Assembly: GCA_027314915.1 (NCBI GenBank)
Contig: DAHUZZ010000005.1
Location: 46,486-110,485, forward strand
Direction: 5' to 3'
Source: Thermoplasmata archaeon
GTDB taxonomy: Archaea; Thermoplasmatota; Thermoplasmata; Lutacidiplasmatales; UBA184
Length of the DNA stretch: 64,000 nucleotides
Shown: piece by piece, positions 1-64,000 of the stretch
Layout of the letters: every line of letters starts with the position of its first letter
How positions within the stretch are numbered: the stretch's first letter is position 1
The notes under the pieces: model-generated
Seen by the model: the letters and a program-made list of their open reading frames with translations, nothing else
Database searches by the model: none
What the model was told of the DNA's origin: nothing
Position numbers and translations under genes: made by a program

Positions 1-1998
1 AACGGGTACGCCTTCCTGGTCCCGCTCCTCTACGTCCTCTCCTTCGTCATCGTCGGGCTCTTCGGCCACCGGTTGCCCCGCGCCGAGCACGGCGGATGGG
101 TCGCGGTCGTCCTCGCCGGTCTGGCGATGGTCGTCGGCGTGCTCATCGCCGTCGGCGAGATGGTGAACCCGAACACCTGGACCGACACGCAGTACGTCTG
201 GCTCCACACCGTCGGGAACGGGACCGGCACCTTCCCGCACGGCCTCGAGCTCATCATGGGGACGCTCGTCGACCCGATCTCCGCCCTGATGCTCATCGTC
301 GTCACGGTGGTGGGCTTCCTCGTCCTGCTCTACTCCATCGGGTACATGCACCAGGACCGGGGGCTGGCCCGATACTACGCCGAGCTCTCGCTGTTCCTCA
401 CGGCGATGACCGGCCTGGTCCTGGCCGACAACCTGCTCCAGTTCTTCCTCTTCTGGGAGCTGGTCGGCGTCTGCTCCTACTTCCTCATCGGCTTCTACTA
501 CGAACGGCCGAGCGCGGCGAGCGCCGCGAAGGAGGCGTTCATCGTCACCCGCGTCGGGGACATCATGTTCCTCCTCGGGGTGTTCATCTACTTCTACGTC
601 TTCGCCCTCGTCGGCCCGAACGGTGGGTGGGCCGCGAACGGTTTCGCGTTCGCTCTCGGTGGGCATCCGTTCTTGAACGCCCCCGGCGGGTACGGGGTCA
701 GCCTGCTCTTCCTGAACGCGCACTCGACGATCCTCACCGTCGCCGGGATCATGATCCTGGGCGGCGCCGCCGGGAAGAGCGCCCAGTTCCCGCTCCACGT
801 CTGGCTGCCGGACGCCATGGAGGGCCCCACGACCGTGAGCGCCCTCATCCACGCCGCCACGATGGTCGCCGCGGGCGTCTACCTGCTCGCCGTCACGAGC
901 ATCTTCATCGGCTTCACCCCGACCGACTCGCTCGCCATCGTGGCCATCGGGGGGTTCACGACCTTCTTCGCGGCGACGATGGCGGTGGTCCAGCCGGACA
1001 TCAAGCGGGTCATCGCCTATTCGACGATCTCGCAGCTCGGCTACATGGTGCTCGCCGTCGGCGCCGGCTTCGCGATGGTGGGGCTCTACCACCTGTTCAC
1101 GCACGCGTTCTTCAAGGCGCTCCTGTTCCTCGCCGCCGGCGCGGTGATCCACGCGGTGGGCAGCCAGGACCTGTTCAAGATGGGCGGGCTCGGCAAGTCG
1201 ATGCGGTTCACCTCGATCGCCTTCCTGATCGGCGCGCTCTCCCTCTCGGGCATCCCGCCCTTCGCCGGTTTCTGGAGCAAGGACGATGTCCTGAGCCAGG
1301 TGTACGGGACCCTCGGCACGCACCCGGCGTACTGGCCCTTCTTCCTCCTCGCGCTGGCGGCCGTCTTCCTGACGGCCTACTACATCTTCCGGGCCTGGTT
1401 CCTCGCGTTCTCCGGCGACCATCCCCGGGACCCGAACCTCCCGCACGCCCACGACCCGCCCTGGACGATGCGGGTCCCGCTCCTCGTCCTCTCCGGCTTC
1501 GCGATCGTCGCCGGCGTGCTGCCGTACCTCCCCGCGTTCGGCAAGCTCTTCGACCTCGGGGCCGACGTGCCCCCGCCGCCGTTCGGGTTCTCCGACGCCC
1601 TCGTGAGCGTCGTCTCCTTCGGCCTCGCCCTCGCCGGGTTCCTGACCGCCTACGTCCTCTGGTCGAACGGCCGGGTGTACGCCCTCCCCGAGCGCTCGCC
1701 CGCCCAGCCGGTGCGCCAGCTCCTGCTCCACCGGTACTACTTCAAGGCCGGGTTCGACGCCCTCGGGCTGCGGGGCATCTACCTTCTCTCCCGGATCGCG
1801 GACTGGGTCGACCAGTACGTCATCGACGGCACGATCCGGGGGCTCGAGCGGGCCTTCGGGGGCCTTTCGGGACGCGCCCGGCGGATGCAGAGCGGGATGG
1901 TGCTCGACTACGCGACGTTCGTCGTCGGCGGGCTCCTCGCGCTGCTCCTCTTCGTCCTGATCGTGGGCCCCTACGTGCTCCACCTGTGGGGGGGATGA
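1..1998 (+). CDS. nuoL: NADH-quinone oxidoreductase / Fpo-like subunit L (5' end probably outside window)
   Basis: Proton-pumping antiporter-like membrane protein (LLQFFLFWELVGVCSYFLIGFYYERPSA, KSAQFPLHVWLPDAMEGPTTVSALIHAATMVAAG). The frame is open to the window edge; the first listed ATG is at 73. Confidence 0.93.
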   Translation, partial: NGYAFLVPLLYVLSFVIVGLFGHRLPRAEHGGWVAVVLAGLAMVVGVLIAVGEMVNPNTWTDTQYVWLHTVGNGTGTFPHGLELIMGTLVDPISALMLIVVTVVGFLVLLYSIGYMHQDRGLARYYAELSLFLTAMTGLVLADNLLQFFLFWELVGVCSYFLIGFYYERPSAASAAKEAFIVTRVGDIMFLLGVFIYFYVFALVGPNGGWAANGFAFALGGHPFLNAPGGYGVSLLFLNAHSTILTVAGIMILGGAAGKSAQFPLHVWLPDAMEGPTTVSALIHAATMVAAGVYLLAVTSIFIGFTPTDSLAIVAIGGFTTFFAATMAVVQPDIKRVIAYSTISQLGYMVLAVGAGFAMVGLYHLFTHAFFKALLFLAAGAVIHAVGSQDLFKMGGLGKSMRFTSIAFLIGALSLSGIPPFAGFWSKDDVLSQVYGTLGTHPAYWPFFLLALAAVFLTAYYIFRAWFLAFSGDHPRDPNLPHAHDPPWTMRVPLLVLSGFAIVAGVLPYLPAFGKLFDLGADVPPPPFGFSDALVSVVSFGLALAGFLTAYVLWSNGRVYALPERSPAQPVRQLLLHRYYFKAGFDALGLRGIYLLSRIADWVDQYVIDGTIRGLERAFGGLSGRARRMQSGMVLDYATFVVGGLLALLLFVLIVGPYVLHLWGG

Positions 1999-2002
1999 GA
2001 CG

Positions 2003-3478
2003 ATGGTGATGATCGGGATCCTCTCCTTCGCCCTCATCACCCTCGTCGCGGGGACGCTCGCGACGTTCGTCGCGGGGCGGTACGCGCGCTACGTCGCGCT
2101 CGGGGTGAGCCTGCTCTTCCTCTTCGAGGTCGTCTACATGCTGCAGGCGTTCAGCTGGCCGCTCTTCGGGGCGAACGGCGCGCCGCAGTACGCCTTCTAC
2201 GAGACGGCGCCCTGGGTCAGCCTCTCGTGGCTCAAGATCAACTACGCCGTCGGCGTCGACGGCGTGAGCCTGCCGTTCGTGCTCCTGACCGCGATCCTCC
2301 AGATCGCGACGGTCGTCTACACCTTCGAGGAGAAGAAGAACCCGGCCGCCTGGTTCGGGCTGCTCCTCCTCACCTGCCTCGGCAGCTTCGGGGTCTTCGT
2401 CTCGCTCGACATCCTCCAGTTCTTCCTCTTCTGGGAGGCCGTCCTCATCCCGATGTTCTTCATGATCGGCTACTGGGGCGGCGTCCGCCGCCGGTATGCC
2501 GCGCTGAAGTTCTTCATCTACACCCACGTCGCGAGCGTCGTGATGCTGGTCTCGCTCTTCGCCCTCGCCTTCTACTCCCACGCCCCCAGCTTCGACTTCG
2601 TCGACCTCTACGCGCCGGCCCGATCGCTCGCCACCGTCACGCAGGTGTTCATCTTCCTGGGGCTCTTCTTCGGCTTCGGCGTCAAGTTCCCGATCGTCCC
2701 CTTCCACACCTGGCTGCCGGACGCGCACGTGGAGGCGCCGACCGGCGGCTCGGTCCTCCTTGCCGGGCTCCTCCTCAAGCTCGGGGGCTACGGGCTCATC
2801 CGGTGGGGGCTCGAGCTCCAGCCCCAGGGGCTCGAGCACCTCTCCCCGCTGCTCTACGCGATCGCGTTCGCCTCCATCATCTGGGGCGCCTTCCTCTCGC
2901 TCTCCCAGCGCGACCTGAAACGGCTGGTCGCCTACTCGTCGATCAACCACATGGGCATCGTGCTGCTCGCGATCGCGGTCTACTCCAACCTGGGCATCCT
3001 GGCGGCGGTGCTGCTCATGTTCGCCCACGGCATCGTGAGCGCCCTCCTCTTCATGGTGGCCGGCAGCGTCCACCACACCTTCGGCAGCCGGGACATCGTC
3101 ACGGTGAACGGCATCACGCCGAAGACGCCGGTCCTCTCCACCATGACGATGGTGGGCGCGCTCGCCTCGCTGGGGCTGCCGGCGCTCATCAGCTTCCCGG
3201 CGGAGTTCACCGCGTTCCTCGCGACGTGGGACCGGATCGGCTACTGGGTGCTGGTGCCGCTCATCATGCTCGTCGTGACCGCGGGCTTCTACCTGTGGAT
3301 GATGCAGCGGATGCTCTTCGGTCCGATGCGCGGCGTGCCGGAGGACGCCCACGACCTCCCGCCGTACGAGGCGATCGCCATGGGGCTCCTGGTGGCGCTC
3401 ATCGTGCTGTACGGGATCCTCCCCTCGCTGCTCACGAACATCATCATCCAGTCGCCGACGGCCTACGGGCTGCCCTAG
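2003..3478 (+). CDS. nuoM: NADH-quinone oxidoreductase subunit M
   Basis: 491 aa; FPIVPFHTWLPDAHVEAPTGGSVLLAGLLLKLGGYG motif; follows nuoL. Confidence 0.95.
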   Translation: MVMIGILSFALITLVAGTLATFVAGRYARYVALGVSLLFLFEVVYMLQAFSWPLFGANGAPQYAFYETAPWVSLSWLKINYAVGVDGVSLPFVLLTAILQIATVVYTFEEKKNPAAWFGLLLLTCLGSFGVFVSLDILQFFLFWEAVLIPMFFMIGYWGGVRRRYAALKFFIYTHVASVVMLVSLFALAFYSHAPSFDFVDLYAPARSLATVTQVFIFLGLFFGFGVKFPIVPFHTWLPDAHVEAPTGGSVLLAGLLLKLGGYGLIRWGLELQPQGLEHLSPLLYAIAFASIIWGAFLSLSQRDLKRLVAYSSINHMGIVLLAIAVYSNLGILAAVLLMFAHGIVSALLFMVAGSVHHTFGSRDIVTVNGITPKTPVLSTMTMVGALASLGLPALISFPAEFTAFLATWDRIGYWVLVPLIMLVVTAGFYLWMMQRMLFGPMRGVPEDAHDLPPYEAIAMGLLVALIVLYGILPSLLTNIIIQSPTAYGLP

Positions 3479-3485
3479 AGGGTCG

Positions 3486-5024
3486 ATGAGCTACACGGTG
3501 GTCCTCGAAGAGTTCCTCCCGGCCCTCCTGCTCCTCGGCGGCGCGCTCCTCGTCTTCCTCGCCGACGTCGTCCGCGTCCGCCGCCTCGAGGTGTTCGGCG
3601 GCATCGCCGTCGCGGCGATCGTGGGGACGCTCGGGTCCGTGCTCGCCGACCTCGGCACCCCCTACCTCGAGGCGTTCCGGACGATCCCCGCCTCCGTCGT
3701 GGACGCCCCGATCGCGCCGGGCGACCTCTTCGCGTTCACGAGCCTGGGGCTCATCTTCCAGGGCATCTTCCTCCTCGCCGCCCTGCTGGTCGCCCTGGCC
3801 TCGCTCTCGCGCCCCTCCCACGAGCGCGGGGCGGCGGTGTTCTACGGCCTCCTCCTCCTGGCGACGCTCGGGATGATGTTCGTCGCGGTCGCGGCGGACC
3901 TCATCTTCCTGCTCCTCGCGCTCGAGATCACGGCGATCTCGAGCTACCTGCTCGTCGGCTACACGCGGCGGGACCCGCGGCCGCTCGAGGCGTCGATGAA
4001 GTTCTACATCATCGGCGCCCTGTCGGCCGCCCTCTCCTTCTTCGGGGCCTCGCTGATCTACGGCGCCTACGGCTCGACGAGCCTCCTCGTGGTCGGGCAC
4101 ACCTACCCCGCCGGCGCGGACGGTCCGCTCGCGCTCGCCGGCTTCGCCTTCCTGCTCGTCGGGCTGGGCTTCGAGGTGACCTTGGTGCCGTTCCACATGT
4201 GGGCGGTGGACGTGTACGATGGGGCGCCCCACGACGTCTCCGCCTTCCTGGCGGGGGGGACGAAGAAGGCGGGGCTCTTCGCGTTCTTCCTGGTCTTCCT
4301 CACGCCCGTCGTGATCGGCGCGGGGGCGCAACTCTCGGGCTCGCTCGAGCTCCTCCTCGCGATCCTGGCGGTCGCGACCATGACGGTCGGGAACGTCGCC
4401 GCGCTGATGCAGGACCAGATGAAGCGGCTGCTCGCCTACTCCTCGATCTCGCAGGCCGGCTACATGCTCCTCGGCGTCGCCATCGGCACCGCCCCGGCGA
4501 TCGAGGGCGCCACCTTCCAGATCTTCGCCCATGTCGTCCTCAAGGCGGGCGCCTTCCTCGTCGTGGGGGCGGTGGCGGCGATGGGCGTGGGGCCCTTCGT
4601 GCGGGACTACCGGGGGCTCGGGCACCGGCGCCCGGTCCTCTCGGTCGCCTTCGCGCTGATGCTGCTCGGGCTCGCCGGCATCCCCCTCACCATCGGCTTC
4701 TTCTCGAAGTTCGTGCTCTTCTCCGCGGCGGTCGAGGCGGGCGGCCTCTTCGTCTGGCTCGCGGTGGCGGGGGTGCTCAACAGTGCGCTCTCCGTCTTCT
4801 ACTACGCCCGCATCCTCCGGGTGATGTACATGGAGCCCGCCGAGGGGACCGACCCCGCCACCGGGACCGACGGCCCGCTCCTCCCGCTCGGGGGCCTCGG
4901 CTACGGCCGGGCGAGCGCGATCGCGCTCTGCGCCGTCGTCATCGTCCTCTTCGGGATCGACCCCGCGCCGCTCCTGACCGCCTTCCAGTCCGGCGCGTCG
5001 CACTTCCTCGCGCTCGGGGTCTAG
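3486..5024 (+). CDS. nuoN: NADH-quinone oxidoreductase subunit N
   Basis: 512 aa; VPFHMWAVDVYDGAPHDVSAFLAGGTKKAG; follows nuoM. Confidence 0.94.
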   Translation: MSYTVVLEEFLPALLLLGGALLVFLADVVRVRRLEVFGGIAVAAIVGTLGSVLADLGTPYLEAFRTIPASVVDAPIAPGDLFAFTSLGLIFQGIFLLAALLVALASLSRPSHERGAAVFYGLLLLATLGMMFVAVAADLIFLLLALEITAISSYLLVGYTRRDPRPLEASMKFYIIGALSAALSFFGASLIYGAYGSTSLLVVGHTYPAGADGPLALAGFAFLLVGLGFEVTLVPFHMWAVDVYDGAPHDVSAFLAGGTKKAGLFAFFLVFLTPVVIGAGAQLSGSLELLLAILAVATMTVGNVAALMQDQMKRLLAYSSISQAGYMLLGVAIGTAPAIEGATFQIFAHVVLKAGAFLVVGAVAAMGVGPFVRDYRGLGHRRPVLSVAFALMLLGLAGIPLTIGFFSKFVLFSAAVEAGGLFVWLAVAGVLNSALSVFYYARILRVMYMEPAEGTDPATGTDGPLLPLGGLGYGRASAIALCAVVIVLFGIDPAPLLTAFQSGASHFLALGV

Positions 5025-5027
5025 GGT

Positions 5028-6140
5028 GTGGAGCGGTACGACGTCGTCGTCGTCGGGGCGGGGCCGGGCGGGAGCACCGCGGCCCGGTTCGCCGCCCAAG
5101 GGGGCGCGCGCACGCTGCTGCTCGACCAGCGCGTCGAGCTCGGCCAGCCGGTCCAGTGCGGCGAGTTCCTCCCGACGCCCGCGGAGCTCGCCGACCTCTT
5201 CCCGCACCCCGAGATCCCCCAGCTGATCCGGGAGGCGTTCGTGATCCCGCCGGAGACGGTGCTCCGGGCGACCCACGAGATGGTCTGCGTCGCCCCCTCC
5301 GGCCGGCGGTACCGGTTCCCCCTCGAGGGGTTCGCGGTGTCGCGCCGTGCCTTCGACAAGCGGCTCGCGCTCGCCGCCGAGGGCGAGGGGGCCGAGCTCC
5401 GGTTCCCCTGCGGGGTGACGGGCGTGAAGGACGGCCGGGTGCGGCTCGCGAACGGGGGCGAGGTCGAGGGGCAGGTGGTGATCGGCGCCGACGGTCCGCT
5501 CTCCACGGTCGCCCGCGGCGCGGGCTTCGCGCCGACCCGGGAGATGTACCGGATGATCACGGGCACCTCCCTCGGGGAGTTCCCGGACGCCATCGAGCTC
5601 TACTTCGGCCACCACACCCCCGGCGGCTACGGCTGGATGATCCCCAAGGCGACCGACGCGAACGTGGGGCTCGGGGTCACCCGGCTCCCGCCCGGGGAGG
5701 ACCTGGGCAGCCTCCTCGACCGCTTCCTGACCGCCTGGGGGCTCCCCCGGGCGACCGACCGGACCCGCTGGTGGGTGCCCATCGGGCCCCCCCCGGAGTC
5801 CGCCCGCGCCGGCCGGGCGCTCTTCGTCGGGGACGCGGCCAACCTCGTGATGGCCACGAACGGCGGGGGGATCCCGACCGCGATCCTCTCCGGGCGGGAC
5901 GCGGGGGTGGCCGCCGCCGGGCACTGCCGGACGGGGGCTCCGCTCGCGGAATACGACCGCCTCTGGAGGTCCCACCTCTACGAACCGCTCCTCCGGGCCT
6001 GGAGAATCAAGCGGCTGGGCGACCGGATCGTGGAAAGGGACCGGTGGCTGTCCATAGGAATGGCCTATATTGGCACGAAGGGTCTCGACTCGATGATGCG
6101 GCTGCGCTGGCCAGCGCGGCTGGTGTGGAGGGATTCATGA
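5028..6140 (+). CDS. Geranylgeranyl reductase family FAD-dependent protein
   Basis: GTG start; MERYDVVVVGAGPGGSTAARFAA dinucleotide fold; VQCGEF; GGYGWMIPK; FVGDAANLV. Confidence 0.9.
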   Translation: MERYDVVVVGAGPGGSTAARFAAQGGARTLLLDQRVELGQPVQCGEFLPTPAELADLFPHPEIPQLIREAFVIPPETVLRATHEMVCVAPSGRRYRFPLEGFAVSRRAFDKRLALAAEGEGAELRFPCGVTGVKDGRVRLANGGEVEGQVVIGADGPLSTVARGAGFAPTREMYRMITGTSLGEFPDAIELYFGHHTPGGYGWMIPKATDANVGLGVTRLPPGEDLGSLLDRFLTAWGLPRATDRTRWWVPIGPPPESARAGRALFVGDAANLVMATNGGGIPTAILSGRDAGVAAAGHCRTGAPLAEYDRLWRSHLYEPLLRAWRIKRLGDRIVERDRWLSIGMAYIGTKGLDSMMRLRWPARLVWRDS

Positions 6141-7195
6141 TGCCGTTCACTCCCGCGTCGGAGTCCGCCGAGCCCTCGCTGGAAGCCCTCGTGAGCCAGA
6201 CGGTCGGGGCCGACTTCCCCGAGGACGTGGGGAGCGTGGTCCCCCAGCTCGCCTCCGACCTCCAGGAGATCGACGCCCGGCTCTTCGAGACGCTCCACAC
6301 CTCCTACCCGCAGCTCGCCGACGCCGCGAACTACGCCTGCCGGGCCGGTGGCAAGCGGGTGCGGCCGCTCCTCATGGCGGCGACCCACCGGGCGCTCGGC
6401 GCCGCCGACACCCGCCCCATCCACGCCCTCGCCGCGGCCTTCCAGCTGATCCACACCGCGACCCTCGTCCACGACGACGTCATCGACCACGCCGAGCTGC
6501 GCCGCGGCCGGCCGTCCGTCCCCCGGGCCTTCGGCCTGCCGGCGGCGATCGTCACGGGCGACTTCCTCTTCGTACGGGCCTTCGAGCTCGCCTCCGAGTA
6601 CCCCCGGTCCGTGATCCTGCGCTGCGGCGAGGCCTGCGCCGACCTCGCCGAGGGCGAGGTCCTCCAGGAGAACGCCCGGTTCGACCTCTCGAGCGGCCGC
6701 GAGCACTACTTCCGGGTCATCGAGCGGAAGACCGCGGCCATCGTCTCCGGCGCGCTCGCCGCCGTGGCCGAGATCGAGGGGGCCTCCAACGAGGTGATCG
6801 AGGACCTCGCCATGTACGGCCGGGCGCTCGGGATCGCCTTCCAGGTGCGCGACGACTACCTGGACGTCTACGGCGACCCCGACCTCCTCGGGAAGCCGCT
6901 GTACTCGGACTACCGGGAGGGCAACCCCACGGTCCTTTCCCTCGAGGCGCACGCCGGGCTCGACGGGATCGCCAAGGCGGAGTTCGAGCGCCTGTTCGCG
7001 CTCCGGCACAAGCAGCCGCGGGACCTCCTCCGGCTCAAGGAGCTCACCGACCGCACCGACGCCCCGAAGCGGACCGTCGACGAGGCGAAGATGTGGGCCG
7101 AGCGGGCCGTCGCGTCGCTGACCGGCGTGCCCGCGGGCCCCTACCACGTCCTCCTCGCCCACCTGGCCCGCGAGGCGGCGGGGCGCAGGTTCTAG
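6137..7195 (+). CDS. Polyprenyl (geranylgeranyl diphosphate-type) synthase
   Basis: GGKRVRPLL, first Asp-rich motif HDDVIDHAELRRGRPS and second motif DDYLD. ATG at 6137 overlaps the upstream stop. Confidence 0.92.
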   Translation: MMPFTPASESAEPSLEALVSQTVGADFPEDVGSVVPQLASDLQEIDARLFETLHTSYPQLADAANYACRAGGKRVRPLLMAATHRALGAADTRPIHALAAAFQLIHTATLVHDDVIDHAELRRGRPSVPRAFGLPAAIVTGDFLFVRAFELASEYPRSVILRCGEACADLAEGEVLQENARFDLSSGREHYFRVIERKTAAIVSGALAAVAEIEGASNEVIEDLAMYGRALGIAFQVRDDYLDVYGDPDLLGKPLYSDYREGNPTVLSLEAHAGLDGIAKAEFERLFALRHKQPRDLLRLKELTDRTDAPKRTVDEAKMWAERAVASLTGVPAGPYHVLLAHLAREAAGRRF

Positions 7196-7276
7196 CGGTG
7201 ACCATCGCCGGCGCCCGCCGGTCGAGCGAAACCTACATGTCGGTCGGGCCGGCCCTTGGGTGACACGGAGGGCAGC

Positions 7277-7756
7277 ATGGCATCGCATCATCCGTCGAGC
7301 CCGGGCGAGGAGGGGGCCCCCGCGCCGGCCGCGGTGACCCGGATCCCGATCCAGCACCTGCCCCGGCCCTACCGGCCGCCGCCGCTGCGGCCCAGCCTGC
7401 CCCTCGGCATCGCGGTGATCTCCATCCTCCTCGCCATCGCGGCCGTCCTCGTGCTCCTCACGGGCGCCTTGATCCTCCTGAGCGCGCTGGCCGGCAGCGC
7501 CCTGATCCCGACGACGCTGCTGATCACCACGACGGTCGACCCCTGGGGAGCGGCGATCCTGATCGTGCTCGGCGGGGTCGTCCTGGCGGTGGCCCGCGCG
7601 CTCTGGGACCTCGAGCGCTGGGCGCTCTACGTCGGCGTCGGAGGCAGCTTCGCGGGCCTGACCTACCTCTTCTTCACGGGCTCCATCACGGTCCTCTTCC
7701 TCCTCCTCCTCGCCCTCTTCGTCTACCTGCTCACCGTCCGGCACCACTTCTACTGA
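7277..7756 (+). CDS. Small membrane protein of unknown function
   Basis: Pro-rich N-terminus then about 3 hydrophobic segments; ATG at 7277 preferred over the TTG at 7256. Confidence 0.7.
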   Translation: MASHHPSSPGEEGAPAPAAVTRIPIQHLPRPYRPPPLRPSLPLGIAVISILLAIAAVLVLLTGALILLSALAGSALIPTTLLITTTVDPWGAAILIVLGGVVLAVARALWDLERWALYVGVGGSFAGLTYLFFTGSITVLFLLLLALFVYLLTVRHHFY

Positions 7757-8556
7757 TGCGCTTCCTTTTGGGCCAGCTGACCCCGCGGCTCGGGGAGCCG
7801 CTCGAGAACCTGGCCCGGATCGACCGGCTCCTCGCCTCCCGTGCGGTCGGGCTCGCGGTCTTCCCCGAGCTGTTCGTGAGCGGCTACCGCGCGGGGGACC
7901 GGCTCCGCGCCCTCGCCCTTTCCCCCGGGGGGGGTCCGCTGCTCGAGCTCGAGCGGATCGCCGCCGCCCGGAACACCTGGCTCGTGCTGGGCGCCCCCGT
8001 CGCCGTGCCCGACCGCGCGGGCGAGGTCTTCAACGCCGTCCTGCTCATCGGGCCCGACGGGTCGAGCCGCTACCAGGTGAAGCGCTACCTGCCGACGTAC
8101 GGCCCGTTCGAGGAGGGGCGGATCTTCACCCCGGCCGGCCGATCCGACCCCCTGCCGCTCGCGGGCCACCCCGTCGGCCTCGCGATCTGCTACGACGCCT
8201 TCTTCCCGGAGATCTTCCGGGAGCTCGCCCTCAAGGGCTCCGAGCTGTTCCTCGTCGTCTCGGCGTCGCCGGTGACCTCGCGCCGCCTCTTCGAGAAGGT
8301 CCTGCCGGCCCGGGCGGTCGAGAACGGCTGCCCCGTCCTCTACGCGAACCGGACCGGTGTCGAGGACGGGCTCGTCTTCGGCGGCGGGAGCGGGGCGTGG
8401 GACGTCCGGGGGGAGCCGATCGCGCTGGACCGGGTTGCCGTGCCGGACGGGGAGCCCGAGGAGGCGCTCCTCGTGGGCGAGCTCGACCTGGCCGAGGCGG
8501 GCCGGTGGCGCCCCTTCCGGCCCGTGCTGCGCGACGTCACCGCCCACCCGCCCTGA
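7756..8556 (+). CDS. Carbon-nitrogen hydrolase (nitrilase superfamily)
   Basis: Glu-Lys-Cys triad contexts: VFPELFVSGY, YQVKRYLPTYGPFEE, GLAICYDAFFPEIFRELA. Confidence 0.88.
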   Translation: MRFLLGQLTPRLGEPLENLARIDRLLASRAVGLAVFPELFVSGYRAGDRLRALALSPGGGPLLELERIAAARNTWLVLGAPVAVPDRAGEVFNAVLLIGPDGSSRYQVKRYLPTYGPFEEGRIFTPAGRSDPLPLAGHPVGLAICYDAFFPEIFRELALKGSELFLVVSASPVTSRRLFEKVLPARAVENGCPVLYANRTGVEDGLVFGGGSGAWDVRGEPIALDRVAVPDGEPEEALLVGELDLAEAGRWRPFRPVLRDVTAHPP

Positions 8557-8559
8557 GGC

Positions 8560-8810
8560 GGCGCGCCTCCCGAGGAGGGAGGGGCGTTCGGCACCCCGAA
8601 CCACCGGCCCTCGCGCGCGACGCGGTCTCCTACCTCCCGCACCACGACGGCCCGAGGTCGTCGTGCGCGATCCGACCCCCGCGAGGGGGGGGGTTCGGGA
8701 GATGCGGGGCGGCGGCCCGGGGGCGCCCGGTCCTACGGGAACGGCACCGCGCGCCCGCCCGTCGGGATCAACCTCCTCCGGGGGCCCCGGGCTCGCTCGA
8801 GCCCGTGAAC
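8560..8810. ncRNA. Hairpin-rich intergenic block, candidate structured RNA (strand unknown)
   Basis: Consecutive perfect stems: GTTCGG-cacc-CCGAAC (8586-8601), CACGACG-N9-CGTCGTG (8643-8665), CCCCC-GCGA-GGGGG (8676-8689), GGGCTC-gctc-GAGCCC (8789-8804). No convincing ORF. Confidence 0.3.
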
Positions 8811-8853
8811 AGCAACGTGGTCTTTATGTGGTGCGGAGGGTGGAAATCCGGCG

Positions 8854-10875
8854 ATGGCACCCGCGAAGAGCCTCGCCCAGCAGCTGGGCGAGAAGCAGCG
8901 GGAGATCTCCGTGGCGGAGTTCTTCGAGCGGAACCGCCAGATCCTGGGCTTCGACAACCCCGCCCGGGCGCTCCTCACCAGCGTGAAGGAGGCGATCGAC
9001 AACTCCCTGGATGCCTGCGAGGAGGCCGGCCTCCTCCCGGAGCTCAGCGTCGAGGTCCATAAGGACGGGGCCGACCGGTACCGCGTGATCGTCGAGGACA
9101 ACGGTCCGGGGATCGTCCGCAAGCAGATCCCGAACGTCTTCGCGCGGCTGCTCTACGGCTCGCGCTTCCACGCGAACCGGCAGTCCCGGGGCCAGCAGGG
9201 GATCGGGATCTCGGCCGCGGTCCTCTACGCCGCGCTCACCACCGCGCGACCGGCGAAGATCACCTCCAAGGTCGAGGAGGAGGAGGCCGCCCACGTCGTG
9301 GAGCTGTTCATCGACACCCAGAAGAACCTTCCCCGGATCGTCCGGGAGGACGTCGTCCTCTGGGACCGCCCCCACGGCATCAGGGTCGAGCTCGCGCTGA
9401 AGGCGAAGTACCAGCGGGGTCGCCAATCGCCCTACGAGTACCTCAAGGACACGGCGATCGTGAACCCCCACGCCCGGATCGTGCTCACCGAGCCGGACGG
9501 CACCCGGGTCACCTGGGAGCGGGCCGCCACGGAGATGCCCCCCGTGCCGAAGGAGGTGCTCCCGCACCCCTACGGCCTCGAGCTCGGCGAACTCTCCTCC
9601 CGTCTCAAGGCCTCCTCGCGCCCGACGGTCTCCGACGTCCTGCTCCACGAGTTCGCGGGGGTGACCCCCCGGGCGCTCAAGGAGATCCTGGCGGCCGCCC
9701 GGATCGCCCCGAAGACCGCGCCGGGCTCGATCCACGGGGAAGAGCTCGAGCAGCTCCTCTCGGCCCTCCACGCGGCCCCGCTGCTCCCGCCGAGCGCCGA
9801 GGCGCTCTCGCCGATCGGACCTCTCCTCATCAAGCGGGGGCTGCGGAACGTGCTGGGCGAGGTCCGCCCGGAGTTCTTCGCGCCACCGGTGAGCCGGCCC
9901 CCGAAGATCCGGGGCGGCTTCCCCTTCCTGGTCGAGGTCGGGCTCGTCTACGGGGGCGGGCTCCCCCTCGACCAACCCGTGCAGCTTTTGCGGTTCGCGA
10001 ACCGCGTGCCGCTCCTCTTCCAGCAGGGTGCCTGCGCCATCACCACGGCCGTCGGGGGGATGGATTGGCGCCGCTACGGGCTCGATCAGAAGGGCGGCGC
10101 CGGGATCCCGACGGGGCCGTGCGTCATCCTGGTGCACCTGGCCTCGACCAAGATCCCGTTCACGAGCGAGGCGAAGGAGGCCATCGCCGAGGACGAGGAG
10201 ATCGACCGGGAGGTCACCCTCGCCCTCCAGGCCGCCGCGCGGCACCTGAGGATCCACCTCTCGCGCCGGACGCGCCGGGAGCTCGCGGGGGAGAAGTTCG
10301 ACGTGATCCTGAAGATCCTGCCCCGGCTGGCCGCCAAGACGAGCGCGCTCGTCGGGAAGCCGGTGCCGGACCTCACCCCGGTCATCACCCGGATCATGGA
10401 CGTCGTCTACGTCGATCCCCAGCCGGTCGCGACCGAGGAGAAGAAGCCCGCGACGAGCCGGTTCACGATCGACGTCACGAACTACACCCCGCGCCCCCGG
10501 GTCCTCGAGCTCTTCCTCGAGATGCCCCCCGCCGAGTTCCCTCCGTCCAGGGTGCTCCCCGCGCCGGACGGGGTCGAGGCGCCGCTCGGGCGCGCGTGGT
10601 GGACGCTCCCCCGGCTCGAGCCGAGCGGGCGGACCCGGATCGAGCTCGACTTCCCGAGCGCGACCGAGGTGGACCTCGACGATCTCGACCTCTACGTCGC
10701 CGGCGTCGACGAGTCGCACCTGCTCGGCGCCGACCCCCTGCCCGGCGACTGGGAGGTCCGGCTCCCGCGCGCCATCGTGGAGGCCGCGGAGGCGGCCGCG
10801 GCGGCCGAGACGGCGGACGAAGCGGAGGTGGATTACGATGGCACCGAAACGAGCAGCCCCCTCGACGAAGAGTGA
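8854..10875 (+). CDS. top6B: DNA topoisomerase VI subunit B
   Basis: GHKL ATPase motifs ([42 protein letters not shown]). Confidence 0.97.
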
Positions 10876-11965
10876 GGACGCGATCGCGGCCGAGGCGCTC
10901 CGGCCGACGCTCGACCTCGCCCGGGACGTCTACCGGCAGCTCGCCGACGGCGAGATCCCCCGGATGCGGCTCCCGCTCCGGACGAAGCAGAACATCTCCT
11001 TCCAGATGCGGGACGGCGTCTGGAGGCTCGGCCGCCAGATGGGGACCCGGAGCGCGCGGAAGAAGGACGGCGCGCTCATGCTGCTCCGGACCTTCTACCT
11101 GGTCGACTTCATCAACGAGATGGCCCGCGAGCGGAAGACCTCCACGCTCCGGGAGCTCTACTACATCAGCGAGGGCTGGGAGGAAGGGAAGTTCCACAGC
11201 GAGGACGAGTCGAACCTCCTCGTGGAGGACCTCGAGGTCCTGTGCGAGCGGCTCCGGGAGGACTTCCGCCTGCACCCGGAGGAGAACGGCGCCTCGGTGA
11301 TCGGCGACCTCACCCTTCGGGAGCGGAACCGGAAGGGGCAGGTGAAGAAGATCAACTGCCGCGACGATGTCGGGGACGGCGGCTACGCGCTCCCCTTCAA
11401 CGTCGAAAAGGAGAAGATCGAGCTCCTCTCGACGGGGGCGAAGTTCATCGTCGCCGTGGAGTGCGGCGGGATGGTCGACCGGCTCGCCGAGAACGGCTTC
11501 GACGAGGAGCACGACGCGCTGCTCGTGCACCTCAAGGGCCAGCCGGCGCGATCGACCCGGCGGTTCCTCAAGCGGCTCAACGCGGAGCTCAAGCTGCCGG
11601 TCATCGTCTTCACCGACGGCGATCCCTGGTCGTTCCGGATCTTCGCCTCGGTCGCCTACGGGGCCATCAAGACGGCGCACATCTCCCAGTACCTCGCGAC
11701 CCCGTCGGCCGAGTTCCTGGGCGTCACCCCCTCCGACATCGAGAACTACAAGCTCCCGAGCGACCAGCTCTCCGACCAGGACATCCGGGCGCTCCAGGCG
11801 GAGCTCACCGACCCCCGGTTCAAGACCGCCGAATGGCGGAGCGAGATCGAGCTCATGCTCAAGAACGGGAAGAAGGCCGAGCAGCAGTCGCTCGCCAAGT
11901 ACGGCCTCAACTACGTGACCGAGACCTACCTCCCCGAGAAGCTCGGCGAGATGAACGTGATCTAG
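10838..11965 (+). CDS. top6A: DNA topoisomerase VI subunit A
   Basis: Catalytic Tyr motif [12 protein letters not shown] and Toprim [14 protein letters not shown]; starts 38 nt inside top6B. Confidence 0.97.
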
Positions 11966-11981
11966 TGCCCGTCCGCGCGGC

Positions 11982-12392
11982 TCACGGCGGCGGGTCGGCG
12001 GGCGGCATCGTCCCGATCCCGACCCACAGCGAGTCCGCCCAGTAGTCCACGGTCTCGGGGATCCCCCGGAGGCTCACGACCCGGCCGCCCCCCCGGCGGA
12101 CGGTGTCGAGCTCGTCCCGGAGACGGTCGGGGGGCTCCGCACACCGTCGGGCGAGCTCCTGACGGAGCTGCCGCTCGAGCCCGCGATCGAGCCACCGGGC
12201 GGGGTGGCGCACGGCCAGGCGATAGTGGGACCCGCCGTCGAGCTGGTCGACCCGGAAGATCCTCCACTCGAGGGGCTCGTTCCGCTCGGCGGCGACCGTC
12301 GCGGCGGCGAGGTTCCCGGCCGCCTCCGCGACCGGGTCCAGCTGGAGCGGATCGCCCTCGAGACGGAAGGCGACGTCCGGTCCCTGCGTCAT
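11982..12392 (-). CDS. Hypothetical protein
   Basis: 136-aa ORF convergent with top6A; no recognised motif. Confidence 0.55.
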   Translation of the reverse strand: MTQGPDVAFRLEGDPLQLDPVAEAAGNLAAATVAAERNEPLEWRIFRVDQLDGGSHYRLAVRHPARWLDRGLERQLRQELARRCAEPPDRLRDELDTVRRGGGRVVSLRGIPETVDYWADSLWVGIGTMPPADPPP

Positions 12393-12415
12393 GGGCCCCC
12401 CTCCGCCGCGCCCCG

Positions 12416-12838
12416 CTACCCCAGCGACCCGGTGAGGAGCGGGCGGATCGAGGGGGCGAGCAGCGACGGGGCGCGCGCCGCGGGCACGTAGAGGACCCCG
12501 TCCTCCCCGACCCGGGTGCGGACCCAGGGGATCCCCTGCTCCACGAACCGCTCGGCGTCGGCCGCGCTCTCGAGGGCGACCCCCGTGCTCCGAGGTCCCG
12601 GGTGCGCGCCGTCCTCGCCGAGCACGAGCTCGTCGACCGCTTCATCGTAGAGCAGCCAGCCGGTCGGCACCGCCACCCGGAGCTTGACCAGGTTGGGCCG
12701 CAGCTTCGCCTCGCTCTCCGTCTCGGTCCGGGCGAAGACCGTGTAGGGTTCCCCTTCGACCTCGGCGGCGTGGTCGAAGGCGAAGCTCTTCGACCGGAAC
12801 GACAGGAGGTTCATCGAGATCGTATCGGCCTCGAGCAC
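12416..12838 (-). CDS. Hypothetical protein
   Basis: 140-aa ORF; regular N-terminal strand pattern; TTTAAAG-type promoter just upstream on the minus strand. Confidence 0.6.
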   Translation of the reverse strand: MLEADTISMNLLSFRSKSFAFDHAAEVEGEPYTVFARTETESEAKLRPNLVKLRVAVPTGWLLYDEAVDELVLGEDGAHPGPRSTGVALESAADAERFVEQGIPWVRTRVGEDGVLYVPAARAPSLLAPSIRPLLTGSLG

Positions 12839-12909
12839 GCGGGGGCCATCCGCCCTCCCGCTTTAAGGCGAGTTCCGGGGACGCCCGCCGACCCCACGCG
12901 CCGGCGCCC

Positions 12910-14982
12910 CTACCTCGAGAGCGAGACGAGCCGCAGGGAGAGGGAGTTGAGGACCACCGAGGTCGAGGAGAGCGCCATGGCGAGCGCTCCCGTGATGGGG
13001 AGCACGCTGTAGATGCCGAGGCCGAAGACCGGCACGAGCGCGCCCGCGGCCACGGGCAGCAGGACGGCGTTGTACCCCAGGGCCCACTCGAGGTTGCCGC
13101 GGACCTTCCCGACGGTCCGCCGTCCCAGCCGGAGCGCCAGCGCGACCCCCCGGAAGTCCGAGCGGACGAGGATCACGCCCCCCGCCTCCTTCGCGACGTC
13201 GGTCCCCGCCCCGATGGCGATCCCCAGGTCCGCGGCCGCGAGCGCCGGGGCATCGTTGATGCCGTCGCCGACGTAGGCCACGTGTTTCCCCCGGGCGCGG
13301 TACTCCCGGAGGAGCGCGAGCTTCCCCTCGGGCCGGACCCCGGCATGCACCTCCGTGATGCCGACCTGGCGCGCGATGTGACGGGCCGCCGCTTCGTGGT
13401 CGCCCGTGACCATCACCACGGAGATGCCGTCGCGCGCCAGGGTGGCCACCGCCTCCCGGACCCCGGGCGCCACCACGTCCGAGAATCCCAGGAGGCCGAG
13501 CGGGCGGCCCTCCTCGAGGACCACCGACCAGGTCTTGCCCTCCGACGCGACCCGTTCCGCCTCCTTCCCGAGCCCCCCGAGCTCGAGGTGCTCCTCCCGG
13601 GCCGAGGCGCCTCGCAGGATGGAGACCGTCCGGCCCCCCCGCACCCCCGTGATCCCCCGCCCCGCGTCCGCCGAGATGCCCGAGATCGGCTCCGGGGCGA
13701 CCCCCTCCTGCCGGGCGAGGGCGACGACGGCCCGGGCGAGCGGGTGCTCCGACCCCCCCTCGAGGCCCGCGGCCACCGCGAGGAGACGGCGCCGGTCTTC
13801 GCCCGCCACGGGGAGCAGGTCGGTCAGCGTCGGCGCGCCCCGGGTCAGCGTCCCGGTCTTGTCGGAGAGGACCACGTCGACCCGGCTCGCCCGCTCGAGG
13901 GAATCGCGGCCCTTGAACAGGATCCCCTCCTCCGCGGCCCGGCCCGTCCCGACCACGATGGCGGCCGGCGTGGCGATCCCGAAGGCGCAGGGGCAGGCCG
14001 TGATGGCGATGGACACGAAGACGAGGAGCGCCACGGTGAGACCCACCCCGTCGAGCAGCCAGGCGATCGAGGCCAGCGTGGCGAGGAGGAGCACGAGCGG
14101 GACGAAGACGGAGGCGATGCGGTCCGCGAGCTGCTGGAGCGGCACCCGGCTCGTCTCCGCCTCGGCCACCAGCTGCCCGATCTGGGCGAGCACGGTGTCC
14201 TCGCCGACCTTCGTGGCCTCGACGGTCAGCAACCCCTCGCCGTTGATCGCCCCGGCGATCACCGGGTCGCCGGGTCCCTTGTCGACCGGAAGGCTCTCAC
14301 CGGTGAGCAGCGACTCGTCGACCGCGGACCGGCCCTCGACGATGACGCCGTCGGTGGGAAAGCGACCCCCGGGCCGCACCCGGAACCGTTCCTTCGCCTG
14401 GACCTCGGCGACCGGCACCTCGACCTCCGCGCCCCCCCGCAGGACGAGGGCGGTCGTGGGCAGGAGCTCCTTGAGCCTCCTCAGGGAACCCCGCGCCCGT
14501 TCGCGGGTGAGATGCTCGAGGTAGTTGCCCGTCAGGATCAGCGTGACGATCAGCGAGGACGCATCGAAGTAGTACGCCGGCGGCAGCCGGCTCGGGAAGA
14601 ACACCACCGCCGCACTGTAGAGGAAGGCGACGGTCGTCCCCACCGCGATGAGGACGTCCATGTTCCAGACCCGGCTCCGGATCGCGTCGACCGTTCCCCG
14701 GTAGAACTGCAGCCCCGGGTAGAACTGGACCACCGCGGCGAGGGCGAACGCGGCGTACGGCCAGTCGTGGAACGGCCCGAGGTACGTGAGCGCGATCACG
14801 GCCGCGGAGAGCGGCCAGGCGACCGCGAGCCGGCGCCTCAGCCGTGCGAGCTGCCGGGCGGGGGCCGAGAACTCCTCGAGGCACCCGGAGGCGCAGAAGT
14901 AGTAGGTCCGGTTGTCCCGGACGAGCGTGAGCTCCGCGGTCCGCTCCTCGACGAACATCCCGCAGACGGGGTCGGTCGCCAT
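12910..14982 (-). CDS. copA: Copper/heavy-metal-translocating P1B-type ATPase with N-terminal YHS domain
   Basis: DPVCGMFV..YYFCASGCLEEF YHS motif, TACPCAFGIATPAA, DKTGTLTRG, SEHPLARA, GDGINDAPALAAADLGIAIG. Confidence 0.95.
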   Translation of the reverse strand: MATDPVCGMFVEERTAELTLVRDNRTYYFCASGCLEEFSAPARQLARLRRRLAVAWPLSAAVIALTYLGPFHDWPYAAFALAAVVQFYPGLQFYRGTVDAIRSRVWNMDVLIAVGTTVAFLYSAAVVFFPSRLPPAYYFDASSLIVTLILTGNYLEHLTRERARGSLRRLKELLPTTALVLRGGAEVEVPVAEVQAKERFRVRPGGRFPTDGVIVEGRSAVDESLLTGESLPVDKGPGDPVIAGAINGEGLLTVEATKVGEDTVLAQIGQLVAEAETSRVPLQQLADRIASVFVPLVLLLATLASIAWLLDGVGLTVALLVFVSIAITACPCAFGIATPAAIVVGTGRAAEEGILFKGRDSLERASRVDVVLSDKTGTLTRGAPTLTDLLPVAGEDRRRLLAVAAGLEGGSEHPLARAVVALARQEGVAPEPISGISADAGRGITGVRGGRTVSILRGASAREEHLELGGLGKEAERVASEGKTWSVVLEEGRPLGLLGFSDVVAPGVREAVATLARDGISVVMVTGDHEAAARHIARQVGITEVHAGVRPEGKLALLREYRARGKHVAYVGDGINDAPALAAADLGIAIGAGTDVAKEAGGVILVRSDFRGVALALRLGRRTVGKVRGNLEWALGYNAVLLPVAAGALVPVFGLGIYSVLPITGALAMALSSTSVVLNSLSLRLVSLSR

Positions 14983-15009
14983 CGGCTCCCCTCCCCCGCG
15001 GGAACGGGA

Positions 15010-15153
15010 CTACTTCGCCCTGCGACGGGCCTCGAAGGTCCTCTGGCAACCGGGGTTGCAGAAGTAGACCGTCTCCCCGTCGTACGTTCCCTTCGCCGGC
15101 GCCTTCTCGGTGTCGACCGTCATCCCGCAGACCGGGTCCTTCGCCTTCGCCAT
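15010..15153 (-). CDS. Small YHS-domain protein (47 aa), not in the ORF track
   Basis: Manual translation: MAKAKDPVCGMTVDTEKAPAKGTYDGETVYFCNPGCQRTFEARRRAK; directly upstream of the copA-like gene. Confidence 0.85.
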   Translation of the reverse strand: MAKAKDPVCGMTVDTEKAPAKGTYDGETVYFCNPGCQRTFEARRRAK

Positions 15154-15171
15154 GCTAATGCCCTCGGACCG

Positions 15172-15190
15172 AATATCAGATTAGGATATT
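15172..15190. promoter_or_regulatory. Palindromic operator candidate AATATC-N7-GATATT between divergent genes
   Basis: AATATC AGATTAG GATATT; overlaps TATA-like elements for both YHS/copA (-) and CGNR (+). Confidence 0.5.
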
Positions 15191-15227
15191 TACCCTCTTC
15201 GTCTTCGGGAGGGCGAAGGAAGCGGCC

Positions 15228-15800
15228 ATGCACCGTCCCACACCGTCGGGGGGACCCTCCCTTCCGGTCGCGTTCGCGAACACCGTCCGCTGCGACGCCT
15301 GCCGCTCGGACGATGCGCTGGCGACCCCGCGCCGCTACCGGGCGTGGGCCCGCCGGGTCGGCGGCGAGCTGCCGGAGCGGATCCCCGCCGACGACCTCGC
15401 GGCACTGCGACGGCTCCGGAGCGCGGTCACCGCCCTGCTCCGGTCCGCGATCGAACGTTCGGCCCCGCCCCGTTCCGCGCTGGACCGGCTCCGGGCGGCG
15501 GGGCGCGCGACGGTCCCCCGCCCCGTCCTCGCGTGGTCGGGGGCCGGCTGGGTCGTTCGGGAGGCCGTCCCGGACGTGCCTTCGCGGCGGCGCGTCGGGG
15601 AGATGCTGCAGGAGGCGACCACCTCCCTGCTGACCGGACCGCACCGGGAACAGCTCCGGGCCTGCGAGGGGAAGGGGTGCGCCCACTTCCTCCTCGCCCG
15701 CACCCGGGGCCAGCGCTGGTGCTCGGCGACCGGGTGCGGGAACCGGGCCCGCGTGGCCCGTCACTACGAGCGCGCCAAGCGGCGTCGTCCGGACCGATAG
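15228..15800 (+). CDS. CGNR zinc-finger (ABATE-type) putative regulator
   Basis: C-terminal LRACEGKGCAHFLLARTRGQRWCSATGCGNRARVARHYERAK typical of CGNR zinc fingers. Confidence 0.85.
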   Translation: MHRPTPSGGPSLPVAFANTVRCDACRSDDALATPRRYRAWARRVGGELPERIPADDLAALRRLRSAVTALLRSAIERSAPPRSALDRLRAAGRATVPRPVLAWSGAGWVVREAVPDVPSRRRVGEMLQEATTSLLTGPHREQLRACEGKGCAHFLLARTRGQRWCSATGCGNRARVARHYERAKRRRPDR

Positions 15801-15937
15801 CCGGTCGCGCCCGGGGGCCCGGGGGGCCGACCCGGGGCCCCGACGGAACCCCGTTCCGCCGTCGACGGCGGGCAGCCCCGCCGGCCAATCATTATAAACG
15901 ACCGCCGCTAGGCCGCCGCCACGTCGGAAGCGGTGGG

Positions 15938-16045
15938 ATGAAACGCTCCTCTCGGGTCTGGAAGAAGCGCGGCCATATGCGCTGGAAGTGGCGCAAGAAG
16001 CGGATGCGCCGGCGCATGCGGGCGCAGAAGATGCGCCACCAGTAG
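15938..16045 (+). CDS. rpl41e: Ribosomal protein L41e (35 aa)
   Basis: Manual translation: MKRSSRVWKKRGHMRWKWRKKRMRRRMRAQKMRHQ*. Typical Arg/Lys/Trp/Met-rich L41e; ATTATAAA promoter at about 15892-15899. Hidden inside a read-through ORF in the track. Confidence 0.9.
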   Translation: MKRSSRVWKKRGHMRWKWRKKRMRRRMRAQKMRHQ

Positions 16046-16100
16046 GGTGCTGGGGGGGACGACCCGGGACCCCGGGCGCGCGCGGTCGGATCGGCGGGGC

Positions 16101-16328
16101 TTACCAGCCCAGCCGGTCGAGCGTGCGATCGTCCCGGGTCGCCTTCTTGTACTGCTTGTAGTGGGCGCGGCAGAGGGCGGCGCGCCGACCCTCCTCCGGG
16201 AGGTCGGGGAACGCCTTGCGCACCTCCGAGCGGGCCAGCGAGCGCACGGCCCCCTCGGGGCAGCCGGCGATGTCGCACGCCGCCTCGCTCTCCGCCCCGC
16301 GCCGGCGGGGGGAGATCGCCCCGCTCAT
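16101..16328 (-). CDS. Small conserved-type Cys-containing hypothetical protein
   Basis: 75 aa, [38 protein letters not shown]; start overlaps the sucD stop. Confidence 0.7.
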
Positions 16329-17209
16329 CGCCGGCCGTGCTCCTGGAGCAGCTGGGCGACCAGGCCCGGGATCTCGTAGGGGAACTGCGCGACCCGGACC
16401 CCCGCCCCTTCGAGGGCGCGGACCTTGCTCTCGGCGGTGCCACGTCCCCGGGCGATGATGGCCCCCGCATGGCCCATCCGCTTCCCGGGCGGGGCCGACC
16501 GGCCGGCGATGTAGGCGACCACCGGCTTGTCCAGGTGGTGGTGGAGGTACTCCGCCGCCTCCTCCTCGGCCGTGCCGCCGATCTCGCCCACCATGACGAT
16601 GACGTCCGTGTCGGGGTCCTCCTCGAACCAGGGCAGGGCGTCCACGAAGCTCGTGCCCACGACCGGGTCCCCGCCCAGGCCGATGCAGGTGCTCTGGCCG
16701 AGCCCCACGTCCTTGATGCCGCTCACGATCTCGTAGGTGAGCGTCCCGCTGCGCGAGACCACGCCGACCCGGCCCGGCCGGAAGACCACGTTCGGGATGA
16801 TCCCGACCTTGGCCTTGCCGGGGGCCGCGATCCCGGGGCAGTTCGGCCCGATGATCCGGGCCCCCCGGAGGCGGGCGTAGTGGTACATCGTGAGCATGTC
16901 GTGGAACGGGATGTGCTCGGTCACGACCACGGCGAGCCGGATCCCGGCGTCGACCGCCTCGAGGAAGGCATCGCGGGCGAACGGGGCCGGCACGAAGATG
17001 CAGCTCGCATTGGCCCCGGTCGTCGCGACCGCCTCTTCCACGGAGTCGAAGACCGGCACGCCGTCCACCGTCTGGCCGCCCTTCCCGGGGGTGGTGCCGG
17101 CCACCACCTTCGATCCGAACGCCTTCATCTGGACCGTGTGGACCGTGCCCTGGTGGCCGGTGATCCCCTGGACCAGCACCCGGGTGTCGCCGTCGACGAG
17201 CACGCTCAT
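16325..17209 (-). CDS. sucD: Succinate-CoA ligase subunit alpha
   Basis: [41 protein letters not shown]. Confidence 0.95.
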
Positions 17210-18339
17210 GGCCGCCCTCCGGCCGAGGCCACCGCGGCCCGGGCCGACTCCTCGAGCTCCCGGAGCGAGATCACGCCGGCCGAGCGGAGGATCGCGATCC
17301 CCTCCGTCTCGTTGTTGCCCCGGATGCGGGCGACGAGCGGGAACCGCTCGCCCTCGGGCACCTGCTTCATCGCGTCGACGAGCCCCCGGGCCACGGTGTC
17401 GCAGCGCGTGACCCCGCCGAAGATGTTGAGGAAGACCGAGGCGGGCTTCGCCCGGGCCATGAGGAGGAACGCCTGCGTCACCTTCGAGGGGTCGTCGGTC
17501 CCGCCCAGGTCGAGGAAGACGCCGGGTCGGCCGCCGAACTTCTGCAGCACGTCGAGCGTCGCCATGGTCAGCCCGGCGCCGTTCGCGATGACCCCGATGT
17601 TGCCGTCGAGCTGGACGAAGGCGATCCCCTCCTCGCGGGCGACCTCCTCGAGCGGGGTGCGGTCGTCCCGGATGTCGGCGTACTCCGGGTGCCGGAACGT
17701 CGCGTCGTCCTCGACGATGACCTTCGCATCCAGCGCCACCAGCCCGTCGCCCACCAGGGCGAGCGGATTGATCTCGACGAGCTCGGCGTCCTCCTTCTGG
17801 AAGACCCACCAGAGCCGGTCGAGGAGGCTCTCGAGCGCCTTCGCCGTCGGTCCGGCGACGCCGAGCTGCCGGGCCGCCTTCCGCCGCTCGTAGGCCGCGA
17901 GGCCGATGAAGGGATGGATCGGCAGGCGGAGGATCGCCTCCTCCGCGACGTTCTCGATCTCGACCCCGCCCTGCGCGCTCACCATGAGGAGCGGCAACCG
18001 GGCGCTGCGGTCGAGCGTGAGCGAGACGTAGAACTCCTTGGCGATGGGGAGCTTCTCCTCGAGGAGGACCTCGCGGACCGTCTCGCCCTTGAACTCGGTG
18101 CCCAGGATCGCCCGGGCGGCGGCCTCGGCCTCCGCCGGCGAGTTCGCGAACCGGACGGCGCCCCCCTTGCCCCGGCCGCCCGCCAGGACCTGGGCCTTCA
18201 CCACGCAGGGCAGCGGGACGTCCCCCGACTCCGCCGCGGCCCGCGCCTCTTCCGGGCTGCGGATGACGCGGCCGCGGGGCAGCGGAATGCCGTTCTTCCG
18301 GAAGATCTCCTTCCCCCGCCATTCGGCGAGCTTGACCAT
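17206..18339 (-). CDS. sucC: Succinate-CoA ligase subunit beta
   Basis: ATP-grasp; [48 protein letters not shown]. Confidence 0.95.
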
Positions 18340-18402
18340 CGATATCCCCTCGACCGCGTGCGAGAAGCGCCCGCTAATAAGGGACGCGGCGCGGCGGGAC
18401 GG

Positions 18403-19728
18403 CTAGGGGGAGCCGCGGGACCTCGGGGGGGTCCGGGCGGGGTCCGGAGCGGGCCCCGGTCCCGGGTCCGGGCCCGAGGCGCCCGGAAGCCCATCGCCCA
18501 CCCGGTCGAGGAGCTGGGCGGCCACCTCGCGCTTCGTCCCGGAGAAACTCCGCGCGGGCCCGCGTCCCACGAGCAGGACCTCCGCGTCCGGCGCGCCCAT
18601 GTTCTTCCGGTCGTTCGCGACCACCCAGTCGGGGCGCCCCTCCCCGCGGAGCATGCCGCGCGCGATCCGCTCGAGCTCGCGCGGGGAGCGTCCGGCCTCG
18701 AGCTTGAAGGCCACCATGACGGTCGGCCGGGGGGCCGCTGCCCGGAGCTTCGGCAGGATCTTCGGGGCGCGGCGGAGGGTGACGGTCCACTCGGTGCGGT
18801 CCTGCGAGGCCACCTTGCCGGCCACCGGCTCGGTGGTGAAGTCCGACAGCGCCGCCGGGACCCAGATCGCCGCGGTGCCCGGCGGGATGCCGGGTTCGCC
18901 GGCGATCCACCGCTCGAGGTCGGCGACCCGCTGCCACCGGCGGGCGGAGAGGAACGTGGGGACGGGGACCCGGAGCGCCCCCAGCCAGAGGCTCACCTCG
19001 GCGCCGCGGTAGTGCGCTTCCGCGGCGAGGGCCAGCGCGGTCTCGCCCGAGCTCTCGTTCGTGACCGATCGCACGGCGTCGATCGGCTCCTGGCTCGCCC
19101 CGCCGAGGATGAGGACGCGACGGCCCGCCCACGGTCCGCGGGCGAGCCGGTGGAGGACCGCCGCGGCGACCTCCTCGGGGGTCGCGAGCTTCTCCTCCCC
19201 CTCGACCGCCTGGGTCGGGACGAGTCCCACCCCCCAGCGGGCGAGCCGCTCGAGGTTCTCGCGGACGGCGGGGTTGCGGGCCATGTCCGCGTGCATCGCG
19301 GGAGCGAGCAGCACGGGGACGCCCCCGCCGAGCGCGACCGAGGCGAACGAGGTGACCGGGGTGTCATCGATCCCGTGGGCGATCTTGCCGATGGTGTTGG
19401 CGGTGGCCGGCGCGATCAGGAGGAGGTCCGCGCGGCCCTCGCCCGGTCCCATCAGCGTGACGTGCTCCACGTCGCCGGTGAGCTCGGTCACGGGACGCTC
19501 GCCCGCGGCGAAGTGGATCGCCTCCGCGGTGACGATCCGGGCGGCGTCCGGGCTCATCACCGCCCGCACCTCGGCGCCGTGCCGGATCAGCTCCCGGATG
19601 ATCCGGGGGACCTCGATCGCCGCGATCGAGCCGGAGATCGCGACCACGATCCGCCGCCCTGCGAGCAGCTTCGACCGCCCGCCCCGGATCGCGCGGCTCG
19701 GATGCATCGGCCCCGACGGAGCGGCCAC
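18403..19728 (-). CDS. coaBC: Bifunctional phosphopantothenoylcysteine decarboxylase / phosphopantothenate-cysteine ligase
   Basis: VVAISGSIAAIEVPRIIREL, APAMHADMARNPAV, LILGGASQEPIDAVRSVTNESSG. Confidence 0.93.
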   Translation of the reverse strand: MAAPSGPMHPSRAIRGGRSKLLAGRRIVVAISGSIAAIEVPRIIRELIRHGAEVRAVMSPDAARIVTAEAIHFAAGERPVTELTGDVEHVTLMGPGEGRADLLLIAPATANTIGKIAHGIDDTPVTSFASVALGGGVPVLLAPAMHADMARNPAVRENLERLARWGVGLVPTQAVEGEEKLATPEEVAAAVLHRLARGPWAGRRVLILGGASQEPIDAVRSVTNESSGETALALAAEAHYRGAEVSLWLGALRVPVPTFLSARRWQRVADLERWIAGEPGIPPGTAAIWVPAALSDFTTEPVAGKVASQDRTEWTVTLRRAPKILPKLRAAAPRPTVMVAFKLEAGRSPRELERIARGMLRGEGRPDWVVANDRKNMGAPDAEVLLVGRGPARSFSGTKREVAAQLLDRVGDGLPGASGPDPGPGPAPDPARTPPRSRGSP

Positions 19729-19769
19729 CGACGGAAGCGTATTAAGGTGCGGTGCGGGCTGACCGTCGG

Positions 19770-20660
19770 ATGCCCGACGGCGAGGAGCCCCCCGAGCCGC
19801 GCGAGCGGACCCCCGAGGAGGAGGGGGCGCCCGTCCCGCTCGCCATGGTGAACCCCGAGAGCCTGGGCGCGGGCAACGTCCCCGCGCTCCGCGTCTTCGA
19901 GCCGCCGGTCCCTCCGAAAAAGGTGGCCCGGGGCGTCGTGGTCTTCGACATGGACGGCACCCTCCTCGACGACATGCCGCTCATCGCGGGCGTGGCCGCC
20001 GAGGTACTCCACCGCGCCTTCGGCACGCCGCCCACGGATGCGAAGGTCCACTACTTCGCCACCACGGGCATGCCCTTCGAGGCCCAGCTCGCCCAGCTCT
20101 ACCCCGACGCCCCGCTCCCCCTCCGGGCCGAGACCGCCCGGACCTTCCACGAGCGCAAGGTCCGGGAGGCCTACGCCTACGCCCGGCTCTTCCCCGAGGT
20201 GCCGAAGCTCCTCAAGCGGCTCGAGAAGGCCGGCTGGACCCTCGTGCTCTCCACGGGGGCGGAGCGCGAGACGGCCGACCTCCTCCTCGAGCGGGAGGGG
20301 ATCCGGATCTGGTTCGATGCCGTGCTCGGCTCCGGCCAGGGCACGAAGCGGGAGCACCTCGCGGAGTACCGCCGCCGGTACCCGGGGGTCCCCCTCTTCC
20401 TCGTGGGGGACTCCCGGTTCGATCTCGAGGCGGCGCGGGACCTGAACGTCCCCATGTTCGCCCGCGCGGCGGCCCACCCGGAGTGGACCCTCGCGCCGGG
20501 GGATTTCCGAGGGTGGGGCGCCGCCTGGTCCGGCTACGAACTCTCGGGGCTGCCCGAAGCGCTCGAGGAGATCGCGGCGGGAGCGGCGGACCGGGCCCGG
20601 CCCGGATCCGGGACGCCCCGGCGCACGGTCCGGAAGCGGGCCGGCCGCGGGGACCGGTAG
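19770..20660 (+). CDS. HAD-superfamily hydrolase (phosphatase-like)
   Basis: VVFDMDGTLLDDMP, LVLSTGAERET, FLVGDSRFDLEAA. ATG 19770 fits a TATTAAGG promoter about 28 nt upstream (leaderless); alternative GTG at 19752. Confidence 0.85.
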   Translation: MPDGEEPPEPRERTPEEEGAPVPLAMVNPESLGAGNVPALRVFEPPVPPKKVARGVVVFDMDGTLLDDMPLIAGVAAEVLHRAFGTPPTDAKVHYFATTGMPFEAQLAQLYPDAPLPLRAETARTFHERKVREAYAYARLFPEVPKLLKRLEKAGWTLVLSTGAERETADLLLEREGIRIWFDAVLGSGQGTKREHLAEYRRRYPGVPLFLVGDSRFDLEAARDLNVPMFARAAAHPEWTLAPGDFRGWGAAWSGYELSGLPEALEEIAAGAADRARPGSGTPRRTVRKRAGRGDR

Positions 20661-20768
20661 GGCCGGGACCGAGACTCTCCGGGGTCGGGGGTCGGCCCCG
20701 TCCCCTTTTGAACCCGGGTCGAGGGATCCACAGTCCCCCAGGATAGACCAGACTACCCTATCCCGGCC
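20661..20768 (-). tRNA. tRNA-His(GTG) interrupted in the T-loop by a ~32-nt intron (about 20675-20706)
   Basis: Acceptor G(-1)GCCGGGA / TCCCGGC-C73, i.e. the His-specific G-1:C73 pair; D-loop AGTCTGGTCTA; anticodon arm GGGGA-CTGTGGA-TCCCT; T-stem CCGGG / CTCGG split by AGGGGACGGGGCCGACCCCCGACCCCGGAGAG. Confidence 0.9.
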
Positions 20769-20793
20769 GCAGGCGCCGGAGGAAGGGCTCCGC

Positions 20794-23259
20794 TCAAAAG
20801 GTTTGTTGCGCGGCACGGGGCGACGTCGCCGCGCTCCGCGCCGACGGGTCCGTCCCGGATCCTTCCTCGGACGTGGGGTCCTCCCGGGGCCTCGGCAGGG
20901 GTCCCCCGTAGATCATGGACGTGTCCGGGGGCGGCGTCCCGCGTCCCCGGCGCGCCCGCGGGTAGAAGACGGCGAGGAGCGCCCCCCCGGCGAGGACCGC
21001 GAAGGCGAGGAGGATCCCGTCGAGGGGCAGGATGCCGCCCCCCGAGGAGGCGGCGGGGAGCACGCTCACCGCGACGGTCGCGTTCGCGGAGAGGCCGTTC
21101 CCGTCGGTGACCTCGACCCGGATCGTCGAGGGGCCGGCGGAGCGCGGGATGCAGGAGAGGTGTCCGGCGCTCTGGCCCGAGCAGCCGGCGGGCAGCCCGG
21201 TCCAGACGAACAGGAACGGGGCGGTCCCGCCCGAGAGCGGGACGCTGAGGTTCATCTGGAGGCCGACGATGAGCTCCGTCGGCTCCACCGCGATCGCGCC
21301 CAGCTGGGGCCTCGCGTAGACGCGGTAGGGGAGCGCCGAGCGGGCGGAGAGCCCGTTCGAATCGGTGGCGGTGACGGCGATCCCGATGGACCCGTTCCCG
21401 GTGAAGGTGCAGTTGAAGGTGGGGCCGGTCCCGGGGCCGCACACGGCCCCGAAGGGCGGGGTCCAGTCGTACGAGTAGGGCGGCAGGCCGCCGGACGGCG
21501 TGACGGTGAACGTCGTCGACTGGCCGGTGTCCGCCGAGGTGCGGTTCGCGAGGGGGATCGGAAGGGTGATCGTCGGCTGGGTCGTGAACGGCAGCGATGG
21601 GGCGGTGACGGTGATCCCGCCCGCGTCGGTCACGTTGACCCGCACCGTGGTGCTGCCGGGAAGGACCGGCCGGCAGGCGAGGTCGGACCTGTTCGCGGGG
21701 GCGCAGCCGGAGGGCAGCCCGGTCCAGGTGAAGCGGTACGCCCCCGTCCCCCCGCTCGCGACGACCGTGAAGTTGACCGGCTGGCCCAGGTCGATCGAGG
21801 GGGGTTCGCTGGTCAGCAGCGGCGCCGCCAGCGGCGGGGCGTTCGCCGAGGCGATGAACGTCGACCAGTTCGCCCCGCTCCCGTCCACGTAGGTGCCGGC
21901 GATCCACACCCCCGTCGGGTTCTCCGGGTCGGCCGCGGCGGAGGAGCCATTGCCCCAGGCGCAGATGTGGGCCGGCGTGCAGGCCGTCCCGGCGACGCCG
22001 GCCCCCGCGACCACGAACGTGAGCGGGCCCAGCGTCCCGGGCTCGTTCGCGGGCTGCCCGAGCTCGACCAGCGACGGGTCGACGGTGCCGTTCGACAGCC
22101 CGGCAACGATCACGACATCCCCCCCGCCGTCGGAGGCGACCGCCGGGTCGAACAGACCCTGCCCGGCGCCCACGAGCCGGTCCACCAGGACCGCGCCCGA
22201 GGAGAGGTTCGCCCGGATCAGCTGGAGGCCGTCCGCGCCCCCGTCCGAGACGGTCCGGACCAGGAGGAGGATCCCGGCGTCGTCGGTGGCCCCGAACGCC
22301 CCCGCCGGCGGGGCCGCGAGCTCGGCGGCGGTGCCCGGCTGGGCGAGCGGGCGGGGGGCGGAGTACGGCGTGACCGTGATCGTCGAGCTCTGGACATTGA
22401 TCGGGTACGGCGGGACCCCGCTCGAGGCGGTGATGGTCAGCTGCGCCGGCCCGGAGGCGACGAACAGTCCGGACCGTGCGCTCCCCACGACGCCGACCGC
22501 CTGGGTGGTCGGGTCCACGCCGACCGGACCGAAGGTCGTCCGCTCGAGCGTCGCGCCGTTCCGGAGCGCCGAGCCGTTCACGATCCAGCACTGGGTGCCG
22601 AGGACCGCCCCGGTGCTCTCGTTCGCGGCCGGGGCCGCCACGGTCAGGACCGCTCCCCCTGCGCCGAGGGTCGGCGTCCCCAGCCGGTCCCCCGCGGCCG
22701 CCGGCAGCGAGTAGAAGCTCCACGCCCCGGTGGAGTTCGAGGAGTTGGACATCCCGATCTCGAGCGCCCCCGTGGTGGCGTCGGAGGCCGCGACGACGAA
22801 CCGGCCGAGGTAGGGATCGAACGACCCCGTGGGGCCGGTGAGGCGGTCGCCGGGGAGCCCGAAGAAGGTGGCGAGGGGGAGCGTGCGGAGCAGCGCGGCG
22901 CCCGAGGAGAACCATGCGGCATGCCCCTCGACGAGCTCGAGGGAGTCGTTGGGTCCCACCGCGTAGGAGACGTTCGTGCCCGCGCACCCGCACGCCGGTT
23001 GCGAGGAGTTGAGCCCGGAGAAGCCGGAGACCACCCCCGCCGGCGGCGGGACGAACGCCGACCGGGCCCCGGGAGCCGCCGTCCGCGCCGGCGGAGCGGC
23101 CGCCGGGTCGGACGCCGCGCCCCGGAGGATCGGCCGGGCGGTCCGCGCTCCCGCGCCCGGGACTCCCGGGGCCAGGGCGGCCAGCAGCAGGACCGTGGCG
23201 AGGCCGAGGGCCAGGAGGGGACCGTGGCGGGCGGCGGTGCGTCGGGCGGCCGGCCTCAT
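20794..23259 (-). CDS. Large secreted/surface protein with PKD/Ig-like repeats and C-terminal TM anchor
   Basis: N-terminal signal sequence ([17 protein letters not shown]), repeated 'GG.PPY.Y.W.GLP.GC' units, C-terminal TM DGILLAFAVLAGGALLAVFYPRARRGRG. Confidence 0.85.
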   Translation of the reverse strand: MRPAARRTAARHGPLLALGLATVLLLAALAPGVPGAGARTARPILRGAASDPAAAPPARTAAPGARSAFVPPPAGVVSGFSGLNSSQPACGCAGTNVSYAVGPNDSLELVEGHAAWFSSGAALLRTLPLATFFGLPGDRLTGPTGSFDPYLGRFVVAASDATTGALEIGMSNSSNSTGAWSFYSLPAAAGDRLGTPTLGAGGAVLTVAAPAANESTGAVLGTQCWIVNGSALRNGATLERTTFGPVGVDPTTQAVGVVGSARSGLFVASGPAQLTITASSGVPPYPINVQSSTITVTPYSAPRPLAQPGTAAELAAPPAGAFGATDDAGILLLVRTVSDGGADGLQLIRANLSSGAVLVDRLVGAGQGLFDPAVASDGGGDVVIVAGLSNGTVDPSLVELGQPANEPGTLGPLTFVVAGAGVAGTACTPAHICAWGNGSSAAADPENPTGVWIAGTYVDGSGANWSTFIASANAPPLAAPLLTSEPPSIDLGQPVNFTVVASGGTGAYRFTWTGLPSGCAPANRSDLACRPVLPGSTTVRVNVTDAGGITVTAPSLPFTTQPTITLPIPLANRTSADTGQSTTFTVTPSGGLPPYSYDWTPPFGAVCGPGTGPTFNCTFTGNGSIGIAVTATDSNGLSARSALPYRVYARPQLGAIAVEPTELIVGLQMNLSVPLSGGTAPFLFVWTGLPAGCSGQSAGHLSCIPRSAGPSTIRVEVTDGNGLSANATVAVSVLPAASSGGGILPLDGILLAFAVLAGGALLAVFYPRARRGRGTPPPDTSMIYGGPLPRPREDPTSEEGSGTDPSARSAATSPRAAQQTF

Positions 23260-23325
23260 GGGGAACGCCCCACCCACCGCCCGTGGGGGTATTTGTCCCT
23301 GTGCGCGAGCGGTCCGGACGTGCGC

Positions 23326-24324
23326 CTACCCCGCAAGCCCCGACTCGGGGCGCCCCGCCGGCACCGGTACCCATCCGCTCTTCGCGTGGAGGGAGCCGTC
23401 CGGGCCGATCCGGACCCGGACCGCGGCCGCGCGGCCGAACGCCCCGAATTCGAGCGAGTACCACTGCACGAGCCAGCCTCCGCCCGCGACCGGCTCGGCC
23501 ACGGCGGCGTGGTAGGTCTGGTCGATGATCGTGCTCGTGTGCCGCGCGAGCGGATAGCTCCGTTCGAGCGCCTCCCGCTCCGTGGCCACCGGGCCCTGGG
23601 CACCGTCGCTCTCGAGCGGGACGTCGACGTCGTGCGGACCGTCGACGATCCCCCGGCCGAAGCTGTAGCGGAGGTAGCCGGTCCGTATCCGCCCGTCGGC
23701 CCGCCGCTCGTACAGGAGGAGCCAGGAGAACGGATTGCCCGTCGGCGCGACGTGCGTGTAGCCCGGGAACTGCCGGCGCAGGGAACCCATCGAGAGCCGC
23801 CCGGCGAGCCGGATCGCAAGGTAGCCGCCGTAGAAGATCATCATCCCGTAGACCGTCCACGTGTAGACGGGGAACGGCACGCGGAAGCGCTCCGAGGCGA
23901 GCAGCACGATCGAGGTCACGCTCGCCACCAGCAAGATGAGGTTGATCGCCCGGTCGGCGTCCACCTCGAGGGGCCGCTCGCTGAAGGGCAGGAGCGGCGC
24001 GACCGAGAAGTGCGTGAAGGCATCCCCCAGCATGTGGCCGAGGCCGGCCGCCTCCATGACCAGGAAGTAGACGAGCGGCGCGCCCGGAAGGATCCGGGGG
24101 GCGATGACGAGGCCCCCGACGAGCGCGACCACCGTCACGCCGAGGATCGAGTGCGTGATCCCGTGGTGCCGGAGCACCGGGAACCGCTTCGCGATGGGGA
24201 AGAAGAGGATGTCGGCGTCGGGGAGCCCGCCCGCGAGCGCGCCCGCCGCGAGGTACTGCGGCGCGTAGCCGACGATGCCGTAGCTGATGAGGTAGCCTAG
24301 GATGACGTGGGTGAACAGGTCCAC
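23326..24324 (-). CDS. Membrane-bound metal-dependent hydrolase (YdjM/DUF457-like)
   Basis: MDLFTHVILGYLISY..GGLPDADILF..LRHHGITHSILG. Confidence 0.85.
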   Translation of the reverse strand: MDLFTHVILGYLISYGIVGYAPQYLAAGALAGGLPDADILFFPIAKRFPVLRHHGITHSILGVTVVALVGGLVIAPRILPGAPLVYFLVMEAAGLGHMLGDAFTHFSVAPLLPFSERPLEVDADRAINLILLVASVTSIVLLASERFRVPFPVYTWTVYGMMIFYGGYLAIRLAGRLSMGSLRRQFPGYTHVAPTGNPFSWLLLYERRADGRIRTGYLRYSFGRGIVDGPHDVDVPLESDGAQGPVATEREALERSYPLARHTSTIIDQTYHAAVAEPVAGGGWLVQWYSLEFGAFGRAAAVRVRIGPDGSLHAKSGWVPVPAGRPESGLAG

Positions 24325-24352
24325 GAGGCGGCCTCCCCGGCGTCGGGCGGGC

Positions 24353-24619
24353 TCACAGGAGCCCCTCCTCCATCACTTCGACGCTCTCGACGTGGGGCAG
24401 CTTCGAGAGCGCCTCCTCCGTGGCCTGGAGGACGCCGCCGGCGTCGCCCATCACGACCGAGAGGAGGAGCGCCTTGAGCCCGTAGGCGATGTCCTTGACC
24501 TGGAGCCCCCGCAGCGTGACCCCCGGGGGGAGGGCCCCGCGCACCGACTCGCCCAGCGCGCGCATGTCCGTGTCGACGCCCGTCGGCATGAGCCGGAAGA
24601 GCACCGCCACCTGACCCAT
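24353..24619 (-). CDS. ef1b: Translation elongation factor aEF-1 beta
   Basis: 88 aa; VLFRLMPTGVDTDM..VKDIAYGLKALLLSVVMGDAGG. Confidence 0.92.
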   Translation of the reverse strand: MGQVAVLFRLMPTGVDTDMRALGESVRGALPPGVTLRGLQVKDIAYGLKALLLSVVMGDAGGVLQATEEALSKLPHVESVEVMEEGLL

Positions 24620-24641
24620 CGCGCCCTCCCCGCCCGGACCC

Positions 24642-24812
24642 CTACGGACCCAGGAAGCCGCAGTTGGGGCAGCGGTACGGCACGCTCTGGTCGCGGCAGC
24701 GCGCGCACCGGCCGATGGTCGCCTGGCCGCAGCTCGGGCAGGGGAAATGGGTCGCCCCGCGCCCCGAGATCACCGTCCCGGAGGAGGTGCAGTGCAGCTC
24801 ATCGAGCGCCAC
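24642..24812 (-). CDS. Zinc-ribbon micro-protein (56 aa) upstream of aEF-1beta
   Basis: Manual translation (GTG start): [55 protein letters not shown]; four CxxC-type motifs. Confidence 0.85.
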
Positions 24813-24846
24813 GGTGGATCGATCCTCTTCTGCCGGCGGGGAAGAC

Positions 24847-25677
24847 CTAGCGCTTCCGTCCGCGGCGGCGCGCGCCAGACGTCGTGAGGAATATAAAGAT
24901 GGCTGCGACGAAGACCCCGCCGGCGAGGATGTAGTACGGCGTGTAGTTGATGGGCGAGGCCGTGACGTAGAAGCTCTGGCTGTAGAACTCCTGGCCGTTC
25001 GAGAAGACCACGAGCCCGTGCTCGTTGGCGAGGTTGATCGAGAAGGTGTGCTCGCCCGGCGCCAGGTTCTGGTTCACGTAGCTGAAGGCGATGGAGTAGC
25101 TCGAGTGGCCCGTCAGCGTGGGGACCGCGACCGAGCCCACGGGGGTCCCGTCCAGGAGGACCGAGAGGTTGAACGCGGCGGTGCCGATCCCCGACTCCAC
25201 GACGAGCTGCGCGCGGAGGCTGTAGGGCTGGACCACCTGGATCGCGTAGGAGAGGTTCGTCGAGACGTTCTGGCCCTGGTACCCGCTCGTGACGTCGACC
25301 GAGAGGACGAGCGACTGGGTCACGTTGCCCGCGGTCAGGGAGATCGTGGCGGTGCCGTTCGTGAAGACCCCGGCGGAGGGGAGCAGCGTCACCTGCGAGG
25401 TGTTGGCGCCCGCGACGCTCGCCTCGTAGGAGAGCGTGCCGACCTGGGTGCCGTTGAACCCGACGGCGGGTCCCCCGGTCACCGTCACGGTGTAGCTCCC
25501 CTTGAGCCCCTGGCCGACCACGTTGGGGCCGGCGATGTGGCCCGTGAGCGGGGGGTAGCTCGACGCGGCGTTCGCGCCCCCGGCGAGGGCGGCGAGGAGG
25601 AGGACCGGCGTCAGGAGCCCGACCGCGAGCGGCGTCCATCGCCGCGGGGCCCGGGCGGATGCCGGACGGGGGCTCAC
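24847..25677 (-). CDS. Secreted/surface protein with C-terminal TM
   Basis: Signal peptide [17 protein letters not shown]; extracellular beta-rich body; C-terminal [29 protein letters not shown]. Confidence 0.8.
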
Positions 25678-25684
25678 CGGCCGC

Positions 25685-28600
25685 TCACCTCCGGGTCCAC
25701 CGGCGGCTCCGCCACCAGCGGTAGGTGACCGCGAAGACCGCCACCGCGGCGGCCGGCACGAAGGCGAGCGCGACCGGCACCCAGATGGGGTAGGCGGGGG
25801 GGGTGCCGACCGACGGGCCGGTGATGGTGAGGGTGCCGTTGGTGATGCTCACGGGCAGCTCGCTCACCGTGAGCGTCGTGCTGACGGATTCCAGGGTGCC
25901 GTTCTGGAGCGTGGCCACCACGGTCACGGAGCCCGGCGGGACCGGCGAGTTCGTGGGCGAGGTCAACAGGACGCTGAAGGAGTTGTTCGACCCGGCGGAG
26001 ATCGTCGTGGACCCCGGCAGGGGCGTCGTCCCCTTGGCCACGACCGCGGTCCAGCCCAAGCTCGCGAGCCGCTGCGAGTCGGCGATCGTGAGGCGGACCC
26101 CCTCGGGGGCGTTGCCGGAGTTCACGACCCAGAACGGGAGCGTGGCGGAGTTGGGCGAGACCGCGCCCAGGGTCGGCGAGGCGCCGATGGCGAGACCCTG
26201 CACGGGGAGCAGCACGAGGGCGGGCGCGGGGCTCGCCACGCCGAGGAGCACGCCGCCCGGGCCCACCGCCTCGATGGCGATGGGCGGGTGGGCGACGGCG
26301 GTCCCGGCCGGCACGTGGATCACGACCTCGGCGTGGGCGCTCGAGTTGCCCGCGACGACGCCGAGGGAGAGGTTCTCCGGGGTGAAGTTGAAGGTCCAGG
26401 TGGACGGCGAGCCCACGAGGTGGAAGGCGACCGGCGAGGAGCCCGTGTTCGCGATCGCGAGCGAGAACGAGGCGAGACCCCCCGGCCCGATCGTCGCGGA
26501 GTCCGGTCCCTGGACGGAGATCCCGACCCGGGGCGTGAGCACGGGCACGAGGGTGACCCGGGTCGCCGCGTTCCCGCTCATCAGCGCCGCCGTGCCGGAG
26601 CCGTTCGTCGGCGTGGCGACGCCGTACGGCGCCGCGCTCGAGCTCGCCGTTATGATCCACACCCCGACGGGCAGCGCGTAGTCCGTGGGCGTGTTCACCG
26701 GGAGGCCCGAGAGGGAAAAGCCCACTCCGTCCGGACCGGTCCAGTTGACCTGCGCGACCGGGCTCGCGCCCGAGGAGGTGCTCTGGAGGGTGAGCGTGTC
26801 GATCCACGCCGGCCCGAGCGTCAGGTTGAGGTCGACCGGGTCCCCGTAGCCGATCGGGACCTGTTCGACGGTCGCGAGCCGCGATCCGCCGGACCCGCTC
26901 GTCGCGTAGAGGTCGTACAGGCCGGGGACGAGCGAGGCGGAGAAGCTCCCGCCCGCGACCGCGGTCGCGGTGGTGAGGTTCGCGGAGGGGTAGGGGCCGA
27001 TGAGGTCGATCGTGCCGGGCAGGAACGTGGTCTGGGCGCCGAAGGTGAGCGTGCCCACGACGGTGCTCCGGAGCACCTTCGCCGCGAGCGGCACGCGGCA
27101 GATGGTCAGGTTCGGCTGCTGCGTGCACGAGCTACCTGGGACCACGGTGTAGACGGTGTAGCGCGTGACGCCGCCGGGCACCACCGAGGGCACGGTGGTG
27201 GTCATCGACGGGTAGACGGTCATGCCCTCCGGGAGCAGCGCGGTGAAGCTCCCGGCGATCGCGACGGTGTCGAGCGTGTAGCCGCCCGGCGTGGTGAGCT
27301 GGACCGGGACGGTCCCGTTCACGGCGCCCCCGTTGGGCACCGAGAAGTTCCCCCGGAGGAGCCCGCCGGGTTGCGAGAGGTCGAGGGCCGGGTACACCCC
27401 GCCCGTCGACCCGACGGTGACGTGGGTCAGGTTCGCGAAGGTGATGTTGCCCGCGGACGCGGCCGCGAACACGGTGTAGCTGCCGGGGGCGGCCAGGAAG
27501 CTCGTGACGAACTGTTGCCCGGTCAGGTTCTGGTCGTACCCGGGGGCGGTCAGCCGGAGCGACACGGAGGTCGCCGGCACCCCCGCGGGCAGCTCGAGCA
27601 CGCCGCGCGAGGCGACCTGGTGGAAGAGGACGATGGAGAGGTTCTCCTGGTAGACGCCGGGCGGGAAGGTCACGTTGAGCGGCGCCGGCGGGCGGTAGAG
27701 GCCGCCGTTCACCGTCGTGGCGTAGGCGGTCACCGTGTAGGACCCGGGGACGATCGGCGTCGAGAACGTCGATCCGCCGGCGAGCGTGATCGTCTGGGCC
27801 GGCGGACGCGCTGCGGTCACGTTTACGTGGATGAGCGCGCCCGTGGGGAAGCCCGAGACGCTGAGGGTCAACTGGACGGTGGACAGGTCGAGCGGGATCG
27901 TGGAGAGCCGGGCGATCGCGGCCGGGTCGAGCCCGCACGCGAGGTAGGGGTCGAAGCCGAAGGAGGTCACCCCGACGCAGTAGCTCGCCCCCGCCGAGAC
28001 CGTGGCCGGGACCGCGAAGGTGGCATTGCCGGCGGAGTCGGCCACGCTCGTGAGGAGCGCGCCCGAGGGCTCTTCGGTGACGTTGACGAGGGCGCCCGAG
28101 GCGGGGTAGATGAGCTGGCCCCGCTCGAAGACCCCCAGGGAGGCATGGACCACCATGGCGGGGGAGAGCGAGAGGTTCACGAAGGTCGTCCCGGCGACGG
28201 CGAGCGAGGCGAGCGCGGCGTAGCCGATCCCGGTCCCGCCGGAGGGGGGCGCGGTGGCGCTCAGCCCGTAGGTGCCGGCGGGGAGGAGCAGGAGCCAGTC
28301 ACCGGAGAGGTTCGCCGACGCCGAGATGGTGTCACCGCGGGCGGTGTTCGCGGTGATGACGATGCTCGTCGGCGCCACGCCCGACGCGGGAGGGCCGGAG
28401 AAGCCGTGGACGGCGAAGGCCGGGGCGAGCGCGATCGGCTCGAGGGGGATGGTGCCCGTGAGCCCGGAGAGGTAGGCGGTCCCGAACCCCGCGTAGGCGC
28501 GGCCGCCCTGGTAGCCCACCGCGTAGATCGAATAGTTGCCCGTCGGGAGGGTCGCGACGATCTGGCCGCCGGGCCCGCTGTAGAGCGTCGTCGAGTTGAC

Positions 28601-31600
28601 GGTGGGGGGGCTCGCCGAGGCGTTCGACTGGTTCGCCGGGAGCGCGGAGGTCGCCACGATGGGCGTGAAGCGGACCGGGAAGTTCGCGACGGGGCTCCCC
28701 GCGGAGAGGACCACGAGGCTCACGGTGACCATGGGCTCGAGGGTGAGGTTCAGCGCGACGTGGGTGCCGTTGGTGCCGATGAGGAACGACTGCGGCACCG
28801 AGGCGAGGTCGTGCGACGGGTTCGTCGCCCGGATGGTGTAGTTGCCCGGCGCGAGGCTGCTCGCGGTGAACGCGCCGTTCGGACCGGTCACGAGCGTCGC
28901 CGTGGTCCCGCCCTGCTGCGAGAGGGTGACGGTCGCCCCGGTGCTCCCGCCCGGCACGGTGGAGAGGAGGTGCCCCCGGAGCTGGCCCGGCGTGAGGCCG
29001 ATCGAGAGGTTCTTCGCGTCCCCGGTGGCGAACGACTGGGGGCTCTGGGTGAAGTTGCTGCCCTGGTAGGTCACGGAGAGGTTGTAGCTGCCCGGCGGGA
29101 GGTTCGACAGGAGGTAGGTGCCGCTCGCGTCGGTGCGGGTGTGGAAGGCCGGCAGCCCGCCGCCGCCCCAGAGGTTGACGGTCGCCCCGGGGATGATCGT
29201 GTCCGAGGGTGGCTGGTAGGTCGTATTGTTCGCGTTGTTCCAGTAGAGCGTCCCCGAGATCTTCGCGGGCGCGAGGGTGAAGCTCCGAACGAGGGGCGGG
29301 GCGTCGAAGGCGTAGCCCAGGGCGGGCGCGACGTACAGGTGCGTCGTGCTCAGCGTCGTGGACCCGGCCTGGATGAGCCCGTTGAAGCTGCCCGAGGTCA
29401 CGTTCACCGTGATGTTACCGGGCGGGAGCGTGAGCGAGAAGCTCCCGTCCTTCGCCGTCACGGTGGTCTCGTGCGGGATGTTGAAGGCGTCGTAGACCGT
29501 CACCCGCGCCCCGGCCACGGGGGCCCCGTCGGGGAGCGTCACCGAGCCCAGCAGCGGCTGGCCGGCGTAGTAGGCGAGGATGCTGTTGCCGTTCGTGTAG
29601 TAGCTGCCCGCGGCGCCGTTCGTGACCGTCTCGGCGGTCCCGTTGGTGGCCTTCGCGAGCGCGATCGCCTCCGGCTGGTTCATCGCCACGCAGCCGTTCC
29701 CGCCCGTCGAGCCGTGGGGGCAGTAGAAGGCGGTGATGTAGACCGCCCGGAAGTGCTGGAGCATCCAGCCCGGCTCCGGGTAGTAGCCGCTCCCGATGGC
29801 GCCCTCGAGCCCCGGGATCCCGCCCGACTGCCCGATGTCGCTCCCGTTGTATCCGGCGAAGACCCGGTAGATCATCGAGTTGTAGAACGGGGCGAACCGG
29901 TTGATGTTGTAGCTCACCGCCGAGACCGTCGGCGGGACCTGCCCGGCCGGGTAGGTGTTGCCGTCGGAGCCCAGGACGGTGACGTTGAAGAACGCCGAGG
30001 GGGTGCCGCCCGGCCCGATCACCCGGTCGGTGAGGTCGGCCGGCGCGTAGAAGATGCCCGTGTTCGACCCGCTCACGGGGAAGAGCCGGGTGTCGACCAT
30101 CGCGTAGCGGATCGACCAGCCCGTGTAGGCCTGGAGGTCGTCGTAGAGGTTCGCGACCCCGGAGAGCGGGACCGTGTCCGCGAGGTACCACGACGTCGCC
30201 ATGAACATCGCGTTCAACGGGTCCAGGTGGGTCGGGTCCACGGGCAGGTACCGCTCGGGGTGCGCGATGACGAGCGGGACGTCCTGGGAGGTGTTGACCA
30301 TCAGGTCGTGGACCTCGGTCGCGTTCACGCCGTTCGCGACCAGGATCCGGTTGATCCCCGACGTGAAGTAGCGCTGGCCCGACGTGATCTGGTTCGCGTA
30401 GAGCAGCTGGATCGCCAGCACCGAGATCGCCTGGGACTCGTTCTGCGAGAGCAGGAACGCTCCCGCCGGTACGATCCCGTTCTGGAAGTTGTCGGCGACG
30501 GTCGGATGCTGCCCCTGCCCGACGGTCTGGAACCCGTAGTCCCACCAGCTGATGAACGCCGGACGTTGGGGTTCGGGCAGATTCGTATCTTGCGAAGCGA
30601 GCCAGTTGTAGCTCGCCGAGTCGTACTGGTCCGGCGTGTCGAGCGAGGTGCCCGCGGCGCCCAGGTAGAACGTCGAGGCGTTCGCCGCGGAGGTCCGAAT
30701 CGGCGCCGGGAGCGTGTCGTAGATCTGCGTGTTGTAGCCGCTCTTCAGGTTGTAGGGGACCCCGGCGTCGATCGCGTACCAGACGTTCGGGATCAGGATG
30801 AGGAGGAGCAGCCCCATCACGAGGAAGTGCCGGGCCTTGAGCGAGCGGCGGAAGGCGGTGAACTGGCTCCGGCGATCGGAGAGGGACGCCACGTTCCGGC
30901 GCAGCTGCCCGTAGCCGGCGATGTCGAGGATCATCACCAGCACCTCCGCCGCGAGGAGGATGAACACCGCACTCCCCAGGAGGAAGAACTTCGCCGCGGT
31001 GATCGGCAGGTAGACCGAGATGAGCGCGAACACGAAGAACATCGTGTGCTCGCGTCGGAACTTCTGGCGACCGAGCTTGTAGGCGTACAGGCCGAGCCCG
31101 ACGAAGGCGATGAAGAAGGTCAGGACGCCGAAGCCCAGGATCAGCGAGTCGATCGACGGCGCCTGCGCCTCGGCGACGGTCGAGTAGACGAGGGTCTTGA
31201 CGAAGTAGCCCTGCCCGGTGATGATCGTGCTGAACGAGTGGGGGCTCGCGACGAACAGGATCCCGACCGCCGCCGCCGCCGTCAGGACGAAGGCCGGGAT
31301 GGAGACGACCCAGGGGTAGTCCCGCAGGAGGAGGAACGGCAAGAGGACCACGAGGGAGCCGAAGAAGACCAGGAGCGGGATCTCGAACCAGCTCAGGAAG
31401 AAGCCGTTCAAGCTGTTGCCGCCCTGGACGAAGAAGTACGGCATCGCCATGGGGAAGCCGACGAGGCCGACGACCCAGGTGAGCACGTAGAGGGAGAACG
31501 AGTCGACGCGGCGGATCCGCTCGACGATCATCTGGACGACGAGGAATCCGACGAGCGCCGCGATGAAGAACGGGTAGCCCTGCCAGGAGAGGGCGAGGGC

Positions 31601-32311
31601 GCCCAGGCAGACGCCGGTGAACACCGCCCACTTGAACCCGGACCGCTCGTAGCGGAGCATCGCCCGGATCGCCGCGGGGATCTCCCTCGGGCGCCGGTAG
31701 CTCGCGACCCACCTACGGTGGCCGGCGGCCTTGACGAGCCGCAGGTAGGCGTAGACGGTGACCAGCATGACGAACGCGTAGAAGGTGAGGTAGTTCGCGT
31801 AGCCGAGCGCGCTCGACTCGATGCTCGCGACGACGAAGGGGAAGGTGATCGCCGCCAGCAGGCCCATCCGGCGCGAGCTCACCTCCTTGCCGATGAGGTA
31901 GACCGGGAAGACGCCCATCGCCGCCCAGAAGGGCGACTGGATGTCGAGGAAGAACGAGCCCGCGACGACCGAGGCCGGCTGCCCGAGCGTCGGCGTGAAG
32001 AATCCCTGGAAGAGGATGCCGAGGACGCCGTTCATCCAGTCGAAGAGCGGCTCCCGCGGGTTGATCGGCGAGAGCGGGTACTTGAGCAGCGGGTCCCGGA
32101 TCAGGTTCGTGTGGTTCTCCGCGATCCACGACATCACCCGCGCGTGGTAGTAGGAGTCGGAGCCGCCGCCGTAGACGTACAGCCAGCCCCACTGGTGGAA
32201 GATCGAGTAGGCCCAGATCGACCGGACGATGATGGCGAGAGCGAACGCGGTGAGCAGCACCACGACCGTCAGCCCGTGCTGACGCCACCAACCCTCCTGG
32301 GACTCCACCAT
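25685..32311 (-). CDS. aglB: Oligosaccharyltransferase AglB/STT3 fused to a ~1300-aa CarboxypepD_reg/Ig-like repeat tail
   Basis: Multi-TM N-terminus, WWDYG motif (30533-30547), then many 'G.V...G.PV.GA.V.V..A.G.F.L..PPG.Y...V' repeats, final TM WVPVALAFVPAAAVAVFAVTY; single 2208-aa ORF. Confidence 0.92.
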   Translation of the reverse strand: MVESQEGWWRQHGLTVVVLLTAFALAIIVRSIWAYSIFHQWGWLYVYGGGSDSYYHARVMSWIAENHTNLIRDPLLKYPLSPINPREPLFDWMNGVLGILFQGFFTPTLGQPASVVAGSFFLDIQSPFWAAMGVFPVYLIGKEVSSRRMGLLAAITFPFVVASIESSALGYANYLTFYAFVMLVTVYAYLRLVKAAGHRRWVASYRRPREIPAAIRAMLRYERSGFKWAVFTGVCLGALALSWQGYPFFIAALVGFLVVQMIVERIRRVDSFSLYVLTWVVGLVGFPMAMPYFFVQGGNSLNGFFLSWFEIPLLVFFGSLVVLLPFLLLRDYPWVVSIPAFVLTAAAAVGILFVASPHSFSTIITGQGYFVKTLVYSTVAEAQAPSIDSLILGFGVLTFFIAFVGLGLYAYKLGRQKFRREHTMFFVFALISVYLPITAAKFFLLGSAVFILLAAEVLVMILDIAGYGQLRRNVASLSDRRSQFTAFRRSLKARHFLVMGLLLLILIPNVWYAIDAGVPYNLKSGYNTQIYDTLPAPIRTSAANASTFYLGAAGTSLDTPDQYDSASYNWLASQDTNLPEPQRPAFISWWDYGFQTVGQGQHPTVADNFQNGIVPAGAFLLSQNESQAISVLAIQLLYANQITSGQRYFTSGINRILVANGVNATEVHDLMVNTSQDVPLVIAHPERYLPVDPTHLDPLNAMFMATSWYLADTVPLSGVANLYDDLQAYTGWSIRYAMVDTRLFPVSGSNTGIFYAPADLTDRVIGPGGTPSAFFNVTVLGSDGNTYPAGQVPPTVSAVSYNINRFAPFYNSMIYRVFAGYNGSDIGQSGGIPGLEGAIGSGYYPEPGWMLQHFRAVYITAFYCPHGSTGGNGCVAMNQPEAIALAKATNGTAETVTNGAAGSYYTNGNSILAYYAGQPLLGSVTLPDGAPVAGARVTVYDAFNIPHETTVTAKDGSFSLTLPPGNITVNVTSGSFNGLIQAGSTTLSTTHLYVAPALGYAFDAPPLVRSFTLAPAKISGTLYWNNANNTTYQPPSDTIIPGATVNLWGGGGLPAFHTRTDASGTYLLSNLPPGSYNLSVTYQGSNFTQSPQSFATGDAKNLSIGLTPGQLRGHLLSTVPGGSTGATVTLSQQGGTTATLVTGPNGAFTASSLAPGNYTIRATNPSHDLASVPQSFLIGTNGTHVALNLTLEPMVTVSLVVLSAGSPVANFPVRFTPIVATSALPANQSNASASPPTVNSTTLYSGPGGQIVATLPTGNYSIYAVGYQGGRAYAGFGTAYLSGLTGTIPLEPIALAPAFAVHGFSGPPASGVAPTSIVITANTARGDTISASANLSGDWLLLLPAGTYGLSATAPPSGGTGIGYAALASLAVAGTTFVNLSLSPAMVVHASLGVFERGQLIYPASGALVNVTEEPSGALLTSVADSAGNATFAVPATVSAGASYCVGVTSFGFDPYLACGLDPAAIARLSTIPLDLSTVQLTLSVSGFPTGALIHVNVTAARPPAQTITLAGGSTFSTPIVPGSYTVTAYATTVNGGLYRPPAPLNVTFPPGVYQENLSIVLFHQVASRGVLELPAGVPATSVSLRLTAPGYDQNLTGQQFVTSFLAAPGSYTVFAAASAGNITFANLTHVTVGSTGGVYPALDLSQPGGLLRGNFSVPNGGAVNGTVPVQLTTPGGYTLDTVAIAGSFTALLPEGMTVYPSMTTTVPSVVPGGVTRYTVYTVVPGSSCTQQPNLTICRVPLAAKVLRSTVVGTLTFGAQTTFLPGTIDLIGPYPSANLTTATAVAGGSFSASLVPGLYDLYATSGSGGSRLATVEQVPIGYGDPVDLNLTLGPAWIDTLTLQSTSSGASPVAQVNWTGPDGVGFSLSGLPVNTPTDYALPVGVWIITASSSAAPYGVATPTNGSGTAALMSGNAATRVTLVPVLTPRVGISVQGPDSATIGPGGLASFSLAIANTGSSPVAFHLVGSPSTWTFNFTPENLSLGVVAGNSSAHAEVVIHVPAGTAVAHPPIAIEAVGPGGVLLGVASPAPALVLLPVQGLAIGASPTLGAVSPNSATLPFWVVNSGNAPEGVRLTIADSQRLASLGWTAVVAKGTTPLPGSTTISAGSNNSFSVLLTSPTNSPVPPGSVTVVATLQNGTLESVSTTLTVSELPVSITNGTLTITGPSVGTPPAYPIWVPVALAFVPAAAVAVFAVTYRWWRSRRWTRR

Positions 32312-32370
32312 GACGCGGCAAAACCTCCGTCGGCCGCGGCGCGCAGACGGGGGGGTCTATAAATAGACTC

Positions 32371-32961
32371 TCAACGCCCGACGGGCGCGAGCGTCTCCTC
32401 GACCCGGAACCGGTAGAAGACGCGGCCGTCCGGCAGCCCGTAGGGCTCGACGCGCACGAGCTGCCCGATCGCGAGCTCCTTCCAGGGCCGACCCTCGATG
32501 CGGCCGAACAGGCGGAGCGGCGCGCCCTCGAGATCGACGAGCCCGACCGAGAACGGCACGTCCGCCTCCATCCCCAGCGGGGCGCCCGCGAGGACGGCGC
32601 TGTGGGCGTAGATCCGACCCCGCATCGGCAGGTCGACCCAGTCGAGCTCGGACCGGTGGCACCGCGGGCAGACGGCCCGGGGGGGCCAGAGGAGCTCCCC
32701 GTCCTTCCGGCACCGGGTCGTGGTGAACCGTCCGGCCTTGAGATGGTCGAAGAAGGGGTGGAGCTCGGTGAGCTTCTCGTCCTCGGCCGGGAAGAAGTCG
32801 AGGAGCGTCGGGACCGTCGCCCGGCGCGGGCGCGCCCCGGGCAGGTCGGGCTCCGGTCGGCCCTCCACCGGGACCGGGGCCTCGGCCGGAGGAGCGGGCG
32901 GGGAGGACAGGTTCGGACGGCGCGGTCGGGGAACGGCCGAGCTCTCGCCCTCCTCCGACAT
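32371..32961 (-). CDS. DUF35 OB-fold / zinc-ribbon protein with N-terminal extension
   Basis: FFDHLKAGRFTTTRCRKDGELLWPPRAVCPRCHRSELDWVDL..GRIYAHS. Confidence 0.88.
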   Translation of the reverse strand: MSEEGESSAVPRPRRPNLSSPPAPPAEAPVPVEGRPEPDLPGARPRRATVPTLLDFFPAEDEKLTELHPFFDHLKAGRFTTTRCRKDGELLWPPRAVCPRCHRSELDWVDLPMRGRIYAHSAVLAGAPLGMEADVPFSVGLVDLEGAPLRLFGRIEGRPWKELAIGQLVRVEPYGLPDGRVFYRFRVEETLAPVGR

Positions 32962-32966
32962 CCTCC

Positions 32967-34148
32967 CTAGCCTCCCCGCTGGTAGACCATGAGCGAGTGC
33001 ACGTTCGCGCTGCCGCTGAGGTTGTGGACGAGCGCCCACTCCGGGTCCGGCACCTGCCGGGACGCCGGGACCGCGTGGGCGAACTGCCGGTGGACCTCGA
33101 CCGCCTGCGCGACCCCCGTGGCGCCCAGCGGGTGGCCGCACCCCAGGAGACCCCCGCGCGGGTTCACCACGATCTTCCCGCCCGGCGAGCTCTGGCCGTC
33201 GAGCATGAACCGGCCGCCCTGGCCCGGCGGGCAGAGCCCGAGCGCCTCGTACTCGACGATCTCGGAGATGGTGAAGCAGTCATGGATCTCGGCGAAGTCG
33301 ATCCGGTCGATCCCGATGCCGGCCTGGCGGAGCGCTTCCCGCGCCGCGAGGGTCATCCCGTCCCAGGCCGTGAGCGATCCGGCGTTGGCGAGGTTGTGCC
33401 AGGAGGCGTGCTGGCCGCTCCCCCGGATCCAGGCCGGCGTGTCGGTGAACCGCTTCGCGTGCTCGCCGGCCACCAGGAGGACCGCGGCCGCCCCGTCGGT
33501 CATCGACGAGCAGTCCCCGAGCCGCAGCGGCGGCGCCACCATCGGCAGCCTCAGGAGCTTCTCCCGGGAGAACGTCTTCTCGTGGAACTGGGCCTCGGGG
33601 TTCGTGTTCGCGAACCGGTGGTTCTTCTCCGAGACGGCCGCGAGCGCCTCCTCGGTGGTCCCGTACTCGTGCATGTGCCGCTGGGCGACCATGGCGAAGA
33701 AGGGCGGCGCGGTCGCCCCGTGGGGCCCGTCCCAGGGGCGGTCCATCACGCAGGCCATCGAGGTGTTCGCTTCGGCCATCGAGGGGATGTTCATCTTCTC
33801 CACGCCGAGCGCGAGGGCCACGTCGGAGAGCCCCGCCGCGATCGCCGCGTAGGCGCTGCGGATGGCCGACTGGCCCGAGGCGCAGGCGAGCTCGGTGCGC
33901 TGGAGGATCCTCCGGGGCGCGACGCCGAGGAGCTCGGCGGCGAGCGGGGCGACGTGGGACTGGAAGGCGAACCGCTCGGGCTCGGCGGCGCCGACGAAGA
34001 GGGAGTCCACCTCGTCCGCCCGGAGCTCGGGGATCGCCTCGAAGAGCGCCCGGCCGGCCTCCTGGACGAGCTCGGACCAGGTCGCCGCGCGCACCCCGAA
34101 CCGGGTCGTGGCGCCGCCGACGAGCGCGACGGGGCGCAGCTGGGTCAT
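32967..34148 (-). CDS. Thiolase-family acyl-CoA acetyltransferase/lipid-transfer protein-like
   Basis: TELACASGQSAIRSAY, FAEIHDCFTISEIVEYEALGLC, NPRGGLLGCGHPLGATG. Confidence 0.9.
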   Translation of the reverse strand: MTQLRPVALVGGATTRFGVRAATWSELVQEAGRALFEAIPELRADEVDSLFVGAAEPERFAFQSHVAPLAAELLGVAPRRILQRTELACASGQSAIRSAYAAIAAGLSDVALALGVEKMNIPSMAEANTSMACVMDRPWDGPHGATAPPFFAMVAQRHMHEYGTTEEALAAVSEKNHRFANTNPEAQFHEKTFSREKLLRLPMVAPPLRLGDCSSMTDGAAAVLLVAGEHAKRFTDTPAWIRGSGQHASWHNLANAGSLTAWDGMTLAAREALRQAGIGIDRIDFAEIHDCFTISEIVEYEALGLCPPGQGGRFMLDGQSSPGGKIVVNPRGGLLGCGHPLGATGVAQAVEVHRQFAHAVPASRQVPDPEWALVHNLSGSANVHSLMVYQRGG

Positions 34149-35281
34149 CGCTTCTCCCCGGTGAGCGCGGCGACGACGCGGTCGCCCACCTCGCTCGTGG
34201 AGAGCTGGCCGCCCTGGTCGTAGGTGCGCGCGGTCCCGCTCGCGAGCAGCGCGGCGAGCGCCTGCTCGAGCCGGTCCGCCGCCCGGATCATCCGCGCGTC
34301 GGTGTGCTTGTCCCCGACGTGCCGCAGCATCATCTCGACGGCGAAGAAGGTCGCGAACGGGTTCACCTGGTTCTTGCCCGCGTACTTCGGGGCGGAGCCG
34401 TGCACGGGCTCGAACATGGCGTGGTCCTTCCCGATGTTGCCCCCGGCCGCGAACCCCATCCCGCCCTGGAGCACGCTCGCGAGGTCGGTGATGATGTCGC
34501 CCATCATGTTCGTCGAGACCACCACGTTGTAGTGCTCGGGGTTGCGCACCACCCACTGCGTGAAGGCGTCGACGTAGGCGTAGTCCCGGGGGATCTCGGG
34601 GTACTCGCTCTGACCGATCCGGTCGAAGGTGGCCCGGAAGAACCGGCACCCCTCGAGCACGTTCGACTTGTCGACGCAGGTGACCCGGCGGGCGCCGTCC
34701 TCGGGCGCGCCGCGCGCGCGGCGGCGCGCGATCTCGAAGGCGTAGCGGATCACCCGCTCGGAGCCGACCTTCGTGATGAGCCGCGTGTCGACCGCGACCT
34801 CCGTGGTGCCGCCGCGGCGCAGCACGCCGCGGGCGGGCGTGTAAAGGCCCTCCGTGTTCTCCCGTACCATGACCATGTCCACCTTGTCCGGCGACCAGAC
34901 CTGCTTGAACTCGCCGCTGATGCGGTGGAGCACGCCGGGGTAGAGCCGGCACGGCCGCACGTTCGCGTAGAGGTCGAGGTCCCGCCTCAGCCCGAGCACG
35001 AGCGCGGCCCCGGCGATGTCGCCGCTCGGCAGGTTGACCCCGGGCCATCCCACGGCCCCCAGGAGGACCGCGTCGGCTGCGTGCGCCGCGGCCTCGGCTT
35101 CCGGTTCCCACTCCTTGCCGTGCTCCCGGTAGTACGTGGCGCCGCCCGGATACTCCTCCAGGTTCCACGGCGCGCTGCCGTTCTCGGACAGGGCGTCCAG
35201 GGCGCGGCGGGCCTGGGCGACGACCTCGGGACCCGTCCCGTCCCCGGGCAGGAGGACGATCCGGTGGCGGCTCGACCTCAT
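34145..35281 (-). CDS. Isocitrate/isopropylmalate/homoisocitrate dehydrogenase family
   Basis: LLPGDGTGPEVVAQARRAL, MVRENTEGLYTPARG, DKSNVLEGCRFFRATF, GSAPKYAGKNQVNPFAT. Confidence 0.92.
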   Translation of the reverse strand: MRSSRHRIVLLPGDGTGPEVVAQARRALDALSENGSAPWNLEEYPGGATYYREHGKEWEPEAEAAAHAADAVLLGAVGWPGVNLPSGDIAGAALVLGLRRDLDLYANVRPCRLYPGVLHRISGEFKQVWSPDKVDMVMVRENTEGLYTPARGVLRRGGTTEVAVDTRLITKVGSERVIRYAFEIARRRARGAPEDGARRVTCVDKSNVLEGCRFFRATFDRIGQSEYPEIPRDYAYVDAFTQWVVRNPEHYNVVVSTNMMGDIITDLASVLQGGMGFAAGGNIGKDHAMFEPVHGSAPKYAGKNQVNPFATFFAVEMMLRHVGDKHTDARMIRAADRLEQALAALLASGTARTYDQGGQLSTSEVGDRVVAALTGEKR

Positions 35282-35799
35282 GCCGGCGCGCGGCCCCCTC
35301 GGCGCTCGAGCTCCTGGCGGACCTTCTCGACCAGACCCCCGGCCTCGAGCAGGCCGAGGAGGTGCTCCGGGAGCGGGGGGAAGCGCACGGAGGCGCCGGT
35401 GCGCAGGTTGGTGATCGTCCCGCGCCCCATCTCGACCCGGGCGGGATCGAACCGGTCGAAGATCTTCCGGACCCCGGGCGCCTCGATGGCCGGCAGCCCC
35501 AGGTTGATCGCGTTCCGGAAGAAGATCCGGGCGAAGGACTCCGCGACGATCGCGCTCACGCCGATCGCCTTGAGCGCCTGGGGAGCGTGCTCGCGGCTCG
35601 AGCCGCAGCCGAAGTTGACCCCGGCCACCAGGAGGTCGCCCGACTTCGCCTGGCCGGCGAACTCGGGGAGCGCGATCTCGAGGACGTGCTTCTTGAGCTC
35701 GTCCGGATCGATGATCGTGAGGTACTTGCCGCTGATGATCCCGTCGGTGTCGACGTCGTCGCCGAGCGTCCAGACCCGGCCCTCGATGAGGTCGCGCAT
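35278..35799 (-). CDS. 3-isopropylmalate dehydratase/homoaconitase small subunit
   Basis: GDDVDTDGIISGKYL, GVNFGCGSSREHAPQALKAIG. Confidence 0.93.
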   Translation of the reverse strand: MRDLIEGRVWTLGDDVDTDGIISGKYLTIIDPDELKKHVLEIALPEFAGQAKSGDLLVAGVNFGCGSSREHAPQALKAIGVSAIVAESFARIFFRNAINLGLPAIEAPGVRKIFDRFDPARVEMGRGTITNLRTGASVRFPPLPEHLLGLLEAGGLVEKVRQELERRGGRAPA

Positions 35800-35807
35800 G
35801 GATCCTC

Positions 35808-37100
35808 CTACAGGTACTCCCGGGGATCGGCGATCCGGCCCCGGATCGCCGTCGCCGCCGTGGCGGCGGGGCTCATGAGGTAGATGCGGGCCTCCTTCGC
35901 GCCCATCCGCCCGGGGAAGTTGCGGTTGGAGGAGGAGGCGCAGACCTCGTCCGGCGCCAGGATGCCCATGTTGCCGCCGAAGCAGGCCGAGCAGCTCGAG
36001 TTGGTGAAGACCGCGCCGGACCGGGTGAAGACCTCGATGAGCCCCTCGTGCAGGGCCTGCTCGTAGATCTTGGTCGACGCGGGCGAGACGATGAACCGGA
36101 CGCCGGGGGCGACCTGCTGGCCCTTCATGATCCGGGCCCCCTCGCGGAGGTCCTCGATCCGCGCGTTGGTGCACGAGCCCAGGAAGACCTGGTCCACGCC
36201 CACCCCTTCCTTCACGACGTCGGGCAGCGGACGGACGTTGTCCGGGGAGTACGGGCAGGCCACCATCGGCGGCATCCCCTCGACGTCGATCGAGAGGGTC
36301 CGCTCGTAGGAAGCGTCCGGGTCGGCCCGCACCGGGTGCATCGCGTGCTTGGCGATGGGCCGCACGTACTCCATCGTCGTCGCGTCCGCCGCGATGAGGC
36401 CGCACTTCGCCCCCATCTCGGTCGTCATGTTGCAGATGGTGAACCGGTCGGTCATCGGGAGCGCCTCGATGGTGGGCCCGGTGTACTCCACCGACTTGTA
36501 GGTCGCTCCGGTCGTCTTGATCTCGCCGAGGACCCGGAGCACCAGGTCCTTCGCGGTGACCCCAGGACCGAGCTTCCCGTGGACGTCCACGCGGATCGTC
36601 GAGGGGACCTTGAGCCAGAGCCGGCCGAGGGCGAGCACCGCGGCCATCTCCGTGGGGCCGATCCCCGCCGCCACGGCCCCCATGGCCCCGAGCATGTTCG
36701 TGTGGGAGTCGGTCCCCACGGCGAGGTCACCGGGGACCACCCAGCCGTCCTCGGCCAGGACCTGGTGGCAGATCCCGTGCCGTCCGACGTCGTAGAAGTG
36801 CGGGAGGTGTTGCTCCTGGGCGAACTTGCGGAGGATCCGGTGGAGCACCGCGGCCCCCTCGGTCGAGGCCGGGACCCAGTGGTCGATGGCGATCACGACC
36901 CGGTCGGGGTCCCAGACGCGCGGCGCGCCCATCTGGTGGAAGGGCCCGACCGTCTGGGCGCCCTGCTCGTGCATCATCGCGAGGTCCACCTGGCCCTCCA
37001 CGATCTGGCCGGGGACCACCCGCTCGAGGCCCGAGGCCCGGGCCAGGATCTTCTCGGCCAGGGTCATCCCGCCGTTCGGGCCGCTCGTTCTTCCGCTCAT
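35808..37100 (-). CDS. 3-isopropylmalate dehydratase/homoaconitase large subunit
   Basis: GTDSHTNMLGAMGAVAAGIGPTEMAAVLALG, FLGSCTNARIEDLREGARI, SCSACFGGNMG. Confidence 0.93.
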   Translation of the reverse strand: MSGRTSGPNGGMTLAEKILARASGLERVVPGQIVEGQVDLAMMHEQGAQTVGPFHQMGAPRVWDPDRVVIAIDHWVPASTEGAAVLHRILRKFAQEQHLPHFYDVGRHGICHQVLAEDGWVVPGDLAVGTDSHTNMLGAMGAVAAGIGPTEMAAVLALGRLWLKVPSTIRVDVHGKLGPGVTAKDLVLRVLGEIKTTGATYKSVEYTGPTIEALPMTDRFTICNMTTEMGAKCGLIAADATTMEYVRPIAKHAMHPVRADPDASYERTLSIDVEGMPPMVACPYSPDNVRPLPDVVKEGVGVDQVFLGSCTNARIEDLREGARIMKGQQVAPGVRFIVSPASTKIYEQALHEGLIEVFTRSGAVFTNSSCSACFGGNMGILAPDEVCASSSNRNFPGRMGAKEARIYLMSPAATAATAIRGRIADPREYL

Positions 37101-38344
37101 GGGGGTGGGACCTCCGGGGCGAGCTCCTTTACGACCTCCCAGAACTCCGCGTCGGAGATCCCCGGGTGCTCGAAGATCTCGCGGTACTCCGCGAGGAAGG
37201 CGTGCAGCTCGGCCTTGCTGTGGGACTCGCCCGACCGCTTCACGCGCTGGAGGAGCTCGTTGAGCCGCGGCTCGGAGAGGACGATCCCCCGCTCCTTGAG
37301 CTTCTCGACGAGCGCCGCCTTGCCCGTGTGCTTCCCGAGGATCATCTGGCGCGTCCGCCCGAGGGACTCGGGCTGGAGCGGCTCGTAGGTGAGCGTGTGG
37401 GCGAGGATGCCGTGGGTGTGGATCCCGGCCTCGTGGGAGAAGGAGTTGTACCCGACGAGGGCCTTGTTCGCGGCGAGGGGCACCCCGCTCGTTTCCTCCA
37501 CCGTCCGGGAGAGCGCGAAGAGCTCGCCGATCTTCAGGCCCGTCGACACCCCGTAGAGCGATTCGAGCGCCACGGCCACCTCCTCCAGCGAGGCGTTGCC
37601 GGCGCGCTCGCCGAGCCCGTTCACGCACACGTGGGGACAGGTGACGCCGACCTCGAGCGCCGTCAGGGTGTTCGCCGTGGCCAGGCCGAAGTCGTTGTGG
37701 CAGTGGACCGACCAATCCGCGGGGCCGATCCGGCGCTTGAACTCGTTCAGGTACCAGCGGAAGGTGAGCGGAGTCATGATCCCGACCGTGTCGGAGATGA
37801 CGAGCCGGTCGGCGCCGGCCTCCCGGACGGCGCGGTAGAGCCGCTCGACGAAGTCGAAGGGGGCGCGCACGGTGTCCTCGGTCACGAACGCCACATGGAG
37901 CCCGGCGGACTTCGCCTGCCGAACGCAGCGGACCGACGCGTCGAGCACCTGCTCCTGCGTCATCTTGAGCTTGTAGCGGAGGTGCACCTCGCTCGCCGCG
38001 ACGAAGATGGCCGCGTGGCTCGCGCCGCTCTCGATGACCGCGTCGACGTCGCCCGGGACCGTGCGCGCGGAGGCGAGGATCTTCGACCGGAGCCCGGCAT
38101 GGGCGAGCCGGTGCACCGAGGCCGCCTCCTGCTCGGAGACCACCGGGATCCCGGCGTCGATGACGTGGAGTCCCACCTCGCTGAGCTTCTCGGCGATGGC
38201 GAGCTTCTCCTCGACGGAGAAGTGGACCCCCGGCATCTGCTCGCCGTCGCGGAGCGTCTCGTCCCAGAAGACGATCGGCTCCGCGAAGTGCCGCTCCGCC
38301 GCCGTCTTGAGATGGTAGGATTCGACGAGCGGTGGAGCGCTCAT
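37097..38344 (-). CDS. 2-isopropylmalate/homocitrate/(Re)-citrate synthase family (DRE-TIM metallolyase)
   Basis: FWDETLRDGEQMPGVHFSVEEKL, VHCHNDFGLATANTL, GLGERAGNASLEE, NSFSHEAGIHTHGIL; ATG at 38344 chosen from promoter position. Confidence 0.88.
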   Translation of the reverse strand: MSAPPLVESYHLKTAAERHFAEPIVFWDETLRDGEQMPGVHFSVEEKLAIAEKLSEVGLHVIDAGIPVVSEQEAASVHRLAHAGLRSKILASARTVPGDVDAVIESGASHAAIFVAASEVHLRYKLKMTQEQVLDASVRCVRQAKSAGLHVAFVTEDTVRAPFDFVERLYRAVREAGADRLVISDTVGIMTPLTFRWYLNEFKRRIGPADWSVHCHNDFGLATANTLTALEVGVTCPHVCVNGLGERAGNASLEEVAVALESLYGVSTGLKIGELFALSRTVEETSGVPLAANKALVGYNSFSHEAGIHTHGILAHTLTYEPLQPESLGRTRQMILGKHTGKAALVEKLKERGIVLSEPRLNELLQRVKRSGESHSKAELHAFLAEYREIFEHPGISDAEFWEVVKELAPEVPPP

Positions 38345-38385
38345 ATCGACCCGAATGGAGCGGGAGAACCGAGATAAGTTTGTCG

Positions 38386-38410
38386 AGCGTACCACCGTGA
38401 TTCGTACGCT
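38386..38410. promoter_or_regulatory. Inverted repeat AGCGTAC-N11-GTACGCT in a divergent promoter region
   Basis: 7-bp perfect arms, just upstream of a minus-strand TATA (ACTTATCTC) serving the synthase at 38344. Confidence 0.4.
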
Positions 38411-38550
38411 AACGTACCTCCGGCGGGCGCCGCCCGGGGACGGCCGTGCGCGAAAAACCGGCGGGCGCGGCCCCCGCGGCTCCGACGTTAAATACGCGCG
38501 GAGATTGAAATGAGCGAAAGGAACCCGGAGCGATCCGGTGACCGCCGTCC

Positions 38551-40359
38551 ATGACCACTCCCGCTGCACACACGACCGCCCTGCCGCGCGACGAAGGTCC
38601 CGCCGCCCGTAGGCGGATCAAGGAGCTCTCCGACCTGGCCGTGCTGATCGGCGGCCAGGGCGGCGACGGCACCCTGACCGTCGCGGACCTGTTGGGGCGC
38701 TACTTCCGAAAGCGCGGGCTCCATGTCTACACCTCGCGGAACGTGCTCTCGCGCATCCGGGGAGGTCACGCCGACTCGTCGATCCGGGCCTGCCGCGAGC
38801 CGATCGCGGCGATCAAGTCCCGGAACGACCTGCTGGTCGCCTTCGATGCCGAATCGCTCGAGATCGGCAAGCCCGAGCTCGAACCGGACGGCCTCATCCT
38901 CTACGACTCCTCCGTCTTCCACTCCGACCTTCCGAACGCGATCGGGTTCCCGTTCGCGACGCTCGCCGGCGGCAAGCTCGGCGCGCCCATCTACAAGAAC
39001 ACCACCGCCTACGGGGTGATCTCCCAGATGATGGGGTTCGACCCCGTCCTCACCCGGTCGGTGATCGAGGAGCGGTTCCAGCGGCGCGGCGGGGAGCTGC
39101 TCGAGAAGAACCTCAAGGCGCTCGAGCTCGGGCGGGAGGCGGCGACCCAGAACCCCGATGCGATGGGACGCTGGACCGTGGCCGAGGGCTCGGCGACCCG
39201 CCACATCCTGACCACCGGCAACCAGGCGACCGCGCTCGGCTTCGTCGTGGGGGGCGGCCGGTTCTTCGCGGGCTACCCCATCACGCCCGCCACGGAGATC
39301 ATGGAGTACCTCCAGCGGTACCTCCCCGCCTTCCACGGCGTCGTCCGGCAGGCCGAGGACGAGCTCGCCGCGGTGAACATGGTCATCGGCGCCTCCTACG
39401 CGGGGGCTCGGTCGATGACCTCGACGAGCGGCCCCGGCCTCGCCCTCATGACCGAGGGGATCGGCCACGCCGGCGCCGCCGAGGTCCCCCTCGTCGTGGC
39501 CGACTGCCAGCGCGTCGGCCCCTCCACGGGGGAACCGACCCGGCACGAGCAGTCGGACCTGCTCCATCTCGCCCACATCGGCCACGGCGAGTTCCCCCGG
39601 TTCATCCTCGCGCCCGGGACCGTGGAGGACTGCTTCTACCTCACCGTCGACGCGCTCAACCTGGCCGAGAAGTGGAGGCTCCCCGTGCTGCTGCTCCTCG
39701 ACCAGGCGCTCTGCCAGAACTCCGTCACGAGCGATCCGTTCGACCTCGGCCGGGTGCACGTCGACCGCGGCCGGCGGCTCTCGCCCGAGGACGTGCAGAA
39801 GCTCGAGTCCTACCGCTACTACCAGTTCACCCCGGACGGCATCTCCCCCTACGCCCCGCCGGGCACCCCCGGCGTGACGAGCCAGGTCACCGGCAACGAG
39901 CACGACGAGTTCGGCCACGTCTCGGTGAACACCGCCAACCGGGTGAGGATGATGGCGAAACGGATGGGCAAGCTCGAGCACGCGCGGGACGAGCTGCCGC
40001 TCCCGCACCTCTACGGCGAGCCCGGCGCGAAGGTCGGGCTCATCGCCTACGGCAGCACGACCGGGGCGGTCCGCGAGGCGCAGGAGCTCCTCGCGCTCCG
40101 GGGGATCCCGACCCGGTTCTTCCAGTCCCGCACGATCTTCCCGGTCCAGACGCACACCCTCGAGCCGTTCCTGAAGGAGGTCGACGTGGCCTTCGTCGTG
40201 GAGTGCAACTACACCGGGCAGTACGGCCAGCTGATCCGCGAGGCGCTGCCGCAGCACCACGCGAAGCTCCGGCCGATCCTCAAGTACGACGGGCTCCCCT
40301 TCCGGGGACCCGACCTCGCCCATCGGGTCGAGGAGGTGCTCCATGGTCCAGTCCGCTAA
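38551..40359 (+). CDS. korA: 2-oxoacid:ferredoxin oxidoreductase, fused gamma-alpha subunit
   Basis: N-terminal gamma domain LIGGQGGDGTLTVADLLG then GGRFFAGYPITPATEIMEYL..AEDELAAVNMVIGASYAGARSMTSTSGPG. Confidence 0.92.
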   Translation: MTTPAAHTTALPRDEGPAARRRIKELSDLAVLIGGQGGDGTLTVADLLGRYFRKRGLHVYTSRNVLSRIRGGHADSSIRACREPIAAIKSRNDLLVAFDAESLEIGKPELEPDGLILYDSSVFHSDLPNAIGFPFATLAGGKLGAPIYKNTTAYGVISQMMGFDPVLTRSVIEERFQRRGGELLEKNLKALELGREAATQNPDAMGRWTVAEGSATRHILTTGNQATALGFVVGGGRFFAGYPITPATEIMEYLQRYLPAFHGVVRQAEDELAAVNMVIGASYAGARSMTSTSGPGLALMTEGIGHAGAAEVPLVVADCQRVGPSTGEPTRHEQSDLLHLAHIGHGEFPRFILAPGTVEDCFYLTVDALNLAEKWRLPVLLLLDQALCQNSVTSDPFDLGRVHVDRGRRLSPEDVQKLESYRYYQFTPDGISPYAPPGTPGVTSQVTGNEHDEFGHVSVNTANRVRMMAKRMGKLEHARDELPLPHLYGEPGAKVGLIAYGSTTGAVREAQELLALRGIPTRFFQSRTIFPVQTHTLEPFLKEVDVAFVVECNYTGQYGQLIREALPQHHAKLRPILKYDGLPFRGPDLAHRVEEVLHGPVR

Positions 40360-41227
40360 GTCGATCCCGTCGACCTGGTGCCCCGGCTGCGGCGACTTCG
40401 GCGTGCTCGCCGCCGTGAAGAAGGCGATGGCGGAGCTCAAGATCCCGACGCACGAGACGGTGCTCGTCGGCGGGATCGGCTGCTCCGGCGGGATCCACAA
40501 CTTCCTCGAGATCAACGGGATCCACGCGCTCCACGGCCGCCTGCTCGCGCAGGCGGTGGGCATCAAGCTCGCGAACCCGAAGCTCACCGTCATCGCCGCG
40601 GGCGGCGACGGCGACGGCTACGCCATCGGGATGGGGCACTTCATGCACGCGTTCAAGAAGAACGCCTCGATCCTCTACATCCTCATGATGAACGAGACCT
40701 ACGGCCTGACCAAGGGCCAGGCCGCCCCGACGGCGCCGCTGGGGTACGAGGGGAACATCGAGCGGCCCTTCGACGGGATCCTGACCGCGCTCTCGCAGCA
40801 GGTCCCGAACTTCGTCGCCCGTTCCTTCTCCGGGGACCCCAAGGGGATGACCAAGATCCTCCTCGAGGCGATCCAGTTCAACCGCGAGGGCCGGGGCTTC
40901 GCCTTCGTGGAGGACCTCTCGCCCTGCGTCACCTACAACGACACCTACAAGGCGTGGCGCGAGAAGGTCCTCGACCTCTCGACCCTCCCCGGCTACGATC
41001 CCGCGGACCGGAAGGCGATCTTCCGGCTCTACCTCGAGACGATCGAGAAGGGACGCATCCCGATCGGCGTCATGCACCGCCCCCCGGCGGCGGACGCGGG
41101 GGCCGCCCCGGCCCCGGAATCGCTCGAGCTCAAGCTCCTCCCCGACCGCACCGGTCCCGTGGCGGCGGAGATCGGCGTGGCCGCGAACCAGGCCGCCTAC
41201 CAGAAGCTCCTCCAGACGGTCGCCTAG
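40343..41227 (+). CDS. korB: 2-oxoacid:ferredoxin oxidoreductase beta subunit
   Basis: STWCPGCGDFGVLAAVKKAM, GIGCSG, GGDGDGYAIGMGHF. Confidence 0.93.
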   Translation: MVQSAKSIPSTWCPGCGDFGVLAAVKKAMAELKIPTHETVLVGGIGCSGGIHNFLEINGIHALHGRLLAQAVGIKLANPKLTVIAAGGDGDGYAIGMGHFMHAFKKNASILYILMMNETYGLTKGQAAPTAPLGYEGNIERPFDGILTALSQQVPNFVARSFSGDPKGMTKILLEAIQFNREGRGFAFVEDLSPCVTYNDTYKAWREKVLDLSTLPGYDPADRKAIFRLYLETIEKGRIPIGVMHRPPAADAGAAPAPESLELKLLPDRTGPVAAEIGVAANQAAYQKLLQTVA

Positions 41228-41288
41228 GACCGGGCGTGGCGGGGGATCGGGGCCCGGTGCGACCGGAGCCCGGGTCCGAGGTCGGCGC

Positions 41289-42659
41289 GTGAGCTGGATC
41301 GGCATCGACGACACCGACAGCCCGGGCGGCGGTTGCACGACCTTCGCGCTGACCGAGGTCCTCCGGGCGGTCCGGGCGGAGGGCTGGGACCTCCTCGGCG
41401 AGCCGCGGCTGGTCCGGCTCAACCCGAACATCCCCTACAAGACCCGCGGGAACGCCGCGCTCGCCGCGCGCATCGGCCGGGGCCGGGGCCGCGCCCGGAC
41501 CGTGGGGCAGCTCCCCGAGGGGCCCGTTCGGTCCTACGCGGACGGCGTCCCGCTCGGCCCCGAGGACGAGGCCGAGCTCTTCGAGGTGGCCTGGAAGGCC
41601 GTGATCGGCGCCGCCCGGAGCGGAGAACCCGGGACGGACCCCGCGCTCGTGGTCGCGCCCCGCCGACTCCCGTCGGCGCTCTACTGGAGGGGCGTGCAGA
41701 CGGTCGTCCCGATCGCGGAGGCCGAGCGGCTCCTGACGGCCGCGGGCGCCCGGTTCCGCGCGCTGGGCTCGCGCCAGGGGCTCGTCGGCGCGGCGGCGGC
41801 GGTCGCCTGGCCGGGGGCGCACCCCACGTGGGAGCTCATCAGCTACCGCGGACCGGGCCGGGAGGGGCTCCCGCGGCGCGTCGAGCCGGCCTCGGTGCGG
41901 CGCGCGCAGCGGAGCTTCCCCGAGCTCTTCCTGTGCGAGGACCCGGCCACCCGGCGGATCCTCGTCGCGCCGCACACGCCCTGTCCGATCCTCTTCGGGC
42001 TCCGCGCCACCCGGCCCGGGCGGCTCGCGGCCGCCCGCCGGCTGATCCGGTCCGAGCCGGTCGAGCGGTGGCTCATCTTCCGGACGAACCAGGGCAGCGG
42101 CGATCACCTGAGCCGGAGGCCCGTCGCCGAACTCGGCCCCTTCGGCTCGACGGTGCTCTCGGGGGAGATCGATGCGCCGGTCGAGGTGGGCCCCGGCGGC
42201 CATGCCCGGTTCAGCCTCCGCACGCCCGGCGGAGCCCTCCTCCGCTGCGTGGCCTTCGAACCGACAAAGACGCTCCCGCGGCTCGCCGCCCGGCTGCGTC
42301 CGGGCGACCGGATCCGCGTCTGGGGAGGCCGGGCCACGGACGAGGCGCTCCGGCTCGAGGGCATCGAGGTGCTCCGGACGGTGCGCCGACGGGACGCGGG
42401 GGACAACCCCGTCTGCCCGCGCTGCGGGCGGGCGATGCCGAGCCTCGGCCGCGGCCGGGGGTTCCGTTGCCCGACCGACCACGTCCGCCGGCCGCCCGAG
42501 GCGCGCTCCGCGATCGAGCTCGTGTCCGCTCCCGCGCGCGGACGCTACCATCCGACCCCCTCCGCCCGTCGCCATCTCCACCCGCGGGCGCCCGAGCCCG
42601 GCCGACCCGGGGAGACGACCGTGCGCTGGTGGCGCCGGCCGCCGCGAACCGATTTATAG
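41289..42659 (+). CDS. tiaS: tRNA(Ile2) 2-agmatinylcytidine synthetase
   Basis: GIDDTDSPGGGCTTFALTEV, NPNIPYKTRGNAALA, OB-fold and C-terminal zinc ribbon CPRCGRAMPSLGRGRGFRCPTD. Confidence 0.92.
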   Translation: MSWIGIDDTDSPGGGCTTFALTEVLRAVRAEGWDLLGEPRLVRLNPNIPYKTRGNAALAARIGRGRGRARTVGQLPEGPVRSYADGVPLGPEDEAELFEVAWKAVIGAARSGEPGTDPALVVAPRRLPSALYWRGVQTVVPIAEAERLLTAAGARFRALGSRQGLVGAAAAVAWPGAHPTWELISYRGPGREGLPRRVEPASVRRAQRSFPELFLCEDPATRRILVAPHTPCPILFGLRATRPGRLAAARRLIRSEPVERWLIFRTNQGSGDHLSRRPVAELGPFGSTVLSGEIDAPVEVGPGGHARFSLRTPGGALLRCVAFEPTKTLPRLAARLRPGDRIRVWGGRATDEALRLEGIEVLRTVRRRDAGDNPVCPRCGRAMPSLGRGRGFRCPTDHVRRPPEARSAIELVSAPARGRYHPTPSARRHLHPRAPEPGRPGETTVRWWRRPPRTDL

Positions 42660-42699
42660 GGTCGAACGGCTTTCGCGCCATCCCGGAGCCCGCACGTCG

Positions 42700-43641
42700 A
42701 TGGTGAATCCCGTCGCCAAGACCGGCCTGCTGTTCGGGGTCATCATCGCCCTGTTCGTCTTCATCGGGGCGGTCATCGGGGAGTACCTCTTCGGGAGCTT
42801 CCTCCTCGGCCTGATCATCGCCTTCGCGCTGTCGCTCGTCCTGAACCTGGTCTCCTACTTCTTCTGCGTCCGCTTCGTCCTCTGGTCGACCGGCGCCAAG
42901 ATCGTGACCCCCGCGGAGGCCCCCCGGCTCGCCAGGATCGTCGACGAGCTCGCCCCCCAGTTCGGCCTCGTCCGCCCGAGGCTCGCGATCGTGCCCACCC
43001 AGAGCCCCAACGCCTTCGCGACCGGGCGGAACGCCCACCACGCGGTCGTGGCGGCGACCGAGGGGATCCTCCGGCTGTGCAACGACCGCGAGCTGAGGGG
43101 CGTGCTGGCCCACGAGCTCGCCCACGTCAAGGACCAGGACATCCTGGTGATGACGTTCGCCGCGACCCTCGCCGGCGCCATCTCCTACATCGCGCAGTAC
43201 TTCCTCTTCTCGCAGCTCTTCGGCGGCGGCAACCGGAACGGCAACGGCAACCTGGGGATCCTCGCGATCGTCGGGGCCATCGCCGCCCCGATCGCCGCGA
43301 TGCTCCTCCAGCTCGCCATCTCGCGGTCCCGGGAGCTCCACGCCGACGAGGTCGGCGCGAAGACGATCCACGATCCCCTGGCCCTGGCCTCCGCGCTCGA
43401 GAAGCTCGAGCACGTGAACGAGCAGGCCCCGGCGCCGCTCGGCAACGTGGCGACGAGCGCCCTCCTCATCGTGAATCCCCTGCGGGGCAGCTTCTGGGTC
43501 TCGATGTTCTCGACCCACCCGCCGCTCGAAGAGCGCGTGCGGCGGCTCCGGGCGATGGCGAGCGACTACCGGTACTCGCCCCGGATCTCCGGGCCCTCCG
43601 TCGGGCCCTTCACCGCGGCCGGCGCCCGTCCGTCCCGGTAG
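42700..43641 (+). CDS. htpX: HtpX-family membrane M48 metalloprotease
   Basis: GVLAHELAHVKDQDILVMT (HEXXH) with TM segments; SRSRELHADE. Confidence 0.92.
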   Translation: MVNPVAKTGLLFGVIIALFVFIGAVIGEYLFGSFLLGLIIAFALSLVLNLVSYFFCVRFVLWSTGAKIVTPAEAPRLARIVDELAPQFGLVRPRLAIVPTQSPNAFATGRNAHHAVVAATEGILRLCNDRELRGVLAHELAHVKDQDILVMTFAATLAGAISYIAQYFLFSQLFGGGNRNGNGNLGILAIVGAIAAPIAAMLLQLAISRSRELHADEVGAKTIHDPLALASALEKLEHVNEQAPAPLGNVATSALLIVNPLRGSFWVSMFSTHPPLEERVRRLRAMASDYRYSPRISGPSVGPFTAAGARPSR

Positions 43642-43653
43642 GAGCCCCTCACC

Positions 43654-44721
43654 GTGGCGAGCTGCCCGGCGTGCTCGACCGAGTTCGTGGAGCCCGCGGC
43701 CGCGTGCCCCCGGTGCGGTCTCGCGTCCGACCTCTTCCCCGCGGTCCGCTCGGCGGCGAGCGGCGGGCGGTCGGACCGGGACCCGCAGATGATCGAGGAG
43801 ATCCTCCGCGCCGTGGGGGGCGACCCCACCGGACCGATCGTGGCGCCCGGGCCCGCCACGATCGCGCAGCCCGCGCGATTCCCGTCGGCCCCCGCCCAGC
43901 GGCCCCCGCCCGCGCGACGGCCGGCGACCGAGCTGCCGGGGCTCCCGGCGCTGGGACCGGGCGATCCGAAGGTCGTGCTGCGCCGCCAGATCGACGAGTA
44001 CCTCACCCTCGGGCGGCGGCTCGGGATCGACCTCACGAGCTTCCCGCCGCGGATGCACGCGGCGATCCGCGCCGAGGATGTCGAGGAGTACGCCCGGATC
44101 CGGAGCGAGCTCTTCGTCTACCTGGCGGCCTACCTCTCCGAACAGGTCGAGCTCTGCCGCGCGCGCCGGTCCGAGCTCGCCGCCGTGCTCGGCGACGATC
44201 TCCCCGATGAGGAGATCGAGGAGCTCGGATCCCGCCTCGTGGAGGGGGACCTCCCCGGCACCTACCGGAGCCTGCACGCGGTCGAGGAACTGCTCTCCGG
44301 CCTCGAGGTCACCTACCAGACCGTCCAGCTGCTCTCGCTCGAGGCGGACCTCCTTGCGGAGACGGTCCGGGAGCTCGGCAGCGACCCCTCCCGGGCGCTC
44401 GGGCCGATCGCCACGGCGCGCGAGGCGGCCCGGAGCGGCGACCGGTCCGTCGCCGAGCGGCTGCTCGCCCGCGGCGTCCTCGCGCTCTGGCACCTCGCGG
44501 CGCCGCGGCTGGTCGTCCAGGTCGGGGAGATCTCCGGCCGCCTGGACGCGGCCCAGCGCGCCGGCGCCGACCCCGCGTTCGCGCGCGCGCAGCTCCACGA
44601 GATGGTCGCCGAGCTCCGGGTCCGCAACTTCGGTGCGGCGATCCTCGCCTACCGGCGGGCCCGGGACGCGGCGCCCGCGGCCGTCCCGGCCGCCCCGACC
44701 GAGCTCCCGCCCGCGGCGTAG
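43654..44721 (+). CDS. Hypothetical protein with N-terminal zinc ribbon
   Basis: MASCPACSTEFVEPAAACPRCGLASDLFP then helical C-terminal domain; GTG start. Confidence 0.7.
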   Translation: MASCPACSTEFVEPAAACPRCGLASDLFPAVRSAASGGRSDRDPQMIEEILRAVGGDPTGPIVAPGPATIAQPARFPSAPAQRPPPARRPATELPGLPALGPGDPKVVLRRQIDEYLTLGRRLGIDLTSFPPRMHAAIRAEDVEEYARIRSELFVYLAAYLSEQVELCRARRSELAAVLGDDLPDEEIEELGSRLVEGDLPGTYRSLHAVEELLSGLEVTYQTVQLLSLEADLLAETVRELGSDPSRALGPIATAREAARSGDRSVAERLLARGVLALWHLAAPRLVVQVGEISGRLDAAQRAGADPAFARAQLHEMVAELRVRNFGAAILAYRRARDAAPAAVPAAPTELPPAA

Positions 44722-44788
44722 GGGCGGCCCGTCCGCGCGACGCGCGGGCCCGACTCGCCTTTAAGGAGGTCCTTCCGTTCCGCCCGCG

Positions 44789-46093
44789 ATGCCCCCCTTC
44801 ACGGCCCTCCGCGGGTTCCGGGACTACCCTCCGCCCGACGCGGGAGCGCGGAGCGAGATCCTGCGACGCCTCCGGGAGGCCGCGCGCCGGTGCGGTTTCC
44901 AGGAGCTCGAGTCGCCCTCCGTGGAATCGCTCGACCTCTACCGCGTGAAGAGCGGGGCCGGGATCGGCGAGCAGGTCTGGACCTTCCGCGACAAGGGGGA
45001 CCGCGAGGTCGCCCTGGCGGCGGAGACCACCCCCTCGCTCGCCCGGGTCTTCGTCGACCGGGCGAAGAGCGAGCCGATGCCGGTCAAGTGGTTCACCATC
45101 TCGAAGCTCTGGCGGTACGAGGAGCCCCAGGCCGGCCGGACCCGGGAGTTCCAGCAGTTCAACCTGGACATCCTCGGGGTCCACGGCGTCGAGGCCGAGG
45201 CGGAGCTCCTCTCGGCCTCCGCGCTCCTCCTCGACGGGGTCGGCGCCGAGGGGCTCTACGGCTTCCGGGTGAACGACCGCCGGCTCGCCGAGGGGCTCGG
45301 GAGGTACCTCCGGGTCACCGACAACGACCGCTTCTTCCGCGCGCTCGACCGCTCCGAGAAGGAGACCGCCGACTGGCTCGAAGGGGAGCTCGCGGCGTGC
45401 GGCGTCGCCCCGGAGGGACGGGAGCAGCTGCGCGGATGGCTTTCCGAGTGCGCGAAGGGGCTTCCGCTCGTCGACGCGGGGGGCCTCCTCGCGCGCTTCG
45501 AGGCGCTCCCGCTACCGGACCCGGGGCCGGCGGGCCTCGCCGCCCTCCGCCGGCTCGCGGAGCTCCTCCCCGCGGCCGGCATCGCGGACCGGGTCCGGCT
45601 CGACCTGGTGATCGTGCGGGGCCTCGCCTACTACACGGGGCTCGTCTTCGAGGCCTTCGACGTCACGGGGTCGATGCGCGCGCTCTTCGGGGGCGGCCGG
45701 TACGACCAGCTCATCGAGCTGTTCGGCGGGCCCCCGACCCCGGCGTGCGGGCTCGCGATCGGCGACCAGACCCTGGAGATCCTCCTCCGATCGAACGGAC
45801 GCTGGCCGGAGGGGGAGCCGGCGCTCGACACCTACGTGGTGGCCGTGACGCCCGCGGAGATCGTGCCGGCCTTCGAGATGGTCCAGAAGCTCCGCCGCGC
45901 GGGCGTCGCCGCCGACTGCGACCTCATGGCGCGCTCGCTGTCGCGCCAGCTCAAGGAGGCGGCGCGTCGCCGGGCCCGGCGGGCCCTTCTGCTGGGGCCG
46001 CGGGAGCGGGCTCGGGGGGTCGTGGTCGAGCGTGACCTGGCGACGGGTGCGCAACGTGAGCTCCCGCCGGAGGCGGTGCTACCTGGGGCGTGA
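44789..46093 (+). CDS. hisS: Histidyl-tRNA synthetase
   Basis: LRGFRDYPPPDA, WRYEEPQAGRTREFQQFNLDILG, RGLAYYTGLVFEAF, GGGRYDQLIELFGG. Confidence 0.9.
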   Translation: MPPFTALRGFRDYPPPDAGARSEILRRLREAARRCGFQELESPSVESLDLYRVKSGAGIGEQVWTFRDKGDREVALAAETTPSLARVFVDRAKSEPMPVKWFTISKLWRYEEPQAGRTREFQQFNLDILGVHGVEAEAELLSASALLLDGVGAEGLYGFRVNDRRLAEGLGRYLRVTDNDRFFRALDRSEKETADWLEGELAACGVAPEGREQLRGWLSECAKGLPLVDAGGLLARFEALPLPDPGPAGLAALRRLAELLPAAGIADRVRLDLVIVRGLAYYTGLVFEAFDVTGSMRALFGGGRYDQLIELFGGPPTPACGLAIGDQTLEILLRSNGRWPEGEPALDTYVVAVTPAEIVPAFEMVQKLRRAGVAADCDLMARSLSRQLKEAARRRARRALLLGPRERARGVVVERDLATGAQRELPPEAVLPGA

Positions 46094-46835
46094 GCCCCTC
46101 GATGGCCGGCCCGTCCCAGAGCAGGATCCCCGGCGGCGAGGCGGCCCCGTCGACGAAGCCGTACCAGTAGACCACGGCCCCCTCGCCGAAGAGCTCGGTG
46201 TACGGGGCGAGCTGCCGCTTGAGGTTCTTCCGGAGCTCCACGTCGTCGCCGAAGTTCGCCTTCGACTCGATCCACTTGAGCTTCTGGCCGAAGAAGATGA
46301 TGGGGCGGTCGAGGAGCGCGTCCGGGGTCTTCGCATACTTCCCCCGGAGGTCGTTCTCGGTCCGGTAGGTGATGCCGTGCTTCTCGAGCCAGGCGTAGAG
46401 ACGGGCCTCGCCCCGGCGGCCCCGGTCGCGCTGGAGCTCCATCCCGCGCGGGGAGTAGATCAGATCGTGCTCGAGGAGCTCCTCGACCTCGCGCCGCAAC
46501 CGGTCGTCGGGGGCGCTCCGGGGGTCGAGGAAGCACGACCAGATCCTCTTCCGGGGGAGCTTGAGCTCCTGGAGGAGCAGCTGGCCGGTGAGCACGGGGG
46601 GGAACCGCCACTCCCGGGCGATCTCGAGGATCCGGGTGCCCTTGTGCCAGCTGTGCACGAGCCGGGGCATCTGGCGCTTCACGACGTAGAAGCGGCGGGT
46701 CGCGTCCCGGGTGACCCGGTGCGTGTGGATCACGAAGAGCAGTTCCTCATCGAGGTTCTCCGCCTGGGCGATGCGGCGGACGTCCTCGGGCGTGGCCAGG
46801 GCATCGTAGAGTCGTTGGTAGTTAGCTCGGTCCAT
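45951..46835 (-). CDS. TPD-motif predicted nuclease (C15orf41/CDIN1-like)
   Basis: GITYRTENDLRGKYAKTPDALLDRPIIFFGQKLKWIESKANFG; ORF tail overlaps hisS antisense. Confidence 0.78.
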   Translation of the reverse strand: MDRANYQRLYDALATPEDVRRIAQAENLDEELLFVIHTHRVTRDATRRFYVVKRQMPRLVHSWHKGTRILEIAREWRFPPVLTGQLLLQELKLPRKRIWSCFLDPRSAPDDRLRREVEELLEHDLIYSPRGMELQRDRGRRGEARLYAWLEKHGITYRTENDLRGKYAKTPDALLDRPIIFFGQKLKWIESKANFGDDVELRKNLKRQLAPYTELFGEGAVVYWYGFVDGAASPPGILLWDGPAIEGLTPQVAPPPAGAHVAHPSPGHARPRPPEPAPAAPAEGPAGPGDAPPP

Positions 46836-46945
46836 AGATCATGCGACAGTTCGGGTCGGTTCGCGGGCGAAACGTCGGGCGACCACGAGACCGGGGAGGG
46901 TAAAGGTTTATCCTACGCCCCTCCGCCGACGGAGGCGCCCGGCGC

Positions 46946-47752
46946 TCAATCCCGCCAGTCGAGGCCGACGGTGCGGAGCCTCAGCTTCGGGATCGGGACC
47001 GGCACCCGCTTGTGCCGCTCGCGGAGCACCCGGGAGGCGATCGACGCGACCCGATCGACCGGCACTCCGGCCCGCGCGGCGACCTCCTCGGGGGGCCTCA
47101 GCTCCTCCAGCCCGAGGAGCACCCGATCGAGGACGTCGTAGGTCGCCCCGAGCTCCTCCTCGTCGGTCTGCCCCTCCCAGAACCCGGCGGTGGGCGGGCG
47201 GGCCCGGATCGGCTCGGGGATCCCGAGCTCGGCCGCGAGCGCGCGCACGTCCGTTTTGTACAGGTCCCCGATCGGCAGGAGGTCCACGCCCCCGTCGCCG
47301 TACTTGGTGACGTAGCCGAGCAGGAGCTCGGACTTGTTGCCGGCGCCGGCCACCAGCGCCCCGTGCTCCCGCGCGAGGGCGTACAGGACCGCGAACCGCA
47401 GCCGGACCTTGAGGTTCCCCGCGGCCACGCGGTCGGTGACCTCGGGCAGCAGCCGGGCCGCGGCGTCGGCGAGCGGGGCGAGCGGCACGAGCCGCGTGGG
47501 CACGCCCAGGTCGCGGGCGTACCGCTCAGTCTCCTCGAGGAGCGCGGGAGGGAACGCCGCGTCGGGGACCAGGGCGCCCCAGACGCGCTCCGCGCCCAGC
47601 GCGTCCCGGGCGAGCCGCACCACGACGGCGGAATCGATCCCGCCGCTCAGCCCGACCAGGACCCCCTTCGCCCCGGCCGCGCGCACGTGGGCGCGCAGGA
47701 ACTGGTGGATCGTCTCGGCGGCGTGCGGAGGGAGCCGCGGCTCGCCCGTCAT
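46946..47752 (-). CDS. nadE: NAD+ synthetase
   Basis: GLSGGIDSAVVVRLA, AGAGNKSELLLGYVTKYGDGGVDLLPIGDLYKTDVRALA. Confidence 0.95.
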   Translation of the reverse strand: MTGEPRLPPHAAETIHQFLRAHVRAAGAKGVLVGLSGGIDSAVVVRLARDALGAERVWGALVPDAAFPPALLEETERYARDLGVPTRLVPLAPLADAAARLLPEVTDRVAAGNLKVRLRFAVLYALAREHGALVAGAGNKSELLLGYVTKYGDGGVDLLPIGDLYKTDVRALAAELGIPEPIRARPPTAGFWEGQTDEEELGATYDVLDRVLLGLEELRPPEEVAARAGVPVDRVASIASRVLRERHKRVPVPIPKLRLRTVGLDWRD

Positions 47753-48768
47753 GCCTCGACGCCCAGCGCTTCGATCGATCGCTGCGTCCGGTAGAGCGTC
47801 CGGCACGTGCAGTCGAGCCGATCGAGCGGCTCGAACTCCTGGTCCAGCGAGGCCGCCTCGATGGCGTCGAGGACGGCCCGATCGCACTTCCCGCAGTTGT
47901 GCGGGCCCCGGGGCAGACCGCCCGCCGTCGGGAAGGAGACGAGCCGGGTCCCCCCCGCGCGCCCCGCGCCCGTCCGCAGGACCTCCACCACGCTCCAGAG
48001 CCACGGCGGGCGGTAGCGGCCCCGGCGGAACTGCCACTCCACGACCGTCCCGTTCTGGATGTGGACCGGGTTCACCGAGAGCGCGTCGAACGCCGGATGC
48101 GCGAGCTCGATCGAGCGCAGCACGTCCTCGACCGCCTCGGCCTCCGTCAGGTAGGGGGGCTTGAGCAGCAGGTAGCCCTTCGGATGCACGCCCAGGGCCC
48201 GGAGCCGGCCGGCGGCCGCCAGGTACTCGGCGGGCGACGCCCCCTTGGTGATGAGCCGGCCGAGCACGTCGGGCTGGGTCGACTCGAGGCCGAGCGCCAC
48301 CTCGAGCTCGCCGGGGAACGCCTCGCGGAGGGGGGCGATCTTCTCCGGGGTCACGAACTCCGGCAGGCTCTCGAAGAGCAGCCGCTTCGCCGGGCCCCCG
48401 AACGCCGCGAGGATCTTCGACCGGCTCGCGGGATCGACCTCGCGGTCGTCGAGGAAGCTGCCCGAGGTGTAGATCTTGACGTACGGCTGCCCCCGGTACC
48501 GGCCGAGGGCCATGGCGAGCTGGCGTTCGAGCTCGTGCGGCGTGACCGAGCGCCCCAGCGTGTCCTTGGCGTAGCCGCACATCGTGCAGCCCTTCAGGTC
48601 CGCCCAGTAGCAGCCGCGGGTCCGGAGGATGAGGACGAAGGCGTCGACGCGCGCCCCGTCGAGCGACTCCGCCTCGCTCCAGGCGTTCACCAGTCGGTCG
48701 GCGCCGACGGAGTCCTCCGGGCCGGGCTTGCGTTCCCGGGCGAGGGTGCGGGCCACCGACTCGGGCAC
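47749..48768 (-). CDS. Archaeosine-biosynthesis-type radical SAM protein (RaSEA/Elp3-like)
   Basis: ILRTRGCYWADLKGCTMCGYAKDT, KIYTSGSFLDDREV, C-terminal Cys cluster HNCGKCD..DCTC. Confidence 0.85.
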   Translation of the reverse strand: MPESVARTLARERKPGPEDSVGADRLVNAWSEAESLDGARVDAFVLILRTRGCYWADLKGCTMCGYAKDTLGRSVTPHELERQLAMALGRYRGQPYVKIYTSGSFLDDREVDPASRSKILAAFGGPAKRLLFESLPEFVTPEKIAPLREAFPGELEVALGLESTQPDVLGRLITKGASPAEYLAAAGRLRALGVHPKGYLLLKPPYLTEAEAVEDVLRSIELAHPAFDALSVNPVHIQNGTVVEWQFRRGRYRPPWLWSVVEVLRTGAGRAGGTRLVSFPTAGGLPRGPHNCGKCDRAVLDAIEAASLDQEFEPLDRLDCTCRTLYRTQRSIEALGVEA

Positions 48769-48770
48769 GG

Positions 48771-49457
48771 CTAGGACTCCTCGAGCTCGACGTCGACCGG
48801 GTCGCCGTCCTTGAGGCTCAGCCGCTCGCGGAGGTACTCGGGGGCGATGAACTCGACGACGTCGGTGTGGTGGGTGCGGTCCGGCGTGATGAGGTGCCCG
48901 GGCCGGCCCCCGAGCCGCGCCGCGTGGCAGGTGGCGCCGCCGAAGGTGCGCCCGGCCGCCGAGAAGCCGTCGATCCGCAGCCCCTTCCAGTCCTTGACGG
49001 CGGAGACCCGCAGCAGGTCGGGCGGCCCCGGCTGGATGTTGAGGGTCCCGGGGTAGGGGGTGTAGCCGAGCCGCTCGGCGAACTGGACCGTGTAGCCGGG
49101 CTGGGCGAGGTAGTACCGGCCCTCGCCGAGCCCCGAGACGACCGATCCGGTGAAGCGGAGCCGCGCGGGCCCCTCGAAGAGTCGGCGGAGGTCGTGGTAC
49201 TCCCGTCGCAGGAGGTCGAGCCCCGACGCCTTGAGCGTCAGGGATTGCTTGCGGCCCCCGAGCGAACGCTCGAGGAAGCCGTCCCGGGCGAGCGCGAGCA
49301 GGTAGCGGTCGGCCGCCTGCTGGCTCACCCCCAGGTGGACCCCGACCTCGCGCGAGCTCAGGACGGCGGGACTGCGGTCCGCGCCGAGACCGGCGAGGTA
49401 CCGCAGGAGGAGGATCTCCTCGTACTTCCGGCGGGGGGTCGCGGTACCGGCGGGCAC
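48771..49457 (-). CDS. ribK: CTP-dependent riboflavin kinase with N-terminal HTH
   Basis: VVSGLGEGRYYLAQPGYTVQFAERLGYTPYPGTLNI..RTHHTDVVEFIAPEYLRERLSLKDGD. Confidence 0.92.
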   Translation of the reverse strand: MPAGTATPRRKYEEILLLRYLAGLGADRSPAVLSSREVGVHLGVSQQAADRYLLALARDGFLERSLGGRKQSLTLKASGLDLLRREYHDLRRLFEGPARLRFTGSVVSGLGEGRYYLAQPGYTVQFAERLGYTPYPGTLNIQPGPPDLLRVSAVKDWKGLRIDGFSAAGRTFGGATCHAARLGGRPGHLITPDRTHHTDVVEFIAPEYLRERLSLKDGDPVDVELEES

Positions 49458-49470
49458 GCGGCGGGCTCCC

Positions 49471-49707
49471 CTAGGGGCTCCGGCCCGGAGCCCCCGGAGC
49501 GGTGAGGCTGATCATGTTGGAGCCGCGCAGGACGACCCGGCCCAGCCGGCGGGTGGCGGCCTCGGTCCGCTCCTCGGTCTCCTCGAGGACGATGTTCATG
49601 TGCTCGTCCAGGCCGGCGAGACGGCCGGCGAGCGTCCGGTGGTCCTTGAGGTGGAGCTCGACGCGCTGGGAGAGGAGCCGCTCGAGGTGTTGGACCAGGG
49701 CGTCCAT
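49471..49707 (-). CDS. LSm/Sm-like archaeal protein
   Basis: VELHLKDHRTLAGRLAGLDEHMNIVLEETEE..VVLRGSNMISL. Confidence 0.92.
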   Translation of the reverse strand: MDALVQHLERLLSQRVELHLKDHRTLAGRLAGLDEHMNIVLEETEERTEAATRRLGRVVLRGSNMISLTAPGAPGRSP

Positions 49708-49799
49708 CGTCGGCGGGACCCGGGGTACTCGGATAACGGTTTGCCGGCGTCGGACCCCGGAACGGATAAGCGGGGGCCAGTTCCCCCCGTCCGACGGTC

Positions 49800-50945
49800 A
49801 TGGACGCGCAGCGGCGGGGTCTCGAGGATGTCGTGGTCGGCGAGAGCGTCATCAGCCTCGTCGGAGGGACCACGGGGCACCTTTCCTACCGCGGATACGA
49901 CATCGCCGAGATCGTCGCCCATCTCGGGTACGAGTCGACCGCCCACCTCCTGATCCGCGGCGAGCCCCCCGCCGAAGAGCCCCCCCGCGACTTCGCCCGC
50001 GCCCTGGCGGAGCGGCGCGCCCTTCCCGCCGAGGCGGCTGCGGCCATCGACGCTTTGCCCACGTCGACCCCGCCGATGGATGCGCTCCGCACCGGCCTCT
50101 CCGCCCTCGGGACCGGGGGGTTCGCCTACCCTCCGGACGAGGCCCAGGGGCTCGAGCTCATCGCGCGCGCGCCCACGCTCCTCGCCCGGTTCGATCGCCG
50201 CCGGCGGGGCGAGGAGGCGATCGAGCCGACGGGGACCGGCACGCATGTCGAGTCGTTCCTCCGGATGCTCACGGGCCGGGCGCCGGACCCGACCCGGGCC
50301 TGGGCGCTCGAGAGCTACTTCGACCTCGTCGCCGACCACGGGATGAACGCCTCGACCTTCGCGCTCCGCGTCGTCCTGTCGACCAACTCCGACCTCATCT
50401 CGGGCGCGACGGCCGCCCTGGGGGCCCTCAAGGGACCGCTCCACGGCGGCGCCCCGCAGAAGGTGCTCGACATGCTCGATGCCGTGGGCTCGGCCGACCG
50501 GGCCGAACCGTGGGTGCGGGCGGCCCTGGCCCGGAAGATACGGCTCATGGGGTTCGGCCACCGCGCCTACAAGGTCGAGGACCCCCGGGCGGAGCTCCTC
50601 CGCGGGATCGCCGAGCGCGTCGCGGCCCCGGAGCGGTTCGCGCTCGCCCGGAGGCTCGAGGAGGTCGCGCTCGACGAGCTCCGGCGCGCCCGCCCGGACC
50701 AGAGGCTCTACACCAACGTGGAGTTCTACGCGGGCCTCGTGCTGGAGGCGGTGGGCCTGCCGCGGGACCTCTTCCCCCCCGTCTTCGCCGTGGCCCGTAC
50801 GGCCGGTTGGACGGCGCACGCCCTCGAGCAGACGTCGCGGAACCGGCTCATCCGGCCGGACGTCGAGTACGTCGGACCCCGGGACCGGCACCTTCCGCCG
50901 ACGTACCCCGAGCGCGCGCCCGCGCCCGGCCCCCGCGCGGCCTGA
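49800..50945 (+). CDS. gltA: Citrate synthase
   Basis: GLEDVVVGESVISLVGGTTGHLSYRGYDI, ALKGPLHGGAPQKVLDML, MGFGHRAYKVEDPRA. Confidence 0.95.
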   Translation: MDAQRRGLEDVVVGESVISLVGGTTGHLSYRGYDIAEIVAHLGYESTAHLLIRGEPPAEEPPRDFARALAERRALPAEAAAAIDALPTSTPPMDALRTGLSALGTGGFAYPPDEAQGLELIARAPTLLARFDRRRRGEEAIEPTGTGTHVESFLRMLTGRAPDPTRAWALESYFDLVADHGMNASTFALRVVLSTNSDLISGATAALGALKGPLHGGAPQKVLDMLDAVGSADRAEPWVRAALARKIRLMGFGHRAYKVEDPRAELLRGIAERVAAPERFALARRLEEVALDELRRARPDQRLYTNVEFYAGLVLEAVGLPRDLFPPVFAVARTAGWTAHALEQTSRNRLIRPDVEYVGPRDRHLPPTYPERAPAPGPRAA

Positions 50946-50955
50946 AGGGCCGCGC

Positions 50956-52875
50956 CTACGAGGAGCCCTTCTCCTCGCCCTTGTCCTTGTCGACGACCTT
51001 GAAGTCGGCGTCGACCGGGCCGGTGCGTCCGGCACCGGGACCCGGACCGGGCTCGCTCGGGGCCTCGCCACCGGTCGGCCCGGTCTCCTCCGGAGGAGCG
51101 CCGCCCGCGGCCCCGCCCCCGGCGCTGCCGGTCTGGTAGAGCCGGGACGCGACCGCGTGGAGGGCGCGGGTCAGGTCGTCGACGGCGGCGGAGAGCCCTT
51201 CGTCCGTCTTCTTCTCGAGGAGCGCGCGCACGGCGGCGACCTTCTCGCGGACCTCCTTCGCCTCCGCCTCGGAGATCTTCTCCTTGGCGTCGGTCAGGAC
51301 CCGCTCGGCCTCGTAGGTGAGCGACTCGGCCCGGTTCCGGGACTCGATCTGCTGGGCGCGGACCTTGTCCTGGTCGGCGAACTCCTCGGCCTGCCGGACC
51401 ATCTTCTCGACCTCGTCCTTCGAGAGCTTGTTCGAGGCGGTGATGGTGATGCCCTGCTTGCGGCCGGTCGCGAGGTCCTTCGCGGAGACGCTCAGGATGC
51501 CGTTCGCGTCGATGTCGAAGGAGACCTCGACCTGCGGGGTGCCGCGGGCGGCCGGCGGGATGCCGGTCAGCATGAAGCTCCCGAGGGCCACGTTGTCCCC
51601 GGCGAGCGGGCGCTCCCCCTGGAAGACCTTGATCTCGACGGAGCTCTGGCTGTCGGCCGCGGTCGTGAAGATCTGGCTCTTCCGGCTCGGGATCGTGGTG
51701 TTCCGGTCGATCAGCCGGGTGAAGACCCCGCCCAGCGTCTCGACGCCGAGGGAGAGCGGCGTCACGTCCAAGAGGAGGACGTCCTTGACCTCGCCGGCGA
51801 GGACGCCGCCCTGGATCGCCGCGCCCATCGCGACGCACTCCATGGGGTCGACGCCGCGCTCGATGGGCCGGCCGACCTCCGTTTCGAGGAACTTCTGCAC
51901 GATGGGCATCCGGGTCGGTCCGCCGACGAGGACGATCCGGTCGATCTGCGCCGCTTCGAGCTTCGCGTCCTTGATCGACTGCTGGACCGGGTGCTCGCAC
52001 CGGTCGATGATCGGGCGGATCAGCTCCTCGAGCTTCGCCCGGGACAGGGTCAGCGCGAGGTGCTTCGGACCGTCCTGGGTCGCCGTCAGGAAGGGCAGGT
52101 TGACCTGGGTGTCGAGCGTGGAGGAGAGCTCGATCTTCGCCTTCTCCGCGGCATCGCGGATCCGCTGCATCGCCATCTTGTCCTTCCGGACGTCGATGCC
52201 GCTCTCCTTCTGGAACTCCGAGGCGATGAACTCGGTGATCGCCTGGTCCATGTCGGTGCCCCCGAGCTGGGTGTCGCCGCTCGTGGCGAGGACCTCGAAG
52301 ACCCCCTCGCCGAAGTCCATGATCGTGACGTCGAGCGTGCCCCCGCCCAGGTCGAAGACGAGGATCTTCTGGGTCTTGCCGGCCTTGTCGAGACCGTAGG
52401 CCAGCGAGGCCGCGGTGGGCTCGTTGATGATCCGGACCACCTCGAGGCCGGCGATCGCCCCGGCGTCCTTGGTGGCCTGGCGCTGGTTGTCGTTGAAGTA
52501 GGCCGGGACGGTGATGACCGCCTTCTCGACCTTCTCGCCGAGGAAGGCTTCCGCGTCCCGCCGGATCTTCTGGAGGAGGAACGCCGAGAGCTGCTGCGGG
52601 GTGTACTCCTTGCCGTGGAGGCGGTACTTGTAGTCCGTCCCCATCTTCCGCTTGAAGCTCGTGACGGTCCCCTCCGGGTTCGAGATCGCCTGGCGTCGGG
52701 CCGGTTCGCCGACGATGAGCTGCGCGTCCTTGCTGAACGCCACGTAGGACGGGAACGCCTTCCCGCCGCCCACGGTCGTCCCCTCGGCGGAGGGGATGAT
52801 GACCGGACGCCCGCCTTCCAGGACGGCGGCCGCCGAATTGCTGGTCCCGAGGTCGATTCCGATGATCTTCGCCAT
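50956..52875 (-). CDS. dnaK: Molecular chaperone DnaK (Hsp70)
   Basis: [63 protein letters not shown] at 52875. Confidence 0.97.
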
Positions 52876-52938
52876 GTTCCTTACCTTGGAGCTTCCGATC
52901 CGGGCGGACCGTGCCGCCCGACGTGATTCCAACAACGG

Positions 52939-52955
52939 ATAGTTAGCGCTACTAT
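52939..52955. promoter_or_regulatory. Palindrome ATAGT-TAGCGCT-ACTAT abutting the dnaK TATA box
   Basis: 5-bp perfect arms around TAGCGCTA; TATA (minus strand TTTTTATAG) immediately upstream of it. Confidence 0.45.
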
Positions 52956-53173
52956 AAAAATATGACTTAACGGAGAGTCCTGGCGACACGCCGGTCCTCG
53001 CATCGATCCTCCGGGCGAGGGGACCTCAAGCCCGGCGGGCAGAAAAGGCTGCCCGAACTTCTCGCCCCGCCTCCCTCGCCCCGCGCCCTCCACGGGGTCG
53101 CGCGGGACCCCCCGCGATGGGACCCGCCGGTGCGGCGGGGCTTTATCACGGGCTGGTCGCTGCCGCCGAGCCG

Positions 53174-54364
53174 ATGACCCCGTCGCTCCGCTCGACGGTG
53201 CGCGCGCTCGCCCCGTGGATCGAGGAGATCCGCGCGGACCTCCATCAGCATCCGGAGCTCTCCTACCGCGAGGTGGGGACGCGGGAGCGCATCCTCGCCC
53301 GACTCAAGGAGCTGGGGCTCGCCGCGACGACGTACGGGAAGTTCACGGGCGTCACGGCGGACATCGGCGGCGGGCACGGGGGCCCGGCGGTCGCCCTCCG
53401 CGCCGACATGGATGCGCTACCGGTCACCGAGGCGACCGGCGCCCCGTTCTCCTCGCGGACCCCCGGGGTGATGCACGCGTGCGGCCACGACGTGCACATG
53501 GCCTCGCTGCTCGGCGCCGCCCGGGTGCTCGTCGACCGTCAGGGGTCGCTGCCGGGCCCGGTCCGTCTCCTCTTCCAGCCGGCCGAGGAGGAGGGGATGA
53601 CCGGAGGCGCCTCGGGGCTCATCGCGCGGGGGGCGCTCCGGCGACCCAAGGTCCAGTTCGTCTTCGGCCAGCACGTCGAGCCCCGGATCCCCGCCGGCAG
53701 CCTGGGCTGGCGGGCGGGGATGATGATGGCCGCCGCGGACGAGTTCCGCATCACGGTCCATGGCCGGGGAGGGCACGCTTCCCAGCCCCATCTCGGCGGC
53801 GACGCCGTGCACGCGGCCGCGGAGATCATCGTCGGCCTGCAGACCCTCCTCGCGAGGACCAAGGATCCCATCCATCCCGGCCTCATCAGCGTCGGGATGA
53901 TCCGGGGCGGCGAGAAGTCGAACGTGCTCCCGCCGGAAGTACAGCTCGCGGGCACGGTCCGCACCTTCGATCCGTCCCTGCGACGGAACCTTCAACGGGC
54001 CATCCCCACCCGGGCGCGGCTGATCGCTCGGAGCCTCGGGGCCCGCGCCGAGGTCGACTACATCCTCGGCTATCCGGCGCTCGTGAACGAGCCGGGCGCG
54101 ACCTCGAAGGTCGCCGAACGGCTCCGGGCGAGCTGGGGCGACGCGCGCGTCCGCGAACTGAAGCACCCGGTCCTCGGAGCCGAGGACTTCGCGCGGTACC
54201 TCGAGCGGGCGCCGGGCACGTTCTGGTTCCTGGGCTCCGCCCCGAAGGGCCGCTCCGAGATGAGCCTCCACAGCCCGGGCTTCCTCCCCGACCCCCGGGC
54301 GCTGACCGCGGGCGCCGAGGCGCTCCTCCTCGCCACCGAATCGGTCCAGGGGGCGAGCGCGTGA
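53174..54364 (+). CDS. M20-family amidohydrolase/peptidase
   Basis: HQHPELSYREVGTRE, MHACGHDVHMASLLGAA, LLFQPAEEEGMTGG; ATG 53174 fits the GCTTTATC promoter. Confidence 0.92.
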   Translation: MTPSLRSTVRALAPWIEEIRADLHQHPELSYREVGTRERILARLKELGLAATTYGKFTGVTADIGGGHGGPAVALRADMDALPVTEATGAPFSSRTPGVMHACGHDVHMASLLGAARVLVDRQGSLPGPVRLLFQPAEEEGMTGGASGLIARGALRRPKVQFVFGQHVEPRIPAGSLGWRAGMMMAAADEFRITVHGRGGHASQPHLGGDAVHAAAEIIVGLQTLLARTKDPIHPGLISVGMIRGGEKSNVLPPEVQLAGTVRTFDPSLRRNLQRAIPTRARLIARSLGARAEVDYILGYPALVNEPGATSKVAERLRASWGDARVRELKHPVLGAEDFARYLERAPGTFWFLGSAPKGRSEMSLHSPGFLPDPRALTAGAEALLLATESVQGASA

Positions 54365-55611
54365 CCCTCGGGGGGATGCGCCGGAAGTTCCCCGCGCTCC
54401 GCCGGCGCGGCGGCCGGCCGGCGCCCGTGTACCTCGATTCCGCCTGCATGTCGCTCGTGCCCCAGGAGGTGATCGACGCGATGCTCGAGTACTACCAGCA
54501 GTACCCGGGCTGCGGCGGGCGGAGCTTCCACCGGAACGCCGAGCAGGTGAGCCAGCGGTTCGAGCGGGCGCGCGAGAGCTTCCATCAGTTCCTCGGCACC
54601 CCCTCGCCGCAGGAGATCGTCTTCCTGCGGAACTCGACGGAGGCGATCAACCTGGTCGCGCGCGGGCTCCCCTGGAAGGCCCACGACCGGGTCGTCATCT
54701 CCGACCAGGAGCACAACTCGAACCTGATCGTCTGGCAGCGGCTGCGCGACGAGGTCGGGATCCACCTCGACATCCTGAAGCTCCCCGACGCCGCGGCGGC
54801 GGTGCCCGAGGCACTCGAGGCGCTGCTCCGGCCCGAGACCCGGCTCGTGAGCCTCTTCCACACCTCCAACCTCGACGGCCGGACGCTCCCGATCCGGGAG
54901 ATCGCCGAGCGGGTCCACGCGCGGGGCGCGCGGCTGCTCGTGGACGGCTGCCAGGCGGCCCCGCACCTCGCGCTGGACCTGAGGACCCTCGGCGCCGACT
55001 ACTACGCGGTCTCCGGTCACAAGATGCTGGGCCCGACCGGCACCGGCGTGCTCGCGTCGAACGATCCCGAGCGGCTCCGGGAGCTCTCGCCGCTCCTCGT
55101 GGGCGGCGAGACGGTGGAGTGGAGCACCCTCGAGGGGCATGCGCTCCGCGCACCCCCGCATCGGTTCGAGGCCGGCCTCCAGAACTACGCCGGCGTCCTC
55201 GGCGCGGGAGCGGCCGTGGAGTTCCTGCGCCGCTGCTCGCTCGACGAGGTCCGGGCCCACGACCTCGATCTCAACCGCCGGGTGACCCGCGCGTTCGCGG
55301 ACGAGCCCCGGGTCCAGGTCCTCGGCCCGCCCGACCCCGCCGACCGGCCGAGCATCCTCGCCTTCGCCCTCGAGGGGATCGATCCCAACGACGGGGCGCT
55401 CTTCCTCGACGAGGCGCACCGGGTCCTCCTGCGCGCGGGGATGCACTGCGTGCACTCCTGGTACCGCGCCCGGGGGCTCTCGGGGAACCTCCGGGCCTCC
55501 TTCTACCTGTACAACAACCTCGCCGACGCCCGGGCGCTGATCCGCGGGGTCACGGAGCTGCTCGAGCGGATCCCGGGCCGGCCCGGCCCCGCCGGCGCAC
55601 CCGCGGGCTGA
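54361..55611 (+). CDS. Class V aminotransferase / cysteine desulfurase-like
   Basis: VYLDSACMSLVPQEV, FLRNSTEAINLVARGL, SDQEHNSNLIVWQ, DGCQAAPHLALDLRTLGADYYAVSGHKMLGPTGTG. Confidence 0.92.
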   Translation: MTLGGMRRKFPALRRRGGRPAPVYLDSACMSLVPQEVIDAMLEYYQQYPGCGGRSFHRNAEQVSQRFERARESFHQFLGTPSPQEIVFLRNSTEAINLVARGLPWKAHDRVVISDQEHNSNLIVWQRLRDEVGIHLDILKLPDAAAAVPEALEALLRPETRLVSLFHTSNLDGRTLPIREIAERVHARGARLLVDGCQAAPHLALDLRTLGADYYAVSGHKMLGPTGTGVLASNDPERLRELSPLLVGGETVEWSTLEGHALRAPPHRFEAGLQNYAGVLGAGAAVEFLRRCSLDEVRAHDLDLNRRVTRAFADEPRVQVLGPPDPADRPSILAFALEGIDPNDGALFLDEAHRVLLRAGMHCVHSWYRARGLSGNLRASFYLYNNLADARALIRGVTELLERIPGRPGPAGAPAG

Positions 55612-56436
55612 CTAGCGGTACATCGGACCGGTCGCCGGGACCGGCGTTTCGCCCCGCGCCCGGTCCTGGGCGTGGCGCTGGATCGAGAGGAGCTGCTGCT
55701 CGATGCGCTCCGCCTCGTGGTAGAGCGGGTCCGGATCGAGCGGGGTGTGCAGGAGGACCCGGTTGATCGTCTCGATCACCTTCGCGGCGGCCCGCGCGTC
55801 GGGGTACTCCGCCTGCGCCTCGGCCAGAAAGGTGAGCACGTCGAAGCCGCGGCGGCGCCCCTCGTTGAGGAGGACCCCCGCGATGCCGGTGATGACCCCC
55901 TCGTTGAACGGGACCAGGTTGGGCTCGATGTAGAGGTCGCGGGCCTTCTTCGTGCTGGCCACGCCGTAGACCTTGACGTCCTGGAACCGCGGTCCGCGCG
56001 GGGCCGTCTTCTCCGGCGCCGCCTTCTCGACGCTCAGCCCCTCGGGCGAGACCAGGAGCGAGCAGCGCTGTTCCTGCGCCCAGTCCAGGATCGTCGTCGC
56101 GAGCGGGTGGATGACCGTCGGCGCCGGGTGGAACTCCGAGACGAACGCCACGATCCGGTCGGCGACGCGCCCCGCCCGTCCGGGCTGGGGGCTCCCGGCG
56201 TAGATGCGGACCGGATGCTGCGGGTTGCCGTTCCGGACCAGGGAGACGGTCGGGAACGCCGGCGACTCGACGATCCCGATCTGCTCCATCTCGAGCGTGT
56301 CGATGAGGTAGTTCGCCACGATGGAGCTCACGAGCCCCACCGAGGGGAACCCGTCGATGACGATCGCGCCCTCGACGTCGATGCGCTTGATCTCGTAGAT
56401 GCGGACCCCGTTCGGGTCCAGCGCCTCCCGCGTCAC
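55612..56436 (-). CDS. PAC2-family (proteasome assembly chaperone-like) protein
   Basis: VEGAIVIDGFPSVGLVSSIVANYLIDTLEMEQIGIVESPAFPTVSLV..GVITGIAGVLLNEGRRRG. Confidence 0.88.
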   Translation of the reverse strand: MTREALDPNGVRIYEIKRIDVEGAIVIDGFPSVGLVSSIVANYLIDTLEMEQIGIVESPAFPTVSLVRNGNPQHPVRIYAGSPQPGRAGRVADRIVAFVSEFHPAPTVIHPLATTILDWAQEQRCSLLVSPEGLSVEKAAPEKTAPRGPRFQDVKVYGVASTKKARDLYIEPNLVPFNEGVITGIAGVLLNEGRRRGFDVLTFLAEAQAEYPDARAAAKVIETINRVLLHTPLDPDPLYHEAERIEQQLLSIQRHAQDRARGETPVPATGPMYR

Positions 56437-56792
56437 AGGGAGCGCTCGACGATCTGACCCAGCTCCTTGCTGAAGAGGTCGACCATGTCGCGCGTCAGCT
56501 GCTCGCGGATCTCCTTCGGCACGGCGGCCAGACCGAGGCGGGCCGTGCAGGCGCCCACGCGGAGCAGCGCGGCGTACTCCTGGGCGCGCGCCTCGAGGAG
56601 CGCCCGGACGGCGTCCTTGAGGTCCTGCTCGAGCGCCGGGTTCTTCTCGAGGGTCTTCTCGAGGTGGTGCCGGATCTCCGCCTTGACGATGTCCCGCGTC
56701 GCCTCGCGGACGAGCTCCTCGGGCCGGAGCAGGTCGCGGGTGCTGCGGACCAGGATGTCGAGCGGGCCCTCCCCGCCGTCGTCCCCCGCCAT
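56433..56792 (-). CDS. Hypothetical helical protein
   Basis: 119 aa; 4-nt overlap with the PAC2 gene start. Confidence 0.65.
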   Translation of the reverse strand: MAGDDGGEGPLDILVRSTRDLLRPEELVREATRDIVKAEIRHHLEKTLEKNPALEQDLKDAVRALLEARAQEYAALLRVGACTARLGLAAVPKEIREQLTRDMVDLFSKELGQIVERSL

Positions 56793-56935
56793 CGGGCGTA
56801 CGGAGCCGGGGGGACGGATAAACCTTGGTTTGCTGCCGCGCGACCGGCGGCGGCCGCTCGGCGGGGGATCCCCGGGCCCTCCGCGCCGCCGCGCGGAAAG
56901 GCTTATCCCCGGGCGACCTTCGGCGGCGCGGACGT

Positions 56936-57041
56936 GGGCCGGTAGATCAGTCCGGAAGATCGCTACCTTGGCAAGGTAGAGGCCGCGAGTTCAAACGGCG
57001 CCGGGGACCGACCCCGCCGCCGGAGATTCTCGCCCGGTCCA
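56936..57041 (+). tRNA. tRNA-Ala(GGC) interrupted in the T-loop by a ~32-nt intron (about 56996-57027)
   Basis: Acceptor GGGCCGG/CCGGTCC-A with the alanine identity wobble G3:U70; D-arm GATC-AGTCCGGAA-GATC; anticodon arm CTACC-TTGGCAA-GGTAG; T-stem GCGAG/CTCGC split by CGGCGCCGGGGACCGACCCCGCCGCCGGAGAT; promoter AAAGGCTTATCC about 35 nt upstream. Confidence 0.92.
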
Positions 57042-57068
57042 CTCCTCCGTCCGTCGCCCATCGATAAC

Positions 57069-57089
57069 TGTCGAACCCCCCGAACGACA
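57069..57089. promoter_or_regulatory. Inverted repeat TGTCG-N11-CGACA upstream of the HTH/HMGCS operon
   Basis: Located just upstream of TATA-like CCTAAATAC (about 57100-57108). Confidence 0.3.
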
Positions 57090-57132
57090 TCCAGAAACAA
57101 CCCTAAATACCCCGCCCCATCTCGACGCCGAC

Positions 57133-57810
57133 GTGGAAATCGAGCTTCGGGAGAAGATGGCCGGGGAGGTGGTGCTGTCGCCCCACCCGGGACGGACGCT
57201 CCGGAAGTGGCGGGAGGACTTCGGGATCTCCCAGCGCGACCTCGCGAAGCGGTTGTCGACGGTCCCCTCCGTCGTCTCCGACTACGAGTCCGAGCGCCGC
57301 GCGAGCCCGGGGGCCGCGTTCATCCGCCGGTTCATCGACGCCCTGCTGCAGGCCGACGGCCAGAACGGCGGCCGGGTCGCCCAGCGGCTCGGGCTCCGCC
57401 CCCACTCCGACGGCATCGTCGGGATGCGCGAGTTCGCGGTCGCCATCCCCCTCAAGGCGCTGGCCGAGCACCTCAAGGCGAAGCCCGTGAGCCACGTCGA
57501 CCTCCACCGCGACATCCACGGCTACACCCTCCTCGACGCCCCCCGGGCGATCCTCTCCATCGACGCCTCCCGGTTCGTGGAGGTCTACGGCTGGTCGACC
57601 CAGCGCGTGCTCATCTTCGCGAACGTGCGGTTCGGGCGCTCGCCGATGGTCGCGATCCGGGCCCATCCGATGAAGCCCGCCGCGGTCCTCTTCGCGAACC
57701 CCGGCCGGATCGACCCGCTCGCCGTGCGGCTGAGCGAGGTCGAGAACATCCCGCTCCTCAGCACCGCCCTCGGACCCTCGGAGGTCCTGGAACGCGTCGA
57801 AGAGCTGTGA
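57133..57810 (+). CDS. HTH (Xre-type) transcriptional regulator
   Basis: [53 protein letters not shown] start, leaderless promoter. Confidence 0.88.
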
Positions 57811-57832
57811 AGGAGACCTGGAGGAACCTCGG

Positions 57833-58885
57833 ATGGACGTAGGGATCGTGAGCTACGGAGCGTACGTGCCCCGGTACCGGATCACGCCAGGGGAGATCGG
57901 CCGGGTCTGGGGCGCCGACGGCGAGGGGATGGGCGCCTCGCTCAACGTGAAGCGGAAGTCGGTCCCGGCACCGGACGAGGACACCATCACCATCAGCACG
58001 GAGGCGCTCCGCGTCGCGCTCCTCCGCGGCGCCATCGACCCCCAGGAGATCGGGGCCATCTACGTCGGGAGCGAGTCGCATCCCTACGCGGTCAAGCCCA
58101 CGGCGACGGTGGTCGCGCAGGCGGTCGGGGCGACCCCGTACCTGACCGCGGCCGACTTCGAGTTCGCCTGCAAGGCGGGCACGGCGGCGATCCAGACCTG
58201 CATGGGGCTCGTGGGCAGCGGGATGATCCGCTACGGCATCGCCATCGGCGCCGACACGAGCCAGGGCGCGCCGGGCGACGCCCTCGAGTACAGCGCGAGC
58301 GCCGGCGGCGCGGCGTTCGTCATCGGCCGGGAGCACCTGATCGCCCGCATCCGGCACACCGCGAGCTACACCACCGACACGCCGGACTTCTGGCGGCGCG
58401 AGGGCCAGCGGTACCCGAGCCACAGCGGCCGGTTCACCGGCGAGCCCGCCTTCTTCCGGCACGTCACCGAGTGCGCGCGCCGGATGTTCGAGGTCGCGGG
58501 CACCCAGCCGCGGGACTACCAGCACGTGGTCTTCCACCAGCCCAACGGCAAGTTCCCGCAGCGGGTCGGCAAGCAGCTCGGGTTCACCGAGGAGCAGATG
58601 CGCTACGGCCTGGTCACGCCCTACATCGGCAACACCTACTCCGGAGCGGCCCTGATCGGGCTCGCCCACGTCCTCGACCACGCCGAACCGAAGGACCGGA
58701 TCCTCGTCGTGGGGTACGGCAGCGGCGCCGGCTCCGACGCCTTCGACCTGGACGCGACGGAGGAGGTCGGGGAGCTCGACCGCAGCTTCGGCCAACCGGT
58801 CTCGGAGTTCCTGGAGCAGGGCATCGAGCTGCCGTACGCGGTCTACGCGAAGTTCCGCGGCAAGATCCACATGGGGGGTTCGTAG
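57833..58885 (+). CDS. Hydroxymethylglutaryl-CoA synthase (archaeal)
   Basis: [66 protein letters not shown]. Confidence 0.94.
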
Positions 58886-60055
58886 ATGCGCGAGGTCGCC
58901 GTCATCGGCGCCGGCATGACCCGGTTCGGCGAGCTCTGGGACCTCTCCTTCCGGGAGATCGGGATCGAGGCGGGGTTCCAGGCGCTCGTCGACGCCAAGC
59001 TCAGCTCGCACCAGCTGAACGCCTTCTACCTCGGCAACATGGCGAGCGGCTCGCTCCTCGAGCAGGAGCACATCGCCCCGCTCGTCATCGACTACGCCGG
59101 GCTCGCCGGCCACCACGTCGGGGCGATCCGGGTGGAGGCGGGCGGCGCCTCGGGCGCGGTCGCGCTCCACCAGGGCTACCTGGCGGTCGCGAGCGGCGCC
59201 TACGACTACGTGGTCGTGGGGGGCGCCGAGAAGCTCACGGACGTGCCGGACTTCACGGCGAACCGGATCTCCGGCTCCACCGCCGACCAGGAGTGGGAGT
59301 CGGTCTTCGGCGCGACGCTCCCGGGGCTCTGGGCCCTGGTCGCGCGCCGCCACATGCACGACTACGGCACGACGCGCGAGCAGCTCGCGCACGTCCCGGT
59401 CCAGGCCCACGCGATGGGCGCGAAGAACCCGAACGCGCACTTCCGCAACAAGATCACGCTCGAGACGGTCCTGGGCGCGGGCCCCGTGGCGGAGCCGCTC
59501 GGCGTCTTCGACTGCGCCCCGCTGAGCGACGGGGCGGCCGCCGTCGTGCTGGGGCCGATGGACGAGGCGAAGAAGCACCAGGAGATCCCGATCCGCATCG
59601 CGGCGAGCCAGGTCGCCTGCGACACGATGGCGCTCCAGCACCGCCGCGAACTCACCACGCTGGAGGCGACGGTCACGGCCGCCCGCCAGGCGTTCGCGCT
59701 GGCGCACCGGGCGCCGGCCGACGTGCAGGTCGCCGAGATCGACGACTCCTACTCCATCGCGGCGCTGGTCGCCCTCGAGGATTTGGGCTTCGCCGAGAAG
59801 GGGAAGAGCGGCGCGCTCTTCGCCCAGGGCGCCTTCGCCCCCGGGGCGAGGACGGTCGTGAACCCCTCCGGGGGGCTCAAGGCGCAGGGCCGGCCCTTCG
59901 GCGCCGTCGGCGTGGCGCAGGCGGTGGAGGTCGTGCGTCAGCTGCGCGGCCAGTCCGGCGAGCGCCAGGTCCCCGGGGCCCGCCTCGGGCTCACGCACAA
60001 CATCGGGGGGACGGGCGCCACGGCGGTCGTCCACCTTTTCGAGCGGGTGAACTAG
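58886..60055 (+). CDS. Acetyl-CoA acetyltransferase (thiolase)
   Basis: VAVIGAGMTRFGELWD, VEAGGASGAVALHQGYLAVASGAYDYVVVGGAEKLTD, NPSGGLKAQGRPFGAVG. Confidence 0.93.
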   Translation: MREVAVIGAGMTRFGELWDLSFREIGIEAGFQALVDAKLSSHQLNAFYLGNMASGSLLEQEHIAPLVIDYAGLAGHHVGAIRVEAGGASGAVALHQGYLAVASGAYDYVVVGGAEKLTDVPDFTANRISGSTADQEWESVFGATLPGLWALVARRHMHDYGTTREQLAHVPVQAHAMGAKNPNAHFRNKITLETVLGAGPVAEPLGVFDCAPLSDGAAAVVLGPMDEAKKHQEIPIRIAASQVACDTMALQHRRELTTLEATVTAARQAFALAHRAPADVQVAEIDDSYSIAALVALEDLGFAEKGKSGALFAQGAFAPGARTVVNPSGGLKAQGRPFGAVGVAQAVEVVRQLRGQSGERQVPGARLGLTHNIGGTGATAVVHLFERVN

Positions 60056-60067
60056 GGGGGAACGAAG

Positions 60068-60568
60068 ATGGCGACCACCATCGCACGGTACTGGCGCGAG
60101 ACGCCCCGACGGTACAACCTGGGCGGCAGCCGCTGCACGGTCTGCCGGACCATCTACTTCCCGCCCCGCTCCGTCTGCCCGAGCTGTTCCACGCATCGGC
60201 AGTCGCTCGGCAAGATGGAGCCCTTCCAGCTCTCCGGCGAGGGGGAGGTGTACTCGTTCTGCACCGTGCACGATGCCGCCGAGGGGTTCGAGATGGAGGT
60301 CCCCTACGTCCTCGCGCTGGTGAAGACACGGGAGGGCCCGCTGCTCACCGGTCAGGTCGTCGACCTGCCGGCGGAACGGGTCCGCATCGGGCTCAAGGTC
60401 CGGGCCACCTTCCGGAAGCTGAGGGAGGAGGGCAAGGCCGGCGTGATCCACTACGGGTACAAGTTCTCGCCCGCGGAGGAGCCGCCCCCGCACCGTCGCC
60501 CGGGACGTTCTTCGGAGCCGTCCCGATCGGGGACCCCGGCCCCCGAGGAAGGGCGCGTCCGGGCGTGA
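60068..60568 (+). CDS. DUF35 OB-fold/zinc-ribbon bridging protein
   Basis: RYNLGGSRCTVCRTIYFPPRSVCPSCSTHRQSLGKMEPFQLSGEGEVYSFCTVH. Confidence 0.92.
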   Translation: MATTIARYWRETPRRYNLGGSRCTVCRTIYFPPRSVCPSCSTHRQSLGKMEPFQLSGEGEVYSFCTVHDAAEGFEMEVPYVLALVKTREGPLLTGQVVDLPAERVRIGLKVRATFRKLREEGKAGVIHYGYKFSPAEEPPPHRRPGRSSEPSRSGTPAPEEGRVRA

Positions 60569-61332
60569 CCGCCGACCCGCGGCGCGAGCCGAAGTCGCCC
60601 GGCGCCCTCCCCTACGGGGACGAGACCTACGCGGACGGCTTCGCGGCCGGCTACGGCGAGGGGCTCCGCGAGGGGCTCCGGGAGGTCCTCGGCCATGTCA
60701 CGCGGGGCCACACGGTCGCCGAGCTGAGGATGCTGGTCGAGAGCCGGCTCGCGCGGATCCACGAGGACGTCGAGCTCAAGCGGAAGAGCCTCACGAACCC
60801 CCCGCAGCGGACCCCCTGGACCGCCCTCCTGAGGACCCCCCGGCCCGCGCCGCGGCCCGTGGGGGAGCCGGCCCTGCCGGAGTTCGCCTTCGGGCGGTCC
60901 TACCTCTTCCGGGAGGAGCGGCCCGACCGTGCGCTCGCCTTCCTGCGCCGGGTCGCCCCCGAGCACGCCCGGGTGCTCTGGGTGAGCCAGCAGCCCCCGC
61001 CCGAGCTCGGCGGGGGCGGGGCGGACCGGGTCGTCCCGATCCGGCCGACGGCGCGCGCCGGAGGGGACGGGAGCGTCCCGGGGGTCGGACCCGGCGAGAT
61101 CGCGGGCCGGATCCAGACGCTGTGCGGCGGCGGACCCCCGGTCGTCGTCTTCAGCGATGCGCTCGAATACCTCCTCTCCGAGTACGGTCCCGAGACGACC
61201 GTGCGGTTCGCGATGTGGCTTCCACCGTGGGCGCAGGAGTCCGGGGGCACCGCGATCGTCTCGCTCGATCCCGGTACGATGGCCGAGCAGGACCTGAGGA
61301 GGGTCCAGAAGGCCTTCACGAGCCTCGTCTAG
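60565..61332 (+). CDS. DUF835-like protein
   Basis: GTG start; C-terminal PVVVFSDALEYLLSEYGPETTVRFAMWLPPWAQESGGTAIVSLDPGTMAEQDLRRVQKA. Confidence 0.75.
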   Translation: MTADPRREPKSPGALPYGDETYADGFAAGYGEGLREGLREVLGHVTRGHTVAELRMLVESRLARIHEDVELKRKSLTNPPQRTPWTALLRTPRPAPRPVGEPALPEFAFGRSYLFREERPDRALAFLRRVAPEHARVLWVSQQPPPELGGGGADRVVPIRPTARAGGDGSVPGVGPGEIAGRIQTLCGGGPPVVVFSDALEYLLSEYGPETTVRFAMWLPPWAQESGGTAIVSLDPGTMAEQDLRRVQKAFTSLV

Positions 61333-61339
61333 CCCGAGC

Positions 61340-62548
61340 ATGGAGATCGCCTGCTTTTCCGACAGCTACCTTCCGATCCGCGACGGCGTGGCCGTCGAGG
61401 TGCACGCGCTCGCGCGCGCGCTCCAGCGGCTCGGCCACGGCGTGACGGTCTACGCCCCCGAGCCCGTCGCGGGCGCGCCGAGCCGGACCGAGGAGCTCGA
61501 CGGCGTCCCCGTCGTCCGGGTCCGGTCGCTCCCCGTCCCGATCTACCGCGAGTACCGGTGGGCGATGTTCCCGTTCCCCCATGTCGCCGGCCGCGACTTC
61601 GGCCAGAGCGTGGACGTCGTCCACGCGCACACGCCGGGGATCCTCGGCACGACGGCGCTCTTCGCCGCGCGCCGGTACCGGCGGCCGATCGTCGGCACCT
61701 TCCACACCGACGTCTACGCGGCCCGGGAGAGCTTCCAGAGCCACCGGCTGCTCAAGCTGTTCTTCTGGGTCGCCCGGTGGTACTCCCTGGGCGTGTACTA
61801 CCGGTGCGACGTGACCACGGTGCCGAGCCTGCCGGCCCGGGAGGCGCTGCTCTCGCACGCCCGCAAACCGTTCCGCCAGCCGGTCGAGGTGGTCCCCAAC
61901 GGGATCGAGGTCGACCGCTTCCGGCCGGGGCTCGGCGTGCCGGACTGGCGGAGCCGGTGCGGGTTCCCGGACGGCCCGCTCCTCACCTTCCTGGGCCGGC
62001 TCACCGCCGACAAGGGGATCCACCGGTTCCTGGACGCCCTGCACACCCTGCCGGCGGGCGAGCCGTGGTCGGCGGTCATCGCCGGCGGGGGGCCGGAGGA
62101 GCCCGCGATCCGGGCGCGGCTCCGTTCCGATCCCCGGCTCGCGTCCCGGGTCCGGTACGTGGGGCCCGTCGCCGAGGAGGAGAAGGCCGCGCTCCTCTCC
62201 CAGACCGACCTCTTCGTGCTGCCCTCGATCGCCGACACCTCCTCCCTCGCCGTGCTCGAGGCGATGGCCTCGGGGGCGGCCTGCGTGGTCTCGGACGTCG
62301 GCGGCCCCAGCGCCATCGTCCAGGAGGGGCGGACCGGACGGATCGTGCCGGTGGACGACCCGGCGCCGCTCCGGGGGATCCTGACGGAGCTGCTCGCCGA
62401 GCCGGCGCAGCGCGCGCGGCTCGCGGCGGCGGCGACGCGGTGGGTCCGCGACGAGGCCTCGATCGAGGCGACGGCGCGGCGCTTCGTCGCGCTCTACCGG
62501 GACGTGCTGGGCGAGGGAACGGTGCGCGGGACCCTCGCGCCCGGCTGA
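61340..62548 (+). CDS. Glycosyltransferase family 4
   Basis: MEIACFSDSYLPIRDGVAVEVHALARALQRLGH, VVPNGIEVDRFRPG, FVLPSIADTSSLAVLEAMASGAACVVSDVGG. Confidence 0.92.
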   Translation: MEIACFSDSYLPIRDGVAVEVHALARALQRLGHGVTVYAPEPVAGAPSRTEELDGVPVVRVRSLPVPIYREYRWAMFPFPHVAGRDFGQSVDVVHAHTPGILGTTALFAARRYRRPIVGTFHTDVYAARESFQSHRLLKLFFWVARWYSLGVYYRCDVTTVPSLPAREALLSHARKPFRQPVEVVPNGIEVDRFRPGLGVPDWRSRCGFPDGPLLTFLGRLTADKGIHRFLDALHTLPAGEPWSAVIAGGGPEEPAIRARLRSDPRLASRVRYVGPVAEEEKAALLSQTDLFVLPSIADTSSLAVLEAMASGAACVVSDVGGPSAIVQEGRTGRIVPVDDPAPLRGILTELLAEPAQRARLAAAATRWVRDEASIEATARRFVALYRDVLGEGTVRGTLAPG

Positions 62549-62677
62549 AGGGTCCCGGGGCGCGCGCCCGCGCCCGGGCGGAGGGGGCTTCGGGGCCCGG
62601 GACGCTCCTCGAGGCGGGCTCCACGGGAGGCTTATCTCCCTGGACGGACGTCGTACGGCTGGAAGGGTCCGAGCCTC

Positions 62678-63766
62678 GTGGCGCGTCCCACGTCGGAGGA
62701 GCTCAACGCGATCGCCCGGATGGGCGGCCCGACGGCGCACGCGCGCTACAGCGAGCTCGCGCTCAAGCGGGCGGTCGACGAGTACCTCCCGCGTCGCCGC
62801 GACATGATCGCGCCGGTGGAGCTCCGGGTCGACGGCCGGGCGTATCCGCACCTGTTCGCCGCCCTCGCGGAGGTCTCGGTGGCCTTCGGGGAGATCGAGC
62901 TTCGCCGGAAGGGAGCGCCCCCGGAACCGGCCCGGTGGGAGTTCCTGCGCCCGTTCGACCGCCTCACCGTGCGGAGCCAGGGCGGCAGCGAGGCCCAGAC
63001 CGGGCCCGAGCCCGCCCGGAGGGTCATGGCCCGCCTCCTCCTCCGCGAGCAGTACGTGCCCATGGCCGCGCCGGGGGAGCGCCCCGCTCCGCCGCCGTCC
63101 CGCCCGTCCCCCCGGCCCGAGCTCTTCAGCCCCGCGACGCTCGCCCGGTACCTCCGCGCCACGGGCGTCGTTCCGTTCGCCCTTGCGATCGCCGTCTACT
63201 ATCCCGACGAGCGGGTCCGCTACGAGGTCGATCTCCTCGACTCGCAGCTCGAGGTGGACCCCCGCAGCCGGCGGATCTCTCCCGAGCGGCGCGTCCGGCG
63301 CGCGGCCCGGATCGGGCACGCGGTCGACCTCCTCGCGAGCGGCGGGGAGCTGTCGATGCCGTCGATCCGCGCCCTCGAGACGGTGGTCGAGACGAACGGG
63401 CTCACCGCGGTGGAGATGGCCCCGGTCTTCGGGGGCGTCCGGGAGCTCGGGGCCTCGGCGCTCGACTCGCTCGTCGCCCGGAAGCTCCTCGCGCTCGATC
63501 CCCGATCGGGGGTGTACGCCCCCCGGCTCGACGCCATCACCGCCTCGGTCGCGCGCGCCCCCGGGGCGGCGAGCGCCTCGCGCGTGGACCCCCGGCTCCG
63601 ATCGAACCTGGCCGAGCTCATCGCCCAGGCGGAGGCCAAGGCGAGCTGCCCGCTCTGCGGCGATCCGCTCCCGACCCCGCGCCGCGGGATCCTGTGCGCG
63701 AAGTGCCAGTCCCTCGTCGGCGGGGGGAGCCCCTCCGCCCCGCCGGGCGAGCCGCGCGGAAGGTAG
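62678..63766 (+). CDS. Hypothetical protein with C-terminal zinc ribbon
   Basis: 362 aa; ASCPLCGDPLPTPRRGILCAKCQSL; GTG start, promoter GGCTTATCTCC. Confidence 0.65.
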   Translation: MARPTSEELNAIARMGGPTAHARYSELALKRAVDEYLPRRRDMIAPVELRVDGRAYPHLFAALAEVSVAFGEIELRRKGAPPEPARWEFLRPFDRLTVRSQGGSEAQTGPEPARRVMARLLLREQYVPMAAPGERPAPPPSRPSPRPELFSPATLARYLRATGVVPFALAIAVYYPDERVRYEVDLLDSQLEVDPRSRRISPERRVRRAARIGHAVDLLASGGELSMPSIRALETVVETNGLTAVEMAPVFGGVRELGASALDSLVARKLLALDPRSGVYAPRLDAITASVARAPGAASASRVDPRLRSNLAELIAQAEAKASCPLCGDPLPTPRRGILCAKCQSLVGGGSPSAPPGEPRGR

Positions 63767-63767
63767 G

Positions 63768-63874
63768 CGGGCCTGTCGGGAGTCTCCGCCCGGGAGCGTG
63801 GGCCTCCCGGACCTTTGAACCCGAGATTGCCGGCTTAGAAGGCCGGTACTTTATCCAGGCTAAGCTACAGGCCC
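63768..63874 (-). tRNA. tRNA-Arg(TCT) interrupted in the T-loop by a ~32-nt intron (about 63782-63813)
   Basis: Acceptor GGGCCTG/CAGGCCC-G; D-arm GCTT-AGCCTGGATA-AAGT; anticodon arm CCGGC-CTTCTAA-GCCGG; T-stem TCGGG/CCCGA split by GGTCCGGGAGGCCCACGCTCCCGGGCGGAGAC. Confidence 0.92.
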
Positions 63875-64000
63875 CAAGGGGAGTCCCGATTTTCGGGATT
63901 AACCCTTTCGGTGCGGCGGACGGCGTCTCGAGTCCAAGAATTAGTTCCCTTCCTGGCCCGACCGTCGGACACCCAGGCCTCGAGTGGAAAGAGGGGGTCC

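Follow-up and report, generated by a model that had tools for sequence, protein, structure and literature searches.

Three tRNA genes in the window, the whole 64,000-nt stretch of Thermoplasmata DNA analysed here, are each broken inside the T-loop by an insert of the same length. The question raised by this locus is whether the inserts are introns and, if so, which enzyme might remove them and how one site came to be occupied in different tRNAs. We read them as archaeal, protein-spliced tRNA introns lying between positions 59 and 60, which would offer a near-canonical bulge-helix-bulge (BHB) motif to an alpha'2 EndA endonuclease and which belong to a vertically inherited set. We put the probability of this reading at roughly 0.93.

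Interrupted tRNA genes of the window

The tRNA-His(GTG) gene (20661..20767, minus strand; mature length 75 nt) carries its insert at positions 20675-20706, the tRNA-Ala(GGC) gene (56936..57041, plus strand; mature length 74 nt) at 56996-57027, and the tRNA-Arg(TCT) gene (63768..63874, minus strand; mature length 75 nt) at 63782-63813. Each insert is 32 nt long and is found together with A at tRNA position 57 and G at intron position -6, counted from the 3' end. The first-pass annotation had described all three interruptions at these same positions and had proposed that a standard tRNA is left upon their removal; indeed, excision restores seven of seven acceptor pairs, five of five T-stem pairs and a TTCAAAT T-loop in every case. 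When gaps of 0-249 nt were tried between A59 and the 3' half of each gene, with both stems required, the His and Ala genes were restored at a gap of 32 alone, and the Arg-TCT gene at 32 and at one decoy, a gap of 1, which lacks U60. Random offsets restore the stems at a rate of 0.00018 per offset; the 32-nt match in three tRNAs is far above chance. The gap-1 decoy coincides with the 3' end assigned to Arg-TCT by both ARAGORN and Rfam (63798/63799), which falls inside the intron and is too early. Standard tRNA annotation thus gives one gene of the window a wrong 3' end and misses the other two. All three were matched by a covariance model, R1, built from ten of the genome's interrupted genes (His, 96.8 bits, E 7e-20; Ala, 91.0 bits; Arg, 100.2 bits).

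tRNA introns in the genome

The assembly behind the window (1.85 Mb in 76 contigs, 84% complete) contains about 40 tRNA genes, of which 12 have a 59/60 intron, five have an intron at 37/38 or in the D-loop only, and 23 have none. The 59/60 introns are 24-37 nt long and reside in the genes for His, Ala-GGC, Arg-TCT, Arg-TCG, Asp, Glu-CTC, Gln-CTG, Gly-TCC, Ser-GCT, Ser-GGA, Lys-TTT and Leu-TAG. With these proportions, the interruption of every tRNA gene seen in the window is an accident of that window and does not extend to the genome; the notion of a family of T-loop introns stands. Four genes contain D-loop introns (Lys-TTT and Leu-TAG, in addition to the T-loop intron, the initiator Met and Arg-GCG), and three have introns at or adjoining 37/38 (elongator Met, Tyr and Leu-TAA). 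The D-loop intron of Lys-TTT follows the same principle as the T-loop introns, carried over to the other loop. A search of the genome with the pattern GTTCNANN{20,50}GGAGA was discarded, the matches being mostly coding-sequence noise.

The first-pass annotation had linked a pseudogene reading to the existence of intact His, Ala or Arg copies elsewhere. No uninterrupted copy of any of the 12 isoacceptors was found in the 84%-complete assembly, and the interrupted His and Asp genes are the sole His and Asp genes found there. Ordinary tRNA models miss or misplace such genes, so that His and Asp tRNAs seem absent.

The predicted splice motif

Motif statistics were collected from 153 parsed introns, from the family and from relatives outside it. 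After removal of the intron, the acceptor stem has seven of seven pairs in all of these genes and the T-stem five of five in 152. Pairing of U54 with intron base -3, U55 with -4 and C56 with -5 is seen in 99-100% of the 153 introns, compared to 71-83% one step off register, which bears out the earlier suggestion that UUC of the T-loop pairs with the intron's 3' motif, here at its GGA/GAA end. The 3' end GGAGAN, recorded previously for the three window inserts, does recur but is better written in the broader form [G/C/U]GRRAN; similarly, the length of 32 nt, true of all three, is only the mode of a range of 24-41 nt across the family. Intron base 2 pairs with base -7 in 94-97% of cases.

The fourth step of the central helix depends on base 57. 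Genes with G57 have C at -6 in 69 of 72 cases, whereas those with A57 never do (0/81; G in 57, U in 22, A in 2). Among the eight isoacceptors in which both states of base 57 occur, 78 of 79 genes obey this rule. Shuffling the -6 base inside isoacceptors gave a mean of 53.6 concordant genes, and none of 5000 shuffles reached 78; in the same test, positions -8, -7, -5, -4 and -3 remained at chance level. The association holds when each isoacceptor and state is given a single vote (Fisher p = 7e-8). Nearly all G57 introns therefore have a full 4-bp central helix. In A57 introns, the fourth step is A.G in 51 of 62 cases inside the family and A-U in 13 of 19 outside it; for those with A.G, nearest-neighbour folding puts an open internal loop about 3-4.5 kcal/mol ahead.

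As predicted from these pairings, the precursor is a near-canonical BHB: G57 introns would have the two 3-nt bulges and 4-bp helix of the motif, and A57 introns would have them in part, those with A.G being one pair short. The relaxed BHB with a 3-bp centre put forward in the first-pass annotation overlooks the covarying 57:-6 step, which is Watson-Crick in G57 tRNAs, but describes correctly most A57 tRNAs of the family, with three pairs plus an A.G mismatch.

The following order of steps is proposed from the position of the inserts, the restored cloverleaf, the pairing and its covariation, the distribution and the EndA type. Once the gene is transcribed, the T-stem of the precursor would form the outer helix of the BHB; U54, U55, C56 and base 57 would form the central helix with intron bases -3, -4, -5 and -6; the 5' bulge would consist of A58-A59|N1 and the 3' bulge of -2,-1|U60; and the intron hairpin, with 2:-7 as its first pair, would make up the inner helix. 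A homodimeric alpha'2 EndA would then cleave each bulge behind its second base, and ligation of the exons would generate a TTCRAAT T-loop. Each junction follows the second base of its bulge, where BHB introns are normally cut; this places the boundary at exactly 59/60 and removes the ambiguity of 1-2 nt admitted at first. U54-U55-C56 and A58-A59 hardly vary from one tRNA to another; the intron would therefore need to supply just [G/C/U]GRRAN and a hairpin, and any tRNA could host it.

The splicing endonuclease

The genome's EndA is specified by one ORF, a single chain composed of two tRNA_int_endo (PF01974) units that retains the catalytic Tyr, His and Lys; its best matches are 5x89 and the A. 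fulgidus enzymes 1r0v/2gjw. The same layout, again with these catalytic residues, is found in thirty further Thermoplasmata genomes, making the enzyme alpha'2 in all 31 examined. The hallmarks of broad-specificity EndA (an enzyme split into alpha and beta chains or built as one chain of three units, and a CSL/ASL loop) are absent from the protein. In particular, the stretch ahead of the LSL[IV]E motif, at which chimeric A. fulgidus EndA (structure 3p1y) departs from the wild type, shows no insertion; judging from the alignment and from the literature (PMC6379350), 3p1y probably carries a loop insertion. A surplus of six residues over A. fulgidus EndA was briefly taken for a CSL/ASL-like loop, an idea dropped on finding that the narrow-specificity enzyme of M. 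jannaschii is about as long there.

These features bear on the alternative advanced by the first-pass annotation, namely that splicing requires a broad-specificity endonuclease, of alpha2-beta2 or epsilon2 type, acting on a relaxed BHB. The prevalence of A.G at the fourth step in the family's A57 introns would suit such an enzyme. However, the gene actually present encodes the two-unit alpha'2 form, as in the other genomes, and G57 introns possess the full 4-bp centre; this alternative is therefore unlikely. The near-canonical 59/60 motif, as deduced from the pairing, fits a narrow alpha'2 EndA better than a broad enzyme, and the 57:-6 covariation suggests that one half of this motif comes from the T-loop itself, so that a broad enzyme would be unneeded. 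As narrow specificity is reported for alpha'2 enzymes (PMC6379350), it is not certain that the A.G form would be cleaved. One could further imagine that the intron is retained as a maturation checkpoint, pairing of U54-U55-C56 blocking both T-loop/D-loop docking and U54/U55 modification until EndA acts, and that the family's EndA has adapted to A57.G(-6) and become an alpha'2 enzyme that prefers T-loop sites. We regard this proposal as quite doubtful.

Distribution and descent of the T-loop introns

The closest named relatives of the genome's HMG-CoA synthase belong to MAGs of the Thermoplasmata, among them AcS1-45, SubAcS13-64 and AcS5-116; the first and the last of these three are given as Ca. 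Lutacidiplasmatales in the literature (PMC9287336). The host family is thus one of acid-soil archaea, Ca. Lutacidiplasmatales, within the Thermoplasmata. In the named relatives, as in the window, the interrupted Ala-GGC gene lies upstream and the interrupted Arg-TCT gene downstream of the HMG-CoA synthase gene. With a strong match to R1 defined as E at most 1e-13, each of the 62 sampled family genomes (62/62) gave at least 6-11 strong matches, compared to 0-3 in other families of the class and of the phylum Thermoplasmatota; both sets of counts are lower bounds, since 10-13 candidates were scored per genome. A T-arm pattern matched in 61 of 61 family genomes, two to nine times each, and only once in all reversed controls together. 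A looser pattern, GTTCRAAN{18,34}NRRRANTC, was applied across the phylum and dropped: in low-GC genomes its matches to reversed controls are about equally frequent, which makes it useless outside the GC-rich family. Among named loci, 48 tRNAs with T-loop introns were identified in Lutacidiplasmatales-like contigs; named loci of other Thermoplasmatota gave only weaker matches, and no T-loop intron was present in those read. Lineage-wide occurrence of T-arm introns at 59/60, as anticipated in the first-pass annotation, is thus supported. Single T-loop introns do occur beyond the family, in Arg-TCT, His, Arg-CCG and others, indicating that the trait predates the family and expanded within it.

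In nine of nine catalogued family genomes, representing six genera, the His, Asp, Ser-GCT, Ala-GGC and Gly-TCC genes are interrupted. Other isoacceptors are interrupted in part of the family: Arg-TCT has no T-loop intron in genome L097, and Ser-CGA and Asn vary among genomes. Introns of the same isoacceptor have a similarity of 0.52 within a genus and 0.46 across genera. The corresponding value for different isoacceptors is 0.380 whether they are taken from one genome or from different genera (0.345 after shuffling). Likeness within isoacceptors without likeness within genomes indicates that the introns are inherited, with losses or non-gains. From these comparisons, the set appears to have been fixed before the sampled Lutacidiplasmatales genera diverged and to have been inherited since, with some losses.

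Recent transposition of introns within genomes, as in Thermoproteales, would account for the common site, length and 3' motif in many isoacceptors, and for the enrichment of an apical CCGACC (14 of 102 introns against 2.2 in shuffles). Lineage-wide intron proliferation had been suggested in the first-pass annotation. In the form of recent copying it is improbable, even more so than the checkpoint, given that different isoacceptors are equally alike within a genome and across genera and that no near-identical introns were found in different isoacceptors, the best pair reaching 0.75. Copying before the split of the genera, rather than recently, is possible.

Very little probability attaches to the idea that the mature tRNA keeps the insert and so has a lengthened T-arm. 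The stability of the hairpin speaks for it, but the T-loop required for the tRNA elbow would be lost, the selected feature is the splice motif (the 57:-6 covariation and the A at -2), and the genome encodes EndA. Least probable of all is that the interrupted loci are pseudogenes or copies without function, a reading consistent with the fact that ARAGORN and Rfam do not identify most of these genes as normal tRNAs but opposed by stems that are all intact, by compensatory change preserving the pairing, by the lack of a second His, Asp, Ala-GGC or Arg-TCT gene, among others, in the assembly and by the interruption of the same genes throughout the family.

Relation to known tRNA introns

Protein-spliced introns at 59/60 are of a kind already known. 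This site is listed among the non-canonical positions of archaeal tRNA introns, whose splice motif has been called transplantable (PMC4090602), and tRNAscan-SE 2.0 counts 673 non-canonical introns in 217 archaeal genomes, with the Thermoproteales as the rich group (PMC8450103). Thermoproteales and other Crenarchaeota resemble the present case in having BHB introns at sites that include 59/60 (PMC4090602); there, however, the sites are scattered and the enzymes are (alpha-beta)2, whereas the Lutacidiplasmatales genome combines 12 T-loop, four D-loop and three 37/38 introns with an alpha'2 enzyme and no sign of recent copying. The Asgard Atabeyarchaeia and Freyarchaeia, likewise soil lineages with many non-canonical tRNA introns, have several introns in more than half of their tRNA genes, and the main text of their description presents no T-loop-specific set (PMC11291895). 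Homodimeric EndA enzymes of the same type are known from the same archaeal class, in Ferroplasma acidarmanus (PMC8707768) and Thermoplasma acidophilum (PMC6379350). That of Ferroplasma can cleave, at 30 C, a minimal BHB that has no tRNA body (PMC8707768), as the T-loop site would need; neither paper reports a natural set of T-loop substrates (PMC8707768, PMC6379350). In Cyanidioschyzon merolae, introns occupy the D, anticodon and T arms and a T-arm intron is removed from nuclear pre-tRNA, but this is a eukaryote with another endonuclease, and single genes are involved rather than a conserved set (PMC9602550).

In the openly accessible literature, a search for papers about T-loop introns of Thermoplasmatota or Lutacidiplasmatales came up empty, and a fixed one-site set in the latter seems to be undescribed; earlier reports of single Thermoplasma cases are possible. 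These archaea hold many vertically inherited introns at a single non-canonical site, alongside the simple alpha'2 EndA that the literature ties to canonical motifs. The set provides some 150 natural substrates for probing how alpha'2 EndA reads the central helix.

The D-loop intron of Lys-TTT is 31 nt long in five genomes, and its central helix shows a compensatory change (UAGG/CCUA versus UCGG/CCGA).

T-loop introns

The 5' part of the intron in the Arg-TCT gene (GTCCGGGAGGCCC, window positions 63798-63813, minus strand) closely mimics a T-stem and the 3' half of an acceptor stem, and it was this resemblance that misled both ARAGORN and Rfam. One genome carries an intron-less Arg-TCT gene (locus L097, 18551-18625); the syntenic Arg-TCT genes of its relatives are interrupted.

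At the fourth step of the bulge-helix-bulge central helix, T-loop base A57 faces G at intron position -6 in 51 of the 62 A57 introns from the Lutacidiplasmatales family, and U in 13/19 A57 introns outside it. The hexamer CCGACC occupies the intron apex in 14 of 102 family introns (mean of 2.2 and maximum of 6 in 200 shuffles), a recurrence that may stem from shared ancestry or from selection acting on the loop.

D-loop introns

In the source genome (G000; C denotes contig), the D-loop is interrupted in Lys-TTT (L159, C2:10814-10955), Leu-TAG (L160, C17:4366-4516), initiator Met (L028, C7) and Arg-GCG (L063, C28:6560-6665) tRNA genes. Lys-TTT and Leu-TAG each contain two introns, one in the D-loop and one in the T-loop, and the Lys D-loop intron displays a compensatory helix change between genera. 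Gln-CTG and Leu-TAG form a conserved tandem pair, spaced by approximately 30 nt, in G000 (C17:4229-4516) and in two further genomes, G068 (C4:297459-297760) and G010 (C3:341105-341389); both members carry a T-loop intron.
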